Position numbers and translations under genes: made by a program. Source: a bacterium HR11 (lineage in GTDB: Bacteria; Acidobacteriota; HRBIN11). Taken from it: 64,000 bases of DNA. Positions within the stretch are counted from its first letter, which is position 1. Each line of letters begins with the position of its first letter. The notes beneath the pieces were generated by a model. The model saw only the letters and a program-made list of their open reading frames with translations. It had not been told where the DNA came from and made no database searches. This document shows positions 1 through 64,000 of this stretch, piece by piece. The DNA lies in contig BEHN01000017.1 in assembly GCA_002898535.1 (NCBI GenBank), forward strand, positions 1 to 64,000, read 5' to 3'.

Positions 1-282
1 GGTTCGGCCCTGCCGCCGCCGGCGCCGGAACGACTTCCAGATGGCCCGCGCCTTTGTGATGGCCGTATACGCATAGTGCGAGGGCGCCTCCGGCCACCGC
101 CCCCGCAGTTCCCCGTAGACGGCCTCGTGCAGACGCTTCCGCCCCGTAATGTTGCGGGCTGCCGCTACCTCTAAGGCCACTGCCACCATCGCCTGCCAGA
201 CCTCCGCCTGCCGCCGGAGCCGCGCTTCCGCATCGGGCGTCGGTTCCAGTCGGCACCGGACGGTGATTTTCGGCGGTTTCAT
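1..282 (-). CDS. tnpB: TnpB/OrfB-family protein, N-terminal fragment (runs off the window)
   Basis: The first 94 codons of an open frame start at ATG 282 and continue past the window edge. The product opens with MKPPKITVRCRLEPT, followed by a helical stretch and then SHYAYTAITKARAIWKSF. Together these look like the N-terminal region of IS200/IS605-type TnpB (OrfB), the RNA-guided nuclease and Cas12 ancestor. The RuvC-like and zinc-ribbon parts would lie outside the window. No tnpA-like gene is visible upstream, so this may be a tnpB-only element or a decayed one. The frame is intact as far as it can be read. The family call rests on about 94 residues, so an unrelated basic protein is not excluded. 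Confidence 0.68.
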   Translation of the reverse strand, partial: MKPPKITVRCRLEPTPDAEARLRRQAEVWQAMVAVALEVAAARNITGRKRLHEAVYGELRGRWPEAPSHYAYTAITKARAIWKSFRRRRRQGRT

Positions 283-666
283 GGGGTGCCGGCTCCGATT
301 TTTTACCCTATTTTTGCAGAAGGTCGGGAAAAGTCCAGTCTGCCCAGCATCCGCCATTCGCCACTCGCTACTCGCCATTCGCTACTTATGTGCCATGAAA
401 TTCCATAAAATCCATCGGAAAGCCACAATAAGGTCAGCTGTTGCCAACCCCCTCCAAGACCCAAGACCCCAGACTATGGACCACAGACCCTGGACCATAG
501 ACCCCCCTGGGCCCAAGCAGGTCTATGGTCTGTGGTCTATAGTCTGTGGTCGGATTGATGAGATTCGCTTGTACTATTGTACTATGGCGAGCGGGGTCGT
601 CCGCCTCAAGGATGGAGAACGCCCCCACCCCGTAGACTACAGCCTGTCGTCCGGGGTCCGGGGCCT
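283..666. repeat. Intergenic stretch with two short tandem repeat families
   Basis: No gene is supported here. An AT-rich patch at 297-316 precedes the tnpB start. Positions 351-385 carry GCGAATG-type heptamers read on the minus strand (CCATTCG, CCACTCG, CTACTCG). Positions 471-553 carry GACCNNN heptamers, a GGGCCC-containing centre, then GGTCNNN heptamers, so the transcript could fold into a long hairpin just downstream of trxB. Confidence 0.75.
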
Positions 667-1620
667 TTACCCTGACCCGAGACCCGGCGCCTTTCCCTCG
701 TGTTCTAACGCCTCTAAGTAGCGCTCGGCCTCGATGGCGGCCATACAGCCCATCCCGGCCGCCGTGATGGCCTGTCGATAGATATAGTCGACGACGTCCC
801 CGGCGGCGAAGACCCCCGGTCGATTCGTCCGGAGGCGGTGGTCGACGACGATGTAGCCCCGATCGTCCAGCTCGACCTGACCCCGGAACAAGTCCGTATT
901 CGGGATATGCCCGATGGCGACAAACAGTCCGTCCAGGGGGAACTCCCGCCGTTCACCGGTCTGCGTGTCCCGGAGGGTCACCCCCGTGATGCCCCGGGAA
1001 GGTTCACCGTGGACGGCCTCGACGACCGTATTCCAGAGGAAGGCGATCTTGGGGTTCCGGAAGGCCCGGTCCTGCATAATCTTACTGGCCCGGAGCTTGT
1101 CCCGCCGATGGATCACGTAGACCCGGGCGGCAAAGCGGGTCAGAAAGAGGGCTTCCTCGATGGCCGAGTCGCCGCCCCCGACGACGCCGACGACCTGGTC
1201 CCGGAAAAAGGCCCCGTCGCAGGTCGCGCACGTCGAGACGCCCCGACCGAGCCATTCCCGCTCGCCGGGGACCTCCAACATGCGGGCCCGGGCGCCCGTG
1301 GCGATGATGACCGTCTTGGCCTCGACCCACGTCGAGCCGACCTGGACCCGGTAGGGCCACGTCGAGAAGTCGACGGCCGTGGCGTCCTTCTGGAGGATTT
1401 CAGCCCCGAATCGCTCGGCCTGCTGGCGCATCCGCTCCATCAGTTCGGGTCCCTGGATACCCTCCGGGAAGCCCGGGAAGTTCTCGACCTCGGTCGTCAG
1501 CATGAGCTGGCCCCCGGCCTGATAGCCGGCGATGACCAGGGGTTCGAGTAGGGCCCGGGCCGTGTAGATGGCGGCCGTGTAGCCGGCCGGACCCGAGCCG
1601 ATGATGACCACGTTCCGCAT
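667..1620 (-). CDS. trxB: Thioredoxin-disulfide reductase
   Basis: This 317-residue flavoprotein matches low-molecular-weight thioredoxin reductase, which passes electrons from NADPH through FAD and a redox disulfide to thioredoxin in the cytoplasm. The FAD-binding GSGPAG motif is at residues 8-13. The redox pair is CATC at 131-134, followed by DGAFF, and the NADPH-domain motif is VVGGGDSAIEEA. Near the C-terminus is FAAGDVVD, the usual second FAD contact. I chose ATG 1620 because GGAGGA lies just upstream and the protein then begins MRNVVIIGSG as the family does. An upstream start at 1653 would add 11 residues without family support. The gene stands alone between repeat-rich gaps. Confidence 0.96.
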   Translation of the reverse strand: MRNVVIIGSGPAGYTAAIYTARALLEPLVIAGYQAGGQLMLTTEVENFPGFPEGIQGPELMERMRQQAERFGAEILQKDATAVDFSTWPYRVQVGSTWVEAKTVIIATGARARMLEVPGEREWLGRGVSTCATCDGAFFRDQVVGVVGGGDSAIEEALFLTRFAARVYVIHRRDKLRASKIMQDRAFRNPKIAFLWNTVVEAVHGEPSRGITGVTLRDTQTGERREFPLDGLFVAIGHIPNTDLFRGQVELDDRGYIVVDHRLRTNRPGVFAAGDVVDYIYRQAITAAGMGCMAAIEAERYLEALEHEGKAPGLGSG

Positions 1621-2093
1621 GAAGGTCCTCCACGCGCCCGGTGGGCTTGTCATTTTCAGAAAGGGCAGGTGGGCAGGTCGGCCGATAGACCCCCTGGCTG
1701 ATGGCTCATATTAGCTCACGGGTCATGGCTCACAGACCATGAGCCATCCGCCATGAGCTATGAGCCAATAGGGGCCATGAGCCATCAGCTATGAGCCATG
1801 AGCCGATGTGACCCATGGGCTCACCCCACTGGGACCCGGACCTTCTTGAAAAATCGGGCTTTTCGGGCGATGGGCAAGGCCGATCAGACGCTATCCTCAC
1901 GAACCAGAGGGCTCCGATATAAGAGACGCCGACGCCCCCAAAGGTTACATCCCCCGGCCGGCGACGTCCAGAGCGCCCGGCCCCTGAAATTGGCACGGCG
2001 TCCGATTTGGGATATAATGAAATATCCGCACCCCGGGACCCATAGGGGGTAGGGGCCCTCGTTCGGCCCGCCGGCCCCCGAGGTTCCTTCCCT
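1621..2093. repeat. Intergenic region with GAGC heptamers, a ~70-bp dispersed module and a promoter
   Basis: No coding gene is supported. Positions 1695-1809 hold GAGCYAT heptamers in both orientations (GAGCCAT, GAGCTAT, ATGGCTC). Positions 1845-1915 hold a minus-strand copy of the dispersed module ending in the equivalent of TTTTTCAAG. The promoter of the permease gene lies at 1990-2018. Confidence 0.75.
1990..2018 (+). promoter_or_regulatory. Sigma-70-type promoter for the KimA-like permease
   Basis: TTGGCA at 1990-1995 and a perfect TATAAT at 2013-2018 are separated by 17 bp. The predicted transcript starts near 2025, about 70 nt before the permease ATG at 2094. I could not recognise a known riboswitch in this short leader. 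Confidence 0.75.
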
Positions 2094-4091
2094 ATGAACG
2101 AAGACCAGGCTTCTCTGACCGAGCGTCTCAAGCGCATCGTCCTCGGCGCGGCCCGGAAGCCCACGGAGCCGGGCGTCTTCCACAAGGTCTCCCTCGTCGC
2201 CTTCCTGGCCTGGGTGGGTCTGGGCTCCGATGGGATCTCGTCGGTGAACTATGGTCCCCAGGAGGCCTTCCTGGCCTTGCAGGGGCATACTTACTTGGCC
2301 GTCTTCCTGGCGGCCATGACAGCCCTGACTGTCTTCGTCATCAGCGCCAGCTACACCCAGATCATCGAGCTGTTCCCCTCCGGCGGCGGTGGCTATACAG
2401 TCGTCAGCAAACTCCTATCACCCACGCTGGGGATGGTCGCCGGCTGTGCGTTGGTCATCGACTATATCCTGACGATCACCGTCTCTGTAGCCAGCGGGGC
2501 CGATGCCATCTTCAGTTTTTTGCCCCTGGAGTGGCACCGCTACAAGTTGCCCTTTGCTTTTGTCGTCCTATTCTTCTTAACGGTCTTGAACCTGCGGGGG
2601 GTCCGGGAGTCGGTCCTCCCCCTCGTCCCCATCTTCATCCTGTTTGTTTCCCTTCACGCTCTGGCCATCCTATACGGCTTGATATCCCATGGCACGGCCC
2701 TACCCGAGCTTTTCCGGCAGACTTCGCAAGAACTCCGGGCTTCGACCGTCGAGATGGGGACCCTGGGGGTCTTACTCCTGCTCCTTCACGCTTACAGCCT
2801 GGGCGGGGGGACGTATACGGGTATCGAGGCCGTCAGTAACGCCCTACCCGTCCTTCGCGAACCCCGGGTCGAAACGGCCAAGCGGACGATGCTATATATG
2901 GCCGTCAGCCTGGCCTTTATCGCGGGGGGCCTCATCTTAGCCTATTTGCTCTTCGACATTCGACCCCAGCCGGGGAAGACCCTGAATGCCGCCTTGTTCG
3001 AAAGAGTGGCCTCAGAGGTCTTCGGTGACGGTCGAATCTTCGTCATCACGGCCCTGGTGACGGCGGCCCTCATCCTGTTTGTCGCCGCTCAAACGGGGTT
3101 CCTGGGTGGTCCTCGGGTCTTGGCCAATATGGCCCTGGACGGGTGGATGCCGACCCGCTTCGCCCTGCTCAGCGACCGCCTGGTCACCCAGAACGGCGTC
3201 CTTCTCATGAGCGGCGTGTCCTTGATCCTGATGTGGATCTCGCGGGGCTCGGTGTCGTTCCTGGTCGTACTTTACAGCATCAACGTGTTTCTGACCTTTA
3301 CACTGTCCCAACTCGGGATGGTCAAGCACTGGTGGGAAGTCCGTCATCGGGAGCCGGCCTGGTTTCAAAAGATTACGATTAATGGATTGGGCTTCTTACT
3401 TACGTCGTTCATCCTGATGACGACGGTCATCGTCAAGTTCCACGAGGGCGGGTGGCTGACCCTGGCCGTCACGACCTCCCTGATCGCGCTGGCGACCCTC
3501 ATCCACCGCCACTACGCCCGCACGCGGCGGCTTCTCCAACGACTGGACGCCCTCCTGACGGCCGCCCTGCCGGCCCATCCCGACCATACGGTCCCCGCGC
3601 CGGCGGCGCCCAACGCCCACGGCTGGGACGTCACGACGGAGAACACGGCCGTCATCCTCGTGAACGGCTTCAACGGCCTGGGCCTTCATACGCTGTTCAC
3701 GGTCCTGCGGCTCTTCCGGGGTCACTTCAAGAACTTCGTCTTCCTCCAGGTCGGCGTCATCGACGCCGGTCGGTTTAAAGGGATCGAGGAAATTGAAAAC
3801 CTGCGCCGGGCTGTCTCAGAGGACCTGAATCGCTACGTCGAGCTCATGCGGGCCTACGGCTACCACGCCGAGAGCGTCTATGCCCTGGGCATCGACGTCG
3901 TCGACGAGGTCGAGAAGCTGGCCCTTCAGACCGTCGAACGCTTCCCCCACAGCGTCCTGTTCGCCGGCCAACTGGTGTTTCCCCGGGAGTCGATGGTCAC
4001 CCGCATCCTGCACAACTACACGTCCTTCGCGATTCAACGGCGTCTCTACCATCGGGGCATCCCCGTCTTGATCTTGCCGGTCCGGGTGTAA
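2094..4091 (+). CDS. APC-superfamily permease, KimA-like, with a C-terminal cytosolic domain
   Basis: This 665-residue protein starts at ATG 2094, with GAGG about 10 nt upstream. About twelve hydrophobic segments span roughly residues 30-460. The first carries LGSDGISSVNYGPQEAF, which resembles the GLSSDALSSVAYG region of KimA-type APC potassium importers. FPSGGGGYTVVSKLL is a typical APC helix-1/2 region. Residues about 515-665 are soluble and alpha/beta (TAVILVNGFNGLG, then VLFAGQLVFPRES and PVLILPVRV), like the USP-like domain of KimA homologues. Transport of K+ is an inference from family likeness. Amino-acid transport is the alternative. Confidence 0.78.
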   Translation: MNEDQASLTERLKRIVLGAARKPTEPGVFHKVSLVAFLAWVGLGSDGISSVNYGPQEAFLALQGHTYLAVFLAAMTALTVFVISASYTQIIELFPSGGGGYTVVSKLLSPTLGMVAGCALVIDYILTITVSVASGADAIFSFLPLEWHRYKLPFAFVVLFFLTVLNLRGVRESVLPLVPIFILFVSLHALAILYGLISHGTALPELFRQTSQELRASTVEMGTLGVLLLLLHAYSLGGGTYTGIEAVSNALPVLREPRVETAKRTMLYMAVSLAFIAGGLILAYLLFDIRPQPGKTLNAALFERVASEVFGDGRIFVITALVTAALILFVAAQTGFLGGPRVLANMALDGWMPTRFALLSDRLVTQNGVLLMSGVSLILMWISRGSVSFLVVLYSINVFLTFTLSQLGMVKHWWEVRHREPAWFQKITINGLGFLLTSFILMTTVIVKFHEGGWLTLAVTTSLIALATLIHRHYARTRRLLQRLDALLTAALPAHPDHTVPAPAAPNAHGWDVTTENTAVILVNGFNGLGLHTLFTVLRLFRGHFKNFVFLQVGVIDAGRFKGIEEIENLRRAVSEDLNRYVELMRAYGYHAESVYALGIDVVDEVEKLALQTVERFPHSVLFAGQLVFPRESMVTRILHNYTSFAIQRRLYHRGIPVLILPVRV

Positions 4092-4106
4092 GGGCGGGCT
4101 CGCGGC

Positions 4107-4172
4107 TTATATCGGCTCATCGCTCATGGGGAGGAGCGAGGACCCGGGCCATCCGCTATAAGCCATGAGCTA
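4107..4172. repeat. GAGCYAT heptamer block
   Basis: Degenerate heptamers in both orientations (CGGCTCA, CGCTCAT, then AAGCCATGAGCTAT) fill the gap after the permease. They match the repeats at 1695-1809, 11988-12122 and 19261-19363. Confidence 0.65.
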
Positions 4173-4249
4173 TCTTTATTCCTGACATATCGATTTACGA
4201 TTCGAAATCTTGCCAATCCTCTTTGACGCCCGAGCCCGTGGGTAGAAGC

Positions 4250-4435
4250 ATGGCGGTATGGCTGTATTATGCAGGACGATTCCTGGAGGCGGTCGCCTTG
4301 GGTCTTCTACTGTATGCCCTGCTGTATGGGCTGACGACAGGGGACCTGCGGTCGGAACTCCGCCTCTTCGGGGTCGGGGTCCTGCTCTTTTTAGTCGGCC
4401 GAGGCCTGGAACGATGGGGGAGCCGTGGGGCATAA
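4250..4435 (+). CDS. Small hydrophobic membrane protein, unknown function
   Basis: This open frame encodes about 61 residues from ATG 4250, with an alternative TTG start at 4223 that would add nine. Two hydrophobic segments (LYYAGRFLEAVALGLLLYALL and FGVGVLLFLVGRGLERW) are joined by a short polar loop, giving a two-helix membrane hairpin. It ends with TAA 48 nt before the B12-binding subunit and is on the same strand, so the two may be co-transcribed. No clear ribosome-binding site was found. I do not recognise a family. Confidence 0.5.
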   Translation: MAVWLYYAGRFLEAVALGLLLYALLYGLTTGDLRSELRLFGVGVLLFLVGRGLERWGSRGA

Positions 4436-4447
4436 TTAAGGTGGGAA

Positions 4448-4477
4448 GGAGCGCAGACGTCCCCGTCTGCAGGGAGG
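4448..4477 (+). repeat. Hairpin abutting the ribosome-binding site of the B12-binding subunit
   Basis: GCAGACG (4453-4459), a TCCC loop and CGTCTGC (4464-4470) form a 7-bp stem. It ends directly before AGGGAGG (4471-4477), the ribosome-binding site for ATG 4484. A related GGAGCGCAG/GGGGACGTCTGC sequence recurs at 54939-54968, so this is a dispersed repeat that may affect translation. Confidence 0.55.
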
Positions 4478-4483
4478 TCGGCG

Positions 4484-4918
4484 ATGCGGAAGATTCGGGT
4501 CCTTATCGCCAAGCCGGGTCTGGACGGGCATGACCGGGGGGCCAAGGTCATCGCTCGGGCCCTCCGGGACGCCGGCATGGAGGTCATCTACACGGGTCTC
4601 CGGAAGACGCCCGAACAGGTCGTCCATGCGGCTCTCCAAGAGGACGTCGACGTGATCGGGATCAGCGTCCTGTCGGGGGCCCACATGGCCATCGTTCCCC
4701 GGATCATGAAGCTCTTGGAGGAGCAGGGGGCCACCGACGTCGTCGTCATCGTCGGGGGCATCATCCCGCCGATGGACATCCCCAAACTGAAGGCCCTGGG
4801 GGTCGACGAGGTCTTCGTGCCCGGCTCCTCCCTGGACGAAATCGTCGCCTTCATCCGGGAGCGGGTCGCCCAGAAGCGGGCCCACGTGGTTCCGGAGACC
4901 ATCGACCGGGGACCATAG
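4484..4918 (+). CDS. Cobalamin-binding small subunit of methylmalonyl-CoA mutase type
   Basis: The 144-residue protein is a free-standing B12-binding domain. LDGHDRG at about residues 13-19 is the DxHxxG motif whose His replaces dimethylbenzimidazole as the lower cobalt ligand. [11 protein letters not shown] and [11 protein letters not shown] are the other conserved strands and loops of the fold. The length fits the small subunit of split acyl-CoA mutases, where a separate large subunit carries the TIM barrel. That partner is not in the window. The last codons (PETIDRGP, then TAG) are made of GACCNNN heptamer repeat, so the natural C-terminus may have been replaced. SD AGGGAGG supports ATG 4484. 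Confidence 0.9.
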
Positions 4919-5080
4919 ACTACGGACCATCGACTATGGACCATAGACCATAGACCATAGACCATCGACTACGGACCACAGACCGAGGAGGTCCCCCGTG
5001 GCCCCAGTCAGGTCTATAGTCGGGGGTCCATAGTCGATGGTCCATGGTCTGTGGTCTATGGTCGGGGGTCCGTGGTCCAT
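4911..5080. repeat. Long GACCNNN/GGTCNNN heptamer palindrome between convergent genes
   Basis: About ten GACCNNN heptamers (GACCATA, GACTACG, GACCATC and similar) lead into a centre containing GGCCCCAG. Then come heptamers of the opposite strand (GGTCTAT, GGTCCAT, GGTCTGT). The two arms are reverse-complementary over tens of bases. The element covers the 3' ends of both flanking convergent genes and provides the TAG stop of each. Confidence 0.85.
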
Positions 5081-6693
5081 TCCCGGGGGCGGACGGTCTG
5101 CTGGCGGAAGACGAGACGTTGGACGCCGACGTACAGCCCCCAGAAAATCCCGACGGCCGGGAGGATGAAGCCCCCGAGGTGGACAAAGCGAGCGCTCATC
5201 GGGCCGCCATAGGGATAGGGCCATAGACGTCCGATGAGGACCAGCCAGGCGGCCATCCCGCCGATCCCGACGGCCGTCGCCACGAACCCGGGCCTCAGGA
5301 TCCACCCGGTGAGCCATCCGAACCGCCGCTGGAACAAACCCAGCAGGACCGCCATCTGGGTCCATCCGGCGACGGCGCTACTCATGGCGATGCCCGTCAC
5401 GCCGTACCGGGGCGTCAGGACGGTCAGACTCAGGGCATAGACCAGCATCGAGAGGGCGGCGACCCGGACCGGCGTCCACAGGTCCTTGACGGCGTAAAAA
5501 CCCGGCACGAGGACCTTATTGAGGCTGTAGGCCGGCGTCGCCAGGGCGTACCAGGCTAAGGCCCCGGCCGACAGGAGGCGGGACTCGACGTTAAAGCGGC
5601 CATATTCAAAGAGGGCGTGGACGATGGGCGCGCTCAGCCATGCCAAGCCGACGGCCGCCGCCAGGTTCCAGGCCAGGACCCACACGACGCCCTCCGTCAC
5701 CGAGGCTCGAAACCGGAGCCAGTCGCCCCGGGCCGCCAGGTCCGAAAGGTGGGGCAGGAGGACCGTCGAAAAGGCCACGGCGATCATCCCAATGGTCAGC
5801 TCCTGCACGCGGCTCGCGTAGGTCAGCGCCGCCACAGCGCCCTGCCCAAGGGTCGAGGCGTAACTCTGCCCGATGGCCATGTTGATTTGGGCAATCCCGA
5901 CGGCAAAGAAGCCGGGTCCCATCAGGCGGAAAACCTCCCGCAGGCCCGGATGTCGGAAGTCCAGCCGCCATGCCGGCGTAAAACCGAGCCGCCGCAGGAC
6001 CGGCCACTGGACGGCCCACTGCAGGAATCCGCCCGTCACGACGCCGAGGGCGAAGACCAGCGACGGATACCGGACCCGGTGGGCCCACGCCAGGACGATG
6101 CCGATCATGGCGACGTTGAACAGGACCGGGGCGGCGGCCGGCCATACAAAGCGCCGGTGCGCATTCAGGACGGCCGTCGTCAGGGCCGCCATCGAGATGA
6201 ACAGGATGAAGGGAAACATCAGACGGTTCAGCTCGACCGTCCATGCGTACTTCCACGGAAACGCCCGAAACCCCGGGGCAATCAGGCGGACCAGGGCCGG
6301 CGAGAGGAATTCCCCGAGGGCGACGACCAAAAGGAGCACGACCAGCAGGTCGTTCATGCATATCCGGACGAGGTGCCAGCGGTCCTCCTCCGGGTGCTCG
6401 ACCCGCCAGCGGGCGTAAACGGGGATGAAGGCGGCCGTCAGGGCGCCTTCCCCGAGGAGCCGTCGGAGCATGTTGGGGATGATGAAGGCGATGTCGAAGG
6501 CGTCCGCCTCGTGGGTCGTCCCCAGGTAGCGGGCCTTCAACTGCTCCCGGACGAAGCCCGTCAAGCGGCTCAGCCCCGTCATCAAGGTAATCCCCAGGGC
6601 CGTCCATTGGAGACTCCGGGATTGCAGACGGAGCCACCGGTAGACCGTCGAGAATGGACGCGAGACGACCGTCGACGGAACGGACTTTCCCAT
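5056..6693 (-). CDS. murJ: MurJ/MviN-family lipid II flippase
   Basis: A polytopic membrane protein of about 545 residues, with many hydrophobic helices, matches MurJ, which moves lipid II across the inner membrane for peptidoglycan synthesis. Diagnostic stretches are GLSRLTGFVREQL and the nearby ADAFDIAFIIPNMLRRLLGEGALTAAFIPVY region (residues about 45-90). I chose ATG 6693, which has GGAGGT upstream and gives MGKSVPST. The longer frame reaching 6783 reads back into a duplicated ccmF tail and is not credible. The last residues (EWTTDPRP, then TAG) are encoded by GACCNNN heptamers. It follows ccmF and the toxin-antitoxin insertion on the same strand. Confidence 0.94.
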   Translation of the reverse strand: MGKSVPSTVVSRPFSTVYRWLRLQSRSLQWTALGITLMTGLSRLTGFVREQLKARYLGTTHEADAFDIAFIIPNMLRRLLGEGALTAAFIPVYARWRVEHPEEDRWHLVRICMNDLLVVLLLVVALGEFLSPALVRLIAPGFRAFPWKYAWTVELNRLMFPFILFISMAALTTAVLNAHRRFVWPAAAPVLFNVAMIGIVLAWAHRVRYPSLVFALGVVTGGFLQWAVQWPVLRRLGFTPAWRLDFRHPGLREVFRLMGPGFFAVGIAQINMAIGQSYASTLGQGAVAALTYASRVQELTIGMIAVAFSTVLLPHLSDLAARGDWLRFRASVTEGVVWVLAWNLAAAVGLAWLSAPIVHALFEYGRFNVESRLLSAGALAWYALATPAYSLNKVLVPGFYAVKDLWTPVRVAALSMLVYALSLTVLTPRYGVTGIAMSSAVAGWTQMAVLLGLFQRRFGWLTGWILRPGFVATAVGIGGMAAWLVLIGRLWPYPYGGPMSARFVHLGGFILPAVGIFWGLYVGVQRLVFRQQTVRPREWTTDPRP

Positions 6694-6730
6694 CGGGGTG
6701 GAGACCTCCGGAGTCGGCCGGCGGGTCAGC

Positions 6731-6793
6731 CTCAGGGCCGGGCGGCGGCCGCCTGCGGGGCCAGCATGTATGCCGGCTCCCACCGAGGATTCA
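6731..6793. repeat. 63-bp direct repeat, copy 1 (duplicated ccmF 3' end)
   Basis: This stretch matches 7680-7742 with a single mismatch over 63 bp. That second copy is the genuine last 20 codons and stop of ccmF. Copy 1 lies on the far side of the toxin-antitoxin pair, 37 bp from the murJ start, and has no ccmF body attached. Confidence 0.92.
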
Positions 6794-6807
6794 CCGGGAT
6801 GATGAGT

Positions 6808-7257
6808 TCATTCTCCTGCCAGCCGGAGTACTTCCTGTTTCAGTTGAGGGCTCATACGAAAACCCGCAACCTCCATGTCTTCCAAAATAGGCCGGACAGC
6901 ACCGAGCAAACCTGCACGTTTCGCCCGCACCAAGATACCGGCTGTGCCGATGAGCCGAATGCCCAATCGCTTGGCCCAAGTGCGAGCCTTACGGTCGTCT
7001 AAAATGAGCAAATACTGTCGTTCGATGGCCAAAGCGATCGCTTCCGCCTCGCCTTCCCCCATGATGAGACGCAACACATTCACCAAAGCCGTATTAGATG
7101 GGGCCTGCACTTGCAACCACTCGGGCTGGGAACTGAACTCATCCCGTACGGTCGGAGAAGCCAGTAGCGGATGAAATAACGCGGGCAAAAGCTCTAATTG
7201 ATCGACTCGTTCCAGTACAATCAGACACGAGCTATCCGTGACAGCGGGTTCTTTCAC
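6808..7257 (-). CDS. DUF3368 / PIN-like toxin of a toxin-antitoxin pair
   Basis: This 149-residue protein begins MKEPAVTDSSCLIVLERV, with an early Asp in the place of the first PIN-domain acidic residue. EGEAEAIALAI and ILDDRKAR in the middle match the DUF3368 pattern of VapC-like RNases. Its ATG overlaps the stop of the upstream 72-codon gene by four bases (ATGA), so translation is coupled. The partner is a UPF0175 protein, the usual antitoxin of DUF3368 toxins. Base composition is visibly less GC-rich than the flanking genes. With the flanking 63-bp duplication, this suggests recent acquisition. RNase activity is inferred from the family. Confidence 0.85.
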   Translation of the reverse strand: MKEPAVTDSSCLIVLERVDQLELLPALFHPLLASPTVRDEFSSQPEWLQVQAPSNTALVNVLRLIMGEGEAEAIALAIERQYLLILDDRKARTWAKRLGIRLIGTAGILVRAKRAGLLGAVRPILEDMEVAGFRMSPQLKQEVLRLAGE

Positions 7258-7472
7258 TCCGTGACCTCTTCCTGGAGTTCTTCGGGGGAGTAAGCAATGA
7301 CCGGAACGCCGTAATGCCCTAACAGTTCCATGAAGGCACGTTTAGAGTAACCCGCCCACCGGGCGGCCTGCCCTAAGGTAAGTTTGCCCACTTCATACAA
7401 CTTGACTGCCAGCATGAGTCGGGCTTCCTCCTCATCGACTTCGGGCGGGAGTTCTAACAGAAGGGTCTTCAT
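7254..7472 (-). CDS. UPF0175-family antitoxin
   Basis: The 72-residue protein MKTLLLELPPEVDEEEAR, followed by LTLGQAARWAGYSKRAFMELLGHYGVP, has the N-terminal strand and helix-turn-helix-like centre of UPF0175 proteins. These are encoded next to DUF3368 PIN-like proteins and are thought to neutralise them and bind DNA. ATG 7472 is preceded by CAGGAG. Its stop overlaps the toxin start. The pair sits between ccmF and murJ in the same orientation and probably inserted there. Confidence 0.87.
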   Translation of the reverse strand: MKTLLLELPPEVDEEEARLMLAVKLYEVGKLTLGQAARWAGYSKRAFMELLGHYGVPVIAYSPEELQEEVTE

Positions 7473-7679
7473 GGTAAGCTCCTGTTCCCTTTTGAATGAG
7501 TTTCAGGCTCAAGACTCATGACAGAACGGCTCACCTCGACGAAAGGGGCCCGCGGGATAGATTCGGGACCCCTCGGAGAACACGATTTTACAGGCAAAGT
7601 GACGACGTGACGACGTCGCCGGTCCCCCCGGCAGAATCGACCTCTCCACGGCTACGGAGCGTCGGGCGGTGGGGTTCGT

Positions 7680-7742
7680 CTCAGGGCCGGGCGACGGCCG
7701 CCTGCGGGGCCAGCATGTATGCCGGCTCCCACCGAGGATTCA
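7680..7742. repeat. 63-bp direct repeat, copy 2 (authentic ccmF 3' end)
   Basis: This includes the ccmF stop codon (7681-7683) and its last 20 codons. It matches 6731-6793 with one mismatch, bracketing the toxin-antitoxin genes in direct orientation. Confidence 0.92.
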
Positions 7743-9699
7743 TGACGATGACGCCCCCGACGAGCATCAGCCAGCCCCCGACCCAGAACCAGATGACCAG
7801 GGGGTTATAGTACATCTCCAGGGTCGCCCCCTGGTTCTCGTCCCACGCCCCCAGGACGAGATAGACGTCGCCCCGCCACGTCGAGTAGATGGCCACGTTT
7901 GTGACGGGCTGGTCGGCGTTGGGATGGAATTCCCGGCCGGGGGCCAAGCGGGTCACGACCCGGTCGCCCCGTTGAAGGACGACGGAGGCCGTGACGAGGT
8001 CCTTGTGGGGGAAGCGCTGGAGACGAAGGCCCTCGTATTTCAGCGTGTAGCCCTGCAGATGGGCCGTGTCGCCGGGCCGAAGGAACACCTCCCGCTTGAC
8101 CTGGTAGAAGGCCGAGCCGACGATGCCGAAGAACAGCAGGACGACGCCCAGGTGGACGATATAACCGCCGTAGCGACGGGGGTGTTTCACGAAGAGCTTC
8201 CCAAAGGCCGTCCAGACGGGCTCACTGTACATCCGGCGTCGGGCCCGGACGCCCCGGTAAAACTCGAGGGCCGTCGTGGCCAGGACCAGGACGCCGGCCC
8301 CCACAAAGGCCAGGGGGAGAGGCTCCCGCAGGCCGAGGGCGAATAGGACCGATGCCGCGACCAGTGTAAAGACCGACGGCAGGAGGAGGTTCCGCTCAAA
8401 GTTCGTCCACGTCGCCCGCCGCCAGGCGATCAGCGGGCAGATCCCCGTGAGGATCAGGAGGGCCAGGCCCAGGGGGGCCGTGACCTGATTGAAGAAGGGC
8501 GCCGCCACGGTGATCCGATGCCCCTTCACCAGGTCCGACACGAGGGGGAAGAGCGTTCCCCACAGGACCGCAAAGCAGATGCCCGTCAGGAGCAGGTTGT
8601 TGAACAGAAAACTGCTCTCCTTCGACAGGACGGCCTCGATCCGCTGGGCGCTCCGGATGACCGGCCATCGGATATACAGGAGGGCCAGGCCATAAAAGAG
8701 GATGAAGCTCAAGAAGACGATGAAGTAGTCCCCGATAGGCGAGACGGCGAAGGCATGGACCGACGAGAGGATCCCGCTCCGGGTGATGAACGTCCCCAGG
8801 ACCGACAGCAGGAACGTCGCCATGATCAGCGTGATGTTCCAGGCCCGGAGCATGTTCTTCTTTTCCTGGACCATGATGGAATGCAAATAGGCCGTCGAGA
8901 GGAGCCAGGGCATCAGGGAGGCGTTCTCGACGGGGTCCCACGCCCAGTAGCCGCCCCAGCCGAGCTCCTGGTAGGCCCACCGGCTCCCGATGAGGATCCC
9001 CGCCGTCAGGAAGAACCAGGGCACGAGCGCCCACCGACGGACGGCGACCAGCCACTCCAGGTTCATCCGGCCCGTGACGAGGGCGGCGACGGCAAAGGCG
9101 AAGGGGACCGTGAAACCGACGTAACCGAGGTACAAGTTAGGCGGATGGATGGCCATCAACGGTCGCTGGAGGATGGGATTCAACCCCCGGCCCTCACCGA
9201 CGGCTTCCGGGACGGGCGTGAAGGGGTTCGCCGCAAACAAGATCGTCGTCAGAAAAAAGAGCTGGACCAGGGCCAGCGTCGCGCTCACGTAGGGGAGCCA
9301 CAGGCGTCGCCGGTGGCGGTTTTGAAGCAAGACCAAGGCCGTGTACAGGCTCAGGATCCAGACCCAGAACAGGAGTGACCCCTCCTGCCCGCCCCAGAGG
9401 GCCGCCAGGGCGTACAGGCGGGGGATCTTACTGGACGAATGCTGAACGATATATGCCAGGTCGAAGTTGTTCGTATACAACGCCTGCCATAGGAGGAAGA
9501 CGGCCATCGACAGGACCAAGGTGGTCGCCCCCAGGGCGTGTTCCCCCGAGCGGACCCAGGGCTCCCGACGCCGGAGGCCTCCCCAGACGCTGGCCGCCAT
9601 CGCGTAAAGCGCCATCAGCCAGGCCCCAGCCAGGAGAATTGTCCCGACAAACGCCACCGGGTATTGGGAAGGGTCGTAATGGATCCACGGAAAGTGCAT
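7681..9699 (-). CDS. ccmF: Cytochrome c maturation heme lyase CcmF
   Basis: This 672-residue membrane protein carries the tryptophan-rich WGGYWAWDPVENASLMPW signature of the heme-handling CcmF/CcmC/CcsA family. It has about fifteen hydrophobic segments and a periplasmic segment near residues 560-640. Length agrees with CcmF, which attaches heme delivered by CcmE to apocytochrome c. Its start at 9699 follows the ccmE gene by about 175 nt on the same strand, with a GACCNNN palindrome in between. No ccmA-D or ccmH is present in the window. Given the Cys-type CcmE next door, this is probably the variant System I. Confidence 0.95.
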   Translation of the reverse strand: MHFPWIHYDPSQYPVAFVGTILLAGAWLMALYAMAASVWGGLRRREPWVRSGEHALGATTLVLSMAVFLLWQALYTNNFDLAYIVQHSSSKIPRLYALAALWGGQEGSLLFWVWILSLYTALVLLQNRHRRRLWLPYVSATLALVQLFFLTTILFAANPFTPVPEAVGEGRGLNPILQRPLMAIHPPNLYLGYVGFTVPFAFAVAALVTGRMNLEWLVAVRRWALVPWFFLTAGILIGSRWAYQELGWGGYWAWDPVENASLMPWLLSTAYLHSIMVQEKKNMLRAWNITLIMATFLLSVLGTFITRSGILSSVHAFAVSPIGDYFIVFLSFILFYGLALLYIRWPVIRSAQRIEAVLSKESSFLFNNLLLTGICFAVLWGTLFPLVSDLVKGHRITVAAPFFNQVTAPLGLALLILTGICPLIAWRRATWTNFERNLLLPSVFTLVAASVLFALGLREPLPLAFVGAGVLVLATTALEFYRGVRARRRMYSEPVWTAFGKLFVKHPRRYGGYIVHLGVVLLFFGIVGSAFYQVKREVFLRPGDTAHLQGYTLKYEGLRLQRFPHKDLVTASVVLQRGDRVVTRLAPGREFHPNADQPVTNVAIYSTWRGDVYLVLGAWDENQGATLEMYYNPLVIWFWVGGWLMLVGGVIVMNPRWEPAYMLAPQAAVARP

Positions 9700-9756
9700 G
9701 ATCTACTCCTGCTTCCGGTCTCCTTGGCTTTCCTCAGGCCGCAGACCATTCAATCC

Positions 9757-9859
9757 GACCATAGACCACAGACCATGGACCTCAGACCGTAGACCGGCTT
9801 GGGCCCCGGGGGTCTATGGTCTGTGGTCCATGGTCTGTGGTCTGTGGTCTATGGTCTGT
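9757..9859. repeat. GACCNNN/GGTCNNN palindrome between ccmE and ccmF
   Basis: Heptamers GACCATA, GACCACA, GACCATG, GACCTCA and GACCGTA lead to the core GGCTTGGGCCC. They are followed by GGTCTAT, GGTCTGT, GGTCCAT, GGTCTGT, GGTCTGT and GGTCTAT. The RNA could form a stem of 30 bp or more inside the probable ccmE-ccmF transcript. Confidence 0.88.
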
Positions 9860-9874
9860 AGCCGATGTTCTTTT

Positions 9875-10282
9875 TCACGGCCGGCCCGCATCGGCCTGAT
9901 ACTTCGACGGACACTTGGTCAGCAGGCGGGTCGCCTCGATGTGATTCCGGCGGGCGTCGTACCGGCCCTCGACGACGACCTCGATGCCGTCCTTGAACAT
10001 GTCGGATACCACGCCCTCGTAGTGGACCGTCACCCGCCGCTGGCCGTCCGTGACGGCAAAGTCGTATACCAGCCGCTGGGGGGCCTTGCGGATAGAGCCG
10101 GGCTCGACCCGCGCATTGATGCGAACGCCCTTGCCGTCGACCTCGGCGGCCATCCGTTCGAGCTCGTCCAGATGCAGGTAGTACTGTTGCTGGCCCCGCA
10201 TCCCGGAAAAGACCAGGTAGCCGATGAGCAAAATCCCGAGACTCAGGGCTCCGATGACGATCTCGCGCGCTCGCAGACGCAT
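9875..10282 (-). CDS. ccmE: Cytochrome c maturation heme chaperone CcmE, Cys-type variant
   Basis: The 135-residue protein has one N-terminal membrane anchor (IVIGALSLGILLIGYLVF) and the OB-fold body of CcmE. That body includes VRINARVEPGSI, VTVHYEGVVSDMFKDG and VVVEGRYD, ending in ATRLLTKCPSKY. Classical CcmE binds heme covalently through the His of an HxxxY motif. Here residues 124-128 read CPSKY, so Cys replaces His. A CxxxY form is known from archaea and some bacteria with a variant cytochrome c System I. ATG 10282 lies 71 nt after citrate synthase on the same strand, and ccmF follows. Confidence 0.93.
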   Translation of the reverse strand: MRLRAREIVIGALSLGILLIGYLVFSGMRGQQQYYLHLDELERMAAEVDGKGVRINARVEPGSIRKAPQRLVYDFAVTDGQRRVTVHYEGVVSDMFKDGIEVVVEGRYDARRNHIEATRLLTKCPSKYQADAGRP

Positions 10283-10353
10283 GAGTGTCCCTCCGGTTCA
10301 TCCGGCCGTCCGGACGCTCGGCCACTCGGCCGGTGGGCCCGACAGCCGCATTC

Positions 10354-11643
10354 CTACCCCCGGGCCTCCAGGGGGACGTAGTCCCGACGGCCGGGGCCCA
10401 TATAAATCTGACGCGGCCGGGCGATCCGCTGTTCGGTATCTAAGATGAGTTCTTGCCACTGGGCGAGCCACCCGGCCGTCCGGGCGATGGCAAACAGGAC
10501 GGGAAACATCTCGACGGGGAAGCCCATCGCTTGATAGATGATGCCCGAGTAGAAGTCCACGTTCGGGTACAGCCGCCGCTGGACAAAGTAGTCGTCTTCC
10601 AGGGCGATCCGCTCGAGCTCTAAGGCGATGTCGATGAGAGGGTTCCGACCCGTGACCTCAAAGACTTCGTTCGCGATTTGCTTAATGATGCGGGCCCGGG
10701 GGTCGTAGCTCTTGTAGACCCGATGGCCGAATCCCATGAGTCGCGTCTCGCCCCGCTTGACCCGTTCGATGTAAGCCGGGATCTTATCCTTGGACCCGAT
10801 CTCCATCAGCATCCGCAAGACGGCCTCGTTGGCCCCTCCATGAAGCGGGCCGTATAGGGCCGCCGCGGCGGCCGCCGTGGCGACGTAGGGGTCCGCATGG
10901 GAACTCCCGACGACCCGCATGGCCGTCGTCGAACAGTTCTGCTCGTGGTCGGCGTGGAGGATGAACAGGACGTCCAGCGCCCGCTCCAAGACGGGGTTGA
11001 CCTTGTACTTCAGCTCGGTCTTCTTGAACATCATGTTGAGAAAGTTGCCCGTGTAGCTGAGGTCGTTGTCGGGATAGGCATACGGCATGCCGATGCTGTG
11101 CCGATAGGCAAAGGCGGCCAGCGTCGGCATCTTGGCGATCAGGCGCCAGATCTGTTTGAGGCGGATTTCCGGGTCGAAGATGTTCTTGGCCTCGGGATAG
11201 AAGGTCGACAGGGCCGCCACGGTGCTGACCAGGATCCCCATCGGGTGGGCGTCGTAGTGGAAGCCGTCGATGAACTTCTTGATGTTCTCATGGATGATCG
11301 TGTGGTGGGTGATGTTGTAGACCCAATCCTCGAGCTGGGAACGGGTCGGCAATTCCCCGAAGATCAGCAGATAGGCCGTCTCCAGGTAGGTGCTCTTCTC
11401 GGCCAACTGCTCGATGGGATAGCCCCGGTACAGCAGGATCCCCCGTTCTCCGTCGATGTAGGTGATTCGGCTCTTGCAAAAGGCCGTGTTCATGAACCCC
11501 GGGTCGTAGCTCATGAGGCCGAAGTCTTCATCGGAGACCCGGATTTGCCGAAGGTCCATCGCCCGGATGGTGCCATACTGGATGGGAATCTCGTAAGTAC
11601 GACCGGTTCGATTGTCGGTGATGGTCAGCGTATCTTTCGCCAT
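10354..11643 (-). CDS. gltA: Citrate synthase
   Basis: This 429-residue enzyme condenses oxaloacetate and acetyl-CoA in the TCA cycle. Family landmarks are FILHADHEQNCSTTAMR, LYGPLHGGANEAVLRML with the catalytic His, and MGFGHRVYKSYDPRA. Length and the N-terminal beta-strand region (TLTITDNRTGRTYEIP) match the type II hexameric form of Gram-negative bacteria, which is often NADH-sensitive. ATG 11643 has GGGAGGAGGG upstream and a good promoter is present at 11684-11713. ccmE follows on the same strand after 71 nt, so co-transcription with the cytochrome c genes is possible. Confidence 0.97.
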   Translation of the reverse strand: MAKDTLTITDNRTGRTYEIPIQYGTIRAMDLRQIRVSDEDFGLMSYDPGFMNTAFCKSRITYIDGERGILLYRGYPIEQLAEKSTYLETAYLLIFGELPTRSQLEDWVYNITHHTIIHENIKKFIDGFHYDAHPMGILVSTVAALSTFYPEAKNIFDPEIRLKQIWRLIAKMPTLAAFAYRHSIGMPYAYPDNDLSYTGNFLNMMFKKTELKYKVNPVLERALDVLFILHADHEQNCSTTAMRVVGSSHADPYVATAAAAAALYGPLHGGANEAVLRMLMEIGSKDKIPAYIERVKRGETRLMGFGHRVYKSYDPRARIIKQIANEVFEVTGRNPLIDIALELERIALEDDYFVQRRLYPNVDFYSGIIYQAMGFPVEMFPVLFAIARTAGWLAQWQELILDTEQRIARPRQIYMGPGRRDYVPLEARG

Positions 11644-11683
11644 TTGGTTCCCTCCTCCCGACTGTCTGTAGCGCTCCGGTATT

Positions 11684-11713
11684 AGTATATGCCGCTCGAA
11701 TTTTCGATGTCAG
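11684..11713 (-). promoter_or_regulatory. Sigma-70-type promoter for gltA
   Basis: Read on the minus strand, CTGACA (11713-11708) and TATACT (11689-11684) are separated by 18 bp. The predicted start lies about 35 nt before the gltA ATG at 11643. Confidence 0.65.
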
Positions 11714-11720
11714 GTCTTCT

Positions 11721-12416
11721 AAGACCACAGGACCATAGACCGTAGACCCATAGAACATAGCCACTCGGGAGGTGAAAAGTGCGATGGGGAGCGGAAAGGG
11801 TACCTCCACGAGAGCATGATGTTTCAAGCATTCGGCAGGTGGGCAGTCGGCAGATAGGCAGATGGGCAGGTGGGCCGTCGGCCCAAGACCGTGGCTCGCC
11901 ACTTCGTTACTTCGGCGAATGGCGAAATGGCGAGTAGCGAGTGGCGAATGGCGAGTATGGGGCGGTCCCCGGGGCGGTGTCCTGTGGCTGATGGCTCGTA
12001 TTAGCTCATGGGTCATAGCTCATGGCCCCTATTGGCTCATAGCTCATAGCTGATAGCTCATGGGACCATGAGCCATGAGCTATGAGCCATGAGCCAATAC
12101 GAGCTATCAGCCATGAGCCGATAGAGGCCGTGCCCGGCGCCTGCCTGTCGCGACAGCGGCGCAGGCAGGTCGGGGATAGGTCGGGCGGCCAGGCGGCTTC
12201 TTCATGGGGAGAAAGCCGTCCTGCGTCGGACCGAAAAAGGTTGGGTCGTGGAGGCCGACCCCGGGGGCCTGGTGGCCCTGCAAGGCCTCCCGACGAGGCC
12301 GAAATCCAAGCCTTCCGTGGTCCGGGAATCAAAGACCATGGAAGGTGAAACGGTTCTCGCCATCCTTACAAGACGGGGCGACCCCCTGGTCCAGTCAGGT
12401 CCATGGTCTGTGGTCC
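11721..12416. repeat. Repeat-filled intergenic region upstream of gltA and rsgA
   Basis: No gene is supported in this gap. Components are GACCNNN heptamers at 11721-11760, GGCAGRT-type units at 11828-11875 and GCGAATG/GCGAGTA heptamers at 11921-11956. Next come GAGCYAT heptamers in both orientations at 11988-12122, then a small inverted repeat at 12140-12170 (GCGCCTGCCTG against CAGGCAGG). From 12388 there is half of a GGTCNNN array that runs into the rsgA start. Positions 12175-12385 show nothing I recognise. Confidence 0.8.
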
Positions 12417-13349
12417 ATGGTCTATGGTCTGATACCGAATTCGGCAGGTCCGACCCTGCAGGGCATCGTCATCGGACGCATCGGACCCCAGTTTCGGGTG
12501 TACCTGACCGAGGCCCGCCGGGAAGTCCGCGCCTGGGCCCGGCGGCGTCTGTGGCAGGACGTCGGAGGCATCTGGGCCGGCGACCGCGTCGAGGCCCGGG
12601 CCCTTTCGCCGGACGGTTACGTCCTGACGGCGGTGGCCCCCCGCCGCAACTGGCTCGACCCTCCCGGCGTGGCCAACCTGGACCTCCTGCTGATCGTCGT
12701 GAGTTGGGACGCTCCGCCCTTCGACGAACGGGCCGTTCATCGCATTCGTATCGCCGCCCATGTCCGGGGCATTCCGACGGCGATCGTCGTCAACAAGCTG
12801 GACCTCCTGAAAGACGAAGACCGCCCCCGCTGGGAAGGGCTTCAGACTCGCTACCGTCAGGCGGGCTTTCCCCTCTGGGGCATCAGCGTCCAAACGGGAC
12901 TCGGCCTGGACGTCCTCCGGGAAGAGCTCCGGAGCCGTGTGTCGGCCCTGGCCGGACCGTCCGGGACCGGCAAGTCCGCCCTGCTGAACGCCTTGATTCC
13001 GGGCGCCCGTCTTCGGACCGGCGAGGTCCACCCCCGGACCCGGCGGGGCCGGCACACGACGACGGGGACGACCCTCCTGGCCCTCCCGGAGGGCGGCTGG
13101 GTCGCCGACACGCCCGGCTTTTCCCGGAGCGTCTTCGGGCCGGAAGTCACGCCGGCCGTCGTACGGGACGCCTTTCCCTGGGCGGCCCTGACCGGCCGAC
13201 CGGTCCGGTGCCGGTACGACGATTGCCTACACTTGCGTGAACCTCACTGTAGCGTCCGAGAAGCCTACGAGCGGGGGAACCTGGCACCCGAATGGTACGA
13301 CCTTTACGTTCAACTCGTCGCCGAGGCCCAGGGCGGCAGGAGTGAATAA
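12417..13349 (+). CDS. rsgA: Ribosome small-subunit-dependent GTPase RsgA
   Basis: The roughly 310-residue protein has the circularly permuted GTPase order of RsgA, which helps mature the 30S subunit. An N-terminal OB fold (GIVIGRIGPQFRVYL) is followed by G4 (VVNKLDLL), then G1 (ALAGPSGTGKSALLNAL) and G3 (VADTPGF). The zinc site CRYDDCLHLREPHCSV lies near the C-terminus. The start is uncertain. ATG 12417 is the only nearby ATG in frame, but it sits inside a GGTCNNN heptamer array, so residues 1-5 (MVYGL) are repeat-encoded and no ribosome-binding site is seen. A CTG at about 12465 is an alternative. Confidence 0.9.
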   Translation: MVYGLIPNSAGPTLQGIVIGRIGPQFRVYLTEARREVRAWARRRLWQDVGGIWAGDRVEARALSPDGYVLTAVAPRRNWLDPPGVANLDLLLIVVSWDAPPFDERAVHRIRIAAHVRGIPTAIVVNKLDLLKDEDRPRWEGLQTRYRQAGFPLWGISVQTGLGLDVLREELRSRVSALAGPSGTGKSALLNALIPGARLRTGEVHPRTRRGRHTTTGTTLLALPEGGWVADTPGFSRSVFGPEVTPAVVRDAFPWAALTGRPVRCRYDDCLHLREPHCSVREAYERGNLAPEWYDLYVQLVAEAQGGRSE

Positions 13350-13370
13350 TAGAAGCGGTCTCATAAATCC

Positions 13371-13423
13371 GACCCCAGACCATAGACCCCCGGGGCCCAA
13401 GCCGGTCCATGGTCTATGGTCGG
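13371..13423. repeat. GACC/GGTC heptamer palindrome after rsgA
   Basis: GACCCCA, GACCATA and GACC lead to a CGGGGCCCAAGCC centre and then GGTCCATGGTCTATGGTC. A fragment of the dispersed module (GAACCGAACGGCCCTG) follows at about 13422-13438. Confidence 0.8.
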
Positions 13424-13552
13424 AACCGAACGGCCCTGTCGGAAAAGCTATTGACGATAGAGTTAGGAAAAGGCTAATCTGTGCACATTGAGGGTAGCCG
13501 ATGGAGGGGGATCGTAGGGAGACCGACACCCGAGGCGGGTCCGTGGGGTGTG

Positions 13553-14905
13553 ATGCATCGCGCCAGCGAGATGCCGTCGCGTATCGGCCGGTATCAAGTC
13601 CAGGCTATCGTCGGCACGGGTTCGATGGGCATGGTTTACAAGGCCTTCGACCCCATCATTGAGCGGACGGTCGCCATTAAGGTCTTACGTCTCCCCGTGC
13701 TGGCGGACCGGCGGGAATATGCGGACTACTTACGCCGTTTCTACGTCGAGGCTCGGGCGGCCGGCCGTTTGAGCCATCCCAACATCGTAGCGATCCACGA
13801 CGTCGGAGACTGGGACGGCGTCCCGTATATCGTCATGGAGTTCCTGGAGGGCACGACCCTACAGACGTATTTGCGTCGGAACATGGTCTTTCCGTGGCCC
13901 GAGGCGACCGAAGTCGTCCGGCAGGTCGCCGAGGCCCTGGGCTACGCCCACCGGAACGGCGTCCTCCATCGGGACATCAAGCCGGCCAACATCATGATCC
14001 TGACCGACGGTCGGGTGAAGGTCATGGACTTTGGGGTCGCTCTGATGGCCGGTCCCGGGATGGAGGCCGTCGGGGCCAGCGAGGCGATCGTGGGGACGCC
14101 TTACTACATCGCCCCTGAGGTCTTAGAAGGGAAGCCCTATCAGCCGGCCAGCGACATCTTCAGTCTGGGCGTCGTCTTTTATCAGCTTCTGACGTTGGAA
14201 CGGCCTTTCAAGGGCGACACCTTCCAGTCCGTCGCCTATGCCATCCTGCACACGACCCCGCCGCCGCCTTCCCACTATGAGGCCGCCCTCCCGCCCATCC
14301 TGGACACCATCGTGATGCGTATGCTGGCCCGTTCCCCGGGAGACCGGTACATCTCGGCCGAGGCCTTGGCCCAAGACCTCAAGCGTGTCTTGACTTCGGC
14401 GGTAGACGTCGACCTGAGCCGCTTGGATCGACCGGCCGCCCCCGGGCCGGCCGGTGAGACGGACCCATGGCGACGCCTGTGGACCCGCTGGCAAGCCTGG
14501 AGTCCCTTGTGGCGATGGGGCCTCGTCGGTGCCCTGGCGGTCGGTATCTTGGGCGCCGCGACCTGGGTCTTCCATCGGCAGGAGGCCGGGAACGTTCGGC
14601 CGGTGCCTTCGTCGGCACCCGTCGGGCCGGCTACTCGCCCGACGGTCTCTGAGGTGCCTCCCCGGCCGTCTCCGCCGCCCTCCGAGGCGCTGAGAAAACA
14701 GGAAGCTTTGCGGCGGGAGATCGACCGCCGGTTTCAGTTGGGGAAGAACTACTGTATGAACCGCCTGTATGTCCGGTGCCGAGACGAAATGGAGTGGGTC
14801 TTGCGTCAGGCCCCCGATCATGCCGAGGCCCGCCGTTACTTGGAGCAGGCCCTTCAACACCTGGAGGCTCCGAAACCCCGCCGTCCCGGAAAAGGGACAG
14901 AGTGA
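13553..14905 (+). CDS. Transmembrane serine/threonine protein kinase (PknB-like)
   Basis: Of about 450 residues, the first 270 form a Hanks-type kinase: GTGSMGMVYKAFD (ATP loop), VAIKVL (Lys), HRDIKPANIM (catalytic loop), MDFG (metal) and GTPYYIAPEV (activation segment). A single membrane helix, WGLVGALAVGILGAATWVF, lies near residues 321-340. A Pro-rich linker follows, then a helical TPR-like tail outside the membrane (RCRDEMEWVLRQAPDHAEARRYL). It would sense an external or envelope signal and phosphorylate cytoplasmic targets. Starts at 13481 (GTG), 13553 (ATG) and 13571 (ATG) are possible. I chose 13553 for the GGGGTG upstream. rlmH follows after 9 nt. Confidence 0.92.
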   Translation: MHRASEMPSRIGRYQVQAIVGTGSMGMVYKAFDPIIERTVAIKVLRLPVLADRREYADYLRRFYVEARAAGRLSHPNIVAIHDVGDWDGVPYIVMEFLEGTTLQTYLRRNMVFPWPEATEVVRQVAEALGYAHRNGVLHRDIKPANIMILTDGRVKVMDFGVALMAGPGMEAVGASEAIVGTPYYIAPEVLEGKPYQPASDIFSLGVVFYQLLTLERPFKGDTFQSVAYAILHTTPPPPSHYEAALPPILDTIVMRMLARSPGDRYISAEALAQDLKRVLTSAVDVDLSRLDRPAAPGPAGETDPWRRLWTRWQAWSPLWRWGLVGALAVGILGAATWVFHRQEAGNVRPVPSSAPVGPATRPTVSEVPPRPSPPPSEALRKQEALRREIDRRFQLGKNYCMNRLYVRCRDEMEWVLRQAPDHAEARRYLEQALQHLEAPKPRRPGKGTE

Positions 14906-14914
14906 CGTGGCGTC

Positions 14915-15385
14915 GTGACCCGGCTCGTCATCGTCTGGGTCGGACCGATCCGGTCGAGGCCGATTCAAGCCCTGGCGGCCGACTACCTTCAACGGATCCG
15001 ACGGTGGGTCCCTTGCGAGGTCCGGGAGGTCCCGGAACGTCCCCTCCGAGACCCCCATCAACAAGCCGCCCACCGGCGGGCTGAAGCGGCGGCCCTTCGG
15101 GCGCATATCCGGGATTTGGATACGTGGGTCGTCCTGACGCCTTCGGGCGAAGCCTGGTCGACAGAACGGTGGCTCCAGTGGTGGACGACGGCGGTGACCC
15201 AGGGCTGGCGAGTCGGCGTCGTCCTGGGGGGTCCGATGGGTCTGAGTCCCGAGCTGGAACAGGAGGCCCCCTATCGGGTCGCCCTGGCGCCCATCACGAT
15301 GAGTCACGAGATGACTCGTGCGGTCTTCTTGGAACTGATGTATCGTATCCTAAGCCTCTGGAAGGGGACGCCCTATGCCAAATGA
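14915..15385 (+). CDS. rlmH: 23S rRNA pseudouridine-1915 N3-methyltransferase RlmH
   Basis: The 156-residue SPOUT-type methyltransferase fits the normal RlmH length. The C-terminal trefoil knot shows VVLGGPMGLSPELEQEA and LAPITMSHEMTRAVFLELMYRILSLW, matching the conserved GGPxG and LS-x-MT-x-HE-x-R-x-x-LxEQ-x-YR pattern. The enzyme methylates the pseudouridine of helix 69 using S-adenosylmethionine. Start is GTG 14915, 9 nt after the kinase stop. Its 3' end overlaps the AddA-like start by 11 nt, so the three genes look like one operon. Confidence 0.94.
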   Translation: MTRLVIVWVGPIRSRPIQALAADYLQRIRRWVPCEVREVPERPLRDPHQQAAHRRAEAAALRAHIRDLDTWVVLTPSGEAWSTERWLQWWTTAVTQGWRVGVVLGGPMGLSPELEQEAPYRVALAPITMSHEMTRAVFLELMYRILSLWKGTPYAK

Positions 15386-18300
15386 CACGGTACCGGTCGC
15401 CCCTGCCGTTGGGGGCGATGACTGGTCGGACCGGCTTCAGGCGGCGACCCAGGTCGAGCGTAATGTGTTCGTCATCGCCGGAGCCGGGACGGGCAAGACG
15501 AGCCTACTGACGGCGCGTCTGTGCTACTGTCTGGTATGGCGGGCCTTCCACCATGCCCGGTCCCACGGCCGCCCTCAGGCCGCCGTTCGAGAGGTCGTGG
15601 CGATGACCTTTACCGAGAAGGCGGCGGCGGAGATGCGGGACCGGACCCGGACTTACCTGCAGGCGTGGCTCTACCCCGGGACGGCCATCGAGCCGGCCGA
15701 CGCCCGCTTCGTCGAGGCCGTCCGGCGGGACCTGTACGAGCGGCTTCACTGTACCGAGTCCGAGTGGCGGCGAGTCCTTCGGGCGGTCCTGACCTACCTC
15801 AACGAGGTCCGCATCTCGACCATCCACAGCTTCTGTGCCGGTCTCCTGCGGGCTTACGCCTTTGAGGCCTCGATCCCGCCCCAGTTTGAGGTCATCGGCG
15901 ACGACCTCTGGGACCAGGTCTTTCACGAAGAGTGGCTTTTTTACCTGTTGGACCTGCTGGGCCCCGACCTCCGGCCCGAGCCGGCGTATCGGCAAGCCCG
16001 GGCGGCCGTCCGGTGGTTTGCCCGCAAGTACCACCTGGACCTGGAAACGCTCTCGTCTATGGCCCGCTCGGCGGCCATCAGTTCCATCACGATGGGTGCC
16101 TCCCTCGACCGCCAGACGGCGTGGGAGGCCGCGGCCTGGGAAGCCTACCACCGGCGCCTGCGGGATCGGGGATTTCTCCAGGCCGTCCTCGAGGCCGTCC
16201 AGGCCTACCGGCCTCGGTCTCCGAAGTCCCGGCAATTTCGGGCCTTTCTGATCGATCACTTGACGTCTCTGGTCGACGGGCCTGGCCGTCGCCGGTATCC
16301 GCCGCCGGACCTGAGCGACCGGTGGAAGGACCTTCGGCCCCGGCTCGAGCAGGCCGCCGAGGCCTGTGCGTCCCGCCTTCCCGAGGCGCGGGTCCCCCGA
16401 TTCCTGCATCTCTTTCGGGCTCTTCTGTTCTCCGTCGACCCGGCCCTGACTCGCCGGATGGGGGAGGCCTTCGCACCCTTCCTGGAGCGTCTCCAGCGCC
16501 GATTCCGTCAGGAGGGCTACCTGACGTATGACGACCTTCTGTGGCAGACGTACCGTCTGCTGGCCCAGAGTCCGACCGTTCGCCAGAGCTTGCAGGCCCA
16601 AATCCGTCACATCTTAGTCGATGAATTCCAAGACACGAACCCGGTCCAGATGGACATCCTCCGCCTCTTGGGACAGGACGTCAAGACGCACCAGTGGCGA
16701 CCTGGCTGTATCTTTGTCGTCGGCGACCCCAAGCAGTCCATTTACGCCTTTCGGGACGCGGACCTGGCGGCCTTTCAGCGGTTTTACGAGGACCTTCAGC
16801 AGTCGCCCGACTTCCTGAACTGTGTCCTGCGGCAGAACTTCCGGAGCGGGGCGGCCGTCCTGGACTTCGTCAATGCGGCCTGCGGCCCGCTCTTTGAGGA
16901 GGACCGTCAGAAGTACCCCCTGGCCGAGGGCGAGAGCCTGACGGACCGGTACAGCCTGTTCCCGGCTACCGACCCCTCCGACGCGGCGGCTGAATCCATC
17001 ACGGACTTCTTGAAGCGGACGGTCGTCCACCCGGACCGCTATGTTCAGCCGCCTTACATTCCGATCTATCCGGCCTCGGCCCATCGACCGGCCTCGGGGC
17101 GGCCGGTCCTGTACTGCCTGGAGGCGGCCTCAGACGACCGGGACGACCTGTGGGCCCAGACGATCGCCGGCACAGTCGTCCGATGGCGAATGGCGAATGG
17201 CGAACAGCGAACGGCGAATGCGGAGCCCCCGTGGGACCGGGTTGCCGTCTTATTCCGGAGCATGACCCACGTCGACCGGCTGGCCCGGCTGGCTCAGAAA
17301 TTCCACGAGCTCGGCATCCCCTTCGTCGTCGAGGGCGACCGGCAGTTCTTCCAGAAGACAGAAGTCCTGGACGTTCTCAACATGCTCCGGGTGTGGGTCA
17401 ATCCTTACGACCGGCCAGCCCTCATCGGCTGGCTCCGGTCGCCCATCGTCGGCGTGTCCGATGACTTTCTGTTCCATTTAGCCGGCTGGGAACGCGGGGA
17501 ATGGCTCATGGATCCCGGCGCATGGGTCTTGTGGCCGCCTGTGCCCGGGCCCCGGACTCAGGACCTGAAGACGGATCTGGGCGCCCCGGCCGTCCTACAG
17601 GCGGCGGACTTGACGGTATGGACCCAAGCCCGAGAAGCTTTCTTGCGACAGTTTCCCCGGCTGGCCGACGAATGGGACCGGGCCGAGGCGGCCATCCGAC
17701 GACTTCAGGACCACCGGAATCGCCATCGGGATGACCCGCCGGCTCGCGTCTTGACGACCCTCTTTCAAGAGTTCCGGGTCCCGGCCGTGTATGTTTCCCA
17801 TCCGATGGGCCCCCAAAAGGTCATGAATCTCTGGAAACTCGTCGAGCTGGCCTACCGATGGTTCGACCAAGGCGACACGACCGTCGACCGGTGGGTCCAG
17901 CGTTTGCAGACCTCGGCCTGGGCCGGCATCGAGGAAAGCGAAAGCCTCCTGGCCGACCCGGAGCTGAACGCCTGCCGGTGGATGACAATCCACAAGGCGA
18001 AGGGCCTGGAGTTTGACCTCGTCATCGTGGCCGACGCCCACTTCCTGGGCCAGCCGGAGTCGGGCCGAGACACCGCCGCCCCTTGTCAGGTGGAACTCAC
18101 GCCGGACGGCCGCCTGGGCATCGCCGTCCAGCGGGGCGCCGCCGGGCAGACGATCTACAACGTGACGTTTCTCCTGCACCACCTCCGGCGGAATCAGTTG
18201 GAAGAGGCCGAGAAGAAGCGCCTCTTTTACGTGGCCTGTACTCGAGCCCGGGACAGCCTGGTCCTGGTCTGCATGCATCCCCGGTGGGGCCGTCGGGACT

Positions 18301-19217
18301 CGGCGGCCTGCCGATTGGCCCAGCTCCTGCGGGCGGACGACTTCATCGACGTCCGCCCGGTCCGGAGCCCGGCCGACCTGGAGGCGATAGCTCATGGCTC
18401 CCGGCTCCCGGCTCCCGGCCATGGGCCATCGGCCATGACGCATGAGCTCATGAAGGCCTATGGCCGGGTATGGACAGACCTTCGACGGCGCTGGGAGCGT
18501 TTCCGCCAGGCCGAGAGCGTTCAACGGCGACCCAGTGATCAGGACCGCGTCCTCGACGTCACGTCGGTCCCCGTCGAGGAAGGGGGCCTCGTATCTTCAG
18601 CCCTGTGGACACCGGCCGTCCAGGGCCCCGAGGCCGGAAGTCCCCACGGACGATGGGTCGGGACCCTGGTCCACGAGGCCCTGGCTCGAATCCCCCTGGA
18701 CCCTCAGGTCGACGACCTCGCCTGGGTCGAGACCTTCTTGACCTACGAGGCCCCACTTCTCCTGCAGCGAGCCCTGGTGGAAAAAGACATTCAAGGAACA
18801 GACGTCCCAGCCATCCTGGACGAGTCCTTCCGACTCCTGCGCGTGTTTCTGCACAGTCCCCTCTGGCGTTACATGAAGCCCCGCATCCGGGCCCGGGAAA
18901 TCCCCTTCCTCCAGCCGGCCGACGCCCGGGGCCGCCATTTCTGGGAGGGCCGGATCGACGTGATCGTAGAGGATGTTTCGTCCCAAGGGACGACGCTGTG
19001 GGTCTGTGACTATAAGACAGATGCGGAATCCCGGCCGTCGGTCCTGATCCGCCAGTATCGGGCCCAAATTCAGGTCTACCGAGCCTATATCCAGAAGGTA
19101 TTTCCTCAGCAGGACGTCCGGGCCGCCCTCATCGGAGTCCGTCAGGCCCAGTGGATCCCCGTCCCCACGGGCCGGTCCGCTCCATCTCCACCGACCCCCC
19201 TACTGATAGCCCCCTAA
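15375..19217 (+). CDS. addA: UvrD/AddA-like helicase-nuclease with two repeat-encoded insertions
   Basis: This 1280-residue protein has superfamily 1 helicase motifs: Walker A AGAGTGKTS (residues 35-43), Walker B VDEFQDTNPVQ (about 415), QNFRSGAAVLD, TIHKAKGLEFDLVIV and VACTRARDSLVL. A C-terminal PD-(D/E)XK nuclease is seen as GRIDVIVED (Asp 1195) and CDYKT (Asp 1212, Lys 1214). This is the AddA layout of recombination-initiating enzymes that process double-strand ends. No addB-like gene is nearby. Residues about 603-617 (RWRMANGEQRTANAE) are encoded by GCGAATG heptamers and residues about 1005-1026 by a GAGC/GGCTCCC palindrome. Both are in frame and outside the core motifs. The start overlaps rlmH by 11 nt. 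Confidence 0.9.
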   Translation: MPNDTVPVAPAVGGDDWSDRLQAATQVERNVFVIAGAGTGKTSLLTARLCYCLVWRAFHHARSHGRPQAAVREVVAMTFTEKAAAEMRDRTRTYLQAWLYPGTAIEPADARFVEAVRRDLYERLHCTESEWRRVLRAVLTYLNEVRISTIHSFCAGLLRAYAFEASIPPQFEVIGDDLWDQVFHEEWLFYLLDLLGPDLRPEPAYRQARAAVRWFARKYHLDLETLSSMARSAAISSITMGASLDRQTAWEAAAWEAYHRRLRDRGFLQAVLEAVQAYRPRSPKSRQFRAFLIDHLTSLVDGPGRRRYPPPDLSDRWKDLRPRLEQAAEACASRLPEARVPRFLHLFRALLFSVDPALTRRMGEAFAPFLERLQRRFRQEGYLTYDDLLWQTYRLLAQSPTVRQSLQAQIRHILVDEFQDTNPVQMDILRLLGQDVKTHQWRPGCIFVVGDPKQSIYAFRDADLAAFQRFYEDLQQSPDFLNCVLRQNFRSGAAVLDFVNAACGPLFEEDRQKYPLAEGESLTDRYSLFPATDPSDAAAESITDFLKRTVVHPDRYVQPPYIPIYPASAHRPASGRPVLYCLEAASDDRDDLWAQTIAGTVVRWRMANGEQRTANAEPPWDRVAVLFRSMTHVDRLARLAQKFHELGIPFVVEGDRQFFQKTEVLDVLNMLRVWVNPYDRPALIGWLRSPIVGVSDDFLFHLAGWERGEWLMDPGAWVLWPPVPGPRTQDLKTDLGAPAVLQAADLTVWTQAREAFLRQFPRLADEWDRAEAAIRRLQDHRNRHRDDPPARVLTTLFQEFRVPAVYVSHPMGPQKVMNLWKLVELAYRWFDQGDTTVDRWVQRLQTSAWAGIEESESLLADPELNACRWMTIHKAKGLEFDLVIVADAHFLGQPESGRDTAAPCQVELTPDGRLGIAVQRGAAGQTIYNVTFLLHHLRRNQLEEAEKKRLFYVACTRARDSLVLVCMHPRWGRRDSAACRLAQLLRADDFIDVRPVRSPADLEAIAHGSRLPAPGHGPSAMTHELMKAYGRVWTDLRRRWERFRQAESVQRRPSDQDRVLDVTSVPVEEGGLVSSALWTPAVQGPEAGSPHGRWVGTLVHEALARIPLDPQVDDLAWVETFLTYEAPLLLQRALVEKDIQGTDVPAILDESFRLLRVFLHSPLWRYMKPRIRAREIPFLQPADARGRHFWEGRIDVIVEDVSSQGTTLWVCDYKTDAESRPSVLIRQYRAQIQVYRAYIQKVFPQQDVRAALIGVRQAQWIPVPTGRSAPSPPTPLLIAP
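17181..17220. repeat. GCGAATG heptamers inside the AddA-like gene
   Basis: Five consecutive heptamers (GCGAATG, GCGAATG, GCGAACA, GCGAACG, GCGAATG) lie in the coding frame and specify a hydrophilic loop. The same units occur between genes at 351-385, 11921-11956 and 51018-51105. Confidence 0.88.
18389..18452. repeat. GAGC/GGCTCCC palindromic heptamers inside the AddA-like gene
   Basis: The element opens with AGCTCATGGCTC, has three GGCTCCC and three GGCCATN units, and closes with GCATGAGCTCATG. The ends are complementary. It is read through in frame. Confidence 0.82.
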
Positions 19218-19837
19218 CAGAGCCGTTCGGTTCGTGAAAACCCGCATGGATTCGGCCTGATTGGCTCGTGGCTCATAGCGGATGGCTCATGGGACTATGA
19301 GCCATGAGCCACGATCTATGAGCCCATGCGGCTATGAGCCCATAGCGGCTATGGACCATAAATGACCCTGGCTCGTCCCTCCGTCACTTCGTTACTTCGT
19401 TACGCCGTCCCTTTGAAAAATCGTGCTTCCCGGGGGATGGGAAAGGTTGTTCCGACGCCATTCTCACGAACCGAACGGCTCTGCTAAGGTAGTGAGTGAT
19501 CTCTTCAGAACGCCGGGAGTCATCCCGGCGCCGCCGGTGACGGCGGCGTCCATCTCATCGGAACATCGCCCGTGATGACGGTGTCATCTTCATAGAGCCG
19601 GGCGTTATCCCGGTGTCCACCTCAGGAGACGGCCGTCATGCCGGCGTCAGTCCCCTGCGGGTCCCTACCCCCTAAGACCCCTCCGACAACAGCCCGGCAT
19701 CGAGGTCCGATAATTCAATAATTAAGTGTCGGGTACTCGGCCCTTCGGGAGCCCGACACCGAATGCCGGACGCTCGATACCCAGGCTCTATGCACGTACG
19801 AGTCCCGAGGCCCCCTTTGGGGACGAGGAGGTGCTCG
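19218..19837. repeat. Mosaic repeat region between the AddA-like gene and a lipoprotein gene
   Basis: No gene is supported. In order: a forward dispersed-module fragment (19218-19257), GAGCYAT heptamers (19261-19363), AGTGACGA-type octamers on the minus strand (about 19378-19406) and an inverted full module (19411-19484). Then come CCGGGAGTCATCCCGG-like units around 19510-19645, and TGTCGGGTACTCGG with its complement near 19727-19770. The two modules face each other, giving a large palindromic arrangement. Confidence 0.78.
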
Positions 19838-21478
19838 ATGATTCGGAAACAGCGCCTTGCGGGAGGCATCCTCCTGTTGGCCTTTTTCATCATCGGTTGC
19901 AAGAAAGAAGAAGAGGTCACCGTTCCCCCGCCATCCGTCTGCGAAAATCGCCTGGACGGCCAAGTCGTTCAGTGGCTGTCGACGGCCGGGACGGCCCTCA
20001 GTCTGGCCGGCACCGTCACGAATCAGCAGACGGGCCAGACGGCGGCCATCCAGTCGAACGGGAGTTTTAGCTTCACGACGCCTGGGGCGGGCACCTACAC
20101 GCTGACGTTTAACCACGCCTCGGGGACGGCTTCGGCGATGATGACGATACAGGTCCAAGGCCCTTGTGAAGTCCGGTTCCAGACGGGTATCGTCGGGACC
20201 GTCGGGGCTACCTTGGAGAAAATCCATCAATTCGACAGCCAAGCCGACGTCCGGGGCGTGGTCGGGAGCGTAGACACGTCGGCTTCCCGATTTACCCTTC
20301 AGGCGATGGGACAGACCCTCACCGTCCAGTACACGGGCGGCACTTCCTTTGGCGGAGCTTCGCTGTACCGGCCGATGGCCTATGGAGCGCCGCAGTTAAG
20401 ACCCGGCCAGCGCGTAGATGTGCAGGGCACGATCCAAGGGTCCCAAATCCAGGCTAATACGGTCCGCCTGGAGGAGGGCCTCTTCTGCGAGCCGGCGTCG
20501 CTTTCGGCCCCACCCGGTGGACAGACGACGGCCACGTGTACCGTCAAGTCCCTATTTGGTCAGCCCGTCGATGGGTCTTGCGCGGGTCTACCCGAGGGGG
20601 TGCGATGCACCCTCGAGCCCAGCCGTTTCCAGCCACCGGCCGGGGGGACGGCCAGCATTCAATTGACCCTCGGAGTCAGTCAAGCCGTTCGCCCGGGCAC
20701 CTATCCCTTTGAGGTCGTCGCCGGTCCCTACCGATTCCCGACTCAGTTAACAGTCGGAGGGGTAACGGTCGACTTTAGCGTGTCCTGCAATCCCTCGTCG
20801 CTGAATGTACCTCCCGGCGGGAGCGGGACGAGCACATGCACGGTTCAGTCGACCGGGGGCTTCAACAGTGCCGTGAATCTTTCCTGTTCGGGCCTGCCGT
20901 CGGGGGTCTCGTGCGCCTTCAGCCCGAACCCGGTCACGCCGCCGCCGAACGGCTCGGTCAGCAGTACGCTAACGGTCCAAACCGGTGCCAACACGCCTCC
21001 GGGCACCTATACCTTCCAGGTCGTCGGGACGACCGCTGGGGGGCTGACCCGGACGTTCACGATGCAATTGACGGTTCAACAGGCGACCTTCACCCTGACG
21101 GTGACGAAGACCATCTTTGGGGACCCGGCACCGGGTGTGGGGACCGTCACCAGCAGTCCGGCAGGCATCAACTGCGGGACGACCTGTACCACGCAAAGCT
21201 TCTCTTTTCCGGCCGGCACGGTCGTGACGCTGACGGCCACGCCCGCGTCCGGTTATGGCTTTAATGCGTGGAGTGGGGACTGTACGGGAACGGCACCTAC
21301 CTGTACCGTCACCATGAATAGCGACAAATCCGTCACGGCCGACTTCTATGCCAATCCGCAATTCGCAATCCGCAGTCTCTACCCTCCGCCTTGGGCCAGG
21401 ACGGCCACACGGATGCGGCCCCGGATCAGAGTCGGACCCGTCAGGTCCGGTGGCTTCAACTCAAAAAAGACCTCATAG
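19838..21478 (+). CDS. Lipoprotein with DUF5666-like, Ig-like and InlB-type repeat domains
   Basis: ATG 19838 is preceded by GAGGAG and starts a lipoprotein signal, MIRKQRLAGGILLLAFFIIGC, with a lipobox at IIGC. The mature part has a small beta-domain (FSFTTPGAGTYTLTF), then a DUF5666-like region (VRGVVGSVDTSASRFTLQ and LRPGQRVDVQGTI). Two Ig-like repeats follow, each starting with a CxPxxL sequence and ending PPGTYTFQVVG or similar. Last is an InlB-type divergent repeat (GYGFNAWSGDC, then MNSDKSVTADF). It is probably surface-anchored and adhesive or structural. The last 45 residues read through CGCAATC heptamers into the antisense of the convergent gene and are likely not native. About 546 residues. 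Confidence 0.8.
   Translation: MIRKQRLAGGILLLAFFIIGCKKEEEVTVPPPSVCENRLDGQVVQWLSTAGTALSLAGTVTNQQTGQTAAIQSNGSFSFTTPGAGTYTLTFNHASGTASAMMTIQVQGPCEVRFQTGIVGTVGATLEKIHQFDSQADVRGVVGSVDTSASRFTLQAMGQTLTVQYTGGTSFGGASLYRPMAYGAPQLRPGQRVDVQGTIQGSQIQANTVRLEEGLFCEPASLSAPPGGQTTATCTVKSLFGQPVDGSCAGLPEGVRCTLEPSRFQPPAGGTASIQLTLGVSQAVRPGTYPFEVVAGPYRFPTQLTVGGVTVDFSVSCNPSSLNVPPGGSGTSTCTVQSTGGFNSAVNLSCSGLPSGVSCAFSPNPVTPPPNGSVSSTLTVQTGANTPPGTYTFQVVGTTAGGLTRTFTMQLTVQQATFTLTVTKTIFGDPAPGVGTVTSSPAGINCGTTCTTQSFSFPAGTVVTLTATPASGYGFNAWSGDCTGTAPTCTVTMNSDKSVTADFYANPQFAIRSLYPPPWARTATRMRPRIRVGPVRSGGFNSKKTS
21354..21377. repeat. CGCAATC heptamers at the end of the lipoprotein gene
   Basis: Units CCGCAAT, TCGCAAT and CCGCAGT lie just after the InlB-type repeat and just before the 3' end of the convergent gene. 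They encode part of the odd C-terminal tail. Confidence 0.6.
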
Positions 21479-21837
21479 GTGCCCGGTCGGTAGAAGGGAT
21501 GTTCCGCAAAGAATTCCAAAACGACCCGACCTTGGGGGTCTCGCTCGACGGGTTCCACGCAATGGCGGTCGCGTCGAAGTTCGGCGCCGTCCCCAAAGTC
21601 CCAGTACTCAGCAAAACATCCCCCGTAGGCCTCATAGACACCTTGGGGGAGCCGGACAGTCGCGATGAAATGGGTCCGGACGGGTGGCAGGCCTCGCAGG
21701 GGATAGCCGTCCAGGAGAAGCTCGATGCCGTCTTTTTGGTAGCGATTCGGGACCTCTTGAAGGGCCGGACCGCAGGCGGCGAGGCTTCCAAGTCCGACCC
21801 AGGCCAGCCACACGAGGGATAGCTTTTCGAGCGACAT
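21379..21837 (-). CDS. Lipoprotein with a PKD-like domain
   Basis: The 152-residue product from ATG 21837 begins MSLEKLSLVWLAWVGLGSLAAC, a signal peptide with an LAAC lipobox. The mature part contains YWDFGDGAEL and HPFYRPGTYEVFFEL, the WDFGDG and GTY signatures of a PKD-like beta-sandwich. It is probably anchored in the outer or inner membrane, with a binding or structural role. A longer frame reaches 22077 but has no signal and is unlikely. The 3' end overlaps the convergent lipoprotein gene by 100 nt. The upstream gene on this strand is accA. No specific function can be assigned. Confidence 0.72.
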   Translation of the reverse strand: MSLEKLSLVWLAWVGLGSLAACGPALQEVPNRYQKDGIELLLDGYPLRGLPPVRTHFIATVRLPQGVYEAYGGCFAEYWDFGDGAELRRDRHCVEPVERDPQGRVVLEFFAEHPFYRPGTYEVFFELKPPDLTGPTLIRGRIRVAVLAQGGG

Positions 21838-21997
21838 CAGTCCGCCTGCTAAAAGCGTAGGGGCCGGTGGGCCGTCGGCAGTCCGACCATTGGGTGATGC
21901 GACCATCGTCCGTCTTACCCTGCCCCTCTCCCCAGGGGCGAGAGAACCAGTGGCCAAACGTTTCTTTCCTTGCTGCACCCTATGCAGAGTCCAGGCC

Positions 21998-22972
21998 TTA
22001 GCGCCAGACGTCGAAGACGCCCATCCGACGGAACTTTTCATAGCGGCGTCGGACGAGCTCCTCCGACGGAGTGCCACAGAGCTCCTGGAGGCCCCGCAGG
22101 ATGGCGTCTTTAATCCGAAGGGCCATCGCCTCGGGGTCGGCGTGGGCGCCGCCGAGGGGTTCTTCGAGGACCTCGTCGATGACGCCCAGCTCCAGGAGGT
22201 CCCGGGCCGTCAGACGCAGGGCCTGGGCCGCTTCCCGGGCCTTGCCGGCGTCCCGCCACAGGATGGACGCGCAACCTTCGGGGGAGATGACCGAGTAAAT
22301 GGCGTACTGAAGCATGTAAATGCGGTCTCCCACGGCGATGCCCAAGGCCCCGCCGCTTCCGCCTTCCCCGATGATGAACACCAGGACGGGCACTCGCAGA
22401 CGGGACATCTCCAGGAGATTTTCGGCGATCGCCTGCGCCTGACCCCGGGCCTCGGCCCCGATACCGGGATAGGCCCCCGGTGTATCTACAAAGGTGACGA
22501 CCGGGCGGCTGAATTTCTCGGCTAACTTCATAATCCGGAGCGCCTTCCGGTAGCCCTCCGGGTGAGGCATCCCGAAGTTGCGCCGGAGCTTTTCCTGCAT
22601 GTCCCGGCCCTTCTGATGCCCGACGACGGCCATCGGCTGGTCACCCAGGAAAGCCAGGCCGGCGACGATGGCCGGGTCGTCCCCGTATCTTCGGTCCCCA
22701 TGAAGCTCGATAAAGTCGTCAAAGATCAGGCGAATGTAATCCAGGGTATAGGGTCGCTGGGGATGGCGGGCGACTTGGACGATTTCCCAGGGCGTCAGCC
22801 GGCTGTAGATCTGCCGCCGATAGGTCTCCAGCTTTTTCCGCAGGCGATCGAGCTTCCGTCGGACCTTGGGGTCCGAAGACGCCAACGCCTCGAGGGCGTC
22901 GATTTCTTTCAACAACTCGGCGATCGGCCGCTCAAATTCAGGAACGGCCGCCGTCGTGACAGGTCCTTCCAC
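21998..22972 (-). CDS. accA: Acetyl-CoA carboxylase carboxyltransferase subunit alpha
   Basis: The 324-residue protein matches AccA, which with AccD transfers the carboxyl group from biotin to acetyl-CoA to make malonyl-CoA. Conserved parts are IELHGDRRYGDDPAIV, QKGRDMQEKLRRNFGMPHPEGYRKA, TFVDTPGAYPGIGAE, GEGGSGGALGI and YSVISPEGCASILW. Start is GTG 22972 with a purine-rich GGGGGACGAGGGG upstream, giving MEGPVTTAA and then a coiled N-terminal helix (ELLKEIDALEAL). No other acc gene is in the window. Confidence 0.97.
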   Translation of the reverse strand: MEGPVTTAAVPEFERPIAELLKEIDALEALASSDPKVRRKLDRLRKKLETYRRQIYSRLTPWEIVQVARHPQRPYTLDYIRLIFDDFIELHGDRRYGDDPAIVAGLAFLGDQPMAVVGHQKGRDMQEKLRRNFGMPHPEGYRKALRIMKLAEKFSRPVVTFVDTPGAYPGIGAEARGQAQAIAENLLEMSRLRVPVLVFIIGEGGSGGALGIAVGDRIYMLQYAIYSVISPEGCASILWRDAGKAREAAQALRLTARDLLELGVIDEVLEEPLGGAHADPEAMALRIKDAILRGLQELCGTPSEELVRRRYEKFRRMGVFDVWR

Positions 22973-23353
22973 GCCCCTCGTCCCCCTGGGTGAGCATAGT
23001 GGTCTGGAGTCCGTGGCGTCACGCCGTCACCTATAGTGGACGGTCGGTGGTCCATCGTCTAACTCTCTCTCGTGACCCCGCTCTCAGGCGAGCGGGGCTT
23101 GGATGCCCATTCCGCGTTCTTCATTCCGAGGGTCCCGGCGCCGGCACTACAAGCCATGTCATAAAAGGTGCCTGGAAGCGCTTGCATCAATCCGACCATG
23201 GACCATGGACTATAGACCGGCTTGGGCCCAGTGGGTCCATGGTCGGTGGTCCATGGTCTGGGGTCGGATGCCGAGGACACGATCCCGGTCCCGTCGGATT
23301 GATGAGGCTGGTTCTAAACACTTTTCGTTGAGATGAACCGCTCTGTGATTCGA
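22973..23353. repeat. Intergenic region with a GAGCGGGG hairpin and a GACC palindrome
   Basis: CCCCGCTC (23076-23083) and GAGCGGGG (23090-23097) form a hairpin whose sequence recurs at 38794-38821 and 39002-39029. Positions 23194-23267 hold GACCATG heptamers, the GGCTTGGGCCC core and GGTCCATGGTC heptamers. A fragment of the dispersed module lies near 23325-23345. No gene is seen. Confidence 0.75.
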
Positions 23354-24472
23354 CTATGGGTCCGTCCACCGGGCTTTCTCCCGCAGGTAGGCTTCCAATG
23401 CCGTTTGCTGTTCCCGCAGGTGCCAGGGCGGCGTGGCGTACACGTCCTCGAAGAGGCTCTCGACCGGCGGGGGTGGTGTCGATTCGGCCTTCTGGACGGC
23501 GGCCATCAGGTCGTCTCGGATCCGCTGGACCAGGGCTTGCTCTCGGTCGGCATCCCACAGGCCCTTCCGGATCAGGTAACGGCGAAACCGCTCGATGGGG
23601 TCCCGCTGACGCCAGCGTTCGACTTCTTCCGGGTTCCGGTAGCGGCTCGGGTCGTCCGACGTCGAGTGGGCACCGATCCGGTAAGTAAAGGCCTCGATGA
23701 GGGTCGGGCCGCCGCCGGCCCGGGCCTTCTCGACGGCCCGACGGGTGACCTGATAGACGGCCAAGAGGTCATTGCCGTCGACGCGGACGCCCTCCATCCC
23801 GTAAGCGACGGCCTTGACGGCGATCGTCTCGGAGGCCGTCTGCCGGCTCACGGGGACCGAAATGGCCCATTGGTTGTTTTGGCAGAAGAACACGACGGGG
23901 GCCCGGAAGACGGCGGCGAAGTTCATCGCCACGTGGAAGTCCCCCTCGGACGTGGCACCGTCTCCGAGGTACGCCATGACGACGACGGGGTCACCCAGAT
24001 AGCGGGCCGCCATCGCCGCTCCGACGGCCTGCGGGACCTGATTGCCGACGCAACTCGACCAGGCCACGTGGTGGACCCGGCGGTCGCTGTAGTGACAGGG
24101 CATCTGGCGTCCTTTCAGGATGTCGTCCCGGGTCCCGAACAACTGATGGGCCAGGTCCTGGAGGGAATAGCCCCGGAGGAGGGCGACGCCGACCTCCCGG
24201 AGGGCCGGGAAGACCCAGTCCTGGGGCGCCAGGGCCAGGCCGCTCCCGACGACGGCCGCCTCCTGGCCCGTCGCCGCCCCGTAGAAGGCGATGCGGCCCT
24301 GGCGCTGGAGCATGAGCATCCGCTCGTCGATGGCCCGGACCGTCAGCATCCCCTCGAAGGCCCGCCAGAGAAAGTCGGCCGGCAGGTCCGGTTCCAGCGT
24401 CGGGTCGACGACGACGCCCTCTTCGTCTAAGACCCGGACCATCGCCTCGGCCGTCTGGACGCTCCTGTCCAT
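23354..24472 (-). CDS. 2-oxoacid dehydrogenase E1 component, alpha subunit (first paralogue)
   Basis: The roughly 372-residue protein is a thiamine diphosphate E1-alpha subunit. The cofactor motif runs from [17 protein letters not shown] to QNNQWAISVP. The phosphorylation-loop-like region is [16 protein letters not shown]. The enzyme decarboxylates a 2-oxoacid and passes the acyl group to lipoyl-E2. I prefer ATG 24472 (MDRSVQTAEAMV) to 24511, whose extra residues come from repeat sequence. It is the last gene of a cluster E1-alpha, E1-beta, E2, E1-alpha. The internal SDDPxRYR and [10 protein letters not shown] signatures favour a branched-chain-type substrate over pyruvate, but this is not certain. 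Confidence 0.93.
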   Translation of the reverse strand: MDRSVQTAEAMVRVLDEEGVVVDPTLEPDLPADFLWRAFEGMLTVRAIDERMLMLQRQGRIAFYGAATGQEAAVVGSGLALAPQDWVFPALREVGVALLRGYSLQDLAHQLFGTRDDILKGRQMPCHYSDRRVHHVAWSSCVGNQVPQAVGAAMAARYLGDPVVVMAYLGDGATSEGDFHVAMNFAAVFRAPVVFFCQNNQWAISVPVSRQTASETIAVKAVAYGMEGVRVDGNDLLAVYQVTRRAVEKARAGGGPTLIEAFTYRIGAHSTSDDPSRYRNPEEVERWRQRDPIERFRRYLIRKGLWDADREQALVQRIRDDLMAAVQKAESTPPPPVESLFEDVYATPPWHLREQQTALEAYLREKARWTDP

Positions 24473-24587
24473 CGTGTCCCCCGATGTTTGGGAATCCGGC
24501 CGTCCGGCCATTGAGCGATGGAGCCGCCGTCCGTCTCACCCTCTGCCGAACTCCCGAATTCCCGGGTTTCCGAACTGCCCTTTGCGA

Positions 24588-25859
24588 TTACATCTGCAAG
24601 AACAGGAGGTGGGGATTCTCCAGGTGTTCCCGCACGACCTGCGTGAACTCGGCCCCGACGGCCCCGTCGACGACCCGGTGGTCGAAGGACAGGCTGACGT
24701 TCATCATGTGGCGGATGACGATCTCGCCGTTCCGCACGACGGGCCGGGGCTCGATCTTGTGGACCCCCAGGATGGCGACCTCCGGGTAGTTGATGATGGG
24801 CGTCGCCAGCAGGCCGCCCAGCTTGCCCAGAGACGTGATCGTGAAGGTGCTCCCCCGGACTTCATGAAGGCCCAAGCGGCCCTCCCGGGCGGCCGTCGCC
24901 AGCCGCTCGACCTCCCGGGCCAGGTCCAGCAGGGACCGCTTGTCGGCGTCGTGGATGACGGGAACCGTCAGGCCCTGGTCGGTCTGGACGGCGATGCCGA
25001 TGTGGTAGTACTTCTTCAGGACGATTTCCTCCTTTTCGTCGTCCAAAGAGGCGTTGATGATCGGGAATCGCTTTAAGCCGATGACGACGGCCTTGATGAT
25101 GAACGGCAGGTACGTCAGCCGCACGCCCTGGGCCTCGGCGACGGGCCTCATCTGCTCCCGCAGGCGGACCAGCTCCGTCATGTCGACTTCTTCGACGTAT
25201 GTGAAGTGCGCCGCCGTATGCTTGGACTGAACCATCCGCCGGGCGATCACCCGCCGAAGCCCCCGCAGGGGAATCCGCTCCTCCAGGCCGGCCGGCGGGC
25301 CGACTTCGGGAACGGCCGGCACCTCGACGGGCGGCGGGGTCGGCGCCGGCGTCGGAGGGGCCGTCGGCGCCCGCTGGGCCTCGACGAAGCGGATGACGTC
25401 CTCCTTCGTCACGCGTCCGTGGGGTCCCGTCGGGGGAACCTGCCGGAGGTCCACACCCAATTCTCGGGCGAGCCGCCGCGTGGCGGGCGTCGCCAGGACC
25501 CGGCCCGGCGGAGGCGTCGCCTCGCCGACGCCGGGAGTCGGAGCGGGTGCCGGAGCGCCGGGCACCGCCGGGGCCGAGACGGCCGCCTCGACCCGGGCTT
25601 CCGCCGTCTCCAGGGCCTCGCCCGGCTCACCGATCACGACGAGGACGGACCCGACCTTGACGACCTCGCCCTCCCGACCGAACCGCTTCAGGACGACGCC
25701 CTTCCGGGGGGAGGGAATCACCACGTTGGCCTTGTCCGTCATCAGCTCGACCATCGGCTGGTCTTCCTCGATGGCGTCCCCTTCCTGGACGTACCACTTG
25801 ACGACCTCGGCCTCGACCATGCCCTCGCCGATGTCCGGCAGTCGAAACTCGAACGCCAT
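24588..25859 (-). CDS. Dihydrolipoamide acyltransferase (E2) of the 2-oxoacid dehydrogenase
   Basis: About 423 residues from ATG 25859, with GGAGGGG upstream. The N-terminal lipoyl domain has ELMTDKANVVIPSP with the lipoylated Lys at residue 43. A Pro/Ala-rich linker leads to the peripheral-subunit-binding domain (LATPATRRLARELGVDLRQVPPTG). After another Pro-rich linker comes the catalytic domain, ending in SFDHRVVDGAVGAEF with the HxxxD motif. It forms the core of the complex and transfers the acyl group to CoA. E1-beta is upstream and a second E1-alpha is downstream. The E3 gene is not in the window. The longer frame to 25916 is repeat-encoded (MPNSRIPELPDG) and was rejected. Confidence 0.95.
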   Translation of the reverse strand: MAFEFRLPDIGEGMVEAEVVKWYVQEGDAIEEDQPMVELMTDKANVVIPSPRKGVVLKRFGREGEVVKVGSVLVVIGEPGEALETAEARVEAAVSAPAVPGAPAPAPTPGVGEATPPPGRVLATPATRRLARELGVDLRQVPPTGPHGRVTKEDVIRFVEAQRAPTAPPTPAPTPPPVEVPAVPEVGPPAGLEERIPLRGLRRVIARRMVQSKHTAAHFTYVEEVDMTELVRLREQMRPVAEAQGVRLTYLPFIIKAVVIGLKRFPIINASLDDEKEEIVLKKYYHIGIAVQTDQGLTVPVIHDADKRSLLDLAREVERLATAAREGRLGLHEVRGSTFTITSLGKLGGLLATPIINYPEVAILGVHKIEPRPVVRNGEIVIRHMMNVSLSFDHRVVDGAVGAEFTQVVREHLENPHLLFLQM

Positions 25860-25869
25860 GACGTCCCCT

Positions 25870-26025
25870 CCAGCAGTCTGGCCATCCGGGAGTTCGGGAA
25901 TTCGGGAGTTCGGCATCGACGATAGAAGGGATGGGGGAGATCACCCGGACCTACTGTCAAGGCAAGTATACCTGGCCACGGCCGAATGGCCGAACTGCCG
26001 AGTTCCCGAACCGCCGAATAGCCGC
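25870..26025. repeat. GAGTTCGG/CCGAACTC octamer repeats between E1-beta and E2
   Basis: Octamer units (GGGAGTTC, GGGAATTC, GGGAGTTC) at about 25889-25915 and their complements (CCGAACTG, CCGAGTTC, CCGAACCG) at about 25985-26025 frame the gap. Related units occur near 24545-24580, 28343-28395, 36560-36595 and 51120-51150. Confidence 0.75.
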
Positions 26026-27003
26026 TCAGTAATGGACCGTCTCGTAGATGGCCTTCAGGATGCGGCCCGTGTCGGGCAGATAGTCATGCTCCAGGGTATA
26101 CGGAAACGGCGTGTCGAAGCCCGTGACCCGGACCGGGGGCGCCTCCAGGTACAGGAAGGCCTTTTCGTTGATCAGGGCGATCAGCTCGGCGGCGAAGCCG
26201 CACGTCCGGGGCGCTTCGTGGACGATCACGACTCGGCCCGTCTTTTGGACGGATTGGATGACCGTGTCCACGTCCAGGGGGAGGAGGGTCCGGAGGTCGA
26301 TGAGCTCGACCGAAATCCCCCACTTTTCCCGAGCCTTCTGGACTGCCTCCCGGCACTCGACCATCATGGCCCCGTAAGAGATGAGGGTGACGTCCTTCCC
26401 CTCGACTTCCACGCGGGCCTTCCCGATAGGGACGGTATAGTCCCCCTCGGGGACTTCGCCCGTCGCCGCCCGGTAGATCCGCTTCGGCTCGAAAAAGATC
26501 ACCGGGTCCTCGTCCCGGATGGCCGCCAGCAAGAGGCCCTTGGCGTCATAGGGATTCGATGGGATGACGACCTTCAGGCCCGCCGTATGCACGAAGTAGG
26601 CCTCGGGGCTCTGGGAGTGGTAGTGGCCCCCGCGGATGCCGCCGCCCGAGGGCGTCCGGATGACCAGGGGACAGCTGTACTGGCCGCCCGACCGGTACCG
26701 GTACTTGGCCAGCTCGTTGACGATCTGGTCGAAGGCCGGATAGATGAAGTCGGCGAACTGAATCTCGGCGACGGGCCGGAGGCCGTAGAGGGCCATCCCG
26801 ATGGCCGTCCCGATGATCCCGGCCTCGGCCAGGGGCGTGTCGATGACCCGGTCGGGCCCGAATTCGTCCAGCAGGCCGACGGTCACCCGGAAGACGCCGC
26901 CGAGCCGACCGACGTCCTCACCCATCACGATGACCCGGGGGTCCCGCCGCATCTCCAGGCGGAGGGCGTCGTTGAGGGCCTGGATCATATTCATGACCGC
27001 CAT
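26026..27003 (-). CDS. 2-oxoacid dehydrogenase E1 component, beta subunit
   Basis: The 325-residue protein has the E1-beta pattern [46 protein letters not shown] and [18 protein letters not shown]. The C-terminal domain includes [14 protein letters not shown] and [16 protein letters not shown]. It forms the alpha2-beta2 E1 with an alpha subunit and completes the thiamine diphosphate site. The start at 27003 overlaps the upstream E1-alpha by 13 nt, suggesting translational coupling. E2 follows after about 165 nt of octamer repeat. Confidence 0.95.
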
Positions 27004-28124
27004 CGGTCCGCCTCCTTGAGGTACGCCAGGTAGGCTTCCTTTTGCTCCTGCAGGTGACGGGGCATACGGGCATAGACGTCGTCAAACAGGGACTCGACCG
27101 GCGGGGGCGGGACCTTCTCGACTTCCTCGATCGTGCGGTTGATGAGGTCCCGGACCTCCTCCAGGAGGCTCTCCTGCTGGAGTTCGCTCCAGTAGCCCCG
27201 CCATTCCAGGTACCGCCGGAAGCGCTCGATGGGGTCCTTGGCGTACCACTGCTGGACTTCCTCCTCGGACCGGTACCGACGCGGGTCGTCGGACGTCGAA
27301 TGAGCCCCGATCCGGTACGTCAGGGCCTCGATGAGGGTCGGCCCCCCGCCGGACCGGGCCTTCTCGACGGCCCGCTTCGTGGCCACATAGACGGCCAAGA
27401 CGTCGTTGCCGTCGACCCGGACGCCCTCGAACCCGTATGCGACGGCCTTGACGGCGATCGACCGAGCGGCCGTCTGGCGCTTCAGGGGGACCGAGATGGC
27501 ATACTGGTTGTTCCGGCAAAAGAGGACGACCGGGACCTTGAAGACGCCGGCGAAGTTGCAGGCCGTGTGGAAGTCCCCCTCCGACGTCGCCCCGTCCCCG
27601 AAGTAGACGAGGACGACGATGGGGTCCCCGACGATCTTGGCCGCCCAGGCAAAGCCGACGGCCTGGGGGATTTGGGTCCCGACGGGGCTGGAGATAGACA
27701 TGATGCGGGCTTCCCGAAAGCTCGTGTGGACGGGCATCTGGCGGCCCTTGACGTTGTCCTCGGCGTTGCCGTACTGCTGAGCCACGAACTTCCGAACGGG
27801 GACGCCCCGCCACAGCGGGAGGCCCGTCTCCCGATAGGAGGGAAACAGCCAGTCCTCATCATTCAAGGCCGCCACGCTTCCGATGACGGCCGCCTCCTCC
27901 CCCGTGCACGTCAGGTAAAAACCGATGCGGCCCTGGCGCTGGAGCTTAAACAGACGGTCGTCCAGCTCCCGGTTCAGGACCATGGTGCGATACATCCGCA
28001 GGAGGAACTCCTTGGGCAGGTCGGGGTCCAGGTCGGGGTCCGAACGCCCGTCTTCCCGCAGGACGGTCAGCGGGACTTCCGCCGCTTCCTGAACTTCTGG
28101 ACTGATGAAGATGGCGTCGTCCAT
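26991..28124 (-). CDS. 2-oxoacid dehydrogenase E1 component, alpha subunit (second paralogue)
   Basis: This 377-residue protein is clearly paralogous to the product at 23354-24472. It has [18 protein letters not shown] and [11 protein letters not shown] for thiamine diphosphate, and [16 protein letters not shown] in the regulatory loop. It heads the cluster and overlaps E1-beta by 13 nt, so it is the more likely partner of that beta subunit. Start is ATG 28124 ([14 protein letters not shown]). The sister gene at the other end of the cluster may form an alternative E1 with different substrate preference. Confidence 0.94.
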
Positions 28125-28700
28125 GAGTACCCCTCGCGACGTGGACTCACCGCGGCCTTACTCTTTTAACACACTCTCCCCTAAAAGTAAACCATCCGTA
28201 GCCCTCCCCTCAAAGACCATAGACCGTGGACCAAAGACCGTAGACCATGGACCTATCTCGGCGACCGGGATCCCCTCGTCTCAAGACGGTGTACTTACGC
28301 TGTCGGTGATGGGATGTTCCAGAGACGCCGGCATGACTGTCGGGAATTCGGCCATCCGGGGATTCGGGAGTTCGGGAGTTCGGGAACTCGGGCATGGGGA
28401 GGCTGGCCGGGGCGGGAATGAGGCTTGGAGGCTGGCGCCGGCGGTCGGCGACCCGAGGCGGCGAAGAGTCAGGAAAACTTCAGGGAGACGTGGGGACTGG
28501 GAACGCTCCATGCCCCCTTGCCTTCTACGTCGGCCGCCGAACGGCCCTCCCGAACTCCCGAAGGGCCCTTGGCCTGAAAAATCGGCCTCCCCGAAGGGAC
28601 GGAAAGACTGAATCCATACGGGTTTCCACAGGCCAAACAGCTCTGCTATGATGAAAGGTAGACTCATATTCCATCTTGCAGACCCTGGAGGCGACCCTCG
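28125..28700. repeat. Divergent intergenic region between E1-alpha and gyrA
   Basis: No gene is supported. GACC heptamers lie at 28213-28254, GAGTTCGG octamers at 28343-28395, and a minus-strand dispersed module at 28572-28646. The module ends in CTCTGCTATGATG, so its edge supplies a TATGAT that could serve as a -10 box toward gyrA, although I see no good -35. Confidence 0.7.
28163..28191 (-). promoter_or_regulatory. Possible promoter of the 2-oxoacid dehydrogenase cluster
   Basis: On the minus strand, TTTACT (28191-28186) and TAAAAG (28168-28163) are 17 bp apart, about 40 nt before ATG 28124. Each box matches the sigma-70 consensus at four of six positions. Confidence 0.35.
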
Positions 28701-31226
28701 ATGACCCGACGGGGGCAGTTAGTGCCGATCAGTATCGAAGAGGAAATGAAGACGGCGTACCTCGACTACGCCATGAGCGTCATCATCGGGCGGGCCCTAC
28801 CGGACGCCCGGGACGGCCTCAAGCCCGTCCATCGGCGGGTCCTGTACGCCATGTACCGGGAGGGCTTGCTCCCGGGCCGCAAGTTCGCCAAGTGCGCCCG
28901 CGTCGTCGGCGAGGTCATCGGCAAGTACCACCCCCACGGGGATGCGGCCGTCTACGACGCCCTCGTCCGGCTCGCCCAGGACTTCAACATGCGGTATCCC
29001 CTCGTCGAGGGGCAGGGCAACTTCGGGTCCATCGACGGCGACCCGCCGGCCGCCTACCGCTACACGGAGGCCCGGCTGTCGCCCCTGGCCGTCGAGCTCC
29101 TGGACGACCTCGACAAGGAGACGGTCGATTTCGTCCCGAACTTCGACGAGACGTTGGAGGAGCCCGTCGTCCTGCCGGCCCGTCTGCCGAACCTGCTCGT
29201 CAACGGGGCCGAGGGCATCGCCGTCGGGATGGCGACCCGGATTCCGCCCCACAACCTGCGGGAGGTCTGCGACGCCCTCATCTACTTCCTCGACCACCCC
29301 GAGGCGACCGTCGACGAGCTCATGCAGTTCATCCAGGGACCCGACTTCCCGACGGGCGGCATCGTCTTCGGCCGGGAGCAGATCCGGAAGGCCTACGAGA
29401 CGGGCCGGGGGATCCTCCGCATCCGGGCCCGGATGGAGGTCGAGACGCTCCGGCGGGAAAAGCAGGCCATCGTCGTGACCGAGATCCCCTATCAGACGAG
29501 CAAGGCGGCCATCATCGAGGAGATCGCCCGTCTCGTCCAGGAAAAGAAGATCGAGGGCATCGCCGACATCCGGGACGAGTCGAATCGCCAGGGCCTTCGG
29601 GTCGTCATCGAGCTCAAGCGGGGCGAGAACCCCGACGTCATCATGAACCAGCTGTACCAGCACACGAAGCTGGAGGTCAGCTACGGCGTCCACATGCTGG
29701 CCATCCAGAACCTCCAGCCCCGGCTGATGAGCCTGCGGGACCTGCTTCAGGCCTACGTCCAGCACCGACGGGAGGTCATCCTCCGGCGGTCGGCCTTCGA
29801 GCTCCGGCAGGCCCGGGCCCGGGTGCATGTCCTCGAGGGCCTCGTCCGGGCCCTGGACCAGTTGGACGCCGTCATCGAGACCATCCGGCGGTCCCCCAGC
29901 GTGGCGGCGGCCCGGCAGGGCCTGATGGAGCGATTCGGGTTCACCGAAGTCCAGGCCCAAGCCATCCTGGAGATGCAACTCCAGCGTCTGACGGGCCTGG
30001 AGCGGCAGAAGCTCCTGGACGAACTGAAGCAACTCGAGGCGCGGGTCCGGGAACTGGAGGCCGTCCTGGCCGATGAGGCCCGGGTCCGGGAACTGATCAA
30101 GGAAGACCTACGGGCCTTGAAGGAGCGGTACGGGGACGCCCGTCGGTCCCGCATCCTCCGCCGGGCCCCGACCCTCCATGAGGAGGACCTGATTCGGGCC
30201 GAAACGGTCGTCGTGACGGCGACGGAGGCCGGTTACATCAAGCGGTCGTCTCTTCGGTCGTTTACCCTCCAGCGGCGGGGCGGCAAGGGCCGGGTCGGCA
30301 TGGGCGTTCGGGAAGAGGACAGCGTGGCCTTCACGACGGTCGCCTCGACCCTGGACTACCTGTGGTTCTTTTTCAGTAGCGGCCGGGTCTATCAGCTCCG
30401 GGTCCACGAAATCCCCGAGCTCCCGCCCAACGCCCGAGGACGGGCCCTGGTCAACTTCCTGCCGGTCCGGTCGGACGAACAGCTCGTCGGCATGGTCCGG
30501 TGGCCTTATGAAATGGGGAGTGGCGAAGAGCCCCCGTACCGGTACGTCGTGATGGTCACCGAACGGGGTCGGGTCAAGCGGATGGAGGTCGACGAATTCC
30601 AGGACATCCCCCGGAACGGACGGCGGGTCCTGCGGAGCGCGCCCGACGACCGCTTCATCGGGGTCCGCCTGACTCACGGGGACGACCTCATCCTGCTGGG
30701 GACGGCGGCCGGCCGGGGCCTCCTGTTCCCCGAGACTGAGGTCCGACCCCAGGGGCGGGCCGGTGGGGGCGTCCGGGGGATGCGTCTGCGACCCGGGGAC
30801 CGGGTCGTGGCGATGGAAGCCGTCCACGACACCGAACAGTGGCTCCTGGCCGTGACGGCCCGGGGCTACGGCAAGTGCCTGCCCCTGCGAGAAGTCCCCA
30901 TCTACCGGCGGGGGAGTGGCGGCGTCTACATCGCCCGGCCCCGGGAGAAGACGGGCCCCATCGTGGACCTCAAGGTCGTCCGACCGGACGACGAGGCCCT
31001 CATCGTCACGGAAAACGGCCTCACGCTCCTGGTCGCCGTCCGGGGGATTCCCCTCCGGGGCCGTCAGGCCGGCGGCGTCCACGTCATCCGCGTGGCCGAG
31101 GACGACCGCGTCCGTCGGGTCGCCATCATCCCGAAGGGACCCCGGGGACCGGCCGAGGCGGCGGCCGGCGCCGTCGGTACGGCCACGGATAAGGATCCCC
31201 GGGCCCGCGTCCCGGAGGCCGGTTAG
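28701..31226 (+). CDS. gyrA: DNA gyrase subunit A
   Basis: The 841-residue protein is the breakage-reunion subunit of gyrase. The catalytic Tyr is residue 121 in [11 protein letters not shown]. The C-terminal wheel contains the GyrA box QRRGGKG at residues 524-530, which separates it from ParC. In the quinolone region [10 protein letters not shown] (78-86), residue 82, equivalent to E. coli Ser83, is Ala, while the acidic residue 86 is kept. Ala at that position weakens quinolone contact in other species. ATG 28701 has GGAGGCG upstream. gyrB is not in the window. Confidence 0.95.
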
Positions 31227-31359
31227 GTCGGAGGATTCAGGGAGCGGCGTCCGAAAGTACCGTATCTCTTGACTTCGGGTCTCGAGCTCCCTGGAACCTG
31301 AACACACTCGAGATTTCCAGCGGGACCTGAGACCTGATACCTCTCCATGAGACAGAGCG

Positions 31360-33168
31360 ATGGCCGACGAGTCACCGGAAGTCTTTGACTGGCCGGACGT
31401 TTTGCAGCAACACCTGTCGCTCCAGGACTTTGTCCGCATCGCCGAGCGACTGGTCCTTCAACACCGATATGACGAGGCCATCGCCCTCTTCGAGGCGGCC
31501 CTCCGGCTGTACCCCGACAGCCTGGCCCTCCGTCTCAATCAGGCCCGGGTCCGGGACCTGAAACGGCGTCAGGAAGAGAAACAGACCGAACAGCTCCGGA
31601 CGGAATGGGAGCGCCACCGCCGGGAGAGCGACCTGGTCGCCCAGCACTTCGTCAGCCTGGCCCGGGTCTACATCCAGCGGGGACAGCCCTTGAAGGCCCT
31701 CGAGCTTCTCGAACTGGCCCGTCATCTGAACGCTCAGCTGGCCGAGATCTATTGGCTTCAGGCCCAGATCTACTACGACCAAATGGACTACCGACGGGCC
31801 CTGGGGGCTTTAGAAGAGGCCCAACGCCTGGACCCCTTCCGGGCCGAGGTCGCCTACCTCTTTGCCAAGGTCTATCGGGACATGGGCGATGCCGAAAAAG
31901 CCCTCTCGGCGGCCGTCGATGCCTACGTCCTGGCCGGCGGCGAGCAGTCCCATCTGCGGGAGGTATACACCCGCTTGATTCGCTCCCTGGCCGAACGCCT
32001 GGGACGGTCCCCCGACGAGCTCCAGGACGTCTTCCTCCGGCGAAAGGCTTACTTCAACCAGATGGTCGAACAGCTCGTCCTAAAACGGGACCAGATGATG
32101 TTCGAGGTCGGACCGACCGAGATGGACCTCCTGCTCTTCCAGTGGCCCCGCCTCCAGAAGGCCCGCCAGGGCGTCCTGGGGCTGGCCGTCGAACTGCGCC
32201 GGTGGCTTCCCTTCCAGGCCATGACGGACGACCAGGTCTTCGAAATCGCCCGGACGGGCCGGTGGGTCGAAGTGGAGCCGGGCTTTGTCCTCTTCCCAGA
32301 AGACCAGCCCCTGTCCGAACTCTGGGTCCTCCTGGAAGGCCGGGTCCGCCTGGTCCGGGACACGCCTTACGGGCGGCTGACCCTGGCCTGGGTCGAACCG
32401 GGCGAGATCCTGGGCGAGATGGAGCTCATCGACGGCCGCCCGACCGTCGTGCGGGCCGAGGCGACCCTGCCCGGACGGCTCCTGGCCCTCCCCCACGCCG
32501 GCCTCGAAGAGGTCATGGCCCGGGACCGCTACCTGAGCGTCCAGGTCTACTGGCACTTCTGGAAGCTCCTGGCCCGTCGGATTCGGCAGGCCAACGAGCG
32601 GGCCGAGCGGTTCTTCCAGCGTCTCTTTGCGGCCGGGCCCCTTGAAGCCCCGGCGCCCCAACGCCCCCGGGCGATGGCCGAGGCGACCCGCGTCAGCGAT
32701 ACCCAGAAGATGGAGCTCTTCCGAGAACAGGGCCTTTCGGCCTCGGAGCTCCAGCTCCTGACGACCTTCAGCCAGGAAGAACGCTTCCGTCAGGGCGAGG
32801 TCATCTTCCGGGAGGGCGACCCCGGGGACCGCCTGTACATCGTCTTAGACGGCCAGGTCCGCATCAGCAAGTTCATCCCCGGCGTCGGTGAGGAAGCCTT
32901 GGCCATCCTGGACCGGGGCGAGTTCTTCGGCGAGATGGCCCTCGTCGACGGGGCCCCCCGTTCGGCCGACGCTGTCGCCCACAGCGAGACGGCGACCGTC
33001 CTGGCCATCGACCAGCGGGTGCTGGCCGACATCCTGTCCCGGGACCCCGAGAGCGCCCTGCGGTTCCTCCGCATCCTGGGCCGGATCCTCAGCCGCCGCC
33101 TGCGGGAGACGTACCTCCGGATCTACCACTGGCACTGCATGGCCGGCACGCAGGTCGAGGAAGAGTGA
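31360..33168 (+). CDS. TPR protein with two cyclic-nucleotide-binding domains
   Basis: The 602-residue protein begins with TPR-like helices (RYDEAIALFEAALRLYPDSLALRLNQA, then repeated helical pairs to about residue 210). Two cNMP-binding (CAP_ED) domains follow. The first is near 285-400 (FVLFPEDQPLSELWVLLEGRVRLV, GEILGEMELIDG). The second is near 460-580 (FREGDPGDRLYIVLDG, GEFFGEMALVDGAPRSADAVA). The second keeps the GExAL-x(4)-PRxA-like phosphate-binding cassette and the first does not (DGRPTVVRA). No enzymatic or DNA-binding domain follows, so it probably acts as a cAMP- or cGMP-responsive scaffold. It follows gyrA by 133 nt. Confidence 0.87.
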   Translation: MADESPEVFDWPDVLQQHLSLQDFVRIAERLVLQHRYDEAIALFEAALRLYPDSLALRLNQARVRDLKRRQEEKQTEQLRTEWERHRRESDLVAQHFVSLARVYIQRGQPLKALELLELARHLNAQLAEIYWLQAQIYYDQMDYRRALGALEEAQRLDPFRAEVAYLFAKVYRDMGDAEKALSAAVDAYVLAGGEQSHLREVYTRLIRSLAERLGRSPDELQDVFLRRKAYFNQMVEQLVLKRDQMMFEVGPTEMDLLLFQWPRLQKARQGVLGLAVELRRWLPFQAMTDDQVFEIARTGRWVEVEPGFVLFPEDQPLSELWVLLEGRVRLVRDTPYGRLTLAWVEPGEILGEMELIDGRPTVVRAEATLPGRLLALPHAGLEEVMARDRYLSVQVYWHFWKLLARRIRQANERAERFFQRLFAAGPLEAPAPQRPRAMAEATRVSDTQKMELFREQGLSASELQLLTTFSQEERFRQGEVIFREGDPGDRLYIVLDGQVRISKFIPGVGEEALAILDRGEFFGEMALVDGAPRSADAVAHSETATVLAIDQRVLADILSRDPESALRFLRILGRILSRRLRETYLRIYHWHCMAGTQVEEE

Positions 33169-33407
33169 ATAAAGCCAAGAGCCCATGCTCTATCAGAGCC
33201 CTTCGGCCCGTGAGAATGGCGTCGGGACGGCCTTTCCCAACGCCCGGGAAGCACGATTTTTCAAAGTGACGGAGTGACGAAGTAACGAAGTGACGATCCA
33301 CGGCCTTGGGCCGATAGAGCCCTGGATGGCGGGGCTTTTGGGGACGCTCGGCCGAACTGCCCAACTGCCCACCTGCCCAACTGCCGAACTGACCTTTGCC
33401 CTCTTCT
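33169..33407. repeat. Dispersed module plus octamer and CTGCC repeats
   Basis: A forward dispersed module (33194-33266) ends in GATTTTTCAAAG and passes straight into AGTGACGG/AGTAACGA octamers (33264-33295). Then come CCACGGCCTTGGGCCGATAG (33298-33317), which recurs inverted near 38945-38965, and CTGCCCA/CTGCCGA units (33355-33393). Confidence 0.78.
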
Positions 33408-33836
33408 TCATGGGTCCTCTTCCGACCAGGCGCTCTGGATCCACCGAATGGCCGGCCGGCCCTGCGGGGATAGGGCCACGACGATGAGGTCGAACCGACA
33501 GTGCCGTGCTCTGGCCCGGACGTGGGCGAGGTAGTAGCGGGCCGACCGCCCGATCCGTTTTTGTTGACCCGCCCGCATGAGCTCCCACGGGTCCGCCGCC
33601 CCGTCACCCCGTCGGGTCTTGACCTCGATAAACACGAGGGTGTCGCCGTCTCGAGCGATGAGGTCGATCTCCCCGTAAGGCGTCCGTACGCGCCGACCGC
33701 AGATATGGAGCCCCTGACCCTCCAGCCACTCCATCGCCAGACGTTCACCCCATGGGCCAAGGTGGGCTTCCGGCGAGGGGAGACTCGCGCGCCACCGGGA
33801 CCAGCGGCTTCGGATCCAGTCGAGCACCCTCCGCAT
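33408..33836 (-). CDS. yraN: YraN/UPF0102-family endonuclease-like protein
   Basis: The 142-residue protein matches the YraN family, with WGERLAMEWLEGQGL and then the PD-(D/E)XK-like core PYGEIDLIARDGDTLVFIEVKTRRG. The family is widespread, is predicted to be a Holliday-junction-type nuclease, and is of uncertain role. It overlaps the 3' end of the lpxH-like gene by 92 nt in another frame. No in-frame start exists between 33827 and the conserved core, so the long overlap looks real. The first 25 residues (RRVLDWIRSRWSRWRA) are basic and not typical of the family. Confidence 0.9.
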   Translation of the reverse strand: MRRVLDWIRSRWSRWRASLPSPEAHLGPWGERLAMEWLEGQGLHICGRRVRTPYGEIDLIARDGDTLVFIEVKTRRGDGAADPWELMRAGQQKRIGRSARYYLAHVRARARHCRFDLIVVALSPQGRPAIRWIQSAWSEEDP

Positions 33837-34578
33837 CGTGAAGGCTCCACGTGCCGTCCGCCCGGAATTCCAAATACGTCGGCCCTTCGTCCCAAGAGGG
33901 GACGAAGATGACCTCGACCGGGCCGTCCGGCGTTTCCAAAGGGACCCATGCGAACACGTGAAAATGACCGACGAGCCACCAGCGAAAACCCCGGAGGTCC
34001 ACCGTCCGCCGGACGCGCCGGAGGATATAGGGCCACGGGATCCGCCGCTTGTAGGCGGAGGGAAAAGTCCGAATCCGCCGCTCGGCCGCCACGGCCCACC
34101 TCAGGAGGGCCGGAGCCGGCACGGCCTGCGCCAGGGTCGTGACGACCGTGCTGTGGACGACCTTCTGCCACAGCCAGTCCGACCAGTCCCGACGGTTCAG
34201 CCCGTGGCCGTGAACCATCCCAATCCGGTGCGTCCCGACGTGGCCGACCATCCGTCGTCCGACGCCCTGCACGACGGGCTTCCAAAAGACCGGCCGGAAG
34301 TCCCGATTCCCCTCGATCCAATAGAACTGTAGGCCCTCTGTCCGGAGGTCTCCCAGGACCTGAAACAAGTATCGCTGGAGAGCAGTCTGACAGCCCCGCC
34401 GCCCCAGAAAGAGGTGAAAGAAGTCCCCCCCGCACACGATCGGGACGCCCTCGGCGGTGGCCCGCTGGACCAGGCGGATGAAGGCTTGGGTTTTCGCCGG
34501 CTGGTCGTCCCAGAGGTGGAGGTCCGAGACGACCCACAGGCGGTCCGTCTCCAGACAAACGGTGGCCGGTCGAAACAT
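33745..34578 (-). CDS. LpxH-like metallophosphoesterase (UDP-2,3-diacylglucosamine hydrolase)
   Basis: The 277-residue calcineurin-like phosphoesterase has VVSDLHLWDD, CGGDFFHLF, EGNRDFRPVFW, MVHGHGLNRRD and VGHFHVFAW. These are the five metal-binding blocks, and GNRDF is typical of LpxH. LpxH cleaves UDP-2,3-diacylglucosamine to lipid X in lipid A synthesis at the inner membrane. The C-terminal 40 residues are Pro-rich and overlap yraN. Start is ATG 34578. With the Kdo hydroxylase at 49315 it supports an LPS-bearing outer membrane. A different nucleotide or phospholipid pyrophosphatase of the same fold is possible. Confidence 0.8.
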   Translation of the reverse strand: MFRPATVCLETDRLWVVSDLHLWDDQPAKTQAFIRLVQRATAEGVPIVCGGDFFHLFLGRRGCQTALQRYLFQVLGDLRTEGLQFYWIEGNRDFRPVFWKPVVQGVGRRMVGHVGTHRIGMVHGHGLNRRDWSDWLWQKVVHSTVVTTLAQAVPAPALLRWAVAAERRIRTFPSAYKRRIPWPYILRRVRRTVDLRGFRWWLVGHFHVFAWVPLETPDGPVEVIFVPSWDEGPTYLEFRADGTWSLHDAEGARLDPKPLVPVARESPLAGSPPWPMG

Positions 34579-34935
34579 GCCGGTCTCGTCCTCGCTATGG
34601 TTCCGTCGCCGTTGGATGGGCCCGTGCGGACCCGAGTCGCCTCTTCGGACGACCCGAGACGGCGTCGTCCCGAGGGTGGGGCGATGGAGTCGGTCCAGTA
34701 TAATGCGAGTATACTATACCGTGACGGGGGCGGTAGAACCCCATCGGCCCCTGCGGCCCGCTATTGACAGGCTCTCGCTAAAGGAATATGATATAAACAG
34801 ACTCAAGCAAGACAGGGGTCGAGAGACCCGGGAAGCGCCGGATGGAATGCTCCGGTCTCGGATGCGGGGTCCCGGCCCCGGCGCCCCTGGATACTGCATA
34901 CCCGACACTTCACATCGAACACCCCGAGGTCGGCC
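34579..34935. other. Divergent intergenic region upstream of htpX
   Basis: No gene is seen. It contains an AT-rich segment near 34696-34722 (AGTATAATGCGAGTATAC with partial inverted symmetry), the htpX promoter at 34764-34792, and short GTGTCGGGTAT-like units near 34890-34925. Confidence 0.6.
34764..34792 (+). promoter_or_regulatory. Strong sigma-70-type promoter for the htpX-grpE-groESL cluster
   Basis: A perfect TTGACA (34764-34769), a 17-bp spacer and TATGAT (34787-34792) lie about 140 nt before htpX. No CIRCE inverted repeat (TTAGCACTC/GAGTGCTAA) was found here or before groES. Confidence 0.8.
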
Positions 34936-35802
34936 ATGCAGAATCAACTCAAGACGCTGGCCCTATTGGTCCTGCTGACGGTCCTCCTGCTGGGTTTGGG
35001 GGACCTCGTGGGGGGACCCACGGGCCTGACTCTGGCGTTGGGCCTGGCCCTGGTGATGAACGGGCTGGCCTACTGGTTTTCGGACCGGATCGTCTTGGCC
35101 CTGCACGGAGCGGTCCCCCTGGAGGAGGCGGACGCTCCTCACGTGTACCGGATCGTGCGAGACCTCACTCAACGGCTGGGCGTGCCCATGCCCCGGCTGT
35201 ACCGGGTCCCGACGGAAGTCCCGAACGCCTTTGCCACGGGGCGGGACCCCCATCATGCGGCCGTAGCCGTCACGGATGGGATTCTACGTCTCCTGCGGCC
35301 TGAAGAGCTGGAAGGCGTCCTGGCTCATGAGATCTCTCACGTCGTGAATCGGGACACCCTGATCACGACGGTCACGGCCGTCATCGCCGGGGCCATCATG
35401 TATCTGGCCCGGATGGCCCAGTGGGCCTTTCTGTTCATGGGCGGGTCCCGGGACGACGACCGGGACCACGGAGTCCACCCCATCGGACTCCTGGTCGCCG
35501 CTCTCCTGGCGCCCATTGCGGCCCTGCTCATTCAGCTCTGGGTGTCCCGCACCCGGGAATACATGGCCGACGAGCGGGGGGCCCGTCTGGTCGGTCGGCC
35601 GGACGGGCTGATCTCGGCCCTGCGGAAGATCGAGGCCTTCCAGCGGCAAGTCCCGGCGGACGTGCCTTCCCCGGCGACGGCGCATCTGTACTTTGCGAAG
35701 CCCCATACGAACTGGCTGGTCGAGTGGCTGAGCACCCATCCGCCGGTGGAGAAGCGCATCGAGCGTCTGCAGACCCTCTTTTATGGGTCGCCTGTCTCGT
35801 AG
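34936..35802 (+). CDS. htpX: Zinc metalloprotease HtpX
   Basis: The 288-residue membrane protease has two N-terminal helices (LALLVLLTVLLLGLGDL and GLTLALGLALVMNGLAYWF). The zinc motif HEISH is at residues 131-135, followed by VVNRD. Two further helices come next, then SRTREYMADERGARLVG, which provides the third zinc ligand Glu. HtpX degrades misfolded inner-membrane proteins. SD GAGGTC precedes ATG 34936. grpE begins 11 nt after the stop, so envelope and cytoplasmic protein quality control share this cluster. Confidence 0.96.
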   Translation: MQNQLKTLALLVLLTVLLLGLGDLVGGPTGLTLALGLALVMNGLAYWFSDRIVLALHGAVPLEEADAPHVYRIVRDLTQRLGVPMPRLYRVPTEVPNAFATGRDPHHAAVAVTDGILRLLRPEELEGVLAHEISHVVNRDTLITTVTAVIAGAIMYLARMAQWAFLFMGGSRDDDRDHGVHPIGLLVAALLAPIAALLIQLWVSRTREYMADERGARLVGRPDGLISALRKIEAFQRQVPADVPSPATAHLYFAKPHTNWLVEWLSTHPPVEKRIERLQTLFYGSPVS

Positions 35803-35813
35803 GAGGTCAGGCC

Positions 35814-36512
35814 ATGACGGACCGGGACCCCAAGACCCCGACGAACGGGGCCGAGCCGGACGAGCCGGGTCCGTCGATCGGTGGGGAGGCCCTCAAGTCG
35901 GCGCCCAGGGTCAAGATCAAGGTCATCGACCGACGGTTCTGGGCCCAGCGGCATGCCTCTCCCGAGGCGATTCCGGCTGAGGAAGTCACGATCGACGAGT
36001 CTCGCTTCCGGCCGGCCTACGTGCAGGAGCTGGAACAGCGTCTCCAGGAGACCCTTCAACAGCTTCAGACGGTCTCCGAGGCCTACCGCCACCTCCGGTC
36101 GGAGCAGGAGAACTGGCGGCGCCGGATGGAGAAACAGCGAGACCAGGCCGTCTTCGAGTTCAAGAAACGGATCCTCTCCAAGCTCTTGGAGCTCATGGAC
36201 AACTTCCGGCTGGCCCTCCAGTCGACGGCCGGGGCGGCCTCGCATCCGGCCGCCGAGCCGATCCTGGCCGGTCTGCGTATGATTTACGACCAGATGGAAC
36301 GCTTCCTGGCCAGCGAGGGCGTCGAGAAGATCGAGCCCGTCGGTGAGGCGTTCGACCCCAGCTCGGCGGAAGTCGTCGAGGTCGTCGAGGTCGACCGGGA
36401 CGAACTGGACCATCGGGTCCTGGAGGTCGTCCAGCCGGGGTACCGCCTGGGGGACCAGCTCCTGCGTCCGGCCCGGGTCCGGGTCGGTCAGAAGGGGACG
36501 GCGGGGCAGTAG
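35814..36512 (+). CDS. grpE: Nucleotide exchange factor GrpE
   Basis: The 232-residue protein has the GrpE layout: a disordered N-terminus, a long coiled coil (about residues 65-130; [40 protein letters not shown]), then the beta-wing domain ([42 protein letters not shown]). It releases ADP from DnaK. ATG 35814 has AGGAGG eight bases upstream, which settles the start within a much longer open frame. dnaK and dnaJ are not nearby. Its partners here are htpX and groESL, an uncommon grouping. Confidence 0.96.
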
Positions 36513-36606
36513 GACCATCGGGAATCCGGGAAGTCGGCCGACCTCTCCATGGGCCCGCCGGCCGAATTCCCGAACTCCCGAATTCCCGGACGGTGGGAGG
36601 TGTGCC

Positions 36607-36900
36607 ATGAAGGTGAAGCCCTTGCATGACCGTGTGATCGTCGAGCGTCTGGAAAAACAGGAGGAGACCGTCGGCGGGATCATCATCCCGGACACGGCGA
36701 AGGAGAAGCCCCAGCAGGGCCGGGTCGTCGCCGTCGGTCCGGGCCGCCTGACGGAGGAAGGGACTCGTCGGGAGATGACTGTGAAGCCTGGAGATCTGGT
36801 GATCTTCGGCAAATATGCGGGCACCGAGTTCAAGATGGACGACAAGGAGTACCTGATCCTGCGGGAAGACGACATCTACGCTGTCCTGGAGGAAAAGTGA
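36607..36900 (+). CDS. groES: Co-chaperonin GroES
   Basis: The 97-residue protein [15 protein letters not shown] has the mobile-loop sequence [17 protein letters not shown] and the roof region [33 protein letters not shown]. It caps the GroEL ring. ATG 36607 is preceded by GGGAGGTG. The 94-nt gap from grpE contains GAGTTCGG-type octamers (about 36560-36595). groEL follows after 89 nt. Confidence 0.98.
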
Positions 36901-36989
36901 GGCGGGGCCGGTCTCGAGCCCGGACGGCGGCTTGAGGCCAGCCGCTGGGAAACTCCCTCAGAATCCCGAATGAACGGAGGAGGTGTGCG

Positions 36990-38621
36990 ATGCCGGCCAA
37001 AGACCTTCGTTACCATGATGAAGCTCGACAAGCCTTGCTCCGGGGTGTCCAGAAGCTGGTCGATGCCGTCCGCGTGACCCTGGGGCCGACGGGCCGCAAC
37101 GTCCTCCTGCATCGGAGCTTCGGCCCGCCCCTGGTGACCAAGGACGGCGTGACCGTCGCCAAGGAGATCGAACTCAAGGACAAGTACGAAAACATGGGGG
37201 CGACCCTGGTCAAGCAGGTAGCGACGAAGACTCATGACATCGCCGGGGACGGCACGACGACGGCGTCGATCCTGGCCTACGCCATCTTCCGGGAGGGGAT
37301 CCGCCACGTCGCCGCCGGGGCGAATCCCATGCTGGTCCGGCGGGGCATCGAGCGGGCCGTCGAGGCCGTCATCGAAGAACTCCGCAAGATGGCCCGTCCC
37401 GTGACGAGCAACAAGGACATCGAGTACGTCGCCGCCATCGCCGCCAACAACGACGAGCGGGTCGGTCAGCTCATCGCCGAGGCGATGGAAAAGGTCGGGC
37501 GTGACGGTGTCATCACCGTCGAGGAGGGCAAGTCGGCGACGACCCAACTCGAGGTCGTCGAGGGCATGCAATTCGACCGGGGCTATCTGTCGCCTTACTT
37601 CATCACCGACCCGGACCGGATGGAGTGCGTCTTGGAAGATGCTTACATCCTGGTCTACGAGAAGAAGATCTCGGCGGTTAATGACATCCTGCCCCTGCTC
37701 CAGCAGGTCGTCCAAGACGGACGTCCCCTGCTGATCATCGCCGAGGACGTCGAGGGCGAGGCCCTGGCCACGTTGGTCGTCAACAAGCTCCGGGGCGTCC
37801 TGAAGGTCTGCGCCGTCAAGGCGCCCGGTTACGGCGAACGCCGGAAGGCCATGTGCCAGGACATCGCCATCCTCACCGGCGGCCAGTTCATCGCCGAGGA
37901 GACGGGCCTGAAGCTCGAGCGGGTCACGCTCCGGGACCTCGGACGGGCCCAGCGGGTCATCGTCAAGAAGGAGACGACGACCATCGTCGGCGGTCAGGGC
38001 GACAAGCGGGCCATCCAAGGCCGGATCGAGCAGTTGAAGGCCGAGCTGGAGAAGACGACGTCGGACTACGATAAGGAGAAGCTCCAGGAGCGGATCGCCA
38101 AGCTCTCGGGTGGGGTCGCCGTCATCCGGGTCGGGGCGCCGACCGAGTCGGCCATGAAGGAGCTGAAGGCCCGGATCGAAGACGCCGTCCACGCCACGAA
38201 GGCGGCCGTCGAGGAGGGTATCCTGCCCGGCGGCGGCGTCGCCCTCCTGCGGGCCCGTCGGGCCTTGGACGACCTGAAGGTCGACGGCGACGAGCGGGTC
38301 GGCGTCGAGATCGTGCGGCGGGCGCTGGAGGAGCCCGTCCGTCAGATTGCGGCCAACGCCGGCCTGGACCCGACGACGGTCGTCGAGCGGATCCTGGAGA
38401 AGAAGCAGGCCGCCTACGGCCTGAACGCCCGGACGCTCAACTTTGAGGACCTCATGAAGGCCGGCGTCGTGGACCCGATGAAGGTGACCCGGGTGGCCCT
38501 CCAGAATGCCGCCTCGGTCGCCAGCCTGCTGGTGACGACGGAAGCCGTCCTGATCGAGCTCCCCGAGAAGAAGAAAAAGAAGAAGCGGGCGCCGGCCGGT
38601 GTCGAGGACATGGAGTTCTAA
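36990..38621 (+). CDS. groEL: Chaperonin GroEL
   Basis: The 543-residue chaperonin has [40 protein letters not shown] (ATP site), [14 protein letters not shown] and [25 protein letters not shown] precedes ATG 36990. The C-terminus is a Lys-rich run ([17 protein letters not shown]) in place of the usual Gly-Gly-Met tail. The tail lines the folding chamber, so cavity properties may differ. Confidence 0.98.
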
Positions 38622-38629
38622 AGGGGCGT

Positions 38630-38657
38630 GGCCCGGGCCGTCTTTCGGCCCCGGGCC
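38630..38657 (+). terminator. GC-rich hairpin after groEL
   Basis: GGCCCGGGCCG, a TCTTT loop and CGGCCCCGGGCC form a strong stem with one bulge, nine bases after the groEL stop. No T-run follows, so it may be a transcript-end stabiliser more than a classical terminator. Confidence 0.5.
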
Positions 38658-39138
38658 TCACCTCTCGACCCTGAACGCCCGATACCGACAGCCCTGTCAC
38701 TTTATGGGCAGAGCCGTTCGGTTCGTGAAAACCCGCATGGATTCGGCTTTTTCGACCCTTCGGGAAGGACGGTTTTTCAAGCCAAGGTTTTCATCCCAGC
38801 CCCGCTCGTTAGAGCGGGGTCCCACTTCGGGGCGGCCGATGTTTCAAGCCAAGGGCTATTCGGGAGTTCGGGAATTCAGGAGTTCAGCCAAGAGTCCCAA
38901 AAGCCCTGGGGACGCCCCTGGCCCATCCAGGGCTCTATCGGCCTATCGGCCCAAGGCCGTGGCTTGTCACCTCTCCGACGGCCGGGCGGCCGGAGGGCCG
39001 CGACCCCGCTCTAACGAGCGGGGCTGGGATAGAAAACGGCCCATGGCCGGCCTGGTTACATCAACCCTCCGTCCCTCCGTCCCTCCGTCACTTTGAAAAA
39101 GGGCTCATCCTGACGACCCTTCCACAGGAGGTGACCCC
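38658..39138. repeat. Mosaic repeat region between groEL and the selenoprotein gene
   Basis: No other gene is seen. A forward dispersed module lies at 38709-38783 and GAGTTCGG octamers near 38866-38888. A perfect 28-bp inverted repeat pair (38794-38821 and 39002-39029, each itself a GAGCGGGG hairpin) encloses about 180 bp. CCTCCGT units run into CACTTTGAAAAA at 39064-39098. Confidence 0.8.
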
Positions 39139-39378
39139 ATGAAGGTCAAGATCGTCTACTGCGCCGTTTGAAACTACGAGCCCCAAGCCGTCAGGTTGAC
39201 GGAAGAGCTCATCACCGAGTTCAAGCAGGCCCTCGAGGAGGTTACCCTCGTGCCGGCCGCCGGCGGCCGTTTCGAGGTCTACATCGACGGGGAAATGGTC
39301 TTCTCCAAGAAGGAGGCGGGCCGCTTCCCCAAGTACGAGGAGATTCGGTCGATCGTTCAACAGCGGCTGAAGCGGTGA
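39139..39378 (+). CDS. SelW/Rdx-family selenoprotein (UGA read as selenocysteine)
   Basis: From ATG 39139 (SD AGGAGGTG) the frame reads MKVKIVYCAV, then TGA at 39169-39171, then NYEPQAVRLTEELI and on to a TGA stop at 39376-39378. With selenocysteine at residue 11 the protein has 79 residues and a CxxU motif after a first beta strand. That is the thioredoxin-like redox site of SelW/SelT/SelH (Rdx) proteins. The downstream part keeps the family pattern VTLVPAAGGRFEVYIDGEMVFSKK and RFPKYEEI. A hairpin suited to a bacterial SECIS lies at 39188-39202, and selB is present at 62331. Without recoding, only a 10-residue peptide would be made. Thiol-redox function is inferred from the family. Confidence 0.93.
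39188..39202 (+). promoter_or_regulatory. Candidate bacterial SECIS hairpin
   Basis: CCGTCA (39188-39193), loop GGT and TGACGG (39197-39202) form a perfect 6-bp stem. The loop begins 22 nt after the UGA and starts with G. This matches the known bacterial SECIS constraints: a small apical loop with G in its first two positions, close downstream of UGA. Confidence 0.8.
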
Positions 39379-39492
39379 ACCTGCCCGGGGCCTTTCTCAG
39401 GCGTCCGGAGGCCAGGGGCGGGGTCCTGGGAAAAGGCGCAGAGCCTCATAGCTCAGCTCCGAGGAGACGGCCATGAGCCGGACGCTCATCGC

Positions 39493-40089
39493 CTATCGCT
39501 GGGTCCACCGCCCCTGGATGAAGGCCTTCACGTAATCGGCCATCGATAGGAGCGTGACCCCCAGCATGAGCCACAGGGAGACGCCGGCGACCTGGCCCCA
39601 GAAGCCTCGATATCGGTGCGCCAGGATGATCAGGGAGATCGTGACGACCTGGAGGACGAACTTCAGCTTCCCGAGCCACCGGGCCGACGGGACCGCCCGG
39701 TCCCCCGCGGCGATTCCCCGTAGACCCGTGACGAAGAGTTCTCGACTCACGACGACCGTGACCATCCAGGCCGGGACGAGCCGAAGTTCGACGAAGGCGA
39801 TAAAGACCGAACAGACCAACAGCTTGTCGGCCAGGGGGTCCAGGAGGGCACCGACGCGGGTCTGCTGGGCCCGTTGACGGGCCAGGTATCCGTCCAGCAG
39901 GTCGGTCAGGGAGGCGACCCAGAAGATCCCCAGGGCCCAAAATTCCAGGCCCCGTAAGGCCGTCAGGAGGATCACGACCAAGATCGGGGTCAGCAGAATC
40001 CGTAAGAGGCTCAGGGCGTTCGGGGTGTTCCACCAAGAGGCGACGCTTGCGGGGGAAGCCGAATTGGAGTATCCTACCGACGGTTTCAT
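39493..40089 (-). CDS. pgsA: CDP-diacylglycerol-glycerol-3-phosphate 3-phosphatidyltransferase
   Basis: The 198-residue membrane protein has the CDP-alcohol phosphotransferase signature LTDLLDGYLARQRAQQTRVG, followed by ALLDPLADKLL (D-x2-DG-x2-AR-x8-G-x3-D-x3-D). It also has NTPNALSLLRILLTPILVV at the N-terminus, typical of PgsA. It makes phosphatidylglycerol phosphate at the inner membrane. Start is ATG 40089. The frame extends further upstream but the family N-terminus fits here. It is convergent with the selenoprotein gene. The gene at 40102 starts only 12 bp away on the other strand. Confidence 0.94.
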   Translation of the reverse strand: MKPSVGYSNSASPASVASWWNTPNALSLLRILLTPILVVILLTALRGLEFWALGIFWVASLTDLLDGYLARQRAQQTRVGALLDPLADKLLVCSVFIAFVELRLVPAWMVTVVVSRELFVTGLRGIAAGDRAVPSARWLGKLKFVLQVVTISLIILAHRYRGFWGQVAGVSLWLMLGVTLLSMADYVKAFIQGRWTQR

Positions 40090-40101
40090 GAGGGTCCCGC
40101 C

Positions 40102-40509
40102 GTGCTCGAGTGCCCATCTTGTCATCGAGCCGTCGTGAGTATGAATTTTACGAAATGTCTGTACTGCGGTGCAACTTTTCCAGAGGAACTCCTCCGCCAG
40201 CTTCGACCCCCGGACCTGAAGGCCATCGAGCATATGCTCCTCCTTCGACAATGGGCCGAGCGGGACGCCGTCGCCCGGTCGTATACATGGGCCCGTTGGA
40301 TTTACGGCACGGGGGCCTTGATCTGGCTCGGCCTCACCCTGGGTATCATCTACTACGTGCTTCGGCACGGCGTCGCTGGACTCTACCTGGCCATCGCCTT
40401 GGCCACGACCACGCTGGCCTTCGCCGTGTTCTTCGTCTACAAAGCCATTCGACCCCAGCCGATGTCGAGTCATCGAGCGTCTGCCTTCCGGTGGCGAGAT
40501 CGGTATTAG
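40102..40509 (+). CDS. Small membrane protein with N-terminal zinc ribbon
   Basis: The 135-residue protein starts at GTG 40102 with GAGGG upstream. CPSC (residues 4-7) and CLYC (about 19-22) form a zinc ribbon. Two membrane helices follow (YGTGALIWLGLTLGIIYYVL and GLYLAIALATTTLAFAVFFVYKAI). The ribbon would face the cytoplasm. I do not recognise a named family. It is divergent from pgsA and upstream of another membrane protein on the same strand. Confidence 0.75.
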   Translation: MLECPSCHRAVVSMNFTKCLYCGATFPEELLRQLRPPDLKAIEHMLLLRQWAERDAVARSYTWARWIYGTGALIWLGLTLGIIYYVLRHGVAGLYLAIALATTTLAFAVFFVYKAIRPQPMSSHRASAFRWRDRY

Positions 40510-40575
40510 GTCCTGGGGGCCGGGTGTCGGGTCTTCGCCTCTTGACCCTGCGGCGTCTCGACGGGAGGGGCCTTC

Positions 40576-41544
40576 ATGCTCGCCATCCCCCGGCAAGCTC
40601 GGCTCATGCAGATCCTGTTCCTGGTCACCGTAGCCTGGCAGGCTTTCGTATACGGATGGGCCTTCCAGGCTTCGAGTCCGCCGACCCCCGAGAAGTCGGA
40701 CCGGCCACCGAATCTCTCAATGGCCTGGACGGAGCGGGCCCGCCCGCCTTTGGGTGCCTTCCTCGAGCGGGTCATCGAGACCCAGGACCGGACGCCCGCC
40801 CTGGCCGCCCTCGGATTTCACGCCTTCTGGACCTGGATGGCCCTCGTCCTTGCCAGGACCCACGCCTCCGAGTGGGTCAGCGGTCTGTGGGGCTACATGC
40901 TGGCCGTCTGGAATCCCCTGGCCCTCTACGGGGTCATCGCCCGTCGATGGGACGTCCTGTTGGGTCAGGGCCTGCTGGCTTTAGGTTTTTACGCGTGGCT
41001 CCGCCAGCGGTGGATGACCGGCGTCTACCTCGGCTGGACAGCCCTGGCCGTGGACTTGCATGGCCTTTTCTGGTGGCCGGCCCTGGCGGGGCGCATCCTG
41101 CGCCTACGCGGACGCTACCGCTTCGCCTTGGCCGTCCTCCCGGGCATCCTCCTCATGGCTTGGATGATGGCCTATGCAGGTTGGTGGGGCTGGGTCCAAG
41201 GATGGAGGACTTGGTGGTGGGGTCCCAAACCGGAGCCGGCGTTGGGTTCGAATGCGTGGACCTTTCTGACCTTGGCACCGGCGACGGACGCCTGGGTCGG
41301 ATGGGTCAGTCTGCTGGGATGGCTTCTCGGGACCCTGAGTCTCTTGGGCGCCTATATGACGGGGACGATGCGCTTTCGGACCCTCATGACATGGTGTGGC
41401 GTCCTGGGATGGCTCCTCTTCTGGCGAAGCCGCTTCATCGAGATGGGTCTCGCCCTGTACTGGGTCGGGCTGTACGTGGCCCACGGGGCCGGGTTCTACC
41501 GGGAGCCGCTCCGTACATCGGCCGAGGCCGACGACCCCGAATGA
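40576..41544 (+). CDS. Polytopic membrane protein, unknown function
   Basis: The 322-residue protein starts at ATG 40576 with GGAGGGG upstream. It has about eight hydrophobic helices rich in Trp (LMQILFLVTVAWQAFVYGW, ALAALGFHAFWTWMALVL, and others). It begins with a helix and a periplasmic-type loop (PPTPEKSDRPPNLSMAWTER), somewhat like the dolichyl-phosphate-mannose/ArnT-type glycosyltransferases. I see no clear DE motif in loop 1. GAFLERVIE and WNPLALYGVIARRWD also recall that fold (NP-x-L/A pattern). A lipid-linked glycosyltransferase is a guess. Confidence 0.72.
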   Translation: MLAIPRQARLMQILFLVTVAWQAFVYGWAFQASSPPTPEKSDRPPNLSMAWTERARPPLGAFLERVIETQDRTPALAALGFHAFWTWMALVLARTHASEWVSGLWGYMLAVWNPLALYGVIARRWDVLLGQGLLALGFYAWLRQRWMTGVYLGWTALAVDLHGLFWWPALAGRILRLRGRYRFALAVLPGILLMAWMMAYAGWWGWVQGWRTWWWGPKPEPALGSNAWTFLTLAPATDAWVGWVSLLGWLLGTLSLLGAYMTGTMRFRTLMTWCGVLGWLLFWRSRFIEMGLALYWVGLYVAHGAGFYREPLRTSAEADDPE

Positions 41545-41636
41545 CTTCATCCCGGTAGCGATCAAGGAGGAGCTGACCCCCTCCCGACGCCGGGAGTCAT
41601 CCCGGCGTCAGTCTCCCGAGCACTACCATCCCACCC

Positions 41637-44069
41637 TTACGTCGTCACCCGGACTCGCAAGGCGACGCCCAGACGGTCGAACCCCTCCAGCCACCGGCGG
41701 GCCTGGGGGTCGCCCCGGTCGGCCTGGGCCTGAACCCCCGGCCGGACCCGTCGGGCCAGGTCGAAGTAAATGTTCTGGACCCGCCAGAGGTCCAGGTCCA
41801 GGGAGAGCCGGCGGAACAGGTCCAAGGCCCGTTGGACCTCCTCGATGACCGAAAGGTCCTCGGGTCGGGTCGCCATCTGCTCCATCATCCACTCGAGCCG
41901 TCGGGAAGCCAAGTAGCTGAGGGTCGTACGGTCGAGGTCCACTTCCCACCGCTGGACTTCTTCGGCGAGCGCCTCGAGGTCCTCCAAGGGACGCTGGGGG
42001 GCCTCCAAGACGGACCGAATTTCCCGATTCAGGACAAAGGCCGCGGTCACGGCCAACACCCGGGGGAGAGGCATCCGGAGGCCGTGCAGGAACTGCATGA
42101 GGGCATAGCGGTCGTCATAAATCTGCCGGAGGGTCTGCTCGACCTCTTCGAGGGTCGTCTGGAGGATGCGGCCGACGACTCGCCGCTGGTCATCCCGGAA
42201 GAGGTGCCACAGGGTGTAGTTGTTCGACCCAAAGTGCTGGCCCATCTGACGGAGGACCCCGGGCAGGTCGCCTCGGTCAAAGGCCGTCTGGATGTCCCGG
42301 CGCATGGCCTCGAAGGCCGTTTCGTCCATGGAAACCCGGACGCCCCCGTTTAGGTTGTGGTCGCCCCAGTGAAGGACGGCAAAGCTGATGAGGCCCTCCT
42401 CCCAGGTCACTTGAGACGTCAGCCGGACCTGCCCGAGGGCCAGGGTCGCCCGGCCGGCCGTCCGCCGGTCGTAGACTTTCGGCTCGACCGTGTAGCAGTA
42501 GAGGCTCGAGGCCGCTTCAGGGGTCTCCTCGAACAGGGAGACGATGGCGTAGTGAGCGCCGACCCGCAGGAGGTCCAGACGGGCCGGTCGGACGAGGGTC
42601 TCGTAGACGTGCGCCCCATGGCGAAAGGCGGGGACGTTGCTCGGGGCCCGTTCGAGGCGCTCCAGAAAGCCCGACTCAAGGGCTACACCCAGGGCCTCCT
42701 CGGCGAGCTGGATGGCCCGGGCCGCATACGTGAGGGCCTGGACGGCTTCGAGGCCCGAGATGTCGTCAAAGAACCAGGCGTCGCTGGCAAACATCAGCAT
42801 GGCATGGCGCTGAAGTTCGAGGAGCTTCAAGACCCGGACTTTTTCGTCCCGTCGGAGTTCACGGGCGGCGTGGCGGGCCAGGAAAGCCTCGACGTGGGCG
42901 ACCGACCGGTCGAGGACGACGTCGATGTAGTCGTCGCGGGCCTGCCAGGGGTCCCGAACGTAGGCCCGCAGGGCCTGTTCATAAAGGGGGGCGAGGGTAT
43001 CGCGAAGCCAGTCCATCGCTTCCCGAAGGGGTGCCCGCCAGGCCTGGGTCCAGCCGGGATGGGCACCGGTCCGGCACCCGCAGTCGGACCGCCACCGCTC
43101 GACGCCGTGGGCACAGCTCCAGGACGTGTTTTCGACGATCTCGACCTCATGCGTCGGGGGAAAGCGCTCCAGGAACTCCCCGTAGACGGTGAGTCGGGCC
43201 GAGGCATCCTTCTCGATGGAGTGGAGGGCGTAGGCCAGGGCCATGTCCCCGAAGCGGTGGTGGTGGCCGTAGGTCTCCCCGTCGGTGGCGATGTGTACGA
43301 GGCGGGGTCGGTCGTCCGACGGCGGAAAGGCACCGAGGAGACGCCGGGCCAAGCCTTCGCCACTGCGTAGGAGGTCACCAAAGGCGACGTCCCGGGCGAT
43401 GGGGCCGTCGTAGAAGAACAGGACGATCGTCCGGCCCGACGGGAGACGGCATAGGTAAGGGACCGTGGGGTCGATGCGGCCGCCGCCGACGTCACGCCAG
43501 AGGCGCTCGCCGATGCGCCGGACCCGGCGGGCCTGATGCGGGGCCAGGATGGTGAACCGGATCCCGAATTCGGCCAGGACCTCCAGGGTCGGGACGTCGA
43601 CGGCCGTCTCGGGGAGCCACATCCCCTCGGGCGCCCGGCCGAACCGGCGCTCGAAGTCCCGAATCCCCCAGAGGACCTGGGTCCGTCGGTCCCGGGGGTG
43701 GGCCAGGGGCATGATCATGTGGTTGTAGACCTGGGCCAGGGCGGGACCGTGGCCGGAAAACCGTTCCCGACCCAGCCGGTCGGATTCCACGATGGCCCGA
43801 TAGACGTCCGGTCGCCGGGCCTCCATCCAGGCGAGGAGGGTCGGGCCGAAGTCGAAGCTGATCCGGGTGTAATTGTTGACGATGGCGACGATGTAGCCCT
43901 CGGGGTCGAGGATCCGGGCGGCCGTATTGGGGGCGTAGCATTCGGCCGTGACCCGCTCGTTCCAGTCGTGATACGGGTAGGCCGAGTCTTGGAGTTCCAC
44001 CCACTCGAGCCAGGGGTTCTCCCGGGGCGGCTGGTAGAAGTGACCGTGAATGCAGACGTACCGTTCCAT
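41637..44069 (-). CDS. Glycoside hydrolase family 57 protein with DUF3536
   Basis: The 810-residue protein begins MERYVCIHGHFYQPPRENPWLE, a GH57 N-terminus with the HGHFYQP metal or substrate motif. WLPETAVDVPTLEVLAEFGI and HIATDGETYGHHH (Asp/Glu region) are further GH57 blocks. The C-terminal half matches DUF3536. GH57 enzymes act on alpha-glucans with a retaining mechanism. The neighbouring glgB on the same strand supports a glycogen or alpha-glucan role. I chose ATG 44069 because MERYVCIHGHFYQP is the usual family N-terminus. Substrate cannot be fixed from sequence. Confidence 0.92.
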   Translation of the reverse strand: MERYVCIHGHFYQPPRENPWLEWVELQDSAYPYHDWNERVTAECYAPNTAARILDPEGYIVAIVNNYTRISFDFGPTLLAWMEARRPDVYRAIVESDRLGRERFSGHGPALAQVYNHMIMPLAHPRDRRTQVLWGIRDFERRFGRAPEGMWLPETAVDVPTLEVLAEFGIRFTILAPHQARRVRRIGERLWRDVGGGRIDPTVPYLCRLPSGRTIVLFFYDGPIARDVAFGDLLRSGEGLARRLLGAFPPSDDRPRLVHIATDGETYGHHHRFGDMALAYALHSIEKDASARLTVYGEFLERFPPTHEVEIVENTSWSCAHGVERWRSDCGCRTGAHPGWTQAWRAPLREAMDWLRDTLAPLYEQALRAYVRDPWQARDDYIDVVLDRSVAHVEAFLARHAARELRRDEKVRVLKLLELQRHAMLMFASDAWFFDDISGLEAVQALTYAARAIQLAEEALGVALESGFLERLERAPSNVPAFRHGAHVYETLVRPARLDLLRVGAHYAIVSLFEETPEAASSLYCYTVEPKVYDRRTAGRATLALGQVRLTSQVTWEEGLISFAVLHWGDHNLNGGVRVSMDETAFEAMRRDIQTAFDRGDLPGVLRQMGQHFGSNNYTLWHLFRDDQRRVVGRILQTTLEEVEQTLRQIYDDRYALMQFLHGLRMPLPRVLAVTAAFVLNREIRSVLEAPQRPLEDLEALAEEVQRWEVDLDRTTLSYLASRRLEWMMEQMATRPEDLSVIEEVQRALDLFRRLSLDLDLWRVQNIYFDLARRVRPGVQAQADRGDPQARRWLEGFDRLGVALRVRVTT

Positions 44070-44534
44070 GGGGCGACCCTGCGGCGGCATGATACCGACC
44101 GGCACCGCCGGGCGTCAACGGGTTGGCTCATGGCTGATGGCTCATGGCTCATAGTCCCGTGAGCCATAAGCTATGAGCTATGAGCCAATGCGGCCATCAG
44201 CCATGAGCCTATCAGAGCCGTTCGGTTCGTGAGAATGGCGTCAGAACAACCTTTCCCAATGCCCGGGAAGCACGATTTTTCAAGTATCCGGCCGATGGGC
44301 AGGTCGGCAGATAGGCAGATAGAAGCCGGGTGGGCAAGGATCAGCCCCAGGGCTTTTGGGACCATCTGCCCATCTGCCGAATTGCCTATCTGCCAAAGCC
44401 TGAAAAACCGTCCTCCCCAAAGGGTCGGAAAGACCGAACCCATGCGGGTTTTCACGAACCGAACGACTCGGATAGGTCATGGCCATGAGCTATCCGCGAT
44501 GAGCCATCCGCCAATATGGGCTGTCGTCACGGCA
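44070..44534. repeat. Large palindromic mosaic of repeats between glgB and the GH57 gene
   Basis: GAGCYAT heptamers (44125-44212), a forward dispersed module variant A (44213-44284), GGCAGAT units (about 44290-44318), the complementary CTGCC units (about 44365-44397), an inverted module variant B (44398-44470), and GAGC heptamers again (44476-44525). The order is mirror-symmetric. No gene is seen. Confidence 0.85.
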
Positions 44535-46472
44535 TCACGATGGCTTCAAGAACAGGACGCTCAGGGGGGGCAGGGTCAGCGAGAGGGAGTAAGGCCGTCC
44601 GTGGAAGGGGACGGGGTCGGCCGTGACGCCGCCCAGGTTGCCGTGACCGCTCCCCCCGTACTCCCGGGCGTCGCTGTTCAGGAGTTCCCGCCAGAAGCCC
44701 GGCCGGGGCACGCCGACCCGATAGTCGGACCGGGGGACCGGCGTGAAGTTGCAGACGACCAGGACGACGTCGTCGGACGACCGGGCTTTCCGAAGAAAGC
44801 TGATGACGCTTTGCTCCCAGTCGTGGAAGTCGACCCATTCAAACCCGGCGGGGTCGCCGTCGCCCTCGTGGAGGGCCGGCTCGCGGCGGTACAGTTCGTT
44901 CAAGTCTCGAACCCACTGCCGGAGGCCCCGGTGGGGTGCATACGCCAGCAGGTGCCAGTCCAGGCTCTCGTCGTGGTTCCACTCCCGCCATTGGCCGAAC
45001 TCGCCGCCCATGAACAGGAGCTTCTTGCCCGGATGGCCATACATGTACCCCAGGAGGGCCCGGAGGTTGGCGAACTTTTGCCAGTCGTCGCCGGGCATTT
45101 TTCCGAGGAGCGACCCCTTTCCATGAACGACCTCATCGTGGGACAGGGGGAGGACGAAGTTCTCCGAGAAGGCATACCAGATGCTGAACGTGAGCTGGTC
45201 GTGGTGGTACTTGCGATAGATGGGGTCCTTCGAGAAGTACGCCAGCGTGTCGTGCATCCACCCCATGTTCCACTTCAGGCCGAAGCCCAGGCCGCCCACG
45301 TAAGTCGGTCGGGAGACCATCGGCCACGCCGTGGACTCCTCGGCGATGGTCTGGACGTCCGGGAAGGACCGGTAGACTTCCTCGTTGAGGCGGCGTAAGA
45401 AGGCGATGGCCTCGAGATTCTCTTTCCCGCCGTATTCGTTGGGGATCCATTCTCCTTCCTGTCGGCCGTAGTCGAGGTAGAGCATGGAAGCGACGGCGTC
45501 GACCCGGAGGCCGTCGGCGTGGTAGACGTCGAGCCAGAAGAGGGCGCTACTGATGAGGAAGGACCGGACCTCGTGCCGGCCGTAGTTGAAAATGTAGCTG
45601 TTCCAGTGGGGGTGGAAGCCCTTCCGGGGGTCGGCGTGCTCGTAGAGATGGGTCCCGTCAAAGAAGACCAGGCCGTGGGCGTCGCCGGGGAAGTGGGAGG
45701 GCACCCAGTCCAGGAGGACGCCGATGCCGTGCTGATGAAGGGTGTCGATCAAGAACATGAAGTCCTGGGGGGTCCCGTACCGGCTCGTGGGGGCCAGGTA
45801 GCCGACGGTCTGGTAGCCCCAGGACCCGTAGAAGGGGTGCTCCATGACCGGCAGGAACTCTACGTGGGTAAAGCCCATCTCTTTCACGTATGCGGGGAGG
45901 GCCTCGGCCATCTCCCGGTACGTCAGGAATCGATGGCCCGCCTCGGGGACTCGTCGCCAGGAGCCAAGATGGACTTCATAGATGGCCATCGGGGCGTCCA
46001 GGGCGTTGGCCCGGCGGCGTTCCCTCATCCAGGCCTCGTCCCGCCACTCGTACCGGAGGTCCCACACGACGGAAGCCGTCCCAGGGGGCGTCTCCCAGAA
46101 GAAGGCGAAGGGGTCCCCCTTATCGACGGCGTAGCCGCCGAAACGGGACACGATGTGGTACTTGTAGAGACTTCCGTGGCCCACGTCGGGGACGAACCCC
46201 TCCCAGATCCCCGAGCCGTCCCACCGGGGCGCCAGGGGATGGGCCTCGGGGTCCCAGCCGTTGAAGTCGCCGACGACGGAGACCCGCTCGGCATTGGGAG
46301 CCCACACGGCAAAGAGGGTGCCCCGCAGACCGTCCGCCTCCATGGGATGCGCCCCCAGCTTCTCGTAGAGGCGGAAATGGTGCCCCTCCCGGAAGAGGTG
46401 GATGTCATAGTCCGTCAGCCGGCTGATGCCGTAAACGACGGGTGCCGCCGTCTGCCGAAACCGGTGAGCCAT
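44535..46472 (-). CDS. glgB: 1,4-alpha-glucan branching enzyme
   Basis: The 645-residue GH13 enzyme introduces alpha-1,6 branches into glycogen. An N-terminal CBM48-like domain ([39 protein letters not shown]) precedes the barrel. Catalytic residues lie in [15 protein letters not shown] (Asp), [10 protein letters not shown] (Glu) and [14 protein letters not shown] (His-Asp). The C-terminal beta domain ends [14 protein letters not shown] 46472 has GGGAGG five bases upstream and is preferred over GTG 46478. The GH57 gene lies downstream on the same strand. Confidence 0.97.
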
Positions 46473-46664
46473 AGGCACCTCCCTCTAACCTGCCTGACGG
46501 TCTGCCGGTGACTGTTGCCAGGACGGGCCGGACGCATTATACTGTAAAGCGTGTCCCTACCGGCAGTCTCCCAACGGCCGTTTTTCATGACAGGTGGGGT
46601 ATATGTCGCAGGGCATCCGGTAGGGATGGCCAACAGGTGTCGGCATTTCCGGAGGCGCAAGCTC

Positions 46665-47096
46665 ATGAAGACCGTCGTTCCCAAGCTGAAAGACGTCCAA
46701 CGTCGTTGGTGGGTCATCGACGCCCGGGGTCAGGTCCTGGGACGGGTCGCCACTCGGGCGGCCATCCTTTTGATGGGCAAGCATAAGCCCGATTACGTGC
46801 CCTACATGGACGTGGGCGACTACGTGATCGTCATCAACGCCCGGGAGGTCGTCCTGACGGGCCAAAAGGAAAAAAAGAAGGTCTACTACCGTCACAGCGG
46901 CTATCCGGGGGGCCTGAAGTCCGTCACGGCGGCCCAGGTCCGGGCGACCCATCCCGAACGCCTGATCGAGTGGGCCGTCTCGGGGATGCTCCCGAAGAAC
47001 CGCCTCCGGAAGGTCTACCTGCGGAAGCTGAAGGTCTATGCCGACGACCGGCACCCCCACCAGGCCCAACAACCGGTGCCCTACCCCCTGACCTGA
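46665..47096 (+). CDS. rplM: 50S ribosomal protein L13
   Basis: The 143-residue protein has RRWWVIDARGQVLGRVATRAAILLMGKHKPDYVPYMDVGDYVIVINA, then YYRHSGYPGGLK and GMLPKNRLRKVYLRKLKVY, all typical of L13. ATG 46665 has GGAGGCG upstream, which settles the start inside a longer frame. It heads a ribosomal cluster rplM-rpsI-rpsB-tsf. Confidence 0.98.
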   Translation: MKTVVPKLKDVQRRWWVIDARGQVLGRVATRAAILLMGKHKPDYVPYMDVGDYVIVINAREVVLTGQKEKKKVYYRHSGYPGGLKSVTAAQVRATHPERLIEWAVSGMLPKNRLRKVYLRKLKVYADDRHPHQAQQPVPYPLT

Positions 47097-47203
47097 GGGT
47101 CGCATCGGGTCGGGATGCGGCGTCCGGAGGCATCCCGTAGAGGTCGGCCCCTACCGACGGGTTGTTTCCACTGCCCGACTGCCGAATCGCTGAAGGGGAA
47201 GCG

Positions 47204-47602
47204 ATGACGACCTCGATCGTTCAGTGGTACGGCACGGGCCGCCGGAAGGAAGCCGTGGCCCGTGTGTTCTTACGTCCCGGTTCGGGGAAGATCACGGTCA
47301 ACGGAAGAGACTTTGAGGAATACTTTCCCCGCTTGTGGCACCGTCTGCGGGCCCGGGAGGCCCTGGTCGTGGCCAACCTGGCGGACCGTCTGGACGCCCT
47401 GATCACGACCCGCGGGGGTGGCCTGACGGGTCAAGCAGATGCGATCCGCCTGGGCATCGCCCGGGCTCTCCTGGCGTATAATCCGGAACTGCGGCCCGTC
47501 CTGAAGAAAAACGGGCTATTGACCCGAGACCCGCGGCGCCACGAGCGGAAGAAGTACGGTCAACCGGGCCGCCGAAAGAAGTACCAGTACCACAAGCGGT
47601 GA
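47204..47602 (+). CDS. rpsI: 30S ribosomal protein S9
   Basis: The 132-residue protein has YGTGRRKEAVARVFLRPGSGKITVNGRDFEEYF, the S9 signature GGGLTGQADAIRLGIARAL, and ends RRKKYQYHKR with the basic C-terminal tail that reaches toward P-site tRNA. Start is ATG 47204 with AAGGGGAAG upstream. It follows rplM as in most bacteria. Confidence 0.98.
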   Translation: MTTSIVQWYGTGRRKEAVARVFLRPGSGKITVNGRDFEEYFPRLWHRLRAREALVVANLADRLDALITTRGGGLTGQADAIRLGIARALLAYNPELRPVLKKNGLLTRDPRRHERKKYGQPGRRKKYQYHKR

Positions 47603-47650
47603 TGCCTTCGACCGACCCAGGTATCTCGGTGCTGGGTGTTCGGTGTGGAA

Positions 47651-47735
47651 GACCCCGGACCCCTGATCATAGACCCCAGACCATAGACCGGCTTGGGCCC
47701 AGGGGGTCTATGGTCCATGGTCTGGGGTCGGACCG
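47651..47735. repeat. GACC/GGTC palindrome between rpsI and rpsB
   Basis: GACCCCA and GACCATA units, core GGCTTGGGCCC, then GGTCTATGGTCCATGGTC. Short GTGTCGGGTATTCGG-like units lie on both sides (47620-47650 and 47735-47765). The hairpin could divide the ribosomal operon into two transcripts. Confidence 0.85.
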
Positions 47736-47780
47736 AATACCCAACACCGAATTCCCGAATCGCTGACAGGAGGTTCCGCC

Positions 47781-48605
47781 TTGGCCGTCGAGCTGAGTAT
47801 GCGAGAACTTTTAGAAGCCGGGGTCCACTTTGGCCACCGGACCAGCCGGTGGAACCCCAAGATGCGGCCTTTCATCTTTACCGAGCGGAATGGCATTCAC
47901 ATCATCGACCTCCAGCAGACGATGACTCGCTTTCGGGAAGCCATCGCCTTCGTGACCCAAACGGTGGCCGAGGGCAAAAAAATCCTATTCGTGGGGACGA
48001 AGCGCCAGGCCCAGGACATCGTCAAGGCCGAGGCGGAACGGTGCGGTATGCCGTATGTCATCTACCGGTGGCCCGGCGGCCTGCTGACGAACTTCGAGAC
48101 GGTCCGCCGGAGTATCGAGAAGTACACGGGCCTGAAGGCGCTTCGGGAGGATGTCCAACAGTGGTCCCGTCTCCCCAAGAAGGAGCAGTCGCGGATCGAG
48201 AAATACATCCAGCGGAAGGCCAAACTCTATGAGGGCATCCTGACCCTGGACCGCCTGCCGGGGGCCCTCTTCATCGTCGATTCCGAGAAGGAGGCGACGG
48301 CCGTCCGGGAGGCCAACAAGTTGGGTATCCCCGTCGTGGCCATCTTGGATACGAACTGCGACCCGGAACCGATCCAGTACCCCATCCCGGGGAATGACGA
48401 CGCGATCCGTTCCATCCGGTTGTTCACGGCTCGGATCGCCGATGCCGTCTTAGAAGGTCGGGGCATCTACGAGGCCCATCTGGCCGAGGCCGCCGAGGTC
48501 GCCGCCGAGGCATCCGAGGCGGCCGGGGCCTTTGGGATGGAAATCGACCGCTACGAAGCTTACGAAGAGGCCTTCCAAGAAGAGGAAGAGGAAGAGGAAC
48601 TTTAG
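47781..48605 (+). CDS. rpsB: 30S ribosomal protein S2
   Basis: The 274-residue protein has [54 protein letters not shown] and [25 protein letters not shown], all S2 landmarks. The start codon is TTG 47781, supported by AGGAGG just upstream. The C-terminus carries an acidic tail ([10 protein letters not shown]). tsf follows after 48 nt. Confidence 0.98.
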
Positions 48606-48653
48606 CCGAGCGGCTTGAGAGCCACGTTCAGGCCGTTCCCGGAGTGGAGAGCC

Positions 48654-49256
48654 ATGGACAGGGACAAGCAGGACCTCATGGCGAAGGTCAAGCAGTTGCG
48701 GGCCGAGACGGGCGCCGGTTGGATGGACTGCCGGAAGGCTATCGAAGAGGCCGAGGGCGACATCGAGCAGGCTCGGCGCATCCTGAAAGCCAAGGGCGTC
48801 CAGATGGCCCAGAAGAAAGCGCACCGGGAGACTCGAGAGGGCCTGATCGAAGCATACATCCACTTCAGCGGTCGGTTCGGGGCCCTCGTGGAGGTCAACT
48901 GCGAGACCGACTTCGTGGCCCGCACGCCCGAGTTCAAGAAGCTGGCCCAGGAGATCGCCCTCCAGGTCGCCGGGATGAACCCCCGGTACGTCTCCCGGGA
49001 CCAGGTCCCGGAAGAAGAGGTCCACCGCCTGCGGCAGGAATTCGAAGAGACGGTCGCCGCTTCCGTCGACCCGGCCGCCCGGGATTCGGCCTGGGAACGA
49101 TACCTGGAGCGGTTTTACGCCGAAAACTGTCTGCTGGACCAGCCCTTAGTCCGAGACCAGACCCGGACGGTCCGGGACCTCATCACGGAGGCCATCGCTC
49201 GTCTGGGCGAGAACATCGTCGTCCGCCGCTTCCTGCGATTCGAGCTGGGCGAGTGA
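48654..49256 (+). CDS. tsf: Elongation factor Ts, short form
   Basis: The 200-residue protein has VKQLRAETGAGWMDCRKAIEEAEGDIEQA and the TDFVAR motif (NCETDFVARTPEFKKLA) that contacts EF-Tu. Most bacterial EF-Ts proteins are about 280 residues. This one resembles the short Thermus type with a single core subdomain, usually working as a dimer. ATG 48654 has GGAGTGGAGA upstream. pyrH and frr, which often follow tsf, are replaced here by a Kdo hydroxylase gene. Confidence 0.97.
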   Translation: MDRDKQDLMAKVKQLRAETGAGWMDCRKAIEEAEGDIEQARRILKAKGVQMAQKKAHRETREGLIEAYIHFSGRFGALVEVNCETDFVARTPEFKKLAQEIALQVAGMNPRYVSRDQVPEEEVHRLRQEFEETVAASVDPAARDSAWERYLERFYAENCLLDQPLVRDQTRTVRDLITEAIARLGENIVVRRFLRFELGE

Positions 49257-49314
49257 CCCCGGGTCCGACCTGGGGGCCTCATGGGCGGGCGTCGGGCCGC
49301 TTGGAGCGACGGCC

Positions 49315-50226
49315 ATGACCCTCGTCCCTGTCGAGACCCTGCCCTCGCCGGGAGATATCGAGCGCCGCCGGGACTACTGCCGGCAGTTGGAGGCCGGTCA
49401 TATCCTGTTCTTCCCCACGGCGCCCTTTGACCTCTCGCCCGAAGACCGGGCCTTCCTCCTGAGCGTGCGTCAGGCCGAATCGGCCTACCACAAGAACATC
49501 GCCTACCGCCCGGCTCAGGACCGGGTCACCGGATTCGAATCCGGACGCGTCGATGTCGACCGCCTGCGAGCGGCCCTCCGGACTTACTCCCAGAACGTAC
49601 TCCGGTTCGTGAGCGACTTCCTGAGCCCCTACGTCTCCGACTGGCGGATCGACTATGCCAGCCTCCGACCCGTCGAGGAAAGCGGACGGCCTATGCCCCT
49701 CAAGAAGCGCAACGACCTCCTGCATGTAGACGCCTTCCCGACTCGGCCGACCTACGGCCGGTGCATCCTGCGGGTCTTCACCAATATCCATCCGAGCCGA
49801 TCCCGGGTGTGGGTGACGGGGCCGCCCTTCGAAGCGGTCGTCGACCGCTGGGTCCCGCCCCGGATGCTACGGCGACTGACCCGATGGGCCCGGTCGTCGG
49901 TCCGTCGCTGGGGACGGACGGCCCTCGGGTGGCTTCGCCGGGCGGGCTTGCCCGTGACGCCCCGGTCGCCTTACGACCGCTTCATGCTGTGGCTCCATGA
50001 CTACCTGAAAGCTTCTCGGGACTTTCAGGAAAACAGCCCGAAGGAACGCTGGGAATTTCCCCCCGGCTCGACGTGGATGTGCTTTACGGACATCGTGCCC
50101 CACGCCGGCTTGGCGGGCCAGTACGCCCTTGAGCAGACGCTGTTGATCGACCCGACGGCCTTCCAGACGCCCGACCGGGCGCCGATCCGTATTCTCGAAC
50201 GCCGTTGCGGCGTGGCCCTGGCCTGA
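49315..50226 (+). CDS. Kdo hydroxylase (KdoO-like Fe(II)/2-oxoglutarate dioxygenase)
   Basis: The 303-residue protein matches the Kdo hydroxylase family. It has ESAYHKNIAYRPAQDRVTGFE, then DLLHVDAFPTRPTYG with the HxD iron pair, and DIVPHAGLAGQYALEQT with the distal His. KdoO hydroxylates C3 of Kdo in LPS inner core at the cytoplasmic membrane, using O2 and 2-oxoglutarate. ATG 49315 has GGAGCG upstream. It follows tsf by 58 nt and may share the ribosomal transcript. Together with the LpxH-like gene it indicates LPS production. Confidence 0.87.
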   Translation: MTLVPVETLPSPGDIERRRDYCRQLEAGHILFFPTAPFDLSPEDRAFLLSVRQAESAYHKNIAYRPAQDRVTGFESGRVDVDRLRAALRTYSQNVLRFVSDFLSPYVSDWRIDYASLRPVEESGRPMPLKKRNDLLHVDAFPTRPTYGRCILRVFTNIHPSRSRVWVTGPPFEAVVDRWVPPRMLRRLTRWARSSVRRWGRTALGWLRRAGLPVTPRSPYDRFMLWLHDYLKASRDFQENSPKERWEFPPGSTWMCFTDIVPHAGLAGQYALEQTLLIDPTAFQTPDRAPIRILERRCGVALA

Positions 50227-50261
50227 AGGCCGAGAGCCGTCCGAGCGGTCCGACCGATACA

Positions 50262-50290
50262 TTGCGCCATCCGCCTCGTACGGCTACAAT
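50262..50290 (+). promoter_or_regulatory. Sigma-70-type promoter for the secreted protein gene
   Basis: TTGCGC (50262-50267), a 17-bp spacer and TACAAT (50285-50290). The transcript would start near 50297, after the alternative ATG at 50289, so it supports ATG 50328 as the real start. Confidence 0.65.
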
Positions 50291-50327
50291 GGCCCTTCCG
50301 TGCCGAATCCGAATCCTCGGGGGTTCG

Positions 50328-50900
50328 ATGCACGCCGCCGTCTTGAGCGTCCTGACGTGGCTGGCCCTTCCGTGGGAACTTCAGTGGAGCGTGGCGCAGG
50401 GCGTGACCTGCCAGTTTCAGACGCCCGTTCAGTGCCGCCGTAACCAGTGGGGCTTTGAACTGCAGGTCCTCCGGGAGGCGGACCTCCCGGCGTGGCCCTT
50501 GCTCCATCGGGTCTTCCAGCGGGTCACGACCCTGCGACGAGACCAGACCCTCCTGGTCTTGCGGGTCCGATGGATCAACCGGTCCTCAGAAGCCCTGATG
50601 ATCGAACCCTCGGCCGTATGGTTCTGGCTACAATCGGAGCGGCCCCTGAGCCCCCTCCAGTGGGAGGACCTGATGGGCCTCCTGGACCAGCCGAATCTGC
50701 CCCAGACACCGGACGGCCAGTGGTTTCAGTCCCATACGATGGTGGAGGTCGTTTACGTCCCCCCCAACCACTTCACCGAGCGTTTCCTGCTATTCCGAGT
50801 CCCGACGGAAGGGTGGAATCGGTGCCAGGTCCACTTCGACCCCGTGTGGGTCGGCGCCCAACCCCTCGGGGCCCGTCTGTTCTGTCGGAAAAAGAGGTAG
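50328..50900 (+). CDS. Secreted protein of unknown function
   Basis: The 190-residue product starts MHAAVLSVLTWLALPWELQWSVAQG, a likely signal peptide. The mature part is beta-rich with several Trp and Cys residues (VTCQFQTPVQC, LLVLRVRWINRSSEALMIEPS, VEVVYVPPNHFTERFLLFRVP, VGAQPLGARLFC). The LRVRWINRSSEAL stretch recalls DUF4352-like or other Ig-like sandwiches that carry an added-value clause, but I do not assign it. Its own promoter is seen at 50262. It is followed by GCGAATG heptamers. Confidence 0.68.
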   Translation: MHAAVLSVLTWLALPWELQWSVAQGVTCQFQTPVQCRRNQWGFELQVLREADLPAWPLLHRVFQRVTTLRRDQTLLVLRVRWINRSSEALMIEPSAVWFWLQSERPLSPLQWEDLMGLLDQPNLPQTPDGQWFQSHTMVEVVYVPPNHFTERFLLFRVPTEGWNRCQVHFDPVWVGAQPLGARLFCRKKR

Positions 50901-51017
50901 GAAGGGGCTGGCGGGCGGATAGGCCGATGGGACCATTCGGGGACGCAGGATGCCAGAGACGGGATTCTACGAAGACCCGGGGGCTGGAGGCCTCACGTCC
51001 CCGGGCCTATCGGCCTG

Positions 51018-51150
51018 ATGACGAACGGCGAATCGCGAGGGGTGAACGGCGAATAGCGAACGGCGGATAATATCTCCCCATGGGCCATTCGCTACTCGCC
51101 GTTCGCTTTTCTCGAGGGACCGGACTGCCGAATTCCCGAGTCGCTGAATG
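51018..51150. repeat. GCGAATG heptamer palindrome and GAATTCCC octamers
   Basis: Units GCGAATC, GCGAATA and GCGAACG, then after about 20 bp the complementary CCATTCG, CTACTCG and CCGTTCG (51080-51105). CCGAATTCCCGAGTCGC follows at 51127-51145, just before the NtrC-type regulator. Confidence 0.8.
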
Positions 51151-51158
51151 ACCGAGTC

Positions 51159-52571
51159 ATGGCCGAACCCCGCGGCCTCGTGTTCGTCCTGGACGACGAG
51201 CCCGACATCGTCGAGGCGCTGACCGAAGTCCTGGAAGACGAGGGCTACGCCTGCCGGTCGGCCCGAGACCCCCTGGCGGCCCTGGCTCAGCTCGAGCAGG
51301 AGGAGCCCGACGTCGTCCTCCTGGACCTGCGGCTTCCCCAGATGGACGGGCGGGAGGTCTTCCAGCGGCTTCGACGTCGCTATCCGGACCTGCCCGTCGT
51401 CATCATCACGGCCCACGGCGACATCCCGACGGCCGTCGAGTTCATCCGCCAGGGCGCCTTCGAGTTCCTCGAAAAGCCCCTCCACCGGGAACGGGTCCTG
51501 ACGGCCGTCCGCAACGCCGTCGAGCAGTACCGCCTGAAGCGGGCTCAGGCCTGGCTCCAGCACTGGGCGGCACCGCCACGCCTGCTCGGCCACAGTCCGG
51601 CCATCGAGCGTCTGCGGGAGGAGATCGAGCGGGCCGCCCGGACCGACGCGACCGTCCTCATCGTCGGGGAATCGGGAAGCGGCAAGGAACTCGTCGCCTG
51701 GGAGATCCACCACCGGTCCCCCCGTCGGAACCAGCCCTTCGTGCGGGTCAACTGTGCGGCCATCCCGAAGGAGCTCATCGAGAGCGAGCTCTTCGGCCAC
51801 AAAAAGGGCGCCTTCACGGGCGCCATCTCGGACTACCGGGGGAAGTTCGAGCAGGCCGACGGCGGCTCGATCTTCCTGGACGAAATCGGAGACATGAGCC
51901 TGGAGGCGCAGGCGAAGGTCCTGCGGGTCCTGGAGACGGGGGAGATCGAACCCATCGGGGCCGGTCAGTCCCGGTTCGTCCGGGTGCGGGTCATCGCGGC
52001 CACGAATCAGGACCTGGCCGCCCGTATCCGTCAGGGCCTCTTTCGGGAGGACCTGTACTATCGTCTCACGGTCCTGGTCATCCGGGTCCCCCCCTTACGG
52101 GAGCACCGGGAGGACATCCCCGAACTGGTCGAGTGGTTTTCTGAGCAGTACGCTCGCCGGAACGGCCTGCCGGCGGTCCGGTGGTCGCCGGAGGCCCTGG
52201 AGCGGCTGAAGGCGTATGCCTGGCCGGGCAACGTGCGGGAACTCCGGAATTTCGTCGAGCACTGCCTGACGCTCCATAGCCGGCCGGAGATCACGGGCGC
52301 CGACGTCGAGGCCTACCTGACGGACATTCGCCGCCGGGTCGGCGGGCTCCCGGCGGAGGTCCCGACGGTCCGTCCCGGGGGGGTCCCCGTCGAGCCGGAG
52401 GGTCCGCTCCACGCCTTTATCGAGCGGGTCGAGAAGTGGTACATTCAAAGGGTTTTAGAGCAGACGGGGGGCAACGTGGCGGAGGCGGCCCGACGGCTCC
52501 AGATCCCGCGGAGCAACCTTTACAAGAAGATGGAAAAGTACGATATTAAGATCCGGAAGGACGTGGAGTAG
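51159..52571 (+). CDS. Sigma-54-dependent response regulator (NtrC family)
   Basis: The 470-residue regulator has a receiver domain (FVLDDEPDIVEAL; phosphoacceptor in VVLLDLRLP, about residue 56; IITAHGD; EKPLH). The AAA+ domain has Walker A GESGSGKEL, the sigma-54 contact GAFTGA, DGGSIFLDEIGDM, RVIAATNQDL and WPGNVRELRN. The C-terminal Fis-type helix-turn-helix is VAEAARRLQIPRSNLYKKM. NtrX/AtoC-like. No histidine kinase is adjacent. ATG 51159 lacks a strong SD. The last four codons lie within the P1 helix of RNase P RNA. Confidence 0.95.
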   Translation: MAEPRGLVFVLDDEPDIVEALTEVLEDEGYACRSARDPLAALAQLEQEEPDVVLLDLRLPQMDGREVFQRLRRRYPDLPVVIITAHGDIPTAVEFIRQGAFEFLEKPLHRERVLTAVRNAVEQYRLKRAQAWLQHWAAPPRLLGHSPAIERLREEIERAARTDATVLIVGESGSGKELVAWEIHHRSPRRNQPFVRVNCAAIPKELIESELFGHKKGAFTGAISDYRGKFEQADGGSIFLDEIGDMSLEAQAKVLRVLETGEIEPIGAGQSRFVRVRVIAATNQDLAARIRQGLFREDLYYRLTVLVIRVPPLREHREDIPELVEWFSEQYARRNGLPAVRWSPEALERLKAYAWPGNVRELRNFVEHCLTLHSRPEITGADVEAYLTDIRRRVGGLPAEVPTVRPGGVPVEPEGPLHAFIERVEKWYIQRVLEQTGGNVAEAARRLQIPRSNLYKKMEKYDIKIRKDVE

Positions 52572-52937
52572 GTGCGACCGTCGCTCCGGCCATCGGCCGG
52601 GGAGGAAAGTCCGGACTCCACAGGGCCGCATGGTTCCGTAAAGGAACCGGGGGCAACCCCAGGGAAAGTGCCACAGAGAACAGACCGCCGGACTCCCCCT
52701 CAAAATGGGGGTCCGGTAAGGGTGAAACGGTGGGGTAAGAGCCCACCGCTCGCCGGGTGACCGGTCGAGGCACGGCAAACCCCATGCGGAGCAAGGCCGA
52801 ATAGGGACGCCCCGGAGGGTGGCCCGTCCGAAGACCGCCTGCGGGCGGTCGGGCGTCCGGGTAGGCCGCTGAGATGAATGACGGTCCGCGTCCGACCGGG
52901 CGCGAACAGAATCCGGCTTACGGCCTGCTCCACGTCC
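52559..52937 (+). ncRNA. rnpB: RNase P RNA (class A)
   Basis: Conserved blocks are present in order: GAGGAAAGTCCGGACTCCAC (52602-52621, P4 5' strand/J-region), AGGGTGAAACGGTGGGGTAAG with GAGCCCACCGC, GGCAAACCCCATGCGGAGCAAGGCCGAATAGG, and GGTAGGCCGCTGAG. The 3' element ACAGAATCCGGCTTACGGCC carries the P4 3' strand. P1 is a perfect 14-bp helix (with one G-U) between 52559-52572 and 52924-52937. It is the catalytic subunit that trims pre-tRNA 5' ends. The 5' strand of P1 overlaps the end of the NtrC-type gene. Exact mature ends are inferred from P1. Confidence 0.97.
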
Positions 52938-53056
52938 CTTCCCCCTTGGAAGCCCGTCTCGGGTCCCAGGTGCCGGGTCCCGGCGCAAAGGACCACCGAC
53001 CCCAGACCTGTCTCGACCCGCGGAGTCTCACCGGGACCCGAGACCTGGAATCTCCG
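52938..53056. repeat. Inverted repeat leader of the DUF4388 gene
   Basis: GTCTCGGGTCCC (52956-52967) and GGGACCCGAGAC (53033-53044) are perfect 12-bp inverted repeats enclosing about 65 bp. The motif belongs to a family of ACCTGAGACCT-like units also seen at 31270-31345. Confidence 0.65.
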
Positions 53057-54286
53057 ATGGAAGGGACCATCCAGCAAATCCCGGTGTGGGAATTGGTGGC
53101 CGGCTTGTTCCACCGCCGGGCCACCGGGATCGTGACCTGCGAACAGGGCCGCCAGCGGCGGGTCCTCTATGTCCAGAACGGCCGCGTCGTCTTCGCCCGT
53201 TCGAATGCCCCCGACGACCGCTTGGGCGAGCTCCTGTTCCGAGAGGGCCGACTTCGGTACCGGGACTTGGTCGAGGCCGCCCGGGAAATTCGGCCCGGCC
53301 GTCGTCTGGGGATGGTCCTCGTCGAGCGCCGCCTCCTGACGCCCGAGGAACTCGTCCAAGCCGTCCTCCAGCAGGTCCGCTCCATCGTCTTTCACGTCTT
53401 CACCTGGGTCGAGGGCCGGTGGTCCTTCGAAGCGACGGCCTCGATTCCCCAGGAAGTCATCACGTTGAACATCCCGATGCACCGGCTGTTGTATACGGCC
53501 ATCCTGCAAATCCCCCACTGGTCGATCATCCAGCGGGGGACCCTGGGGCTGGAGACGACCTTTCAGCGGACGCCGGAGCCTCCCGATTGGGTCCAGGACC
53601 TGGCGATCCCACCCGATTGGCAGGACCTCCTTAAGGCGATGGAGATGCCCCAGACCGTCGAGTCTCTCTGTGCCCGCTCGCCCGGTAGCGACTTTGAGAC
53701 CTGCCGGTTCCTGGTCGCCTGGATGGCCGTCGGGATCGTCCGACGGGTCGCTCCGCCCTGGACGCCGGAGTTGGCCCCGACGGTCCCGGCACCCGAGGAA
53801 GTCTGGGGGCTCGTGGACGCCCCGCCGCCCGACCTCTCGTTTGCCGACTTGGCCGAACTGGCCGACCAGGGGGACCTCCAGGTCGAGACGCTCCGCTACT
53901 TGCCCCAGGTCCAGCCGCCTCACCGGGCCGTCCTCTCCGTACGATGCCGCCACCGTTACGTATGGCACCTGCTGACGCGGGTCTTGAGTCCTGAGCGGGC
54001 ATGTCAAGAGATCCAGGCGATCATCGAGAAGCTTCAGGACACGCATCCCTGGCTATGGATGGACGTGACCTGCGGTCTGGACGGGGAACTCTCGTGGGAC
54101 CGATTGACGCAGAACCTCCTCCTCTACGGCGCCCGTCAATACCATGAGGGCCTGCAACCCCTGATCGACCAGGAAGTCGACCTCCTCCGGCGCTGTTATC
54201 CGGCCGAGCGGGTCGAGGGGATTCAGCGGGCTCTGCACCGGATCGCCGAGGCCGTCCTGCAAGAGGCGTCTCCGACCGTGGCCTAA
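53057..54286 (+). CDS. DUF4388-domain protein
   Basis: The 409-residue protein opens MEGTIQQIPVWELVAGLFHRRATGIVTCEQGRQRRVLYVQNGRVVFARSN, the DUF4388 (PATAN-like) domain. This domain is common in Acidobacteria, Deltaproteobacteria and cyanobacteria signalling proteins. A helical region (LGELLFREGRLRYRDLVEAAREI and RLGMVLVERRLLTPEELVQAVLQQV) follows. The second half (from about residue 250) is a helical domain of unknown type ending with RCYPAERVEGIQRALHRIAEAV. It may be a signalling adaptor, and the upstream response regulator fits that. ATG 53057 is chosen because the domain begins there. The longer frame reads back into rnpB. Confidence 0.82.
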   Translation: MEGTIQQIPVWELVAGLFHRRATGIVTCEQGRQRRVLYVQNGRVVFARSNAPDDRLGELLFREGRLRYRDLVEAAREIRPGRRLGMVLVERRLLTPEELVQAVLQQVRSIVFHVFTWVEGRWSFEATASIPQEVITLNIPMHRLLYTAILQIPHWSIIQRGTLGLETTFQRTPEPPDWVQDLAIPPDWQDLLKAMEMPQTVESLCARSPGSDFETCRFLVAWMAVGIVRRVAPPWTPELAPTVPAPEEVWGLVDAPPPDLSFADLAELADQGDLQVETLRYLPQVQPPHRAVLSVRCRHRYVWHLLTRVLSPERACQEIQAIIEKLQDTHPWLWMDVTCGLDGELSWDRLTQNLLLYGARQYHEGLQPLIDQEVDLLRRCYPAERVEGIQRALHRIAEAVLQEASPTVA

Positions 54287-54301
54287 GCCCGTCCACCGGG
54301 C

Positions 54302-54811
54302 CTATCCGACGGTCGAACCGACGGCCTGGACTTGCCGCCGGGCGCGTTCCCACTCGATGGCCTTGTAGACGGCGTCCAGGATCTTGGTGTAGCCCGTGCA
54401 CCGACACAGGTTCCCGCCGATCGCCTGCCGGATGTCCTCCGGCGTCGGGGCCTCGACCCGATTTAGAAGGGCCCGCACGCTCATGACAAAGCCCGGCGTG
54501 CAGAACCCGCACTGGGACCCGCCCATCTCTAAGAAGGCCCTCTGCACGATGTCCATCTCGGTCCCCCGGACGAGGCCCTCGACCGTCGTGATCTCGGCGT
54601 CCTGATAGCACAGGGCCAGCATCATGCAGGACTGCATCGGGACGCCGTCGACCAGGACCGTGCAGGCCCCACAGGAGCCGTCGTCACAGCCGACCTTCGT
54701 GCCCGTCAGGCCCAGGTCCTCCCGCAGGAGGTCCACCAGCAGACGGTTCGGGGGAATCAGGACCTCATAGACCCGACCGTTGACCCGAAAGGAAGCCGCC
54801 ACCTTCCGCAT
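54302..54811 (-). CDS. Orphan 2Fe-2S subunit of a xanthine/CO-dehydrogenase-type enzyme
   Basis: The 169-residue protein has two [2Fe-2S] sites. The N-terminal plant-type cluster is GCDDGSCGACTVLVDG with a further Cys in PMQSC. The C-terminal helical cluster is GSQCGFCTPGFVMS and GNLCRCTGYTKI. This is the small subunit (CoxS, XdhC-type) of molybdenum hydroxylases, passing electrons from the molybdopterin subunit to FAD. No molybdenum or FAD subunit gene adjoins. The next gene downstream is DUF4388 on the other strand. ATG 54811 fits the family. It could serve a distant large subunit or be a relic. Confidence 0.94.
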   Translation of the reverse strand: MRKVAASFRVNGRVYEVLIPPNRLLVDLLREDLGLTGTKVGCDDGSCGACTVLVDGVPMQSCMMLALCYQDAEITTVEGLVRGTEMDIVQRAFLEMGGSQCGFCTPGFVMSVRALLNRVEAPTPEDIRQAIGGNLCRCTGYTKILDAVYKAIEWERARRQVQAVGSTVG

Positions 54812-55125
54812 ATCCCGTCCTCGCCCCCTATTGTACAGGACGGCGAGATAGGGAGGTAGGTAGATGGGCAGTCGGCAGGTGGGCAGGTCGGCAGATAGGG
54901 AAGAAGTAGGGGCAGGCCTTGTGCCCGCCCCCGAAATAGGGAGCGCAGGCGGGGACGTCTGCGCTCCCGCAGGCCAGAGGCCTGCACTCCCTCCCACCCC
55001 CCTATCTGCCGACCTGCGTATCTGCCGACTTGCCGACCTGCCTATCTCTCCAAATCCTACTTGTATCTTGCATCCTGCATCTTGTATCTTGGAGAGAGGA
55101 TTCATCCCAGCCCGGAGGTCGGACG
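54812..55125. repeat. GGCAGRT palindrome and GGAGCGCAG hairpin
   Basis: GGCAGTC, GGCAGGT and GGCAGAT units (54865-54900) are mirrored by CTGCCGACCTG and CTGCCGACTTG units (55015-55048). Inside lies GGGAGCGCAG (54939-54948) with CTGCGCTCCC (54959-54968), a 10-bp stem. TTGTATCTTGCATCCTGCATC-like units follow at 55062-55092. Confidence 0.82.
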
Positions 55126-56061
55126 ATGAAGCGGCATTCATGGATGTACATAGCTTTCGGGGTCCTTTGGCTATCGCTGGTCTTGGCCGTGGCCTCGATG
55201 GGCCAGGCTTGGCGGGGCAAGGGCCGGGTCAAGGGCGTCGTGACGGACACCGAGGGAAAGCCCCTCGAGGGCGTGACGGTCCGGCTCTGGCACGTCGAGA
55301 GCGAGGCCGGTTTTGAGACGAAGACCAACAAGAAAGGCGAGTGGACGGCCGCCTTCATCCGGGGAGGCCAGTGGAATATCGATTTCGAACTGCCCGGTTA
55401 CGTCACCCGGAAGATCACCGTGGCCCTGAAGGAGCTCGGGCCGAATGAGGAGATCCGGATTCAACTCCAGAAAGCACCCACGGCGGCTCCGGCCGTGCCG
55501 CCCGAGCTCCTCGACAAGGTCGACGAGGGCAACCGCCTGTTCAGCGAGGGGAAGTACGCCGAGGCCTTAGCCGTATTCGAGAAGCTCGTGCAGGACTATC
55601 CCAATGCCCGGGTCCTTCACTTCAACATCGGCAATTGCTACGCTCAGATGGGCCAGTTTGACAAGGCCATCCAGCATTACGAGATGTCTATGGAGGCGCA
55701 TCCCAACAAGGACGAGGTCTGGATTGCTATCGGCAGTGCCCATCTCCAGCTTCGGCAGTTTGACAAGGCCGTCCAGGCCCTGGAGCACGTGAGCCTCGAA
55801 AAGATCGAGGACCCCAACCTGCTGTATGACCTCGGCAACGCTTACTTTGCGGCCAATCAGCTCGACAAGGCGATCCCGGCCTTCGAGCGGGCCGTCCAGC
55901 TGAAGGCCGACTTCACGGACGCCCTGTATATGCTGGGCACGGCTTACATCGGCAAGGGCGAGAAGGCGAAGGCCCGGGAGGTCCTCCAGAAGTACCTGCA
56001 GTACGACTCGACGTCCGACCGGGCCAAGGAAGTCCAGCTCATGCTCCGGAGTTTAAAGTAA
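55126..56061 (+). CDS. Exported protein with a carboxypeptidase-regulatory-like domain and TPRs
   Basis: The 311-residue protein starts at ATG 55126 (SD GGAGGTC) with a signal peptide or anchor (YIAFGVLWLSLVLAVASMGQA). A beta-sandwich of the carboxypeptidase-regulatory type follows (VKGVVTDTEGKPLEGVTVRLWHV, KKGEWTAAFIRGGQWNIDFELPGY). Residues about 140-311 contain at least four TPR units (GKYAEALAVFEKLVQDYPNARV, GQFDKAIQHYEMSMEAHPNKDEV and others). It is likely periplasmic or outer-membrane and scaffolds protein contacts. The next gene also ends in TPRs and follows after about 70 nt. Confidence 0.86.
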   Translation: MKRHSWMYIAFGVLWLSLVLAVASMGQAWRGKGRVKGVVTDTEGKPLEGVTVRLWHVESEAGFETKTNKKGEWTAAFIRGGQWNIDFELPGYVTRKITVALKELGPNEEIRIQLQKAPTAAPAVPPELLDKVDEGNRLFSEGKYAEALAVFEKLVQDYPNARVLHFNIGNCYAQMGQFDKAIQHYEMSMEAHPNKDEVWIAIGSAHLQLRQFDKAVQALEHVSLEKIEDPNLLYDLGNAYFAANQLDKAIPAFERAVQLKADFTDALYMLGTAYIGKGEKAKAREVLQKYLQYDSTSDRAKEVQLMLRSLK

Positions 56062-56133
56062 CGGCTCTTGCCGAGACCGCCAGACAGGGGGCCGGTCGCT
56101 TGGCCGATCCAGGCCCTGGGGCCGTTCGACTCC

Positions 56134-58245
56134 ATGCGTGTTTCCGTAAGCCAAACGATTCGGGTCGGTGTCTTCCTTTTCCTGCTGGGGTCGCTGAGGG
56201 GGCCATCGGCCCCTGCCGGGCCAGCCGCCCGGGGGTCCCTGCTGGTCATCACGGTCGATACCCTGCGGGCCGACTACGTCACGACCTACGACCCCCGGCG
56301 GGGGGCGACCCGCCACATGGACCGCATCGGCCAGACGGGCTACGTCTTCGAGCGGGCCTTCGCCCATACGCCCCTGACGCTTCCCTCTCATACCAGCATC
56401 TTCACGGGCCTGCCGCCGACCGACCACGGCGTCCACGACAACGCCGGCTTTCGCGTCCGGGACGACCTCGTGACGATGGCCGAGTGGCTGAAGCAGTACG
56501 GGTATGCCACGGCCGCCTTCATCGGGGCCTTCCCCCTGGACAAGCGCTTTGGCCTCGCCCAGGGGTTTGACGTTTACGACCAGCAGTACGCCGCCCGTTC
56601 GCCTCATCGGATCTTCTTCGCCGAACGGAAGGCCGAGGCCGTCGTCGACGCGGCCCTGGCCTGGCTCGCCCGGCAGACCGGCGACCGACCGTGGTTCCTG
56701 TGGGTCCACCTGTTCGACCCCCACCAGCCCTACGACCCGCCGGCGGCCTACCGGACGGGCCGATGGGCGCAGGACCTTTACGGCGGCGAGGTCGCTTACA
56801 CGGACGACCAGGTCGGTCGCCTGCTGGACGAGCTCCGCCGCCGGCGGTGGTGGGACCGGACCGTCGTCGTCCTCACGGCCGACCACGGGGAGTCCCTGGG
56901 CGAGCACGGCGAGCCGACGCACGGCCTTTTCGCTTACAACGCGACCCTCCACGTCCCCCTGCTGGTCCACCGCCCCGGGGTCCAGGGAACCCGTCGGGTG
57001 ACGTGGCCGGTCAGCCATTCGGACCTCTTCCCGACGATTGGCGGCCTGCTGGGCCTGCCGGTCCCGAAGACCGTCCGGGGCCGCAATCTGGCGCCTTTCT
57101 TGGAAGACCCCCAGGGCCGTCCGCCCGAGGCGACGCCGATTTACATCGAAGCCCTCGCCGCCTACCTCAACCGGAACTGGGCCCCCGTCGTGGGCGTCAT
57201 CGACCGGGGCATGAAGTTCATCGACACGCCGATTCCGGAGCTGTACGACCTGCAGAAGGACTTCCATGAGCTCACGAACCTGGCGCCCCGCTCGGACCTG
57301 ACGCCCTACCGGCGAACCCTCCAGGCCTTCTTGCGGCCGGACCGGCTTCCCCGACCGACCCCGGAGACGGCCGAAACGCTGGAGATCCTGCGGAGCCTCG
57401 GTTATTCGGCCGGCGGGCCGGGCCTTCCCCGCAAGAAGACCTTCACGCCGGACGACGACCCCAAGCGCTTGGTCGAGGTCCATCGGATGTTCCTGAGCGC
57501 CCTGGAGCTCCACGAGCGGGGCCGCTCCCGGGAAGCCATCGACCTGCTGAAACAGGTCATCACGAAACGGCGGGATATGGTCGTGGCGTACACAAATCTC
57601 GTCATCATGTACCGGGATATCGGGGACACGCGGAATGCCATCCTGGCCGCTCAGGCGGGCTTGCGGGCCGCCCCGGAAAGCCCGGAACTGCTTTCCCAAC
57701 TCGGTCAGGCCCTGGTCGAGGCCGGCTACTTCGAGGACGGCATCCGCACCCTCCGGCAAGCCGCCGAGCGCCAGGCCACGGACCCGGACGTCTGGAACTA
57801 CCTGGGCTTCGCCTACTGGCGGACCGACCGCTTCCAGCCGGCCCTGGAGGCCTTCCAGCGGGCCCTGCGGCTGACGGACGCCGACCCCCTGATTTACAAC
57901 AACCTGGGGAACCTGTACCTCTCGATGAAACGCTATGCCGACGCCGAGCAGGCCTTTCGAAAGGCCCTTCAGCTCGACCCCGGCCTGGCGGCCGCATACA
58001 ACGGCTACGCGGCGGCCCGCCTGGCCCAGGGCGCCTGGGAGGACGCGTACCAAGCCTGGCAGAAGGCCCTGGCGGCCGACCCCGATTATGCGATGGCTCA
58101 TTATAACCTGGGCGTCGAGCTGTACCGCCGGGGCCGCAAGCAGGAGGCCCGTCCCCACCTGATCCGTTACCTGGAGCTGATGGGCGCCCACATCCCGGCC
58201 GAGGAGCACCGAAAGATCGAGCAGATGCTCCGGGATGCGTCTTGA
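56134..58245 (+). CDS. Sulfatase-like hydrolase/transferase fused to TPR repeats
   Basis: The 703-residue protein has a signal peptide (MRVSVSQTIRVGVFLFLLGSL). An alkaline-phosphatase-superfamily domain runs to about residue 430 (VITVDTLRADYVTTYDP, HLFDPHQPYDPP, VVVLTADHGESLGEHGE), followed by six or so TPRs. In canonical sulfatases the nucleophile is formylglycine within C/S-x-P-x-R. Here the same place reads TLPSH (residues 82-86), so Thr would be the nucleophile, as in phosphoethanolamine and phosphoglycerol transferases. The His86 for Arg change also argues against sulfatase activity. Start ATG 56134 was chosen for the signal peptide. Co-directional with the preceding TPR gene. Confidence 0.86.
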   Translation: MRVSVSQTIRVGVFLFLLGSLRGPSAPAGPAARGSLLVITVDTLRADYVTTYDPRRGATRHMDRIGQTGYVFERAFAHTPLTLPSHTSIFTGLPPTDHGVHDNAGFRVRDDLVTMAEWLKQYGYATAAFIGAFPLDKRFGLAQGFDVYDQQYAARSPHRIFFAERKAEAVVDAALAWLARQTGDRPWFLWVHLFDPHQPYDPPAAYRTGRWAQDLYGGEVAYTDDQVGRLLDELRRRRWWDRTVVVLTADHGESLGEHGEPTHGLFAYNATLHVPLLVHRPGVQGTRRVTWPVSHSDLFPTIGGLLGLPVPKTVRGRNLAPFLEDPQGRPPEATPIYIEALAAYLNRNWAPVVGVIDRGMKFIDTPIPELYDLQKDFHELTNLAPRSDLTPYRRTLQAFLRPDRLPRPTPETAETLEILRSLGYSAGGPGLPRKKTFTPDDDPKRLVEVHRMFLSALELHERGRSREAIDLLKQVITKRRDMVVAYTNLVIMYRDIGDTRNAILAAQAGLRAAPESPELLSQLGQALVEAGYFEDGIRTLRQAAERQATDPDVWNYLGFAYWRTDRFQPALEAFQRALRLTDADPLIYNNLGNLYLSMKRYADAEQAFRKALQLDPGLAAAYNGYAAARLAQGAWEDAYQAWQKALAADPDYAMAHYNLGVELYRRGRKQEARPHLIRYLELMGAHIPAEEHRKIEQMLRDAS

Positions 58246-58342
58246 GGCCGGCGTCGGGTGAAAGCCACCGGTCCAGCGTACTACACCCGACACCTTACGC
58301 CGAGCCTTTCCCGTTGTCCTTACGTCATAGGGGAGTTAGCCG

Positions 58343-59287
58343 ATGGCGGAGTTCCCGACGGACGTCCTGGAGTCAACCGATAAGACGGCCCGCTGGCGGG
58401 CTTTGGTCCGGGCCCTGCGCCCGGCCGCCTACGTGAAGAACGCCTTTGTCGCCGCCCCCCTCATCTTCACCCACCACCTGCTGGACCCCGAGGTGGCCCT
58501 GCGGGTCGGGTTGGGTGTGGCCCTCTTCTGCGGCCTGTCTTCGGCGGTTTACCTCATCAACGACGTGCGGGACCGGGAAATCGACCGTCAGCACCCGCTC
58601 CATCGTCACCGCCCGGTCGCCTCGGGGGCACTTCCCGTCGGGACGGCCCTGGGCGCGGCGGCCGTCTTGCTGGTCCTCGGCCTGGGGGGTGCTTTCTGGC
58701 TGGACCCGGCCTTTGGGGTCGTCGCCCTTGGATACGTGACCCTGCAGTTGCTGTACTCGGCCGGGATGAAGCACTGGAGCGTCGTCGAACTCCTGGGCGT
58801 CGCCCTGGGCTTTGTCCTTCGGGTCATGGCCGGCGGCTTCCTCGTCCGGGTCCCGGCGAGCGCCTGGATCATCCTGGCGACTTTCTTTCTGGCCCTGACG
58901 CTCGTCATCGGCAAACGGCGGGCCGAGCAGATTCGGTTCGACCGCCTCGGGCAAACGCCCGTGCGGCCCGTGCTCCGGAAGTATCCGTCCGGCTGGCTGG
59001 ACCAAGGGATGGGCGTCGCCGCCACCGCCGCTATCCTGACCTATGCCCTTTACTGTGTCTCCCCCCGGGGTCTCGCCGTCGGCGGGGAGGGGATGGTCTT
59101 CACGGTCATCCCCGTCGTCGTCGGCCTGCTCCGGTTTCTCCAGCTGGTCTCCCTCGGGGAGATGAGCGAGGAGCTCGGTCGGGTGCTGTTTCGGGACCGC
59201 CTCCTGCTGTTGACCGTCCTGGTGTGGGTCCTTATGATCGTCGCCCTCATCTATACGCCCCTGGGAGGTCTCCGGTGGAGCATGTAA
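58343..59287 (+). CDS. UbiA-family decaprenyl-phosphate phosphoribosyltransferase-like enzyme
   Basis: The 314-residue membrane protein has LRPAAYVKNAFVAAPLIF and the prenyl-diphosphate/Mg motif SSAVYLINDVRDREIDRQHP with LHRHRPVASGALP. Eight or so further helices and the second loop GKRRAEQIR follow. The NDxxDxExDRxHPxKxxRPIASG pattern is typical of DPPR synthase, which links phosphoribose to a polyprenyl phosphate as the donor for arabinose or related sugars. Its stop overlaps an epimerase gene, which could act on the resulting ribose, as DprE1/DprE2 do. In a Gram-negative organism, a lipid-linked pentose pathway is inferred. Confidence 0.9.
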   Translation: MAEFPTDVLESTDKTARWRALVRALRPAAYVKNAFVAAPLIFTHHLLDPEVALRVGLGVALFCGLSSAVYLINDVRDREIDRQHPLHRHRPVASGALPVGTALGAAAVLLVLGLGGAFWLDPAFGVVALGYVTLQLLYSAGMKHWSVVELLGVALGFVLRVMAGGFLVRVPASAWIILATFFLALTLVIGKRRAEQIRFDRLGQTPVRPVLRKYPSGWLDQGMGVAATAAILTYALYCVSPRGLAVGGEGMVFTVIPVVVGLLRFLQLVSLGEMSEELGRVLFRDRLLLLTVLVWVLMIVALIYTPLGGLRWSM

Positions 59288-60285
59288 TGGTGACGGGCGC
59301 GCCCGGCTGGCTGGGGACGCGCTTCGTCGAACTCCTGACCCACGGGGGCGCCTATCCGGGTCAGCCGCCACCGTCCCGGGTGACGTGCCTCGTCCAACCG
59401 GGCCGGGACCCGGGCCCCCTGACGGCCTGGGACGTCCGGGTCGTCGTCGGCGACGTCCGGGACCGGGCCGCCCTGCAGGAGGCCCTCCGCGGGGTCGATA
59501 CCGTCTTCCACCTGGCCGGCCTCATCCATCCTCGCCGGATTCGGGAACTCTACGAGGTCAATACCCACGGCACGCAGGCCGTCCTGGAAGAAGCCGTCCG
59601 GGCCGGCGTCCGGCGGTTCGTCTACGTGAGTAGCAACTCGCCGGCGGGCCTGAACCCCCGCCTGGATCATACGTTCACGGAGGACGACCCCCCGCGGCCG
59701 TACATGCACTACGGCCGGAGCAAGTGGCTCGCCGAGCAGGCCGTCCTCGGGGCGACCCGGGCGGGCTCTATCGAGGGCGTCGTCCTGCGGCCCTGCTGGT
59801 TTTACGGACCCGGCCAGCCGGAGCGCCAGACGACCCTGTTCCGGATGATCCGCCGGGGCCGGGCCGTCATCTTCGGCGACGGCCGTCAGCGGCGGAGCAT
59901 GTCGTACATCGACAACACCGTGCAGGGCCTGATCCGGGCCGCCGTGGCCCCTCAGGCCGTCGGCCAGGTCTACTGGATCGCCGACGCCCGGCCTTACTCG
60001 GTCCGGGAAATCTACGAGACGATCGCCGACCTCTTGGGCGTGAACCCCTTCCGCCCGATCTTCGTGCCCCGCCTTGTCTCGAAGGCATGTCAGTGGGCCG
60101 ACGCCCTCATTCAAGCGACCGGCTTTTACAGTACGTATGTCCACGTGGCCGGTGAGATGGGCTACAGCATCGCCTGTAGCATCGAGAAAGCCCGTCGGGA
60201 GCTGGGCTACGACCCCCAGGTCGACCTCCGGGAGGGGATGCGGCGGTCCATCGAGTGGTGTCGGGCGCAGGGCATCGAATTATAG
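59275..60285 (+). CDS. NAD-dependent epimerase/dehydratase family protein
   Basis: The roughly 336-residue extended short-chain dehydrogenase has the nucleotide-binding VMVTGAPGWLG near the N-terminus, VVVGDVRD, DTVFHLAGLIHP and VYVSSNSPAG. The catalytic YGRSK (in HYGRSKWLAEQ) fits YxxxK. I prefer GTG 59275, seven bases after GGGAGG, which overlaps the UbiA-type gene by 13 nt. ATG 59287 within TAATG is an alternative. It is probably a nucleotide-sugar or polyprenyl-sugar epimerase or reductase working with the preceding enzyme. Confidence 0.9.
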   Translation: MEHVMVTGAPGWLGTRFVELLTHGGAYPGQPPPSRVTCLVQPGRDPGPLTAWDVRVVVGDVRDRAALQEALRGVDTVFHLAGLIHPRRIRELYEVNTHGTQAVLEEAVRAGVRRFVYVSSNSPAGLNPRLDHTFTEDDPPRPYMHYGRSKWLAEQAVLGATRAGSIEGVVLRPCWFYGPGQPERQTTLFRMIRRGRAVIFGDGRQRRSMSYIDNTVQGLIRAAVAPQAVGQVYWIADARPYSVREIYETIADLLGVNPFRPIFVPRLVSKACQWADALIQATGFYSTYVHVAGEMGYSIACSIEKARRELGYDPQVDLREGMRRSIEWCRAQGIEL

Positions 60286-60313
60286 GGAAATTGCGAATTG
60301 CGGATTGCGAATT

Positions 60314-62299
60314 GTGAATGAGCAGGGCCGTTCGGTTCGGGAGAAGGGCATTCGCATCCTGTATCCCGTACGCCGCATCGTTTCACACCCAGGCCTTAAT
60401 TCGCAATTCGCAGTTTTTCTCTTGCTGGGGACCATCCTTAGCCTGGCCTCGTCGGCCCCGCCCGACTGGGACCTGACGGTCGAGGTCTGGACCTGCGAGA
60501 CGGCTCTGCCCTCGGGGGTCCCCGTCTGGTGGGCCCGCCAGCCCAGCGCGGCTCGACCCGTCGTCGAGTTCCTGCGGCTCAACGGCCTCCCGTCGGACGT
60601 CCGCTGGCTGGACCGGCCCGGCCACCGGTCCGTCGGTCGTCGGGGCCTGGCCTGGCTGGCCTGCCCGGCCTCGGCGCTGTCCGATGGCGTCGTCCGGGAG
60701 CTTCGGGAGGCCGTCCGGGCGGGTACGACGCTGGTCACTACGGCCGACGCCTGGGACGCCCGTCTGGCGGACGTCTACGGCGTTCGTGTCGAAGCCCCCC
60801 GATTTACTGTCCGGTCGGTCGTCTTCCGGCCCCCCGACGGGACGGACGCCTCGGAAGTCCCGATCCGGCCCCGTCGGGCGCGCCGGGTCGTCGTCACCGA
60901 CCCGGCCGGCGTCGAGGTCTGGGCCACGGCGGGTCGGCCGGCCCGGCCCCTGATCGTGCGCCATCCGTATGGGGACGGGGCCGCCGTCCTCATCGGGTTC
61001 CCGGCCGACGAGCTTTGGTCCGTCCGGCCGGACCGCTTGGACGGGTGGGTCTTTCGATACCTGACGGCCTGGCTCCCGGTCGCCGTGGCGGCGCCCCTGC
61101 GGCACACGGCCGTCTTGCGGATGGACGACCCCCAGACGTCCTCGAAGATCTGGAACACGGAAGCGCCGCCTCGCTATCAGACCCGTTATGCGGGCCTGAC
61201 GGCGGCCGAGTGGATGGAAATCGGTCGTCTGGTCGAGGCCCACCAGGCCCGGCTGAGCGTCATGTACGTGAGCGGCTTCGTCGACGACGGCGACGGTCGG
61301 GCCGGCACGCTCTACCTCCGGGGTCGGCCCGTCACCGATCGGACGTGCGGCCGCATCTACGACGTCCGGGACGTGACCTACCGGTTGGGCGACCGGGTCT
61401 ACGACTTTTCGGCCGAGTTCCAAGCCCTGCGGGACCTGGTCGCCCGGGACGTCGTGGACATCGAGTCCCACGGCTACATCCACACGACGCCCTTTTTACA
61501 GGAATGGTGCCGGGACCCCCAGCGGCCCCGACGGTTTCTATGGATATCTGAATTTTTCGACCTTTATATGAAGCGACCGGTTCCCGAGGCGACCCAGCAG
61601 GCGCATCTCCAGGCCAGCATCGACCGCATCCGCCGGTGGTTTGGACGGGCACCCGTGGCCTTCAGTCCCCCGATGCACGCCTACGACGCGGCGACGCCCG
61701 TGATCGCCCAGCGGCTGGGCCTGGCCGTCATGCACGCCCAGACGCTGTTCGACCTGACCCGGACGCCGATCCTGGAGACCGCTCGCCTGATCGTCCATTG
61801 GGCCCACCTGCCTTACGTGGAGGACCCGGACCTCGACGAGTCGGGCTACCCTGTCGTCATCGGCCTACACGAGTGGGACCTCCGGACGCACGTGCCGCCG
61901 ATCCGGTGGATCCATCATCAGATCGCCTTCTTTCAGCATCGGGGGTACCGACGCATCATCTCATTTCGGGAGCTGGCCGGATACCTGGGCGCTCGCGTGC
62001 AGGCCCGGTATCGGCGAGAGTCGGACCGGGAAGAGGTCGTCCTGTCGGTCCGCATCGACCGAACGGGCGGGCCCGGCGGTCCGGAAAGCCGCTTCTTTTC
62101 GAATCACTCCATGCGGTGGACGCTCTACGCCCCCGGCCGGGCCGTCCTGCGTGTCGTCGATGGCCGGGGCCGAAGCCTAAACTACTATATAGATGCGCCG
62201 GGCGTCTTCACCGTTGAATTCCCGCCCTTCGGCTCGCAGTCGGAGCAGACGATGACCGTCGTCTTGGGCAGGTCGGCAGACGGGCAGGCGGGCGGATAA
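60314..62299 (+). CDS. Exported protein with a polysaccharide-deacetylase-like domain
   Basis: The frame (about 661 residues from GTG 60314) has a hydrophobic signal FAVFLLLGTILSLASSA near residues 36-52. A first domain (to about 260) resembles a glutamine-amidotransferase-like or surface fold (ADEL). Then RHTAVLRMDDPQTSSKIW, DIESHGYIHTTPF and FSPPMHAYDAATP recall NodB-type deacetylase blocks. The C-terminal beta domain ends TVEFPPFGSQSEQTM. The N-terminus carries GCGAATT-type heptamers and a dispersed-module fragment. The C-terminus (LGRSADGQAGG) is encoded by GGCAGRT repeats. Start and ends are therefore uncertain. Substrate unknown. Confidence 0.68.
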   Translation: MNEQGRSVREKGIRILYPVRRIVSHPGLNSQFAVFLLLGTILSLASSAPPDWDLTVEVWTCETALPSGVPVWWARQPSAARPVVEFLRLNGLPSDVRWLDRPGHRSVGRRGLAWLACPASALSDGVVRELREAVRAGTTLVTTADAWDARLADVYGVRVEAPRFTVRSVVFRPPDGTDASEVPIRPRRARRVVVTDPAGVEVWATAGRPARPLIVRHPYGDGAAVLIGFPADELWSVRPDRLDGWVFRYLTAWLPVAVAAPLRHTAVLRMDDPQTSSKIWNTEAPPRYQTRYAGLTAAEWMEIGRLVEAHQARLSVMYVSGFVDDGDGRAGTLYLRGRPVTDRTCGRIYDVRDVTYRLGDRVYDFSAEFQALRDLVARDVVDIESHGYIHTTPFLQEWCRDPQRPRRFLWISEFFDLYMKRPVPEATQQAHLQASIDRIRRWFGRAPVAFSPPMHAYDAATPVIAQRLGLAVMHAQTLFDLTRTPILETARLIVHWAHLPYVEDPDLDESGYPVVIGLHEWDLRTHVPPIRWIHHQIAFFQHRGYRRIISFRELAGYLGARVQARYRRESDREEVVLSVRIDRTGGPGGPESRFFSNHSMRWTLYAPGRAVLRVVDGRGRSLNYYIDAPGVFTVEFPPFGSQSEQTMTVVLGRSADGQAGG

Positions 62300-62303
62300 G
62301 CAG
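62263..62303. repeat. GGCAGRT units at the end of the deacetylase-like gene
   Basis: Units GGCAGGTC, GGCAGAC, GGGCAGGC and GGGCGG encode the last eleven residues and run into the gap before selB. Confidence 0.75.
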
Positions 62304-62330
62304 GTCGTCTGCCCGGGGCAGGAGAGTTCC

Positions 62331-64000
62331 ATGCGGATGGGCCTCACGATCGTCCTGGCCGGCCACATCGACCACGGGAAGACGACCCTGGTCCGGGCCC
62401 TGACGGGCATCGACACGGACCGCTTGGAGGAGGAAAAGCGGCGGGGCATGACCATCGAGCTCGGCTTTGCGCCCTGGCGGCTCCCGGACGGTCGCTGGGT
62501 CAGCTTCGTGGACGTCCCGGGCCATGAACGGCTGGTCCACACGATGATCGCCGGGGCGGCCGGCGTCGACGCCGTCCTCCTGGTCGTCGCCGCCGACGAG
62601 GGCGTCATGCCCCAGACGGTCGAGCACGCCGAGGTCTGCCGCCTGCTGGGCATCCGGGAGGGCCTCGTCGCCCTGACCAAGATCGACCGAGTGGACGACG
62701 ACTGGCGGGCTTTCGTCGCCGAGACGGTCCGGGAGTGGCTGACGGAATTCGGCTGGGGCCATTTCCCCATCCTCGAGGTCTCGGCCTTACGGGGGGACGG
62801 CCTGGACCGCCTGCGGCAGGCCCTGGTCGAATTGCTGGACCGCCTGCCCGTGCCGCCGCCGGTCCAAGCCCCCCGGATCGCCGTGGACCGGGTATTTGCC
62901 CTGGCCGGCGTGGGGACCATCGTGACGGGCACGATGGAGGGCGCGCCCTTCCGGGTCCGTCAGACGGTGTCGGTCTATCCGAAGGGTCTGACGGCCACGA
63001 TCCGCTCGATTCAGGTCCATGAGCGGTCGGTCCCGGAAGCCGTCCCGGGTGCCCGGACGGCCCTGAACCTGCAGGGCGTTCACCATACCGAGCTGACCCG
63101 TGGAGACTGGGTCGCCGAACCGGGTCGGATGACCGTCGACCGGGCCTGGTACGCCTGGGTCCGGTGGCTCCCCGAGGCGGGCCGGTGGCGGAAGCCCAGC
63201 TCGGTCATGCGGTTCCACTTCCATCACGGGGCGGCCGCCCACGTCGCCCGCCTGTTTTGGGTCGGTTCGGTGCCGGCCCAGTGGCCCGAGGCGGCCCTCG
63301 TCCGCCTCGTGTTTGCCGGGCCGGTCGCCGGAAACGCCGGCGACGCCTTCGTCCTCCGGGCCATCTCGCCCACGCGGGCCGTCGGGGGCGGCCAGCTCAT
63401 CGAACCCGTCGGGCGGCGGACCCGCCGTCGGGAGCGGGCGGTCGCTGCCGCCTGGAAGGACTGGCCGGACCTGACGCCCGAGGCGCGGCTGGAGCGGTAT
63501 GTCGAACTCCACGGTCTGGCGGGGGTTACTTGGTCGGACCTCCAGGCCTGGACGGGCTGGACGGATGAGACGCTCCGTCAGCACTTGAGACCCCTCGTCG
63601 AGGCCGGCCGGCTGGTCGCCGACCGATGGCCCGAGGCGACGTTCGTCACGACGGCCCCGGCCGTCCAGACGGCCTGGGAGCGGGCTCGCCGGGTCCTGGC
63701 CGAATATCACGCCCGGCATCCGCTTCGGTCGGGCATGCCCCGGGAGACGTGGGTCCAGCAGTGGTGTCCGCGGGTCCATCCTTTCTGGAACGGCGTCATC
63801 GCCGCCTGGGTCCAGGAAGGCCGCATCGTCCAGGAGGAGGACGAGGTCCGGCTGGCCGAGTTCCAGGTCGTCCTTCCGCCGGACCTGGCCGAGGCCATTC
63901 AGGACCTGCGGTCCGAGATCGCCCGGCACCCCTGGGAGGGCCTGCGGTGGCCGGACGTCCGGGACCGGGCCCTCCAGATGGGCGTCGACCCGGAGGACCT
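62331..64000 (+). CDS. selB: Selenocysteine-specific translation elongation factor SelB (5' part)
   Basis: The frame starts at ATG 62331 (SD GGAGAG) and stays open to the window end, giving about 556 residues. The GTPase domain has GHIDHGKTTLVRALTG, the switch DTDRLEEEKRRGMTIELGFA, FVDVPGHERLVHTMIAGAAGVD and LTKIDRV (G4), all closer to SelB than to EF-Tu. Domains II-III follow (VFALAGVGTIVTGTMEGAPF, then GGGQLIEP). Winged-helix repeats that bind SECIS begin near residue 385. SelB delivers Sec-tRNA to UGA codons. selA, selC and selD are not in the window. It supports UGA recoding in the gene at 39139. Confidence 0.96.
   Translation, partial: MRMGLTIVLAGHIDHGKTTLVRALTGIDTDRLEEEKRRGMTIELGFAPWRLPDGRWVSFVDVPGHERLVHTMIAGAAGVDAVLLVVAADEGVMPQTVEHAEVCRLLGIREGLVALTKIDRVDDDWRAFVAETVREWLTEFGWGHFPILEVSALRGDGLDRLRQALVELLDRLPVPPPVQAPRIAVDRVFALAGVGTIVTGTMEGAPFRVRQTVSVYPKGLTATIRSIQVHERSVPEAVPGARTALNLQGVHHTELTRGDWVAEPGRMTVDRAWYAWVRWLPEAGRWRKPSSVMRFHFHHGAAAHVARLFWVGSVPAQWPEAALVRLVFAGPVAGNAGDAFVLRAISPTRAVGGGQLIEPVGRRTRRRERAVAAAWKDWPDLTPEARLERYVELHGLAGVTWSDLQAWTGWTDETLRQHLRPLVEAGRLVADRWPEATFVTTAPAVQTAWERARRVLAEYHARHPLRSGMPRETWVQQWCPRVHPFWNGVIAAWVQEGRIVQEEDEVRLAEFQVVLPPDLAEAIQDLRSEIARHPWEGLRWPDVRDRALQMGVDPED

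Follow-up and report, generated by a model that had tools for sequence, protein, structure and literature searches.

Intergenic arrays of 7- and 8-nucleotide repeats in an acidobacterial genome: foldback structure, MITE-like carriers and turnover between sister species

Introduction

The window analysed here, a whole stretch of 64,000 nucleotides, carries between its genes several families of short tandem repeats, many of them arranged as palindromes, which raises the question of how such sequences are made, how they spread and whether the hairpins that they form serve a function. A preliminary description of this DNA likened the period of 7 to STRR, the heptameric repeats of heterocystous cyanobacteria, and the resemblance to known heptameric repeats holds. 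An excess of heptamers in bacterial genomes has been noted before, and we know of no accepted cause for it.

Periodic arrays in intergenic DNA

Together with a further 380 kb of the same genome, the window provided a sample of 444 kb, in which the base autocorrelation of intergenic DNA reaches z=27 for a lag of 7 and z=23 for a lag of 8, and signals also appear at their multiples (lags 14, 16, 21, and 24). The intergenic DNA of this sample contains 53 tandem arrays of period 7 and 45 of period 8, against 0–0.3 in shuffles, and there are none at periods 3–6, 9–11, or 13. It is confirmed that the intergenic 7- and 8-nt arrays are genuine, and chance is excluded. Genome-wide, GACYAYNGACYAYNGACYAY occurs 387 times and its mirrored control not once. 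Arrays under strict definition occupy 3,855 of 66,830 intergenic bases and lie in 69 of 282 gaps, so the earlier statement that gaps throughout the window are built from repeats was correct for the presence of arrays and overstated in extent.

These arrays are runs of units of 7 or 8 nt, imperfectly repeated, that mostly form two inverted arms flanking a loop. At least 10 unit families coexist, in line with the independent families reported before, among them GACCAYR, GAGCYAT, and GCGAATG at period 7 and GGCAGRT, GAATTCGG, and GTGACGRA at period 8. Units change mainly at fixed positions, the four positions of the GACC core being conserved at 100, 100, 100, and 91%. All six unit families named in the preliminary description are present in the window, and its six inverted GACC arrays lie where it had placed them. 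Other details needed correction: both unit lengths do occur, but GGCAGRT steps by 8 nt and not by 7; GGCTTGGGCCC is present in five of the six GACC elements and missing from 4911-5080; and no array exists at 62303, given as the end of the repeat region. The elements of the window are as follows (strand given where one was assigned).

458-553: GACCAYR heptamer foldback with 7 units, GGGCCCAAGC at the centre, and 5 units inverted; its end GGTCGGATTGATGAG is MITE-B-like
1691-1920: GAGCYAT heptamer foldback, then a degenerate MITE-A right end
4897-5080: longest GACC foldback of the window, 13 + 10 units, in a convergent-gene gap, without GGCTTGGGCCC; RNA fold z=-9.2 (4911-5060)
9757-9859: GACC foldback with the MITE-B centre GGCTTGGGCCC; RNA fold z=-11.4
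11754-12119: composite gap with a MITE-A half end, GGCAGRTV octamers, GCGAATG heptamers (11914-11954), and a GAGCYAT foldback (11985-12113, z=-10.6)
12380-12440, minus strand: GGTCYRT heptamer array, 5 units in one orientation
13371-13423: short GACC foldback, centre GGGCCCAAGC, 3+3 units
19218-19483: MITE-A copy (CAGAGCCGTTCGG...CCGAACGGCTCTG, flanked by a CTAA duplication) with GAGCYAT and GTGACGAA arrays
23168-23316: complete MITE-B, GGAAGCGCTTGCATCAATCCGACC ... GGCTTGGGCCC ... GTCGGATTGATGAGGCTGGTTCT, with GACC arms
25880-26023: GAATTCGG/GAGTTCGG octamer foldback that fills its gap
28215-28401, plus strand: array of GACC heptamers (28215-28253) and array of GAATTCGG octamers (28340-28401)
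33195-33399: MITE-A-like insertion with AAGTGACG and GCCCAACT octamers
36518-36588: GAATTCGG octamer foldback, with two co-directional genes around it
38710-39089: MITE-A left end with GAATTCGG octamers, then CCCTCCGT octamers
44123-44470: GAGCYAT foldback (44123-44188), then a MITE-A copy (44213-44471) that carries a foldback of GGCAGRTV octamers (44290-44394)
47651-47735: GACC foldback, centre GGCTTGGGCCC
51044-51104: GCGAATA/GCGAACG heptamer foldback
54838-55091: foldback of GGCAGRTV octamers with its stem at 54870-55030, plus an array of CATCTTG heptamers (55060-55091)
60289-60319, plus strand: AATTGCG heptamer array amid two co-directional genes

Foldback structure

In 50 of 51 long intergenic hairpins the best arm period is 7 or 8. 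The long RNA stems expected from the preliminary description were borne out, the elements of the window folding with z=-5 to -11 with one exception (z=-0.85), and Rfam returned only low-scoring microRNA look-alikes, below gathering scores. Polarity is fixed within the genome, the GACC arm leading in all 28 strict loci. Across phyla, a hairpin polarity determined by the sequence looked absolute at 27:1 and came to 28:4 loci and 9:2 genomes in a strict recount outside the genus, which makes it suggestive only.

The GACC arms pair no better with their own partner than with arms of other loci (p=0.70 and 0.33 in two tests), as would be expected if arms resize and mutate independently. Compensatory pairing between them was rejected, the apparent signal having arisen from picking arms by their pairing.

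MITE-like carriers

Repeated, non-array context surrounds 53 of 104 array loci, a MITE-like family included; that about half of the arrays sit within larger repeated elements had been missed before. The MITE-like elements have inverted ends (AGAGCCGTTCGGTTCGTGA) with 343 end copies in the genome, a typical length of ~256 bp and no coding capacity. Copies of these terminal inverted repeats (TIRs) number 158 and 2 in two sister genomes and 0 in three other relatives searched. An exact target duplication of 4 bp flanks 7 of 15 MITE-A copies (1.6 expected), and none is of 5 bp or more. The insertions at 19218-19483, 33195-33399, and 23168-23316 are missing from the sister species, where the site of the first is empty. 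Profile searches of the genome with DDE_5 and Y1_Tnp gave no match, and an autonomous transposase did not come to light; one pair of TIRs 1.7 kb apart and another 2.4 kb apart were considered as an autonomous MITE-A and rejected, as they contain ordinary genes.

Turnover between sister species and wider distribution

The same gaps were compared in one sister species whose flanking genes are 93% identical. Among these 61 orthologous gaps, arrays are found in 12 here only, in 9 there only and in 14 in both, and in 8 of the latter 14 the family is different. The gap of 36518-36588 contains there a TGTTGGG/CCCAACA heptamer foldback, that of 11754-12119 another family and that of 9757-9859 a shorter GACC hairpin with another loop, while the foldback at 25880-26023 is missing from its gap. 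At C1:325436 an array with a conserved loop is common to both species and differs between them by the deletion of two units (14 bp) from a single arm. Between sister species, arrays are shown to be gained, lost, and replaced by other families very fast. The preliminary description saw no evident origin or means of spread, a judgement that this turnover and the transposon-like carrier found for many arrays revise. A second sister species, G002, is almost array-free. With arrays at periods 7 and 8 only, periodicity tightly coupled to hairpins, replacement of families and an array-poor sister, the genome pair makes a sharp test bed.

Heptamer arrays of a similar kind are found across many phyla, also in cultured isolates. 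The specific word GACCATN was found in 8 of 396 genomes of the phylum (6 outside the genus) and its mirrored control in ~9; being no commoner than the control, GACCAT is not a privileged word, its universality was rejected, and its distribution among phyla is consistent with many independent families of heptamers. Carriage by viruses was likewise discarded, the MITE TIR being found in 0 viral contigs and GACCATR arrays in 1, against >115 stretches in genomes.

Origin of the arrays

On balance we lean towards the view that the arrays are made and remade by replication slippage together with fold-back template switching, about half of them being spread by MITEs. Slipped-strand replication would create the arrays and resize them by one unit per step, template switching on the folded nascent strand would add the inverted arm, and both arms would afterwards drift and resize independently. 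Capture by MITEs, presumably moved by a putative transposase, would carry some families around the genome. The arrays would then be chiefly a by-product, mutational and selfish, and some may act secondarily on transcript ends. SbcD, a subunit of a palindrome-cutting nuclease, has no recognisable copy in the genus, and its lack may allow long hairpins to persist; G002 is also without it and yet almost array-free, which makes its loss permissive at most. Loss of MutS as the cause was ruled out by its presence in this genome. The fixed polarity counts against independent template switching, which would not predict it. Simple slippage leaves unexplained the absence of steps of 5, 6, 9, and 10 nt, as well as the presence of one family at many loci whose flanks and loops are unrelated.

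Selection for functional hairpins, acting as two-way terminators or stabilisers of mRNA 3' ends in which the fold alone matters and families are interchangeable, is a serious but rather unlikely alternative. It is favoured by the far better RNA folding of array-bearing gaps (median z -4.6 vs. -1.0), by the different unit families in 5 of the 8 orthologous gaps where both species have a hairpin, by arrays close behind some stop codons (e.g., C1:351635 and C1:140429), by the enrichment of A before the stem and T after it (modest after the 3' arm, at a base frequency of 0.29 vs. 0.17) and by the purine-rich 5' arms of periodic hairpins in three data sets whose copies are not independent (p=5e-4, 2.5e-7, and 6e-5). 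However, arrays show no excess close to stop codons when compared with random placement in the same gaps (0.293 against 0.252 within 25 nt, p=0.18; p=0.70 for unique-context loci), and they are present in 13 of 45 divergent gaps, inside which there is no gene end. A consensus terminator scan of positions 1-20000 matched once in an array-bearing MITE (19426-19445) and otherwise nowhere at arrays. Hairpin presence is only weakly associated across orthologous gaps (p=0.06), the GACC arms lack compensatory pairing and G002 manages without arrays. The role in transcript ending or stability proposed earlier is therefore not established, and that of terminator is possible but weakly supported.

It is doubtful that a dedicated or idiosyncratic replication or repair activity, with a fixed step of 7-8 nt, produces and rewrites intergenic foldback arrays and swaps families at the same gap, being on in G000, G001, and G052 and off in the close relative G002. 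The gene content of array-rich and array-poor relatives could reveal an activity that sets this step. Improbable, too, is a repeat or nucleoid protein reading the units at a 7-8 nt step in DNA or RNA: the exclusive step, the variation at fixed positions and the recurrence of one family at many loci would suit it, but ten or more unrelated families would require ten specificities, and families differ between sister species. We attach very little probability to synthesis of the repeats from a template by a reverse transcriptase or a telomerase-like enzyme, to which the degenerate short units of fixed step, telomere-like, could point, as RVT_1 had no match in three genomes of the genus and did match in E. 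coli, Bacteroides, and Methanosarcina as controls. REP/RAYT-type palindromes moved by a Y1 (HUH) transposase, also high-copy and intergenic, are highly improbable here, since the genome has no Y1_Tnp match (controls positive in 5 of 14) and tandem 7/8-mers are unlike REPs of 20-40 bp (PMC3733652). Finally, despite a fragmented, MAG-like assembly, an artefact can be virtually dismissed, given that a separately assembled sister genome has some of the same arrays at orthologous sites, that arrays occur in many phyla and that GACCATR arrays are found in the cultured Dyadobacter fermentans, D. jiangsuensis, Mucilaginibacter lappiensis, and Cnuella takakiae.

Comparison with known systems

Heptameric repeats have been described with the unit TAACTGA in Beggiatoaceae, cyanobacteria, and Bacteroidetes (PMC4679880) and with GGGAATC/GGGGAYT in Xanthomonas and Nostoc (PMC4692102); neither TAACTGA nor GGGAATC is among the unit tallies here. 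The arrays resemble them in their intergenic, degenerate 7-nt tandem units and patchy distribution, in the changes of length and sequence between close relatives, with indels in 7-nt steps, and in that several heptamers can mix, slippage being the suggested origin. Unlike them, octamer families are equally common, so that period 7 does not stand alone, at least 10 families occur together, the long copies mostly consist of inverted pairs that form hairpins, half of the loci lie in a repeated and often transposon-like context and orthologous gaps exchange one family for another. REP/BIME elements with RAYT are also high-copy intergenic palindromes, although of another unit structure and associated with a Y1 transposase that is lacking here. 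The carriers are like bacterial MITEs (NEMIS, RUP, ERIC, and Nezha; PMC3733652) in their terminal inverted repeats, target duplication, non-coding nature, high copy number, polymorphic sites, and stable RNA folds, and differ in that their interiors are exchangeable 7/8-mer foldback arrays. The case shows that foldback arrays of exchangeable kind can be carried by MITEs.

Periodicity and Folding of the Intergenic Arrays

The sample analyzed comprises the window (contig C17 of the 2.99 Mb, 49-contig assembly of bacterium HR11, G000) and 380 kb of a second contig (C1), together 444 kb or ~15% of one genome, with a coding fraction of 85% according to a simple codon-usage gene finder whose calls are approximate. 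Autocorrelation of its intergenic DNA gave lag peaks at 7 (z = 27), 8 (z = 23), and their multiples, the codon period being the sole periodicity of coding DNA. A local count over 282 gaps retrieved 53 tandem segments of period 7 and 45 of period 8, with zero for periods 3–6, 9–11, and 13, and at most 0.3 by chance in shuffled sequence. Common units are GACCAYR, GAGCYAT, AGGATGC, AATGRGG, and AATGGCG (period 7) and GGCAGRTV, GAATTCGG/GAGTTCGG, GGCAGTTC, and AGTGACGR (period 8); the six inverted GACC arrays and the unit families named in the preliminary description were all recovered. A text search of 5.4 million papers for the literal array strings found no bacterial instance, which hints that these families may be undescribed so far.

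Periodicity is associated with hairpins: among 51 long-stem intergenic hairpins, picked without regard to periodicity, 50 had arms that repeat best at 7 or 8 nt. Median fold z was -4.6 in gaps with arrays (n = 48) versus -1.0 in array-free gaps (n = 170). Single window elements went down to -9 to -11, and the octamer hairpin at 36512-36607 was unremarkable (-0.85). With arms defined independently of pairing, complementarity between the two arms of a GACC hairpin did not exceed that with arms of other loci (p = 0.70; p = 0.33; the other families are small samples), so that the stem is upheld by the family consensus and not by locus-specific compensation. Polarity is fixed in the C1 sample and window, where all 28 strict GACC foldbacks have the GACC arm first and the GGTC arm second; outside the genus it stands at 28 to 4 loci and 9 to 2 genomes.

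It had been proposed that the long RNA stems act in transcript ending or stability. Array position relative to stops was no better than random, divergent gaps carry arrays too, and nearly all terminator consensus matches miss them. Hairpin co-occurrence in orthologous gaps was borderline (p = 0.06), an optimistic value, like the others in these function tests, because array copies are related. The arrays may still act at transcript ends, given that their 5' arms are rich in purines and T is enriched downstream.

Carriers and Turnover

Non-array context was repeated within the sample at 53 of 104 array loci and unique at 42. The main carrier, MITE-A, is a transposon-like family with inverted ends (CAGAGCCGTTCGGTTCGTGA...), of which G000 has 343 copies, the sister species G001 and G002 (both fragmented assemblies) 158 and 2, and the three further relatives searched zero. 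Exact 4-bp duplications adjoin 7 of its 15 paired copies (1.6 expected), and its interiors hold arrays from several families. In MITE-B, a further carrier family, the ends lie around CTCATMAATCCGAC and the middle is the GGCTTGGGCCC centre already noticed in the preliminary description. Further features were:

C1:195158-195896, C1:233072-233429, and window 19490-19668: GC-rich short palindrome runs of type ACACCGCCATGACGGGCGGTGT, inside or adjoining MITE-A, a further repeat family
C1:325436-325620 and C1:351631-351752: dispersed element with nested TGTTGGG and GACC arms and a conserved loop with CGTCTCGAGACGGGGTATTCCGATGACTC, with matching loci in G001
Window 52564-52936, + strand: bacterial RNase P RNA, class A (Rfam RF00010, 241.5 bits)

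Flanking genes in G001 are ~93% identical to those of G000. Across 61 orthologous gaps, arrays were present in G000 only (12), G001 only (9), both (14), or neither (26), and by our reading of the unit lists the family differs in 8 of the 14 shared cases. Gap 36513-36606 holds an octamer hairpin in G000 versus a TGTTGGG heptamer hairpin in G001; C1:41260 and C1:45214 are two more gaps where the array family differs, MITE-A-type sequence being found in both species. In shared arrays, one arm has lost whole units.

Distribution Beyond the Species

Densities of period 7/8 arrays per 100 kb were 11/10 in G000, 17/10 in G001, and 0/1 in G002. Two class relatives had 6/0 and 0/0, and the distant genome G052, a small sample selected for carrying the GACYAY pattern, had 23/8. 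This 8.4 Mb genome of the phylum (L024, L253, L254) has 950 GACYAYNGACYAYNGACYAY matches, chiefly long GACTACT runs. Carriers of GACCATR arrays, isolates among them, belong to Bacteroidota, Omnitrophota, Lentisphaerota, Verrucomicrobiota, Gemmatimonadota, Planctomycetota, and other groups, and the arrays are nearly absent from viral contigs. Near them, with GACCAT left out, period 7 leads tandem runs (92 vs. 17 for the runner-up), and an inverted GACC partner was found for 21 of the 121 arrays, versus 0 for the mirrored control. GACCAT itself is not a privileged word: across the 396 phylum genomes covered, the mirrored control appears in about equally many.

Possible Origin

Reverse transcriptase and DDE_5 transposase were not detected in the genus, nor Y1 transposase in G000. 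SbcD, a palindrome-cutting nuclease subunit, had no match in any of the three genus members; MutS was found in G000 and G001, and MutS1 had no match in the fragmented G002 assembly. We favor a source in slippage and fold-back template switching, by which the arrays would arise, with MITEs carrying about half of them, although this leaves unaccounted for the 7-8 step, one family being common to unrelated loci, and the 28:0 polarity within G000. A proposal linking heptamer excess to polymerase contact length is cited in PMC4692102, and PMC4060949 discusses how template switching can occur at imperfect palindromes.

Follow-up and report, generated by a model that had tools for sequence, protein, structure and literature searches.

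A short gene of bacterium HR11 (Acidobacteriota) carries an in-frame TGA at its eleventh codon. Does this TGA end the gene, or does it encode selenocysteine? The gene lies in a 64,000-nucleotide stretch of contig BEHN01000017.1 (positions 1 to 64,000 of the forward strand, here called the window), where it starts at ATG 39139, has its UGA at 39169–39171 and terminates at TGA 39376–39378 (Table 1). Reading through the UGA gives MKVKIVYCAVUNYEPQAVRLTEELITEFKQALEEVTLVPAAGGRFEVYIDGEMVFSKKEAGRFPKYEEIRSIVQQRLKR, in which the UGA-encoded residue completes the motif C8-A-V-U11 near the N-terminus. A first-pass annotation of the window had proposed this readthrough at residue 11 to a 79-residue CxxU protein, and had pointed out that TGA is both selenocysteine (Sec) codon and final stop in the one gene; all of its coordinates were right. 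This double use of TGA is the normal state. The AGGAGG of the ribosome site precedes the homologous gene in two relatives (L003 and L025) too.

The readthrough protein is a member of the SelW/Rdx families, as had been suggested. With Sec replaced by Cys for the profile searches, it passed the curated cut-offs of Pfam Rdx PF10262 (85.5 bits, E 2.9e-24; cut-off 22.6), TIGR02174 CXXU_selWTH (73.7 bits, E 1.1e-20; cut-off 34.2) and NF041051 SelT/SelW/SelH (seleno)protein (96.1 bits, E 1.1e-27; cut-off 88). It also matched the sequences of solved 2fa8, 2p0g and Selenoprotein W 2npb, with E values from 1.5e-19 to 5.9e-9.

Table 1. Features of the selW-like locus and of selB in the window.
Feature	Position	Strand	Evidence
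Shine-Dalgarno AGGAGGTGA	39126..39134	+	sequence; strong ribosome site before ATG 39139
selW-like selenoprotein gene, 79 residues, Sec at 11	39139..39378	+	Pfam Rdx 2.9e-24, NF041051 1.1e-27
CxxU redox motif, UGA selenocysteine codon 39169-39171	39160..39171	+	same-residue UGA in 38 other genes read
Possible outer helix GAGC/GCUC, 39178-39181 with 39207-39210	39178..39210	+	predicted fold; extends hairpin
Bacterial SECIS hairpin CCGUCA-GGU-UGACGG	39188..39202	+	predicted fold, covariation, second gene set
selB, Sec-specific elongation factor	62331..64000, runs past window end	+	TIGR00475 293.8 bits, over cut-off

The hairpin has the hallmarks of a bacterial SECIS, as it lies close 3' of the UGA and has a small apical loop containing G. 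Its perfect 6-bp stem (39188–39193 with 39197–39202) and its GGU loop (39194–39196), which begins 22 nt after the UGA, are exactly where the first reading had placed them. By itself, this hairpin is only modestly unusual and is weak evidence. It folds with a z-score of −1.5 to −2.1, and its fold energy is not outstanding; in random sequence of matched dinucleotide make-up a strict hairpin follows about 0.2–0.3% of TGAs, and a looser one about 2%, while in the window comparably strict hairpins follow 7 of 732 plus-strand TGAs. Given this chance rate and the modest z-score, a hairpin in a single sequence is insufficient proof. What goes beyond chance is the match of the protein to its family, the placing of the UGA among relatives, and covariation. 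An Rfam search of the selW region matched the hairpin to no family.

The other TGAs followed by strict hairpins (plus strand: 19493/19497, 27140/27143, 41574, 49814; minus strand: 31008) gave no recognisable redox protein on readthrough, and for each of them the frame was closed, or barely open, on one side or both. Separately, a 22-nt palindrome, (A/G)ACGCCGGGAGTCATCCCGGCG, occurs twice in the window, at 19509–19530 and 41586–41607 (chance expectation 0.01).

The comparison with relatives covered 60 genomes, including the window's own. A SelW match was present in 23, with an in-frame TGA in 22 of these. In every one of the 38 other UGA genes that were read directly, the UGA stands at the CxxU residue. 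Bacillus salacetis and a Chloroflexi MAG also have the UGA form; the Cys form is found in three archaeal relatives and in the acidobacterial L011. The terminators of the relatives' genes are TGA, TAG or TAA.

Conservation of the hairpin across relatives, with compensatory changes in the stem, was borne out by an alignment of 22 distinct UGA sequences. The stem cells were paired in 97.7% of cases, against 86.8 ± 1.5% in shuffles and 26–48% when the register was slid. Double-sided changes occurred in four of the six stem pairs (13 cells, compared to 2.7 in shuffles), and the covariation score was 0.430, compared to 0.211 for shuffled alignments. Pair 2 (C39189–G39201) alternates between C-G, U-A and G-C, and pair 5 (C39192–G39198) between C-G and G-C. 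As both of these pairs join third codon positions, the protein offers no explanation for their covariation, which points to selection on the RNA. The hairpin is absent from the four Cys homologues, which keep just 2–4 of the six pairs. A second set of 15 further UGA genes, outside the 22-sequence alignment, had six pairs in 11 genes, five in two and three in two, with loops that start GU or GG in all 15. The two exceptions with three pairs, in the tested register, are related genes of one genus (L071 and L075).

These comparisons bear directly on whether the gene is a pseudogene or an assembly error, in which a Cys codon (TGC or TGT) has become TGA and the hairpin is a coincidence. TGA is only one base away from either Cys codon, and such hairpins follow 0.2–2% of random UGAs. 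Against this, 38 other genes, which come from many families and include those of Bacillus salacetis and the Chloroflexi MAG, carry UGA at the corresponding codon, the frame beyond the UGA is intact and conserved, and the hairpin covaries. We therefore regard this explanation as exceedingly improbable. An equally slim chance attaches to a shorter protein starting 3' of the UGA, for example 60 residues from TTG 39196, where the downstream frame is indeed open: such a start would discard the CxxU and an N-terminal stretch that is conserved among relatives, and the strong ribosome site is placed before ATG 39139. Homologues starting 3' of the UGA with neither CxxU nor CxxC, feared at first pass, did not appear; those read keep one motif or the other.

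Selenocysteine as the reading of codon 11 also calls for the decoding machinery, and the HR11 genome has the complete set of selA, selB, selC and selD. The selB gene at 62331, named in the first-pass annotation as a sign of this machinery, was confirmed and is complete in the longer contig (G000:C17), with 643 codons and both of the C-terminal winged-helix domains, SelB-wing_2 and SelB-wing_3. The remaining three genes, whose absence from the genome had been named in advance as grounds for refutation and is now ruled out, are on other contigs: selA on C13, selC (a tRNA-Sec with a UCA anticodon) on C14, and selD on C19. The selD gene has its own UGA (GG-U-AAK), and a hairpin with G in its loop comes after it. 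That UGA has been reassigned to another amino acid in HR11, or is read through without a SECIS, is scarcely credible. We found nothing in favour of it, and UGA terminates the HR11 selW-like gene and genes of relatives, the UCA-anticodon tRNA is tRNA-Sec, no sel gene is missing, and some homologues have Cys at the residue-11 site.

Among the 22 genomes with UGA-containing SelW in the 60-genome comparison, selA was present in 20 and was not found in two (G047 and G057). G057 is 72% complete, and G238, which is congeneric with G047, has selA; assembly gaps are the easiest explanation for the two missing genes.

Two further UGA-containing genes of the HR11 genome were observed. One (G000:C8:74467–75246, minus strand) encodes a selenocysteine formate dehydrogenase alpha, FdhA, with QSRI-U-HGPT and the SECIS-like hairpin GGCCAGUCUGGCC. 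The other (G000:C1:381211–382461; L101 4658–5989; minus strand in both) is FwdB/FhcB-like and scores 509 bits against TIGR03129, the model of formylmethanofuran dehydrogenase subunit B. Its in-frame UGA lies in SHTSL-U-HGPT and its SECIS-like hairpin is GCCGUCC-AGGU-GGGCGGC; by eye, frames beside it resemble FwdA, FwdC and FwdD. UGA copies of the FwdB-like gene are also present in G001 and in the distant family f19 (G022). As a 2020 DMSO-reductase study stated that bacterial FwdB representatives are absent (PMC7331816), a Sec-containing bacterial FwdB with a bacterial SECIS merits its own look.

Across the phylum, a SelW match was found in 120 of 396 sampled genomes, although the weakest of these matches may represent sister Rdx families. 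The copy is interrupted by TGA in 112 of the 120. For 37 acidobacterial genes, the window's own among them, the TGA position comes from direct reading, and for the others it was taken from the search tool. The eight without an internal stop comprise six genomes of family f19, plus G061 and G378. The f19 Cys forms are in G022 (L011), G127, G168, G200, G294 and G356, and in G022 the Cys-form SelW occurs together with selA and the UGA-interrupted FwdB. Since f19 genomes have selA, their Cys form did not arise from loss of Sec decoding. On balance, we lean towards the view that Acidobacteriota keep SelW mainly as the Sec form, and that family f19 has the Cys form despite selA. If true, f19 would be a within-phylum record of Sec/Cys exchange; for SelW-like proteins, Cys homologues in organisms that use Sec were described in 2006 as very few or absent.

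Judged by eye from translations, groES-like and groEL-like frames lie upstream of selW on the same strand, and a CDP-alcohol phosphatidyltransferase-like frame lies downstream on the minus strand. The gene order is the same in SKYB104 (L041), a 94%-identical relative. Co-transcription of selW with groEL is unlikely because of the 517-nt gap after groEL, and scans for promoters and terminators near selW gave nothing above chance. Within the gap, a palindrome, CCCCGCTCGTTAGAGCGGGG, is found at 38800–38819, with an inverted copy 200 nt on at 39004–39023. The second copy coincides with a sub-threshold Rfam match to Acido-Lenti-1 upstream of selW (21.3 bits; gathering threshold 37).

The data above leave us highly confident that the HR11 gene encodes a SelW-like selenoprotein of the Rdx family with SECIS-directed Sec at codon 11. 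The gene, its family, the conserved UGA, the covarying hairpin and the complete machinery can all be seen, and Sec is presumably inserted in HR11 itself. SelB would bind the hairpin just 3' of the UGA through its C-terminal winged-helix domains and bring Sec-tRNA(Sec) to codon 11, while the final TGA at 39376, which has no such conserved signal, would be taken as a stop. The product would be a small thioredoxin-fold protein, with a CxxU pair suited to thiol/selenol redox chemistry; a redox role with partner proteins is likely, although role and partners are poorly known throughout the family.

How does this gene compare to known systems? SelW-like proteins were the most abundant selenoprotein family in a Sargasso Sea survey (PMC1088965), and were among 25 families in a 2006 bacterial survey, which counted four selenoproteins in Acidobacteria (Zhang 2006; PMC1794560). 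We found no literature on selenoproteins of Acidobacteriota beyond this survey and deep-Sep. A 2026 review lists SelW-like proteins as predicted with high confidence, with the motif CxxU (PMC13188914), and SelW genes are often overlooked by annotation (PMC4607533). The HR11 gene confirms that a genuine selenoprotein which gene callers ordinarily truncate can be recognised from raw sequence without tools. It adds a well-supported acidobacterial case of SelW, and leaves knowledge of Sec insertion and of the SelW family unchanged. Like the SelW of Campylobacter jejuni (CJnc60), which was formerly unannotated, it is small and has a Sec-UGA. C. jejuni belongs to another phylum, and its readthrough is experimental, with Ribo-seq and proteomics/peptide support (PMC11955535), whereas the HR11 gene is known from sequence. 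Solved 2fa8, 2p0g and 2npb belong to the same sequence family as the HR11 protein. With the bacterial SelW-like family (PF10262, NF041051, TIGR02174; SELENOW-like) the HR11 gene shares its length, the Rdx domain, the N-terminal CxxU, and a UGA followed by a SECIS hairpin whose apical loop contains G. It is a genuine, correctly interpreted and ordinary member of this established bacterial selenoprotein family, a further copy from an acidobacterial lineage that shows no difference in kind.
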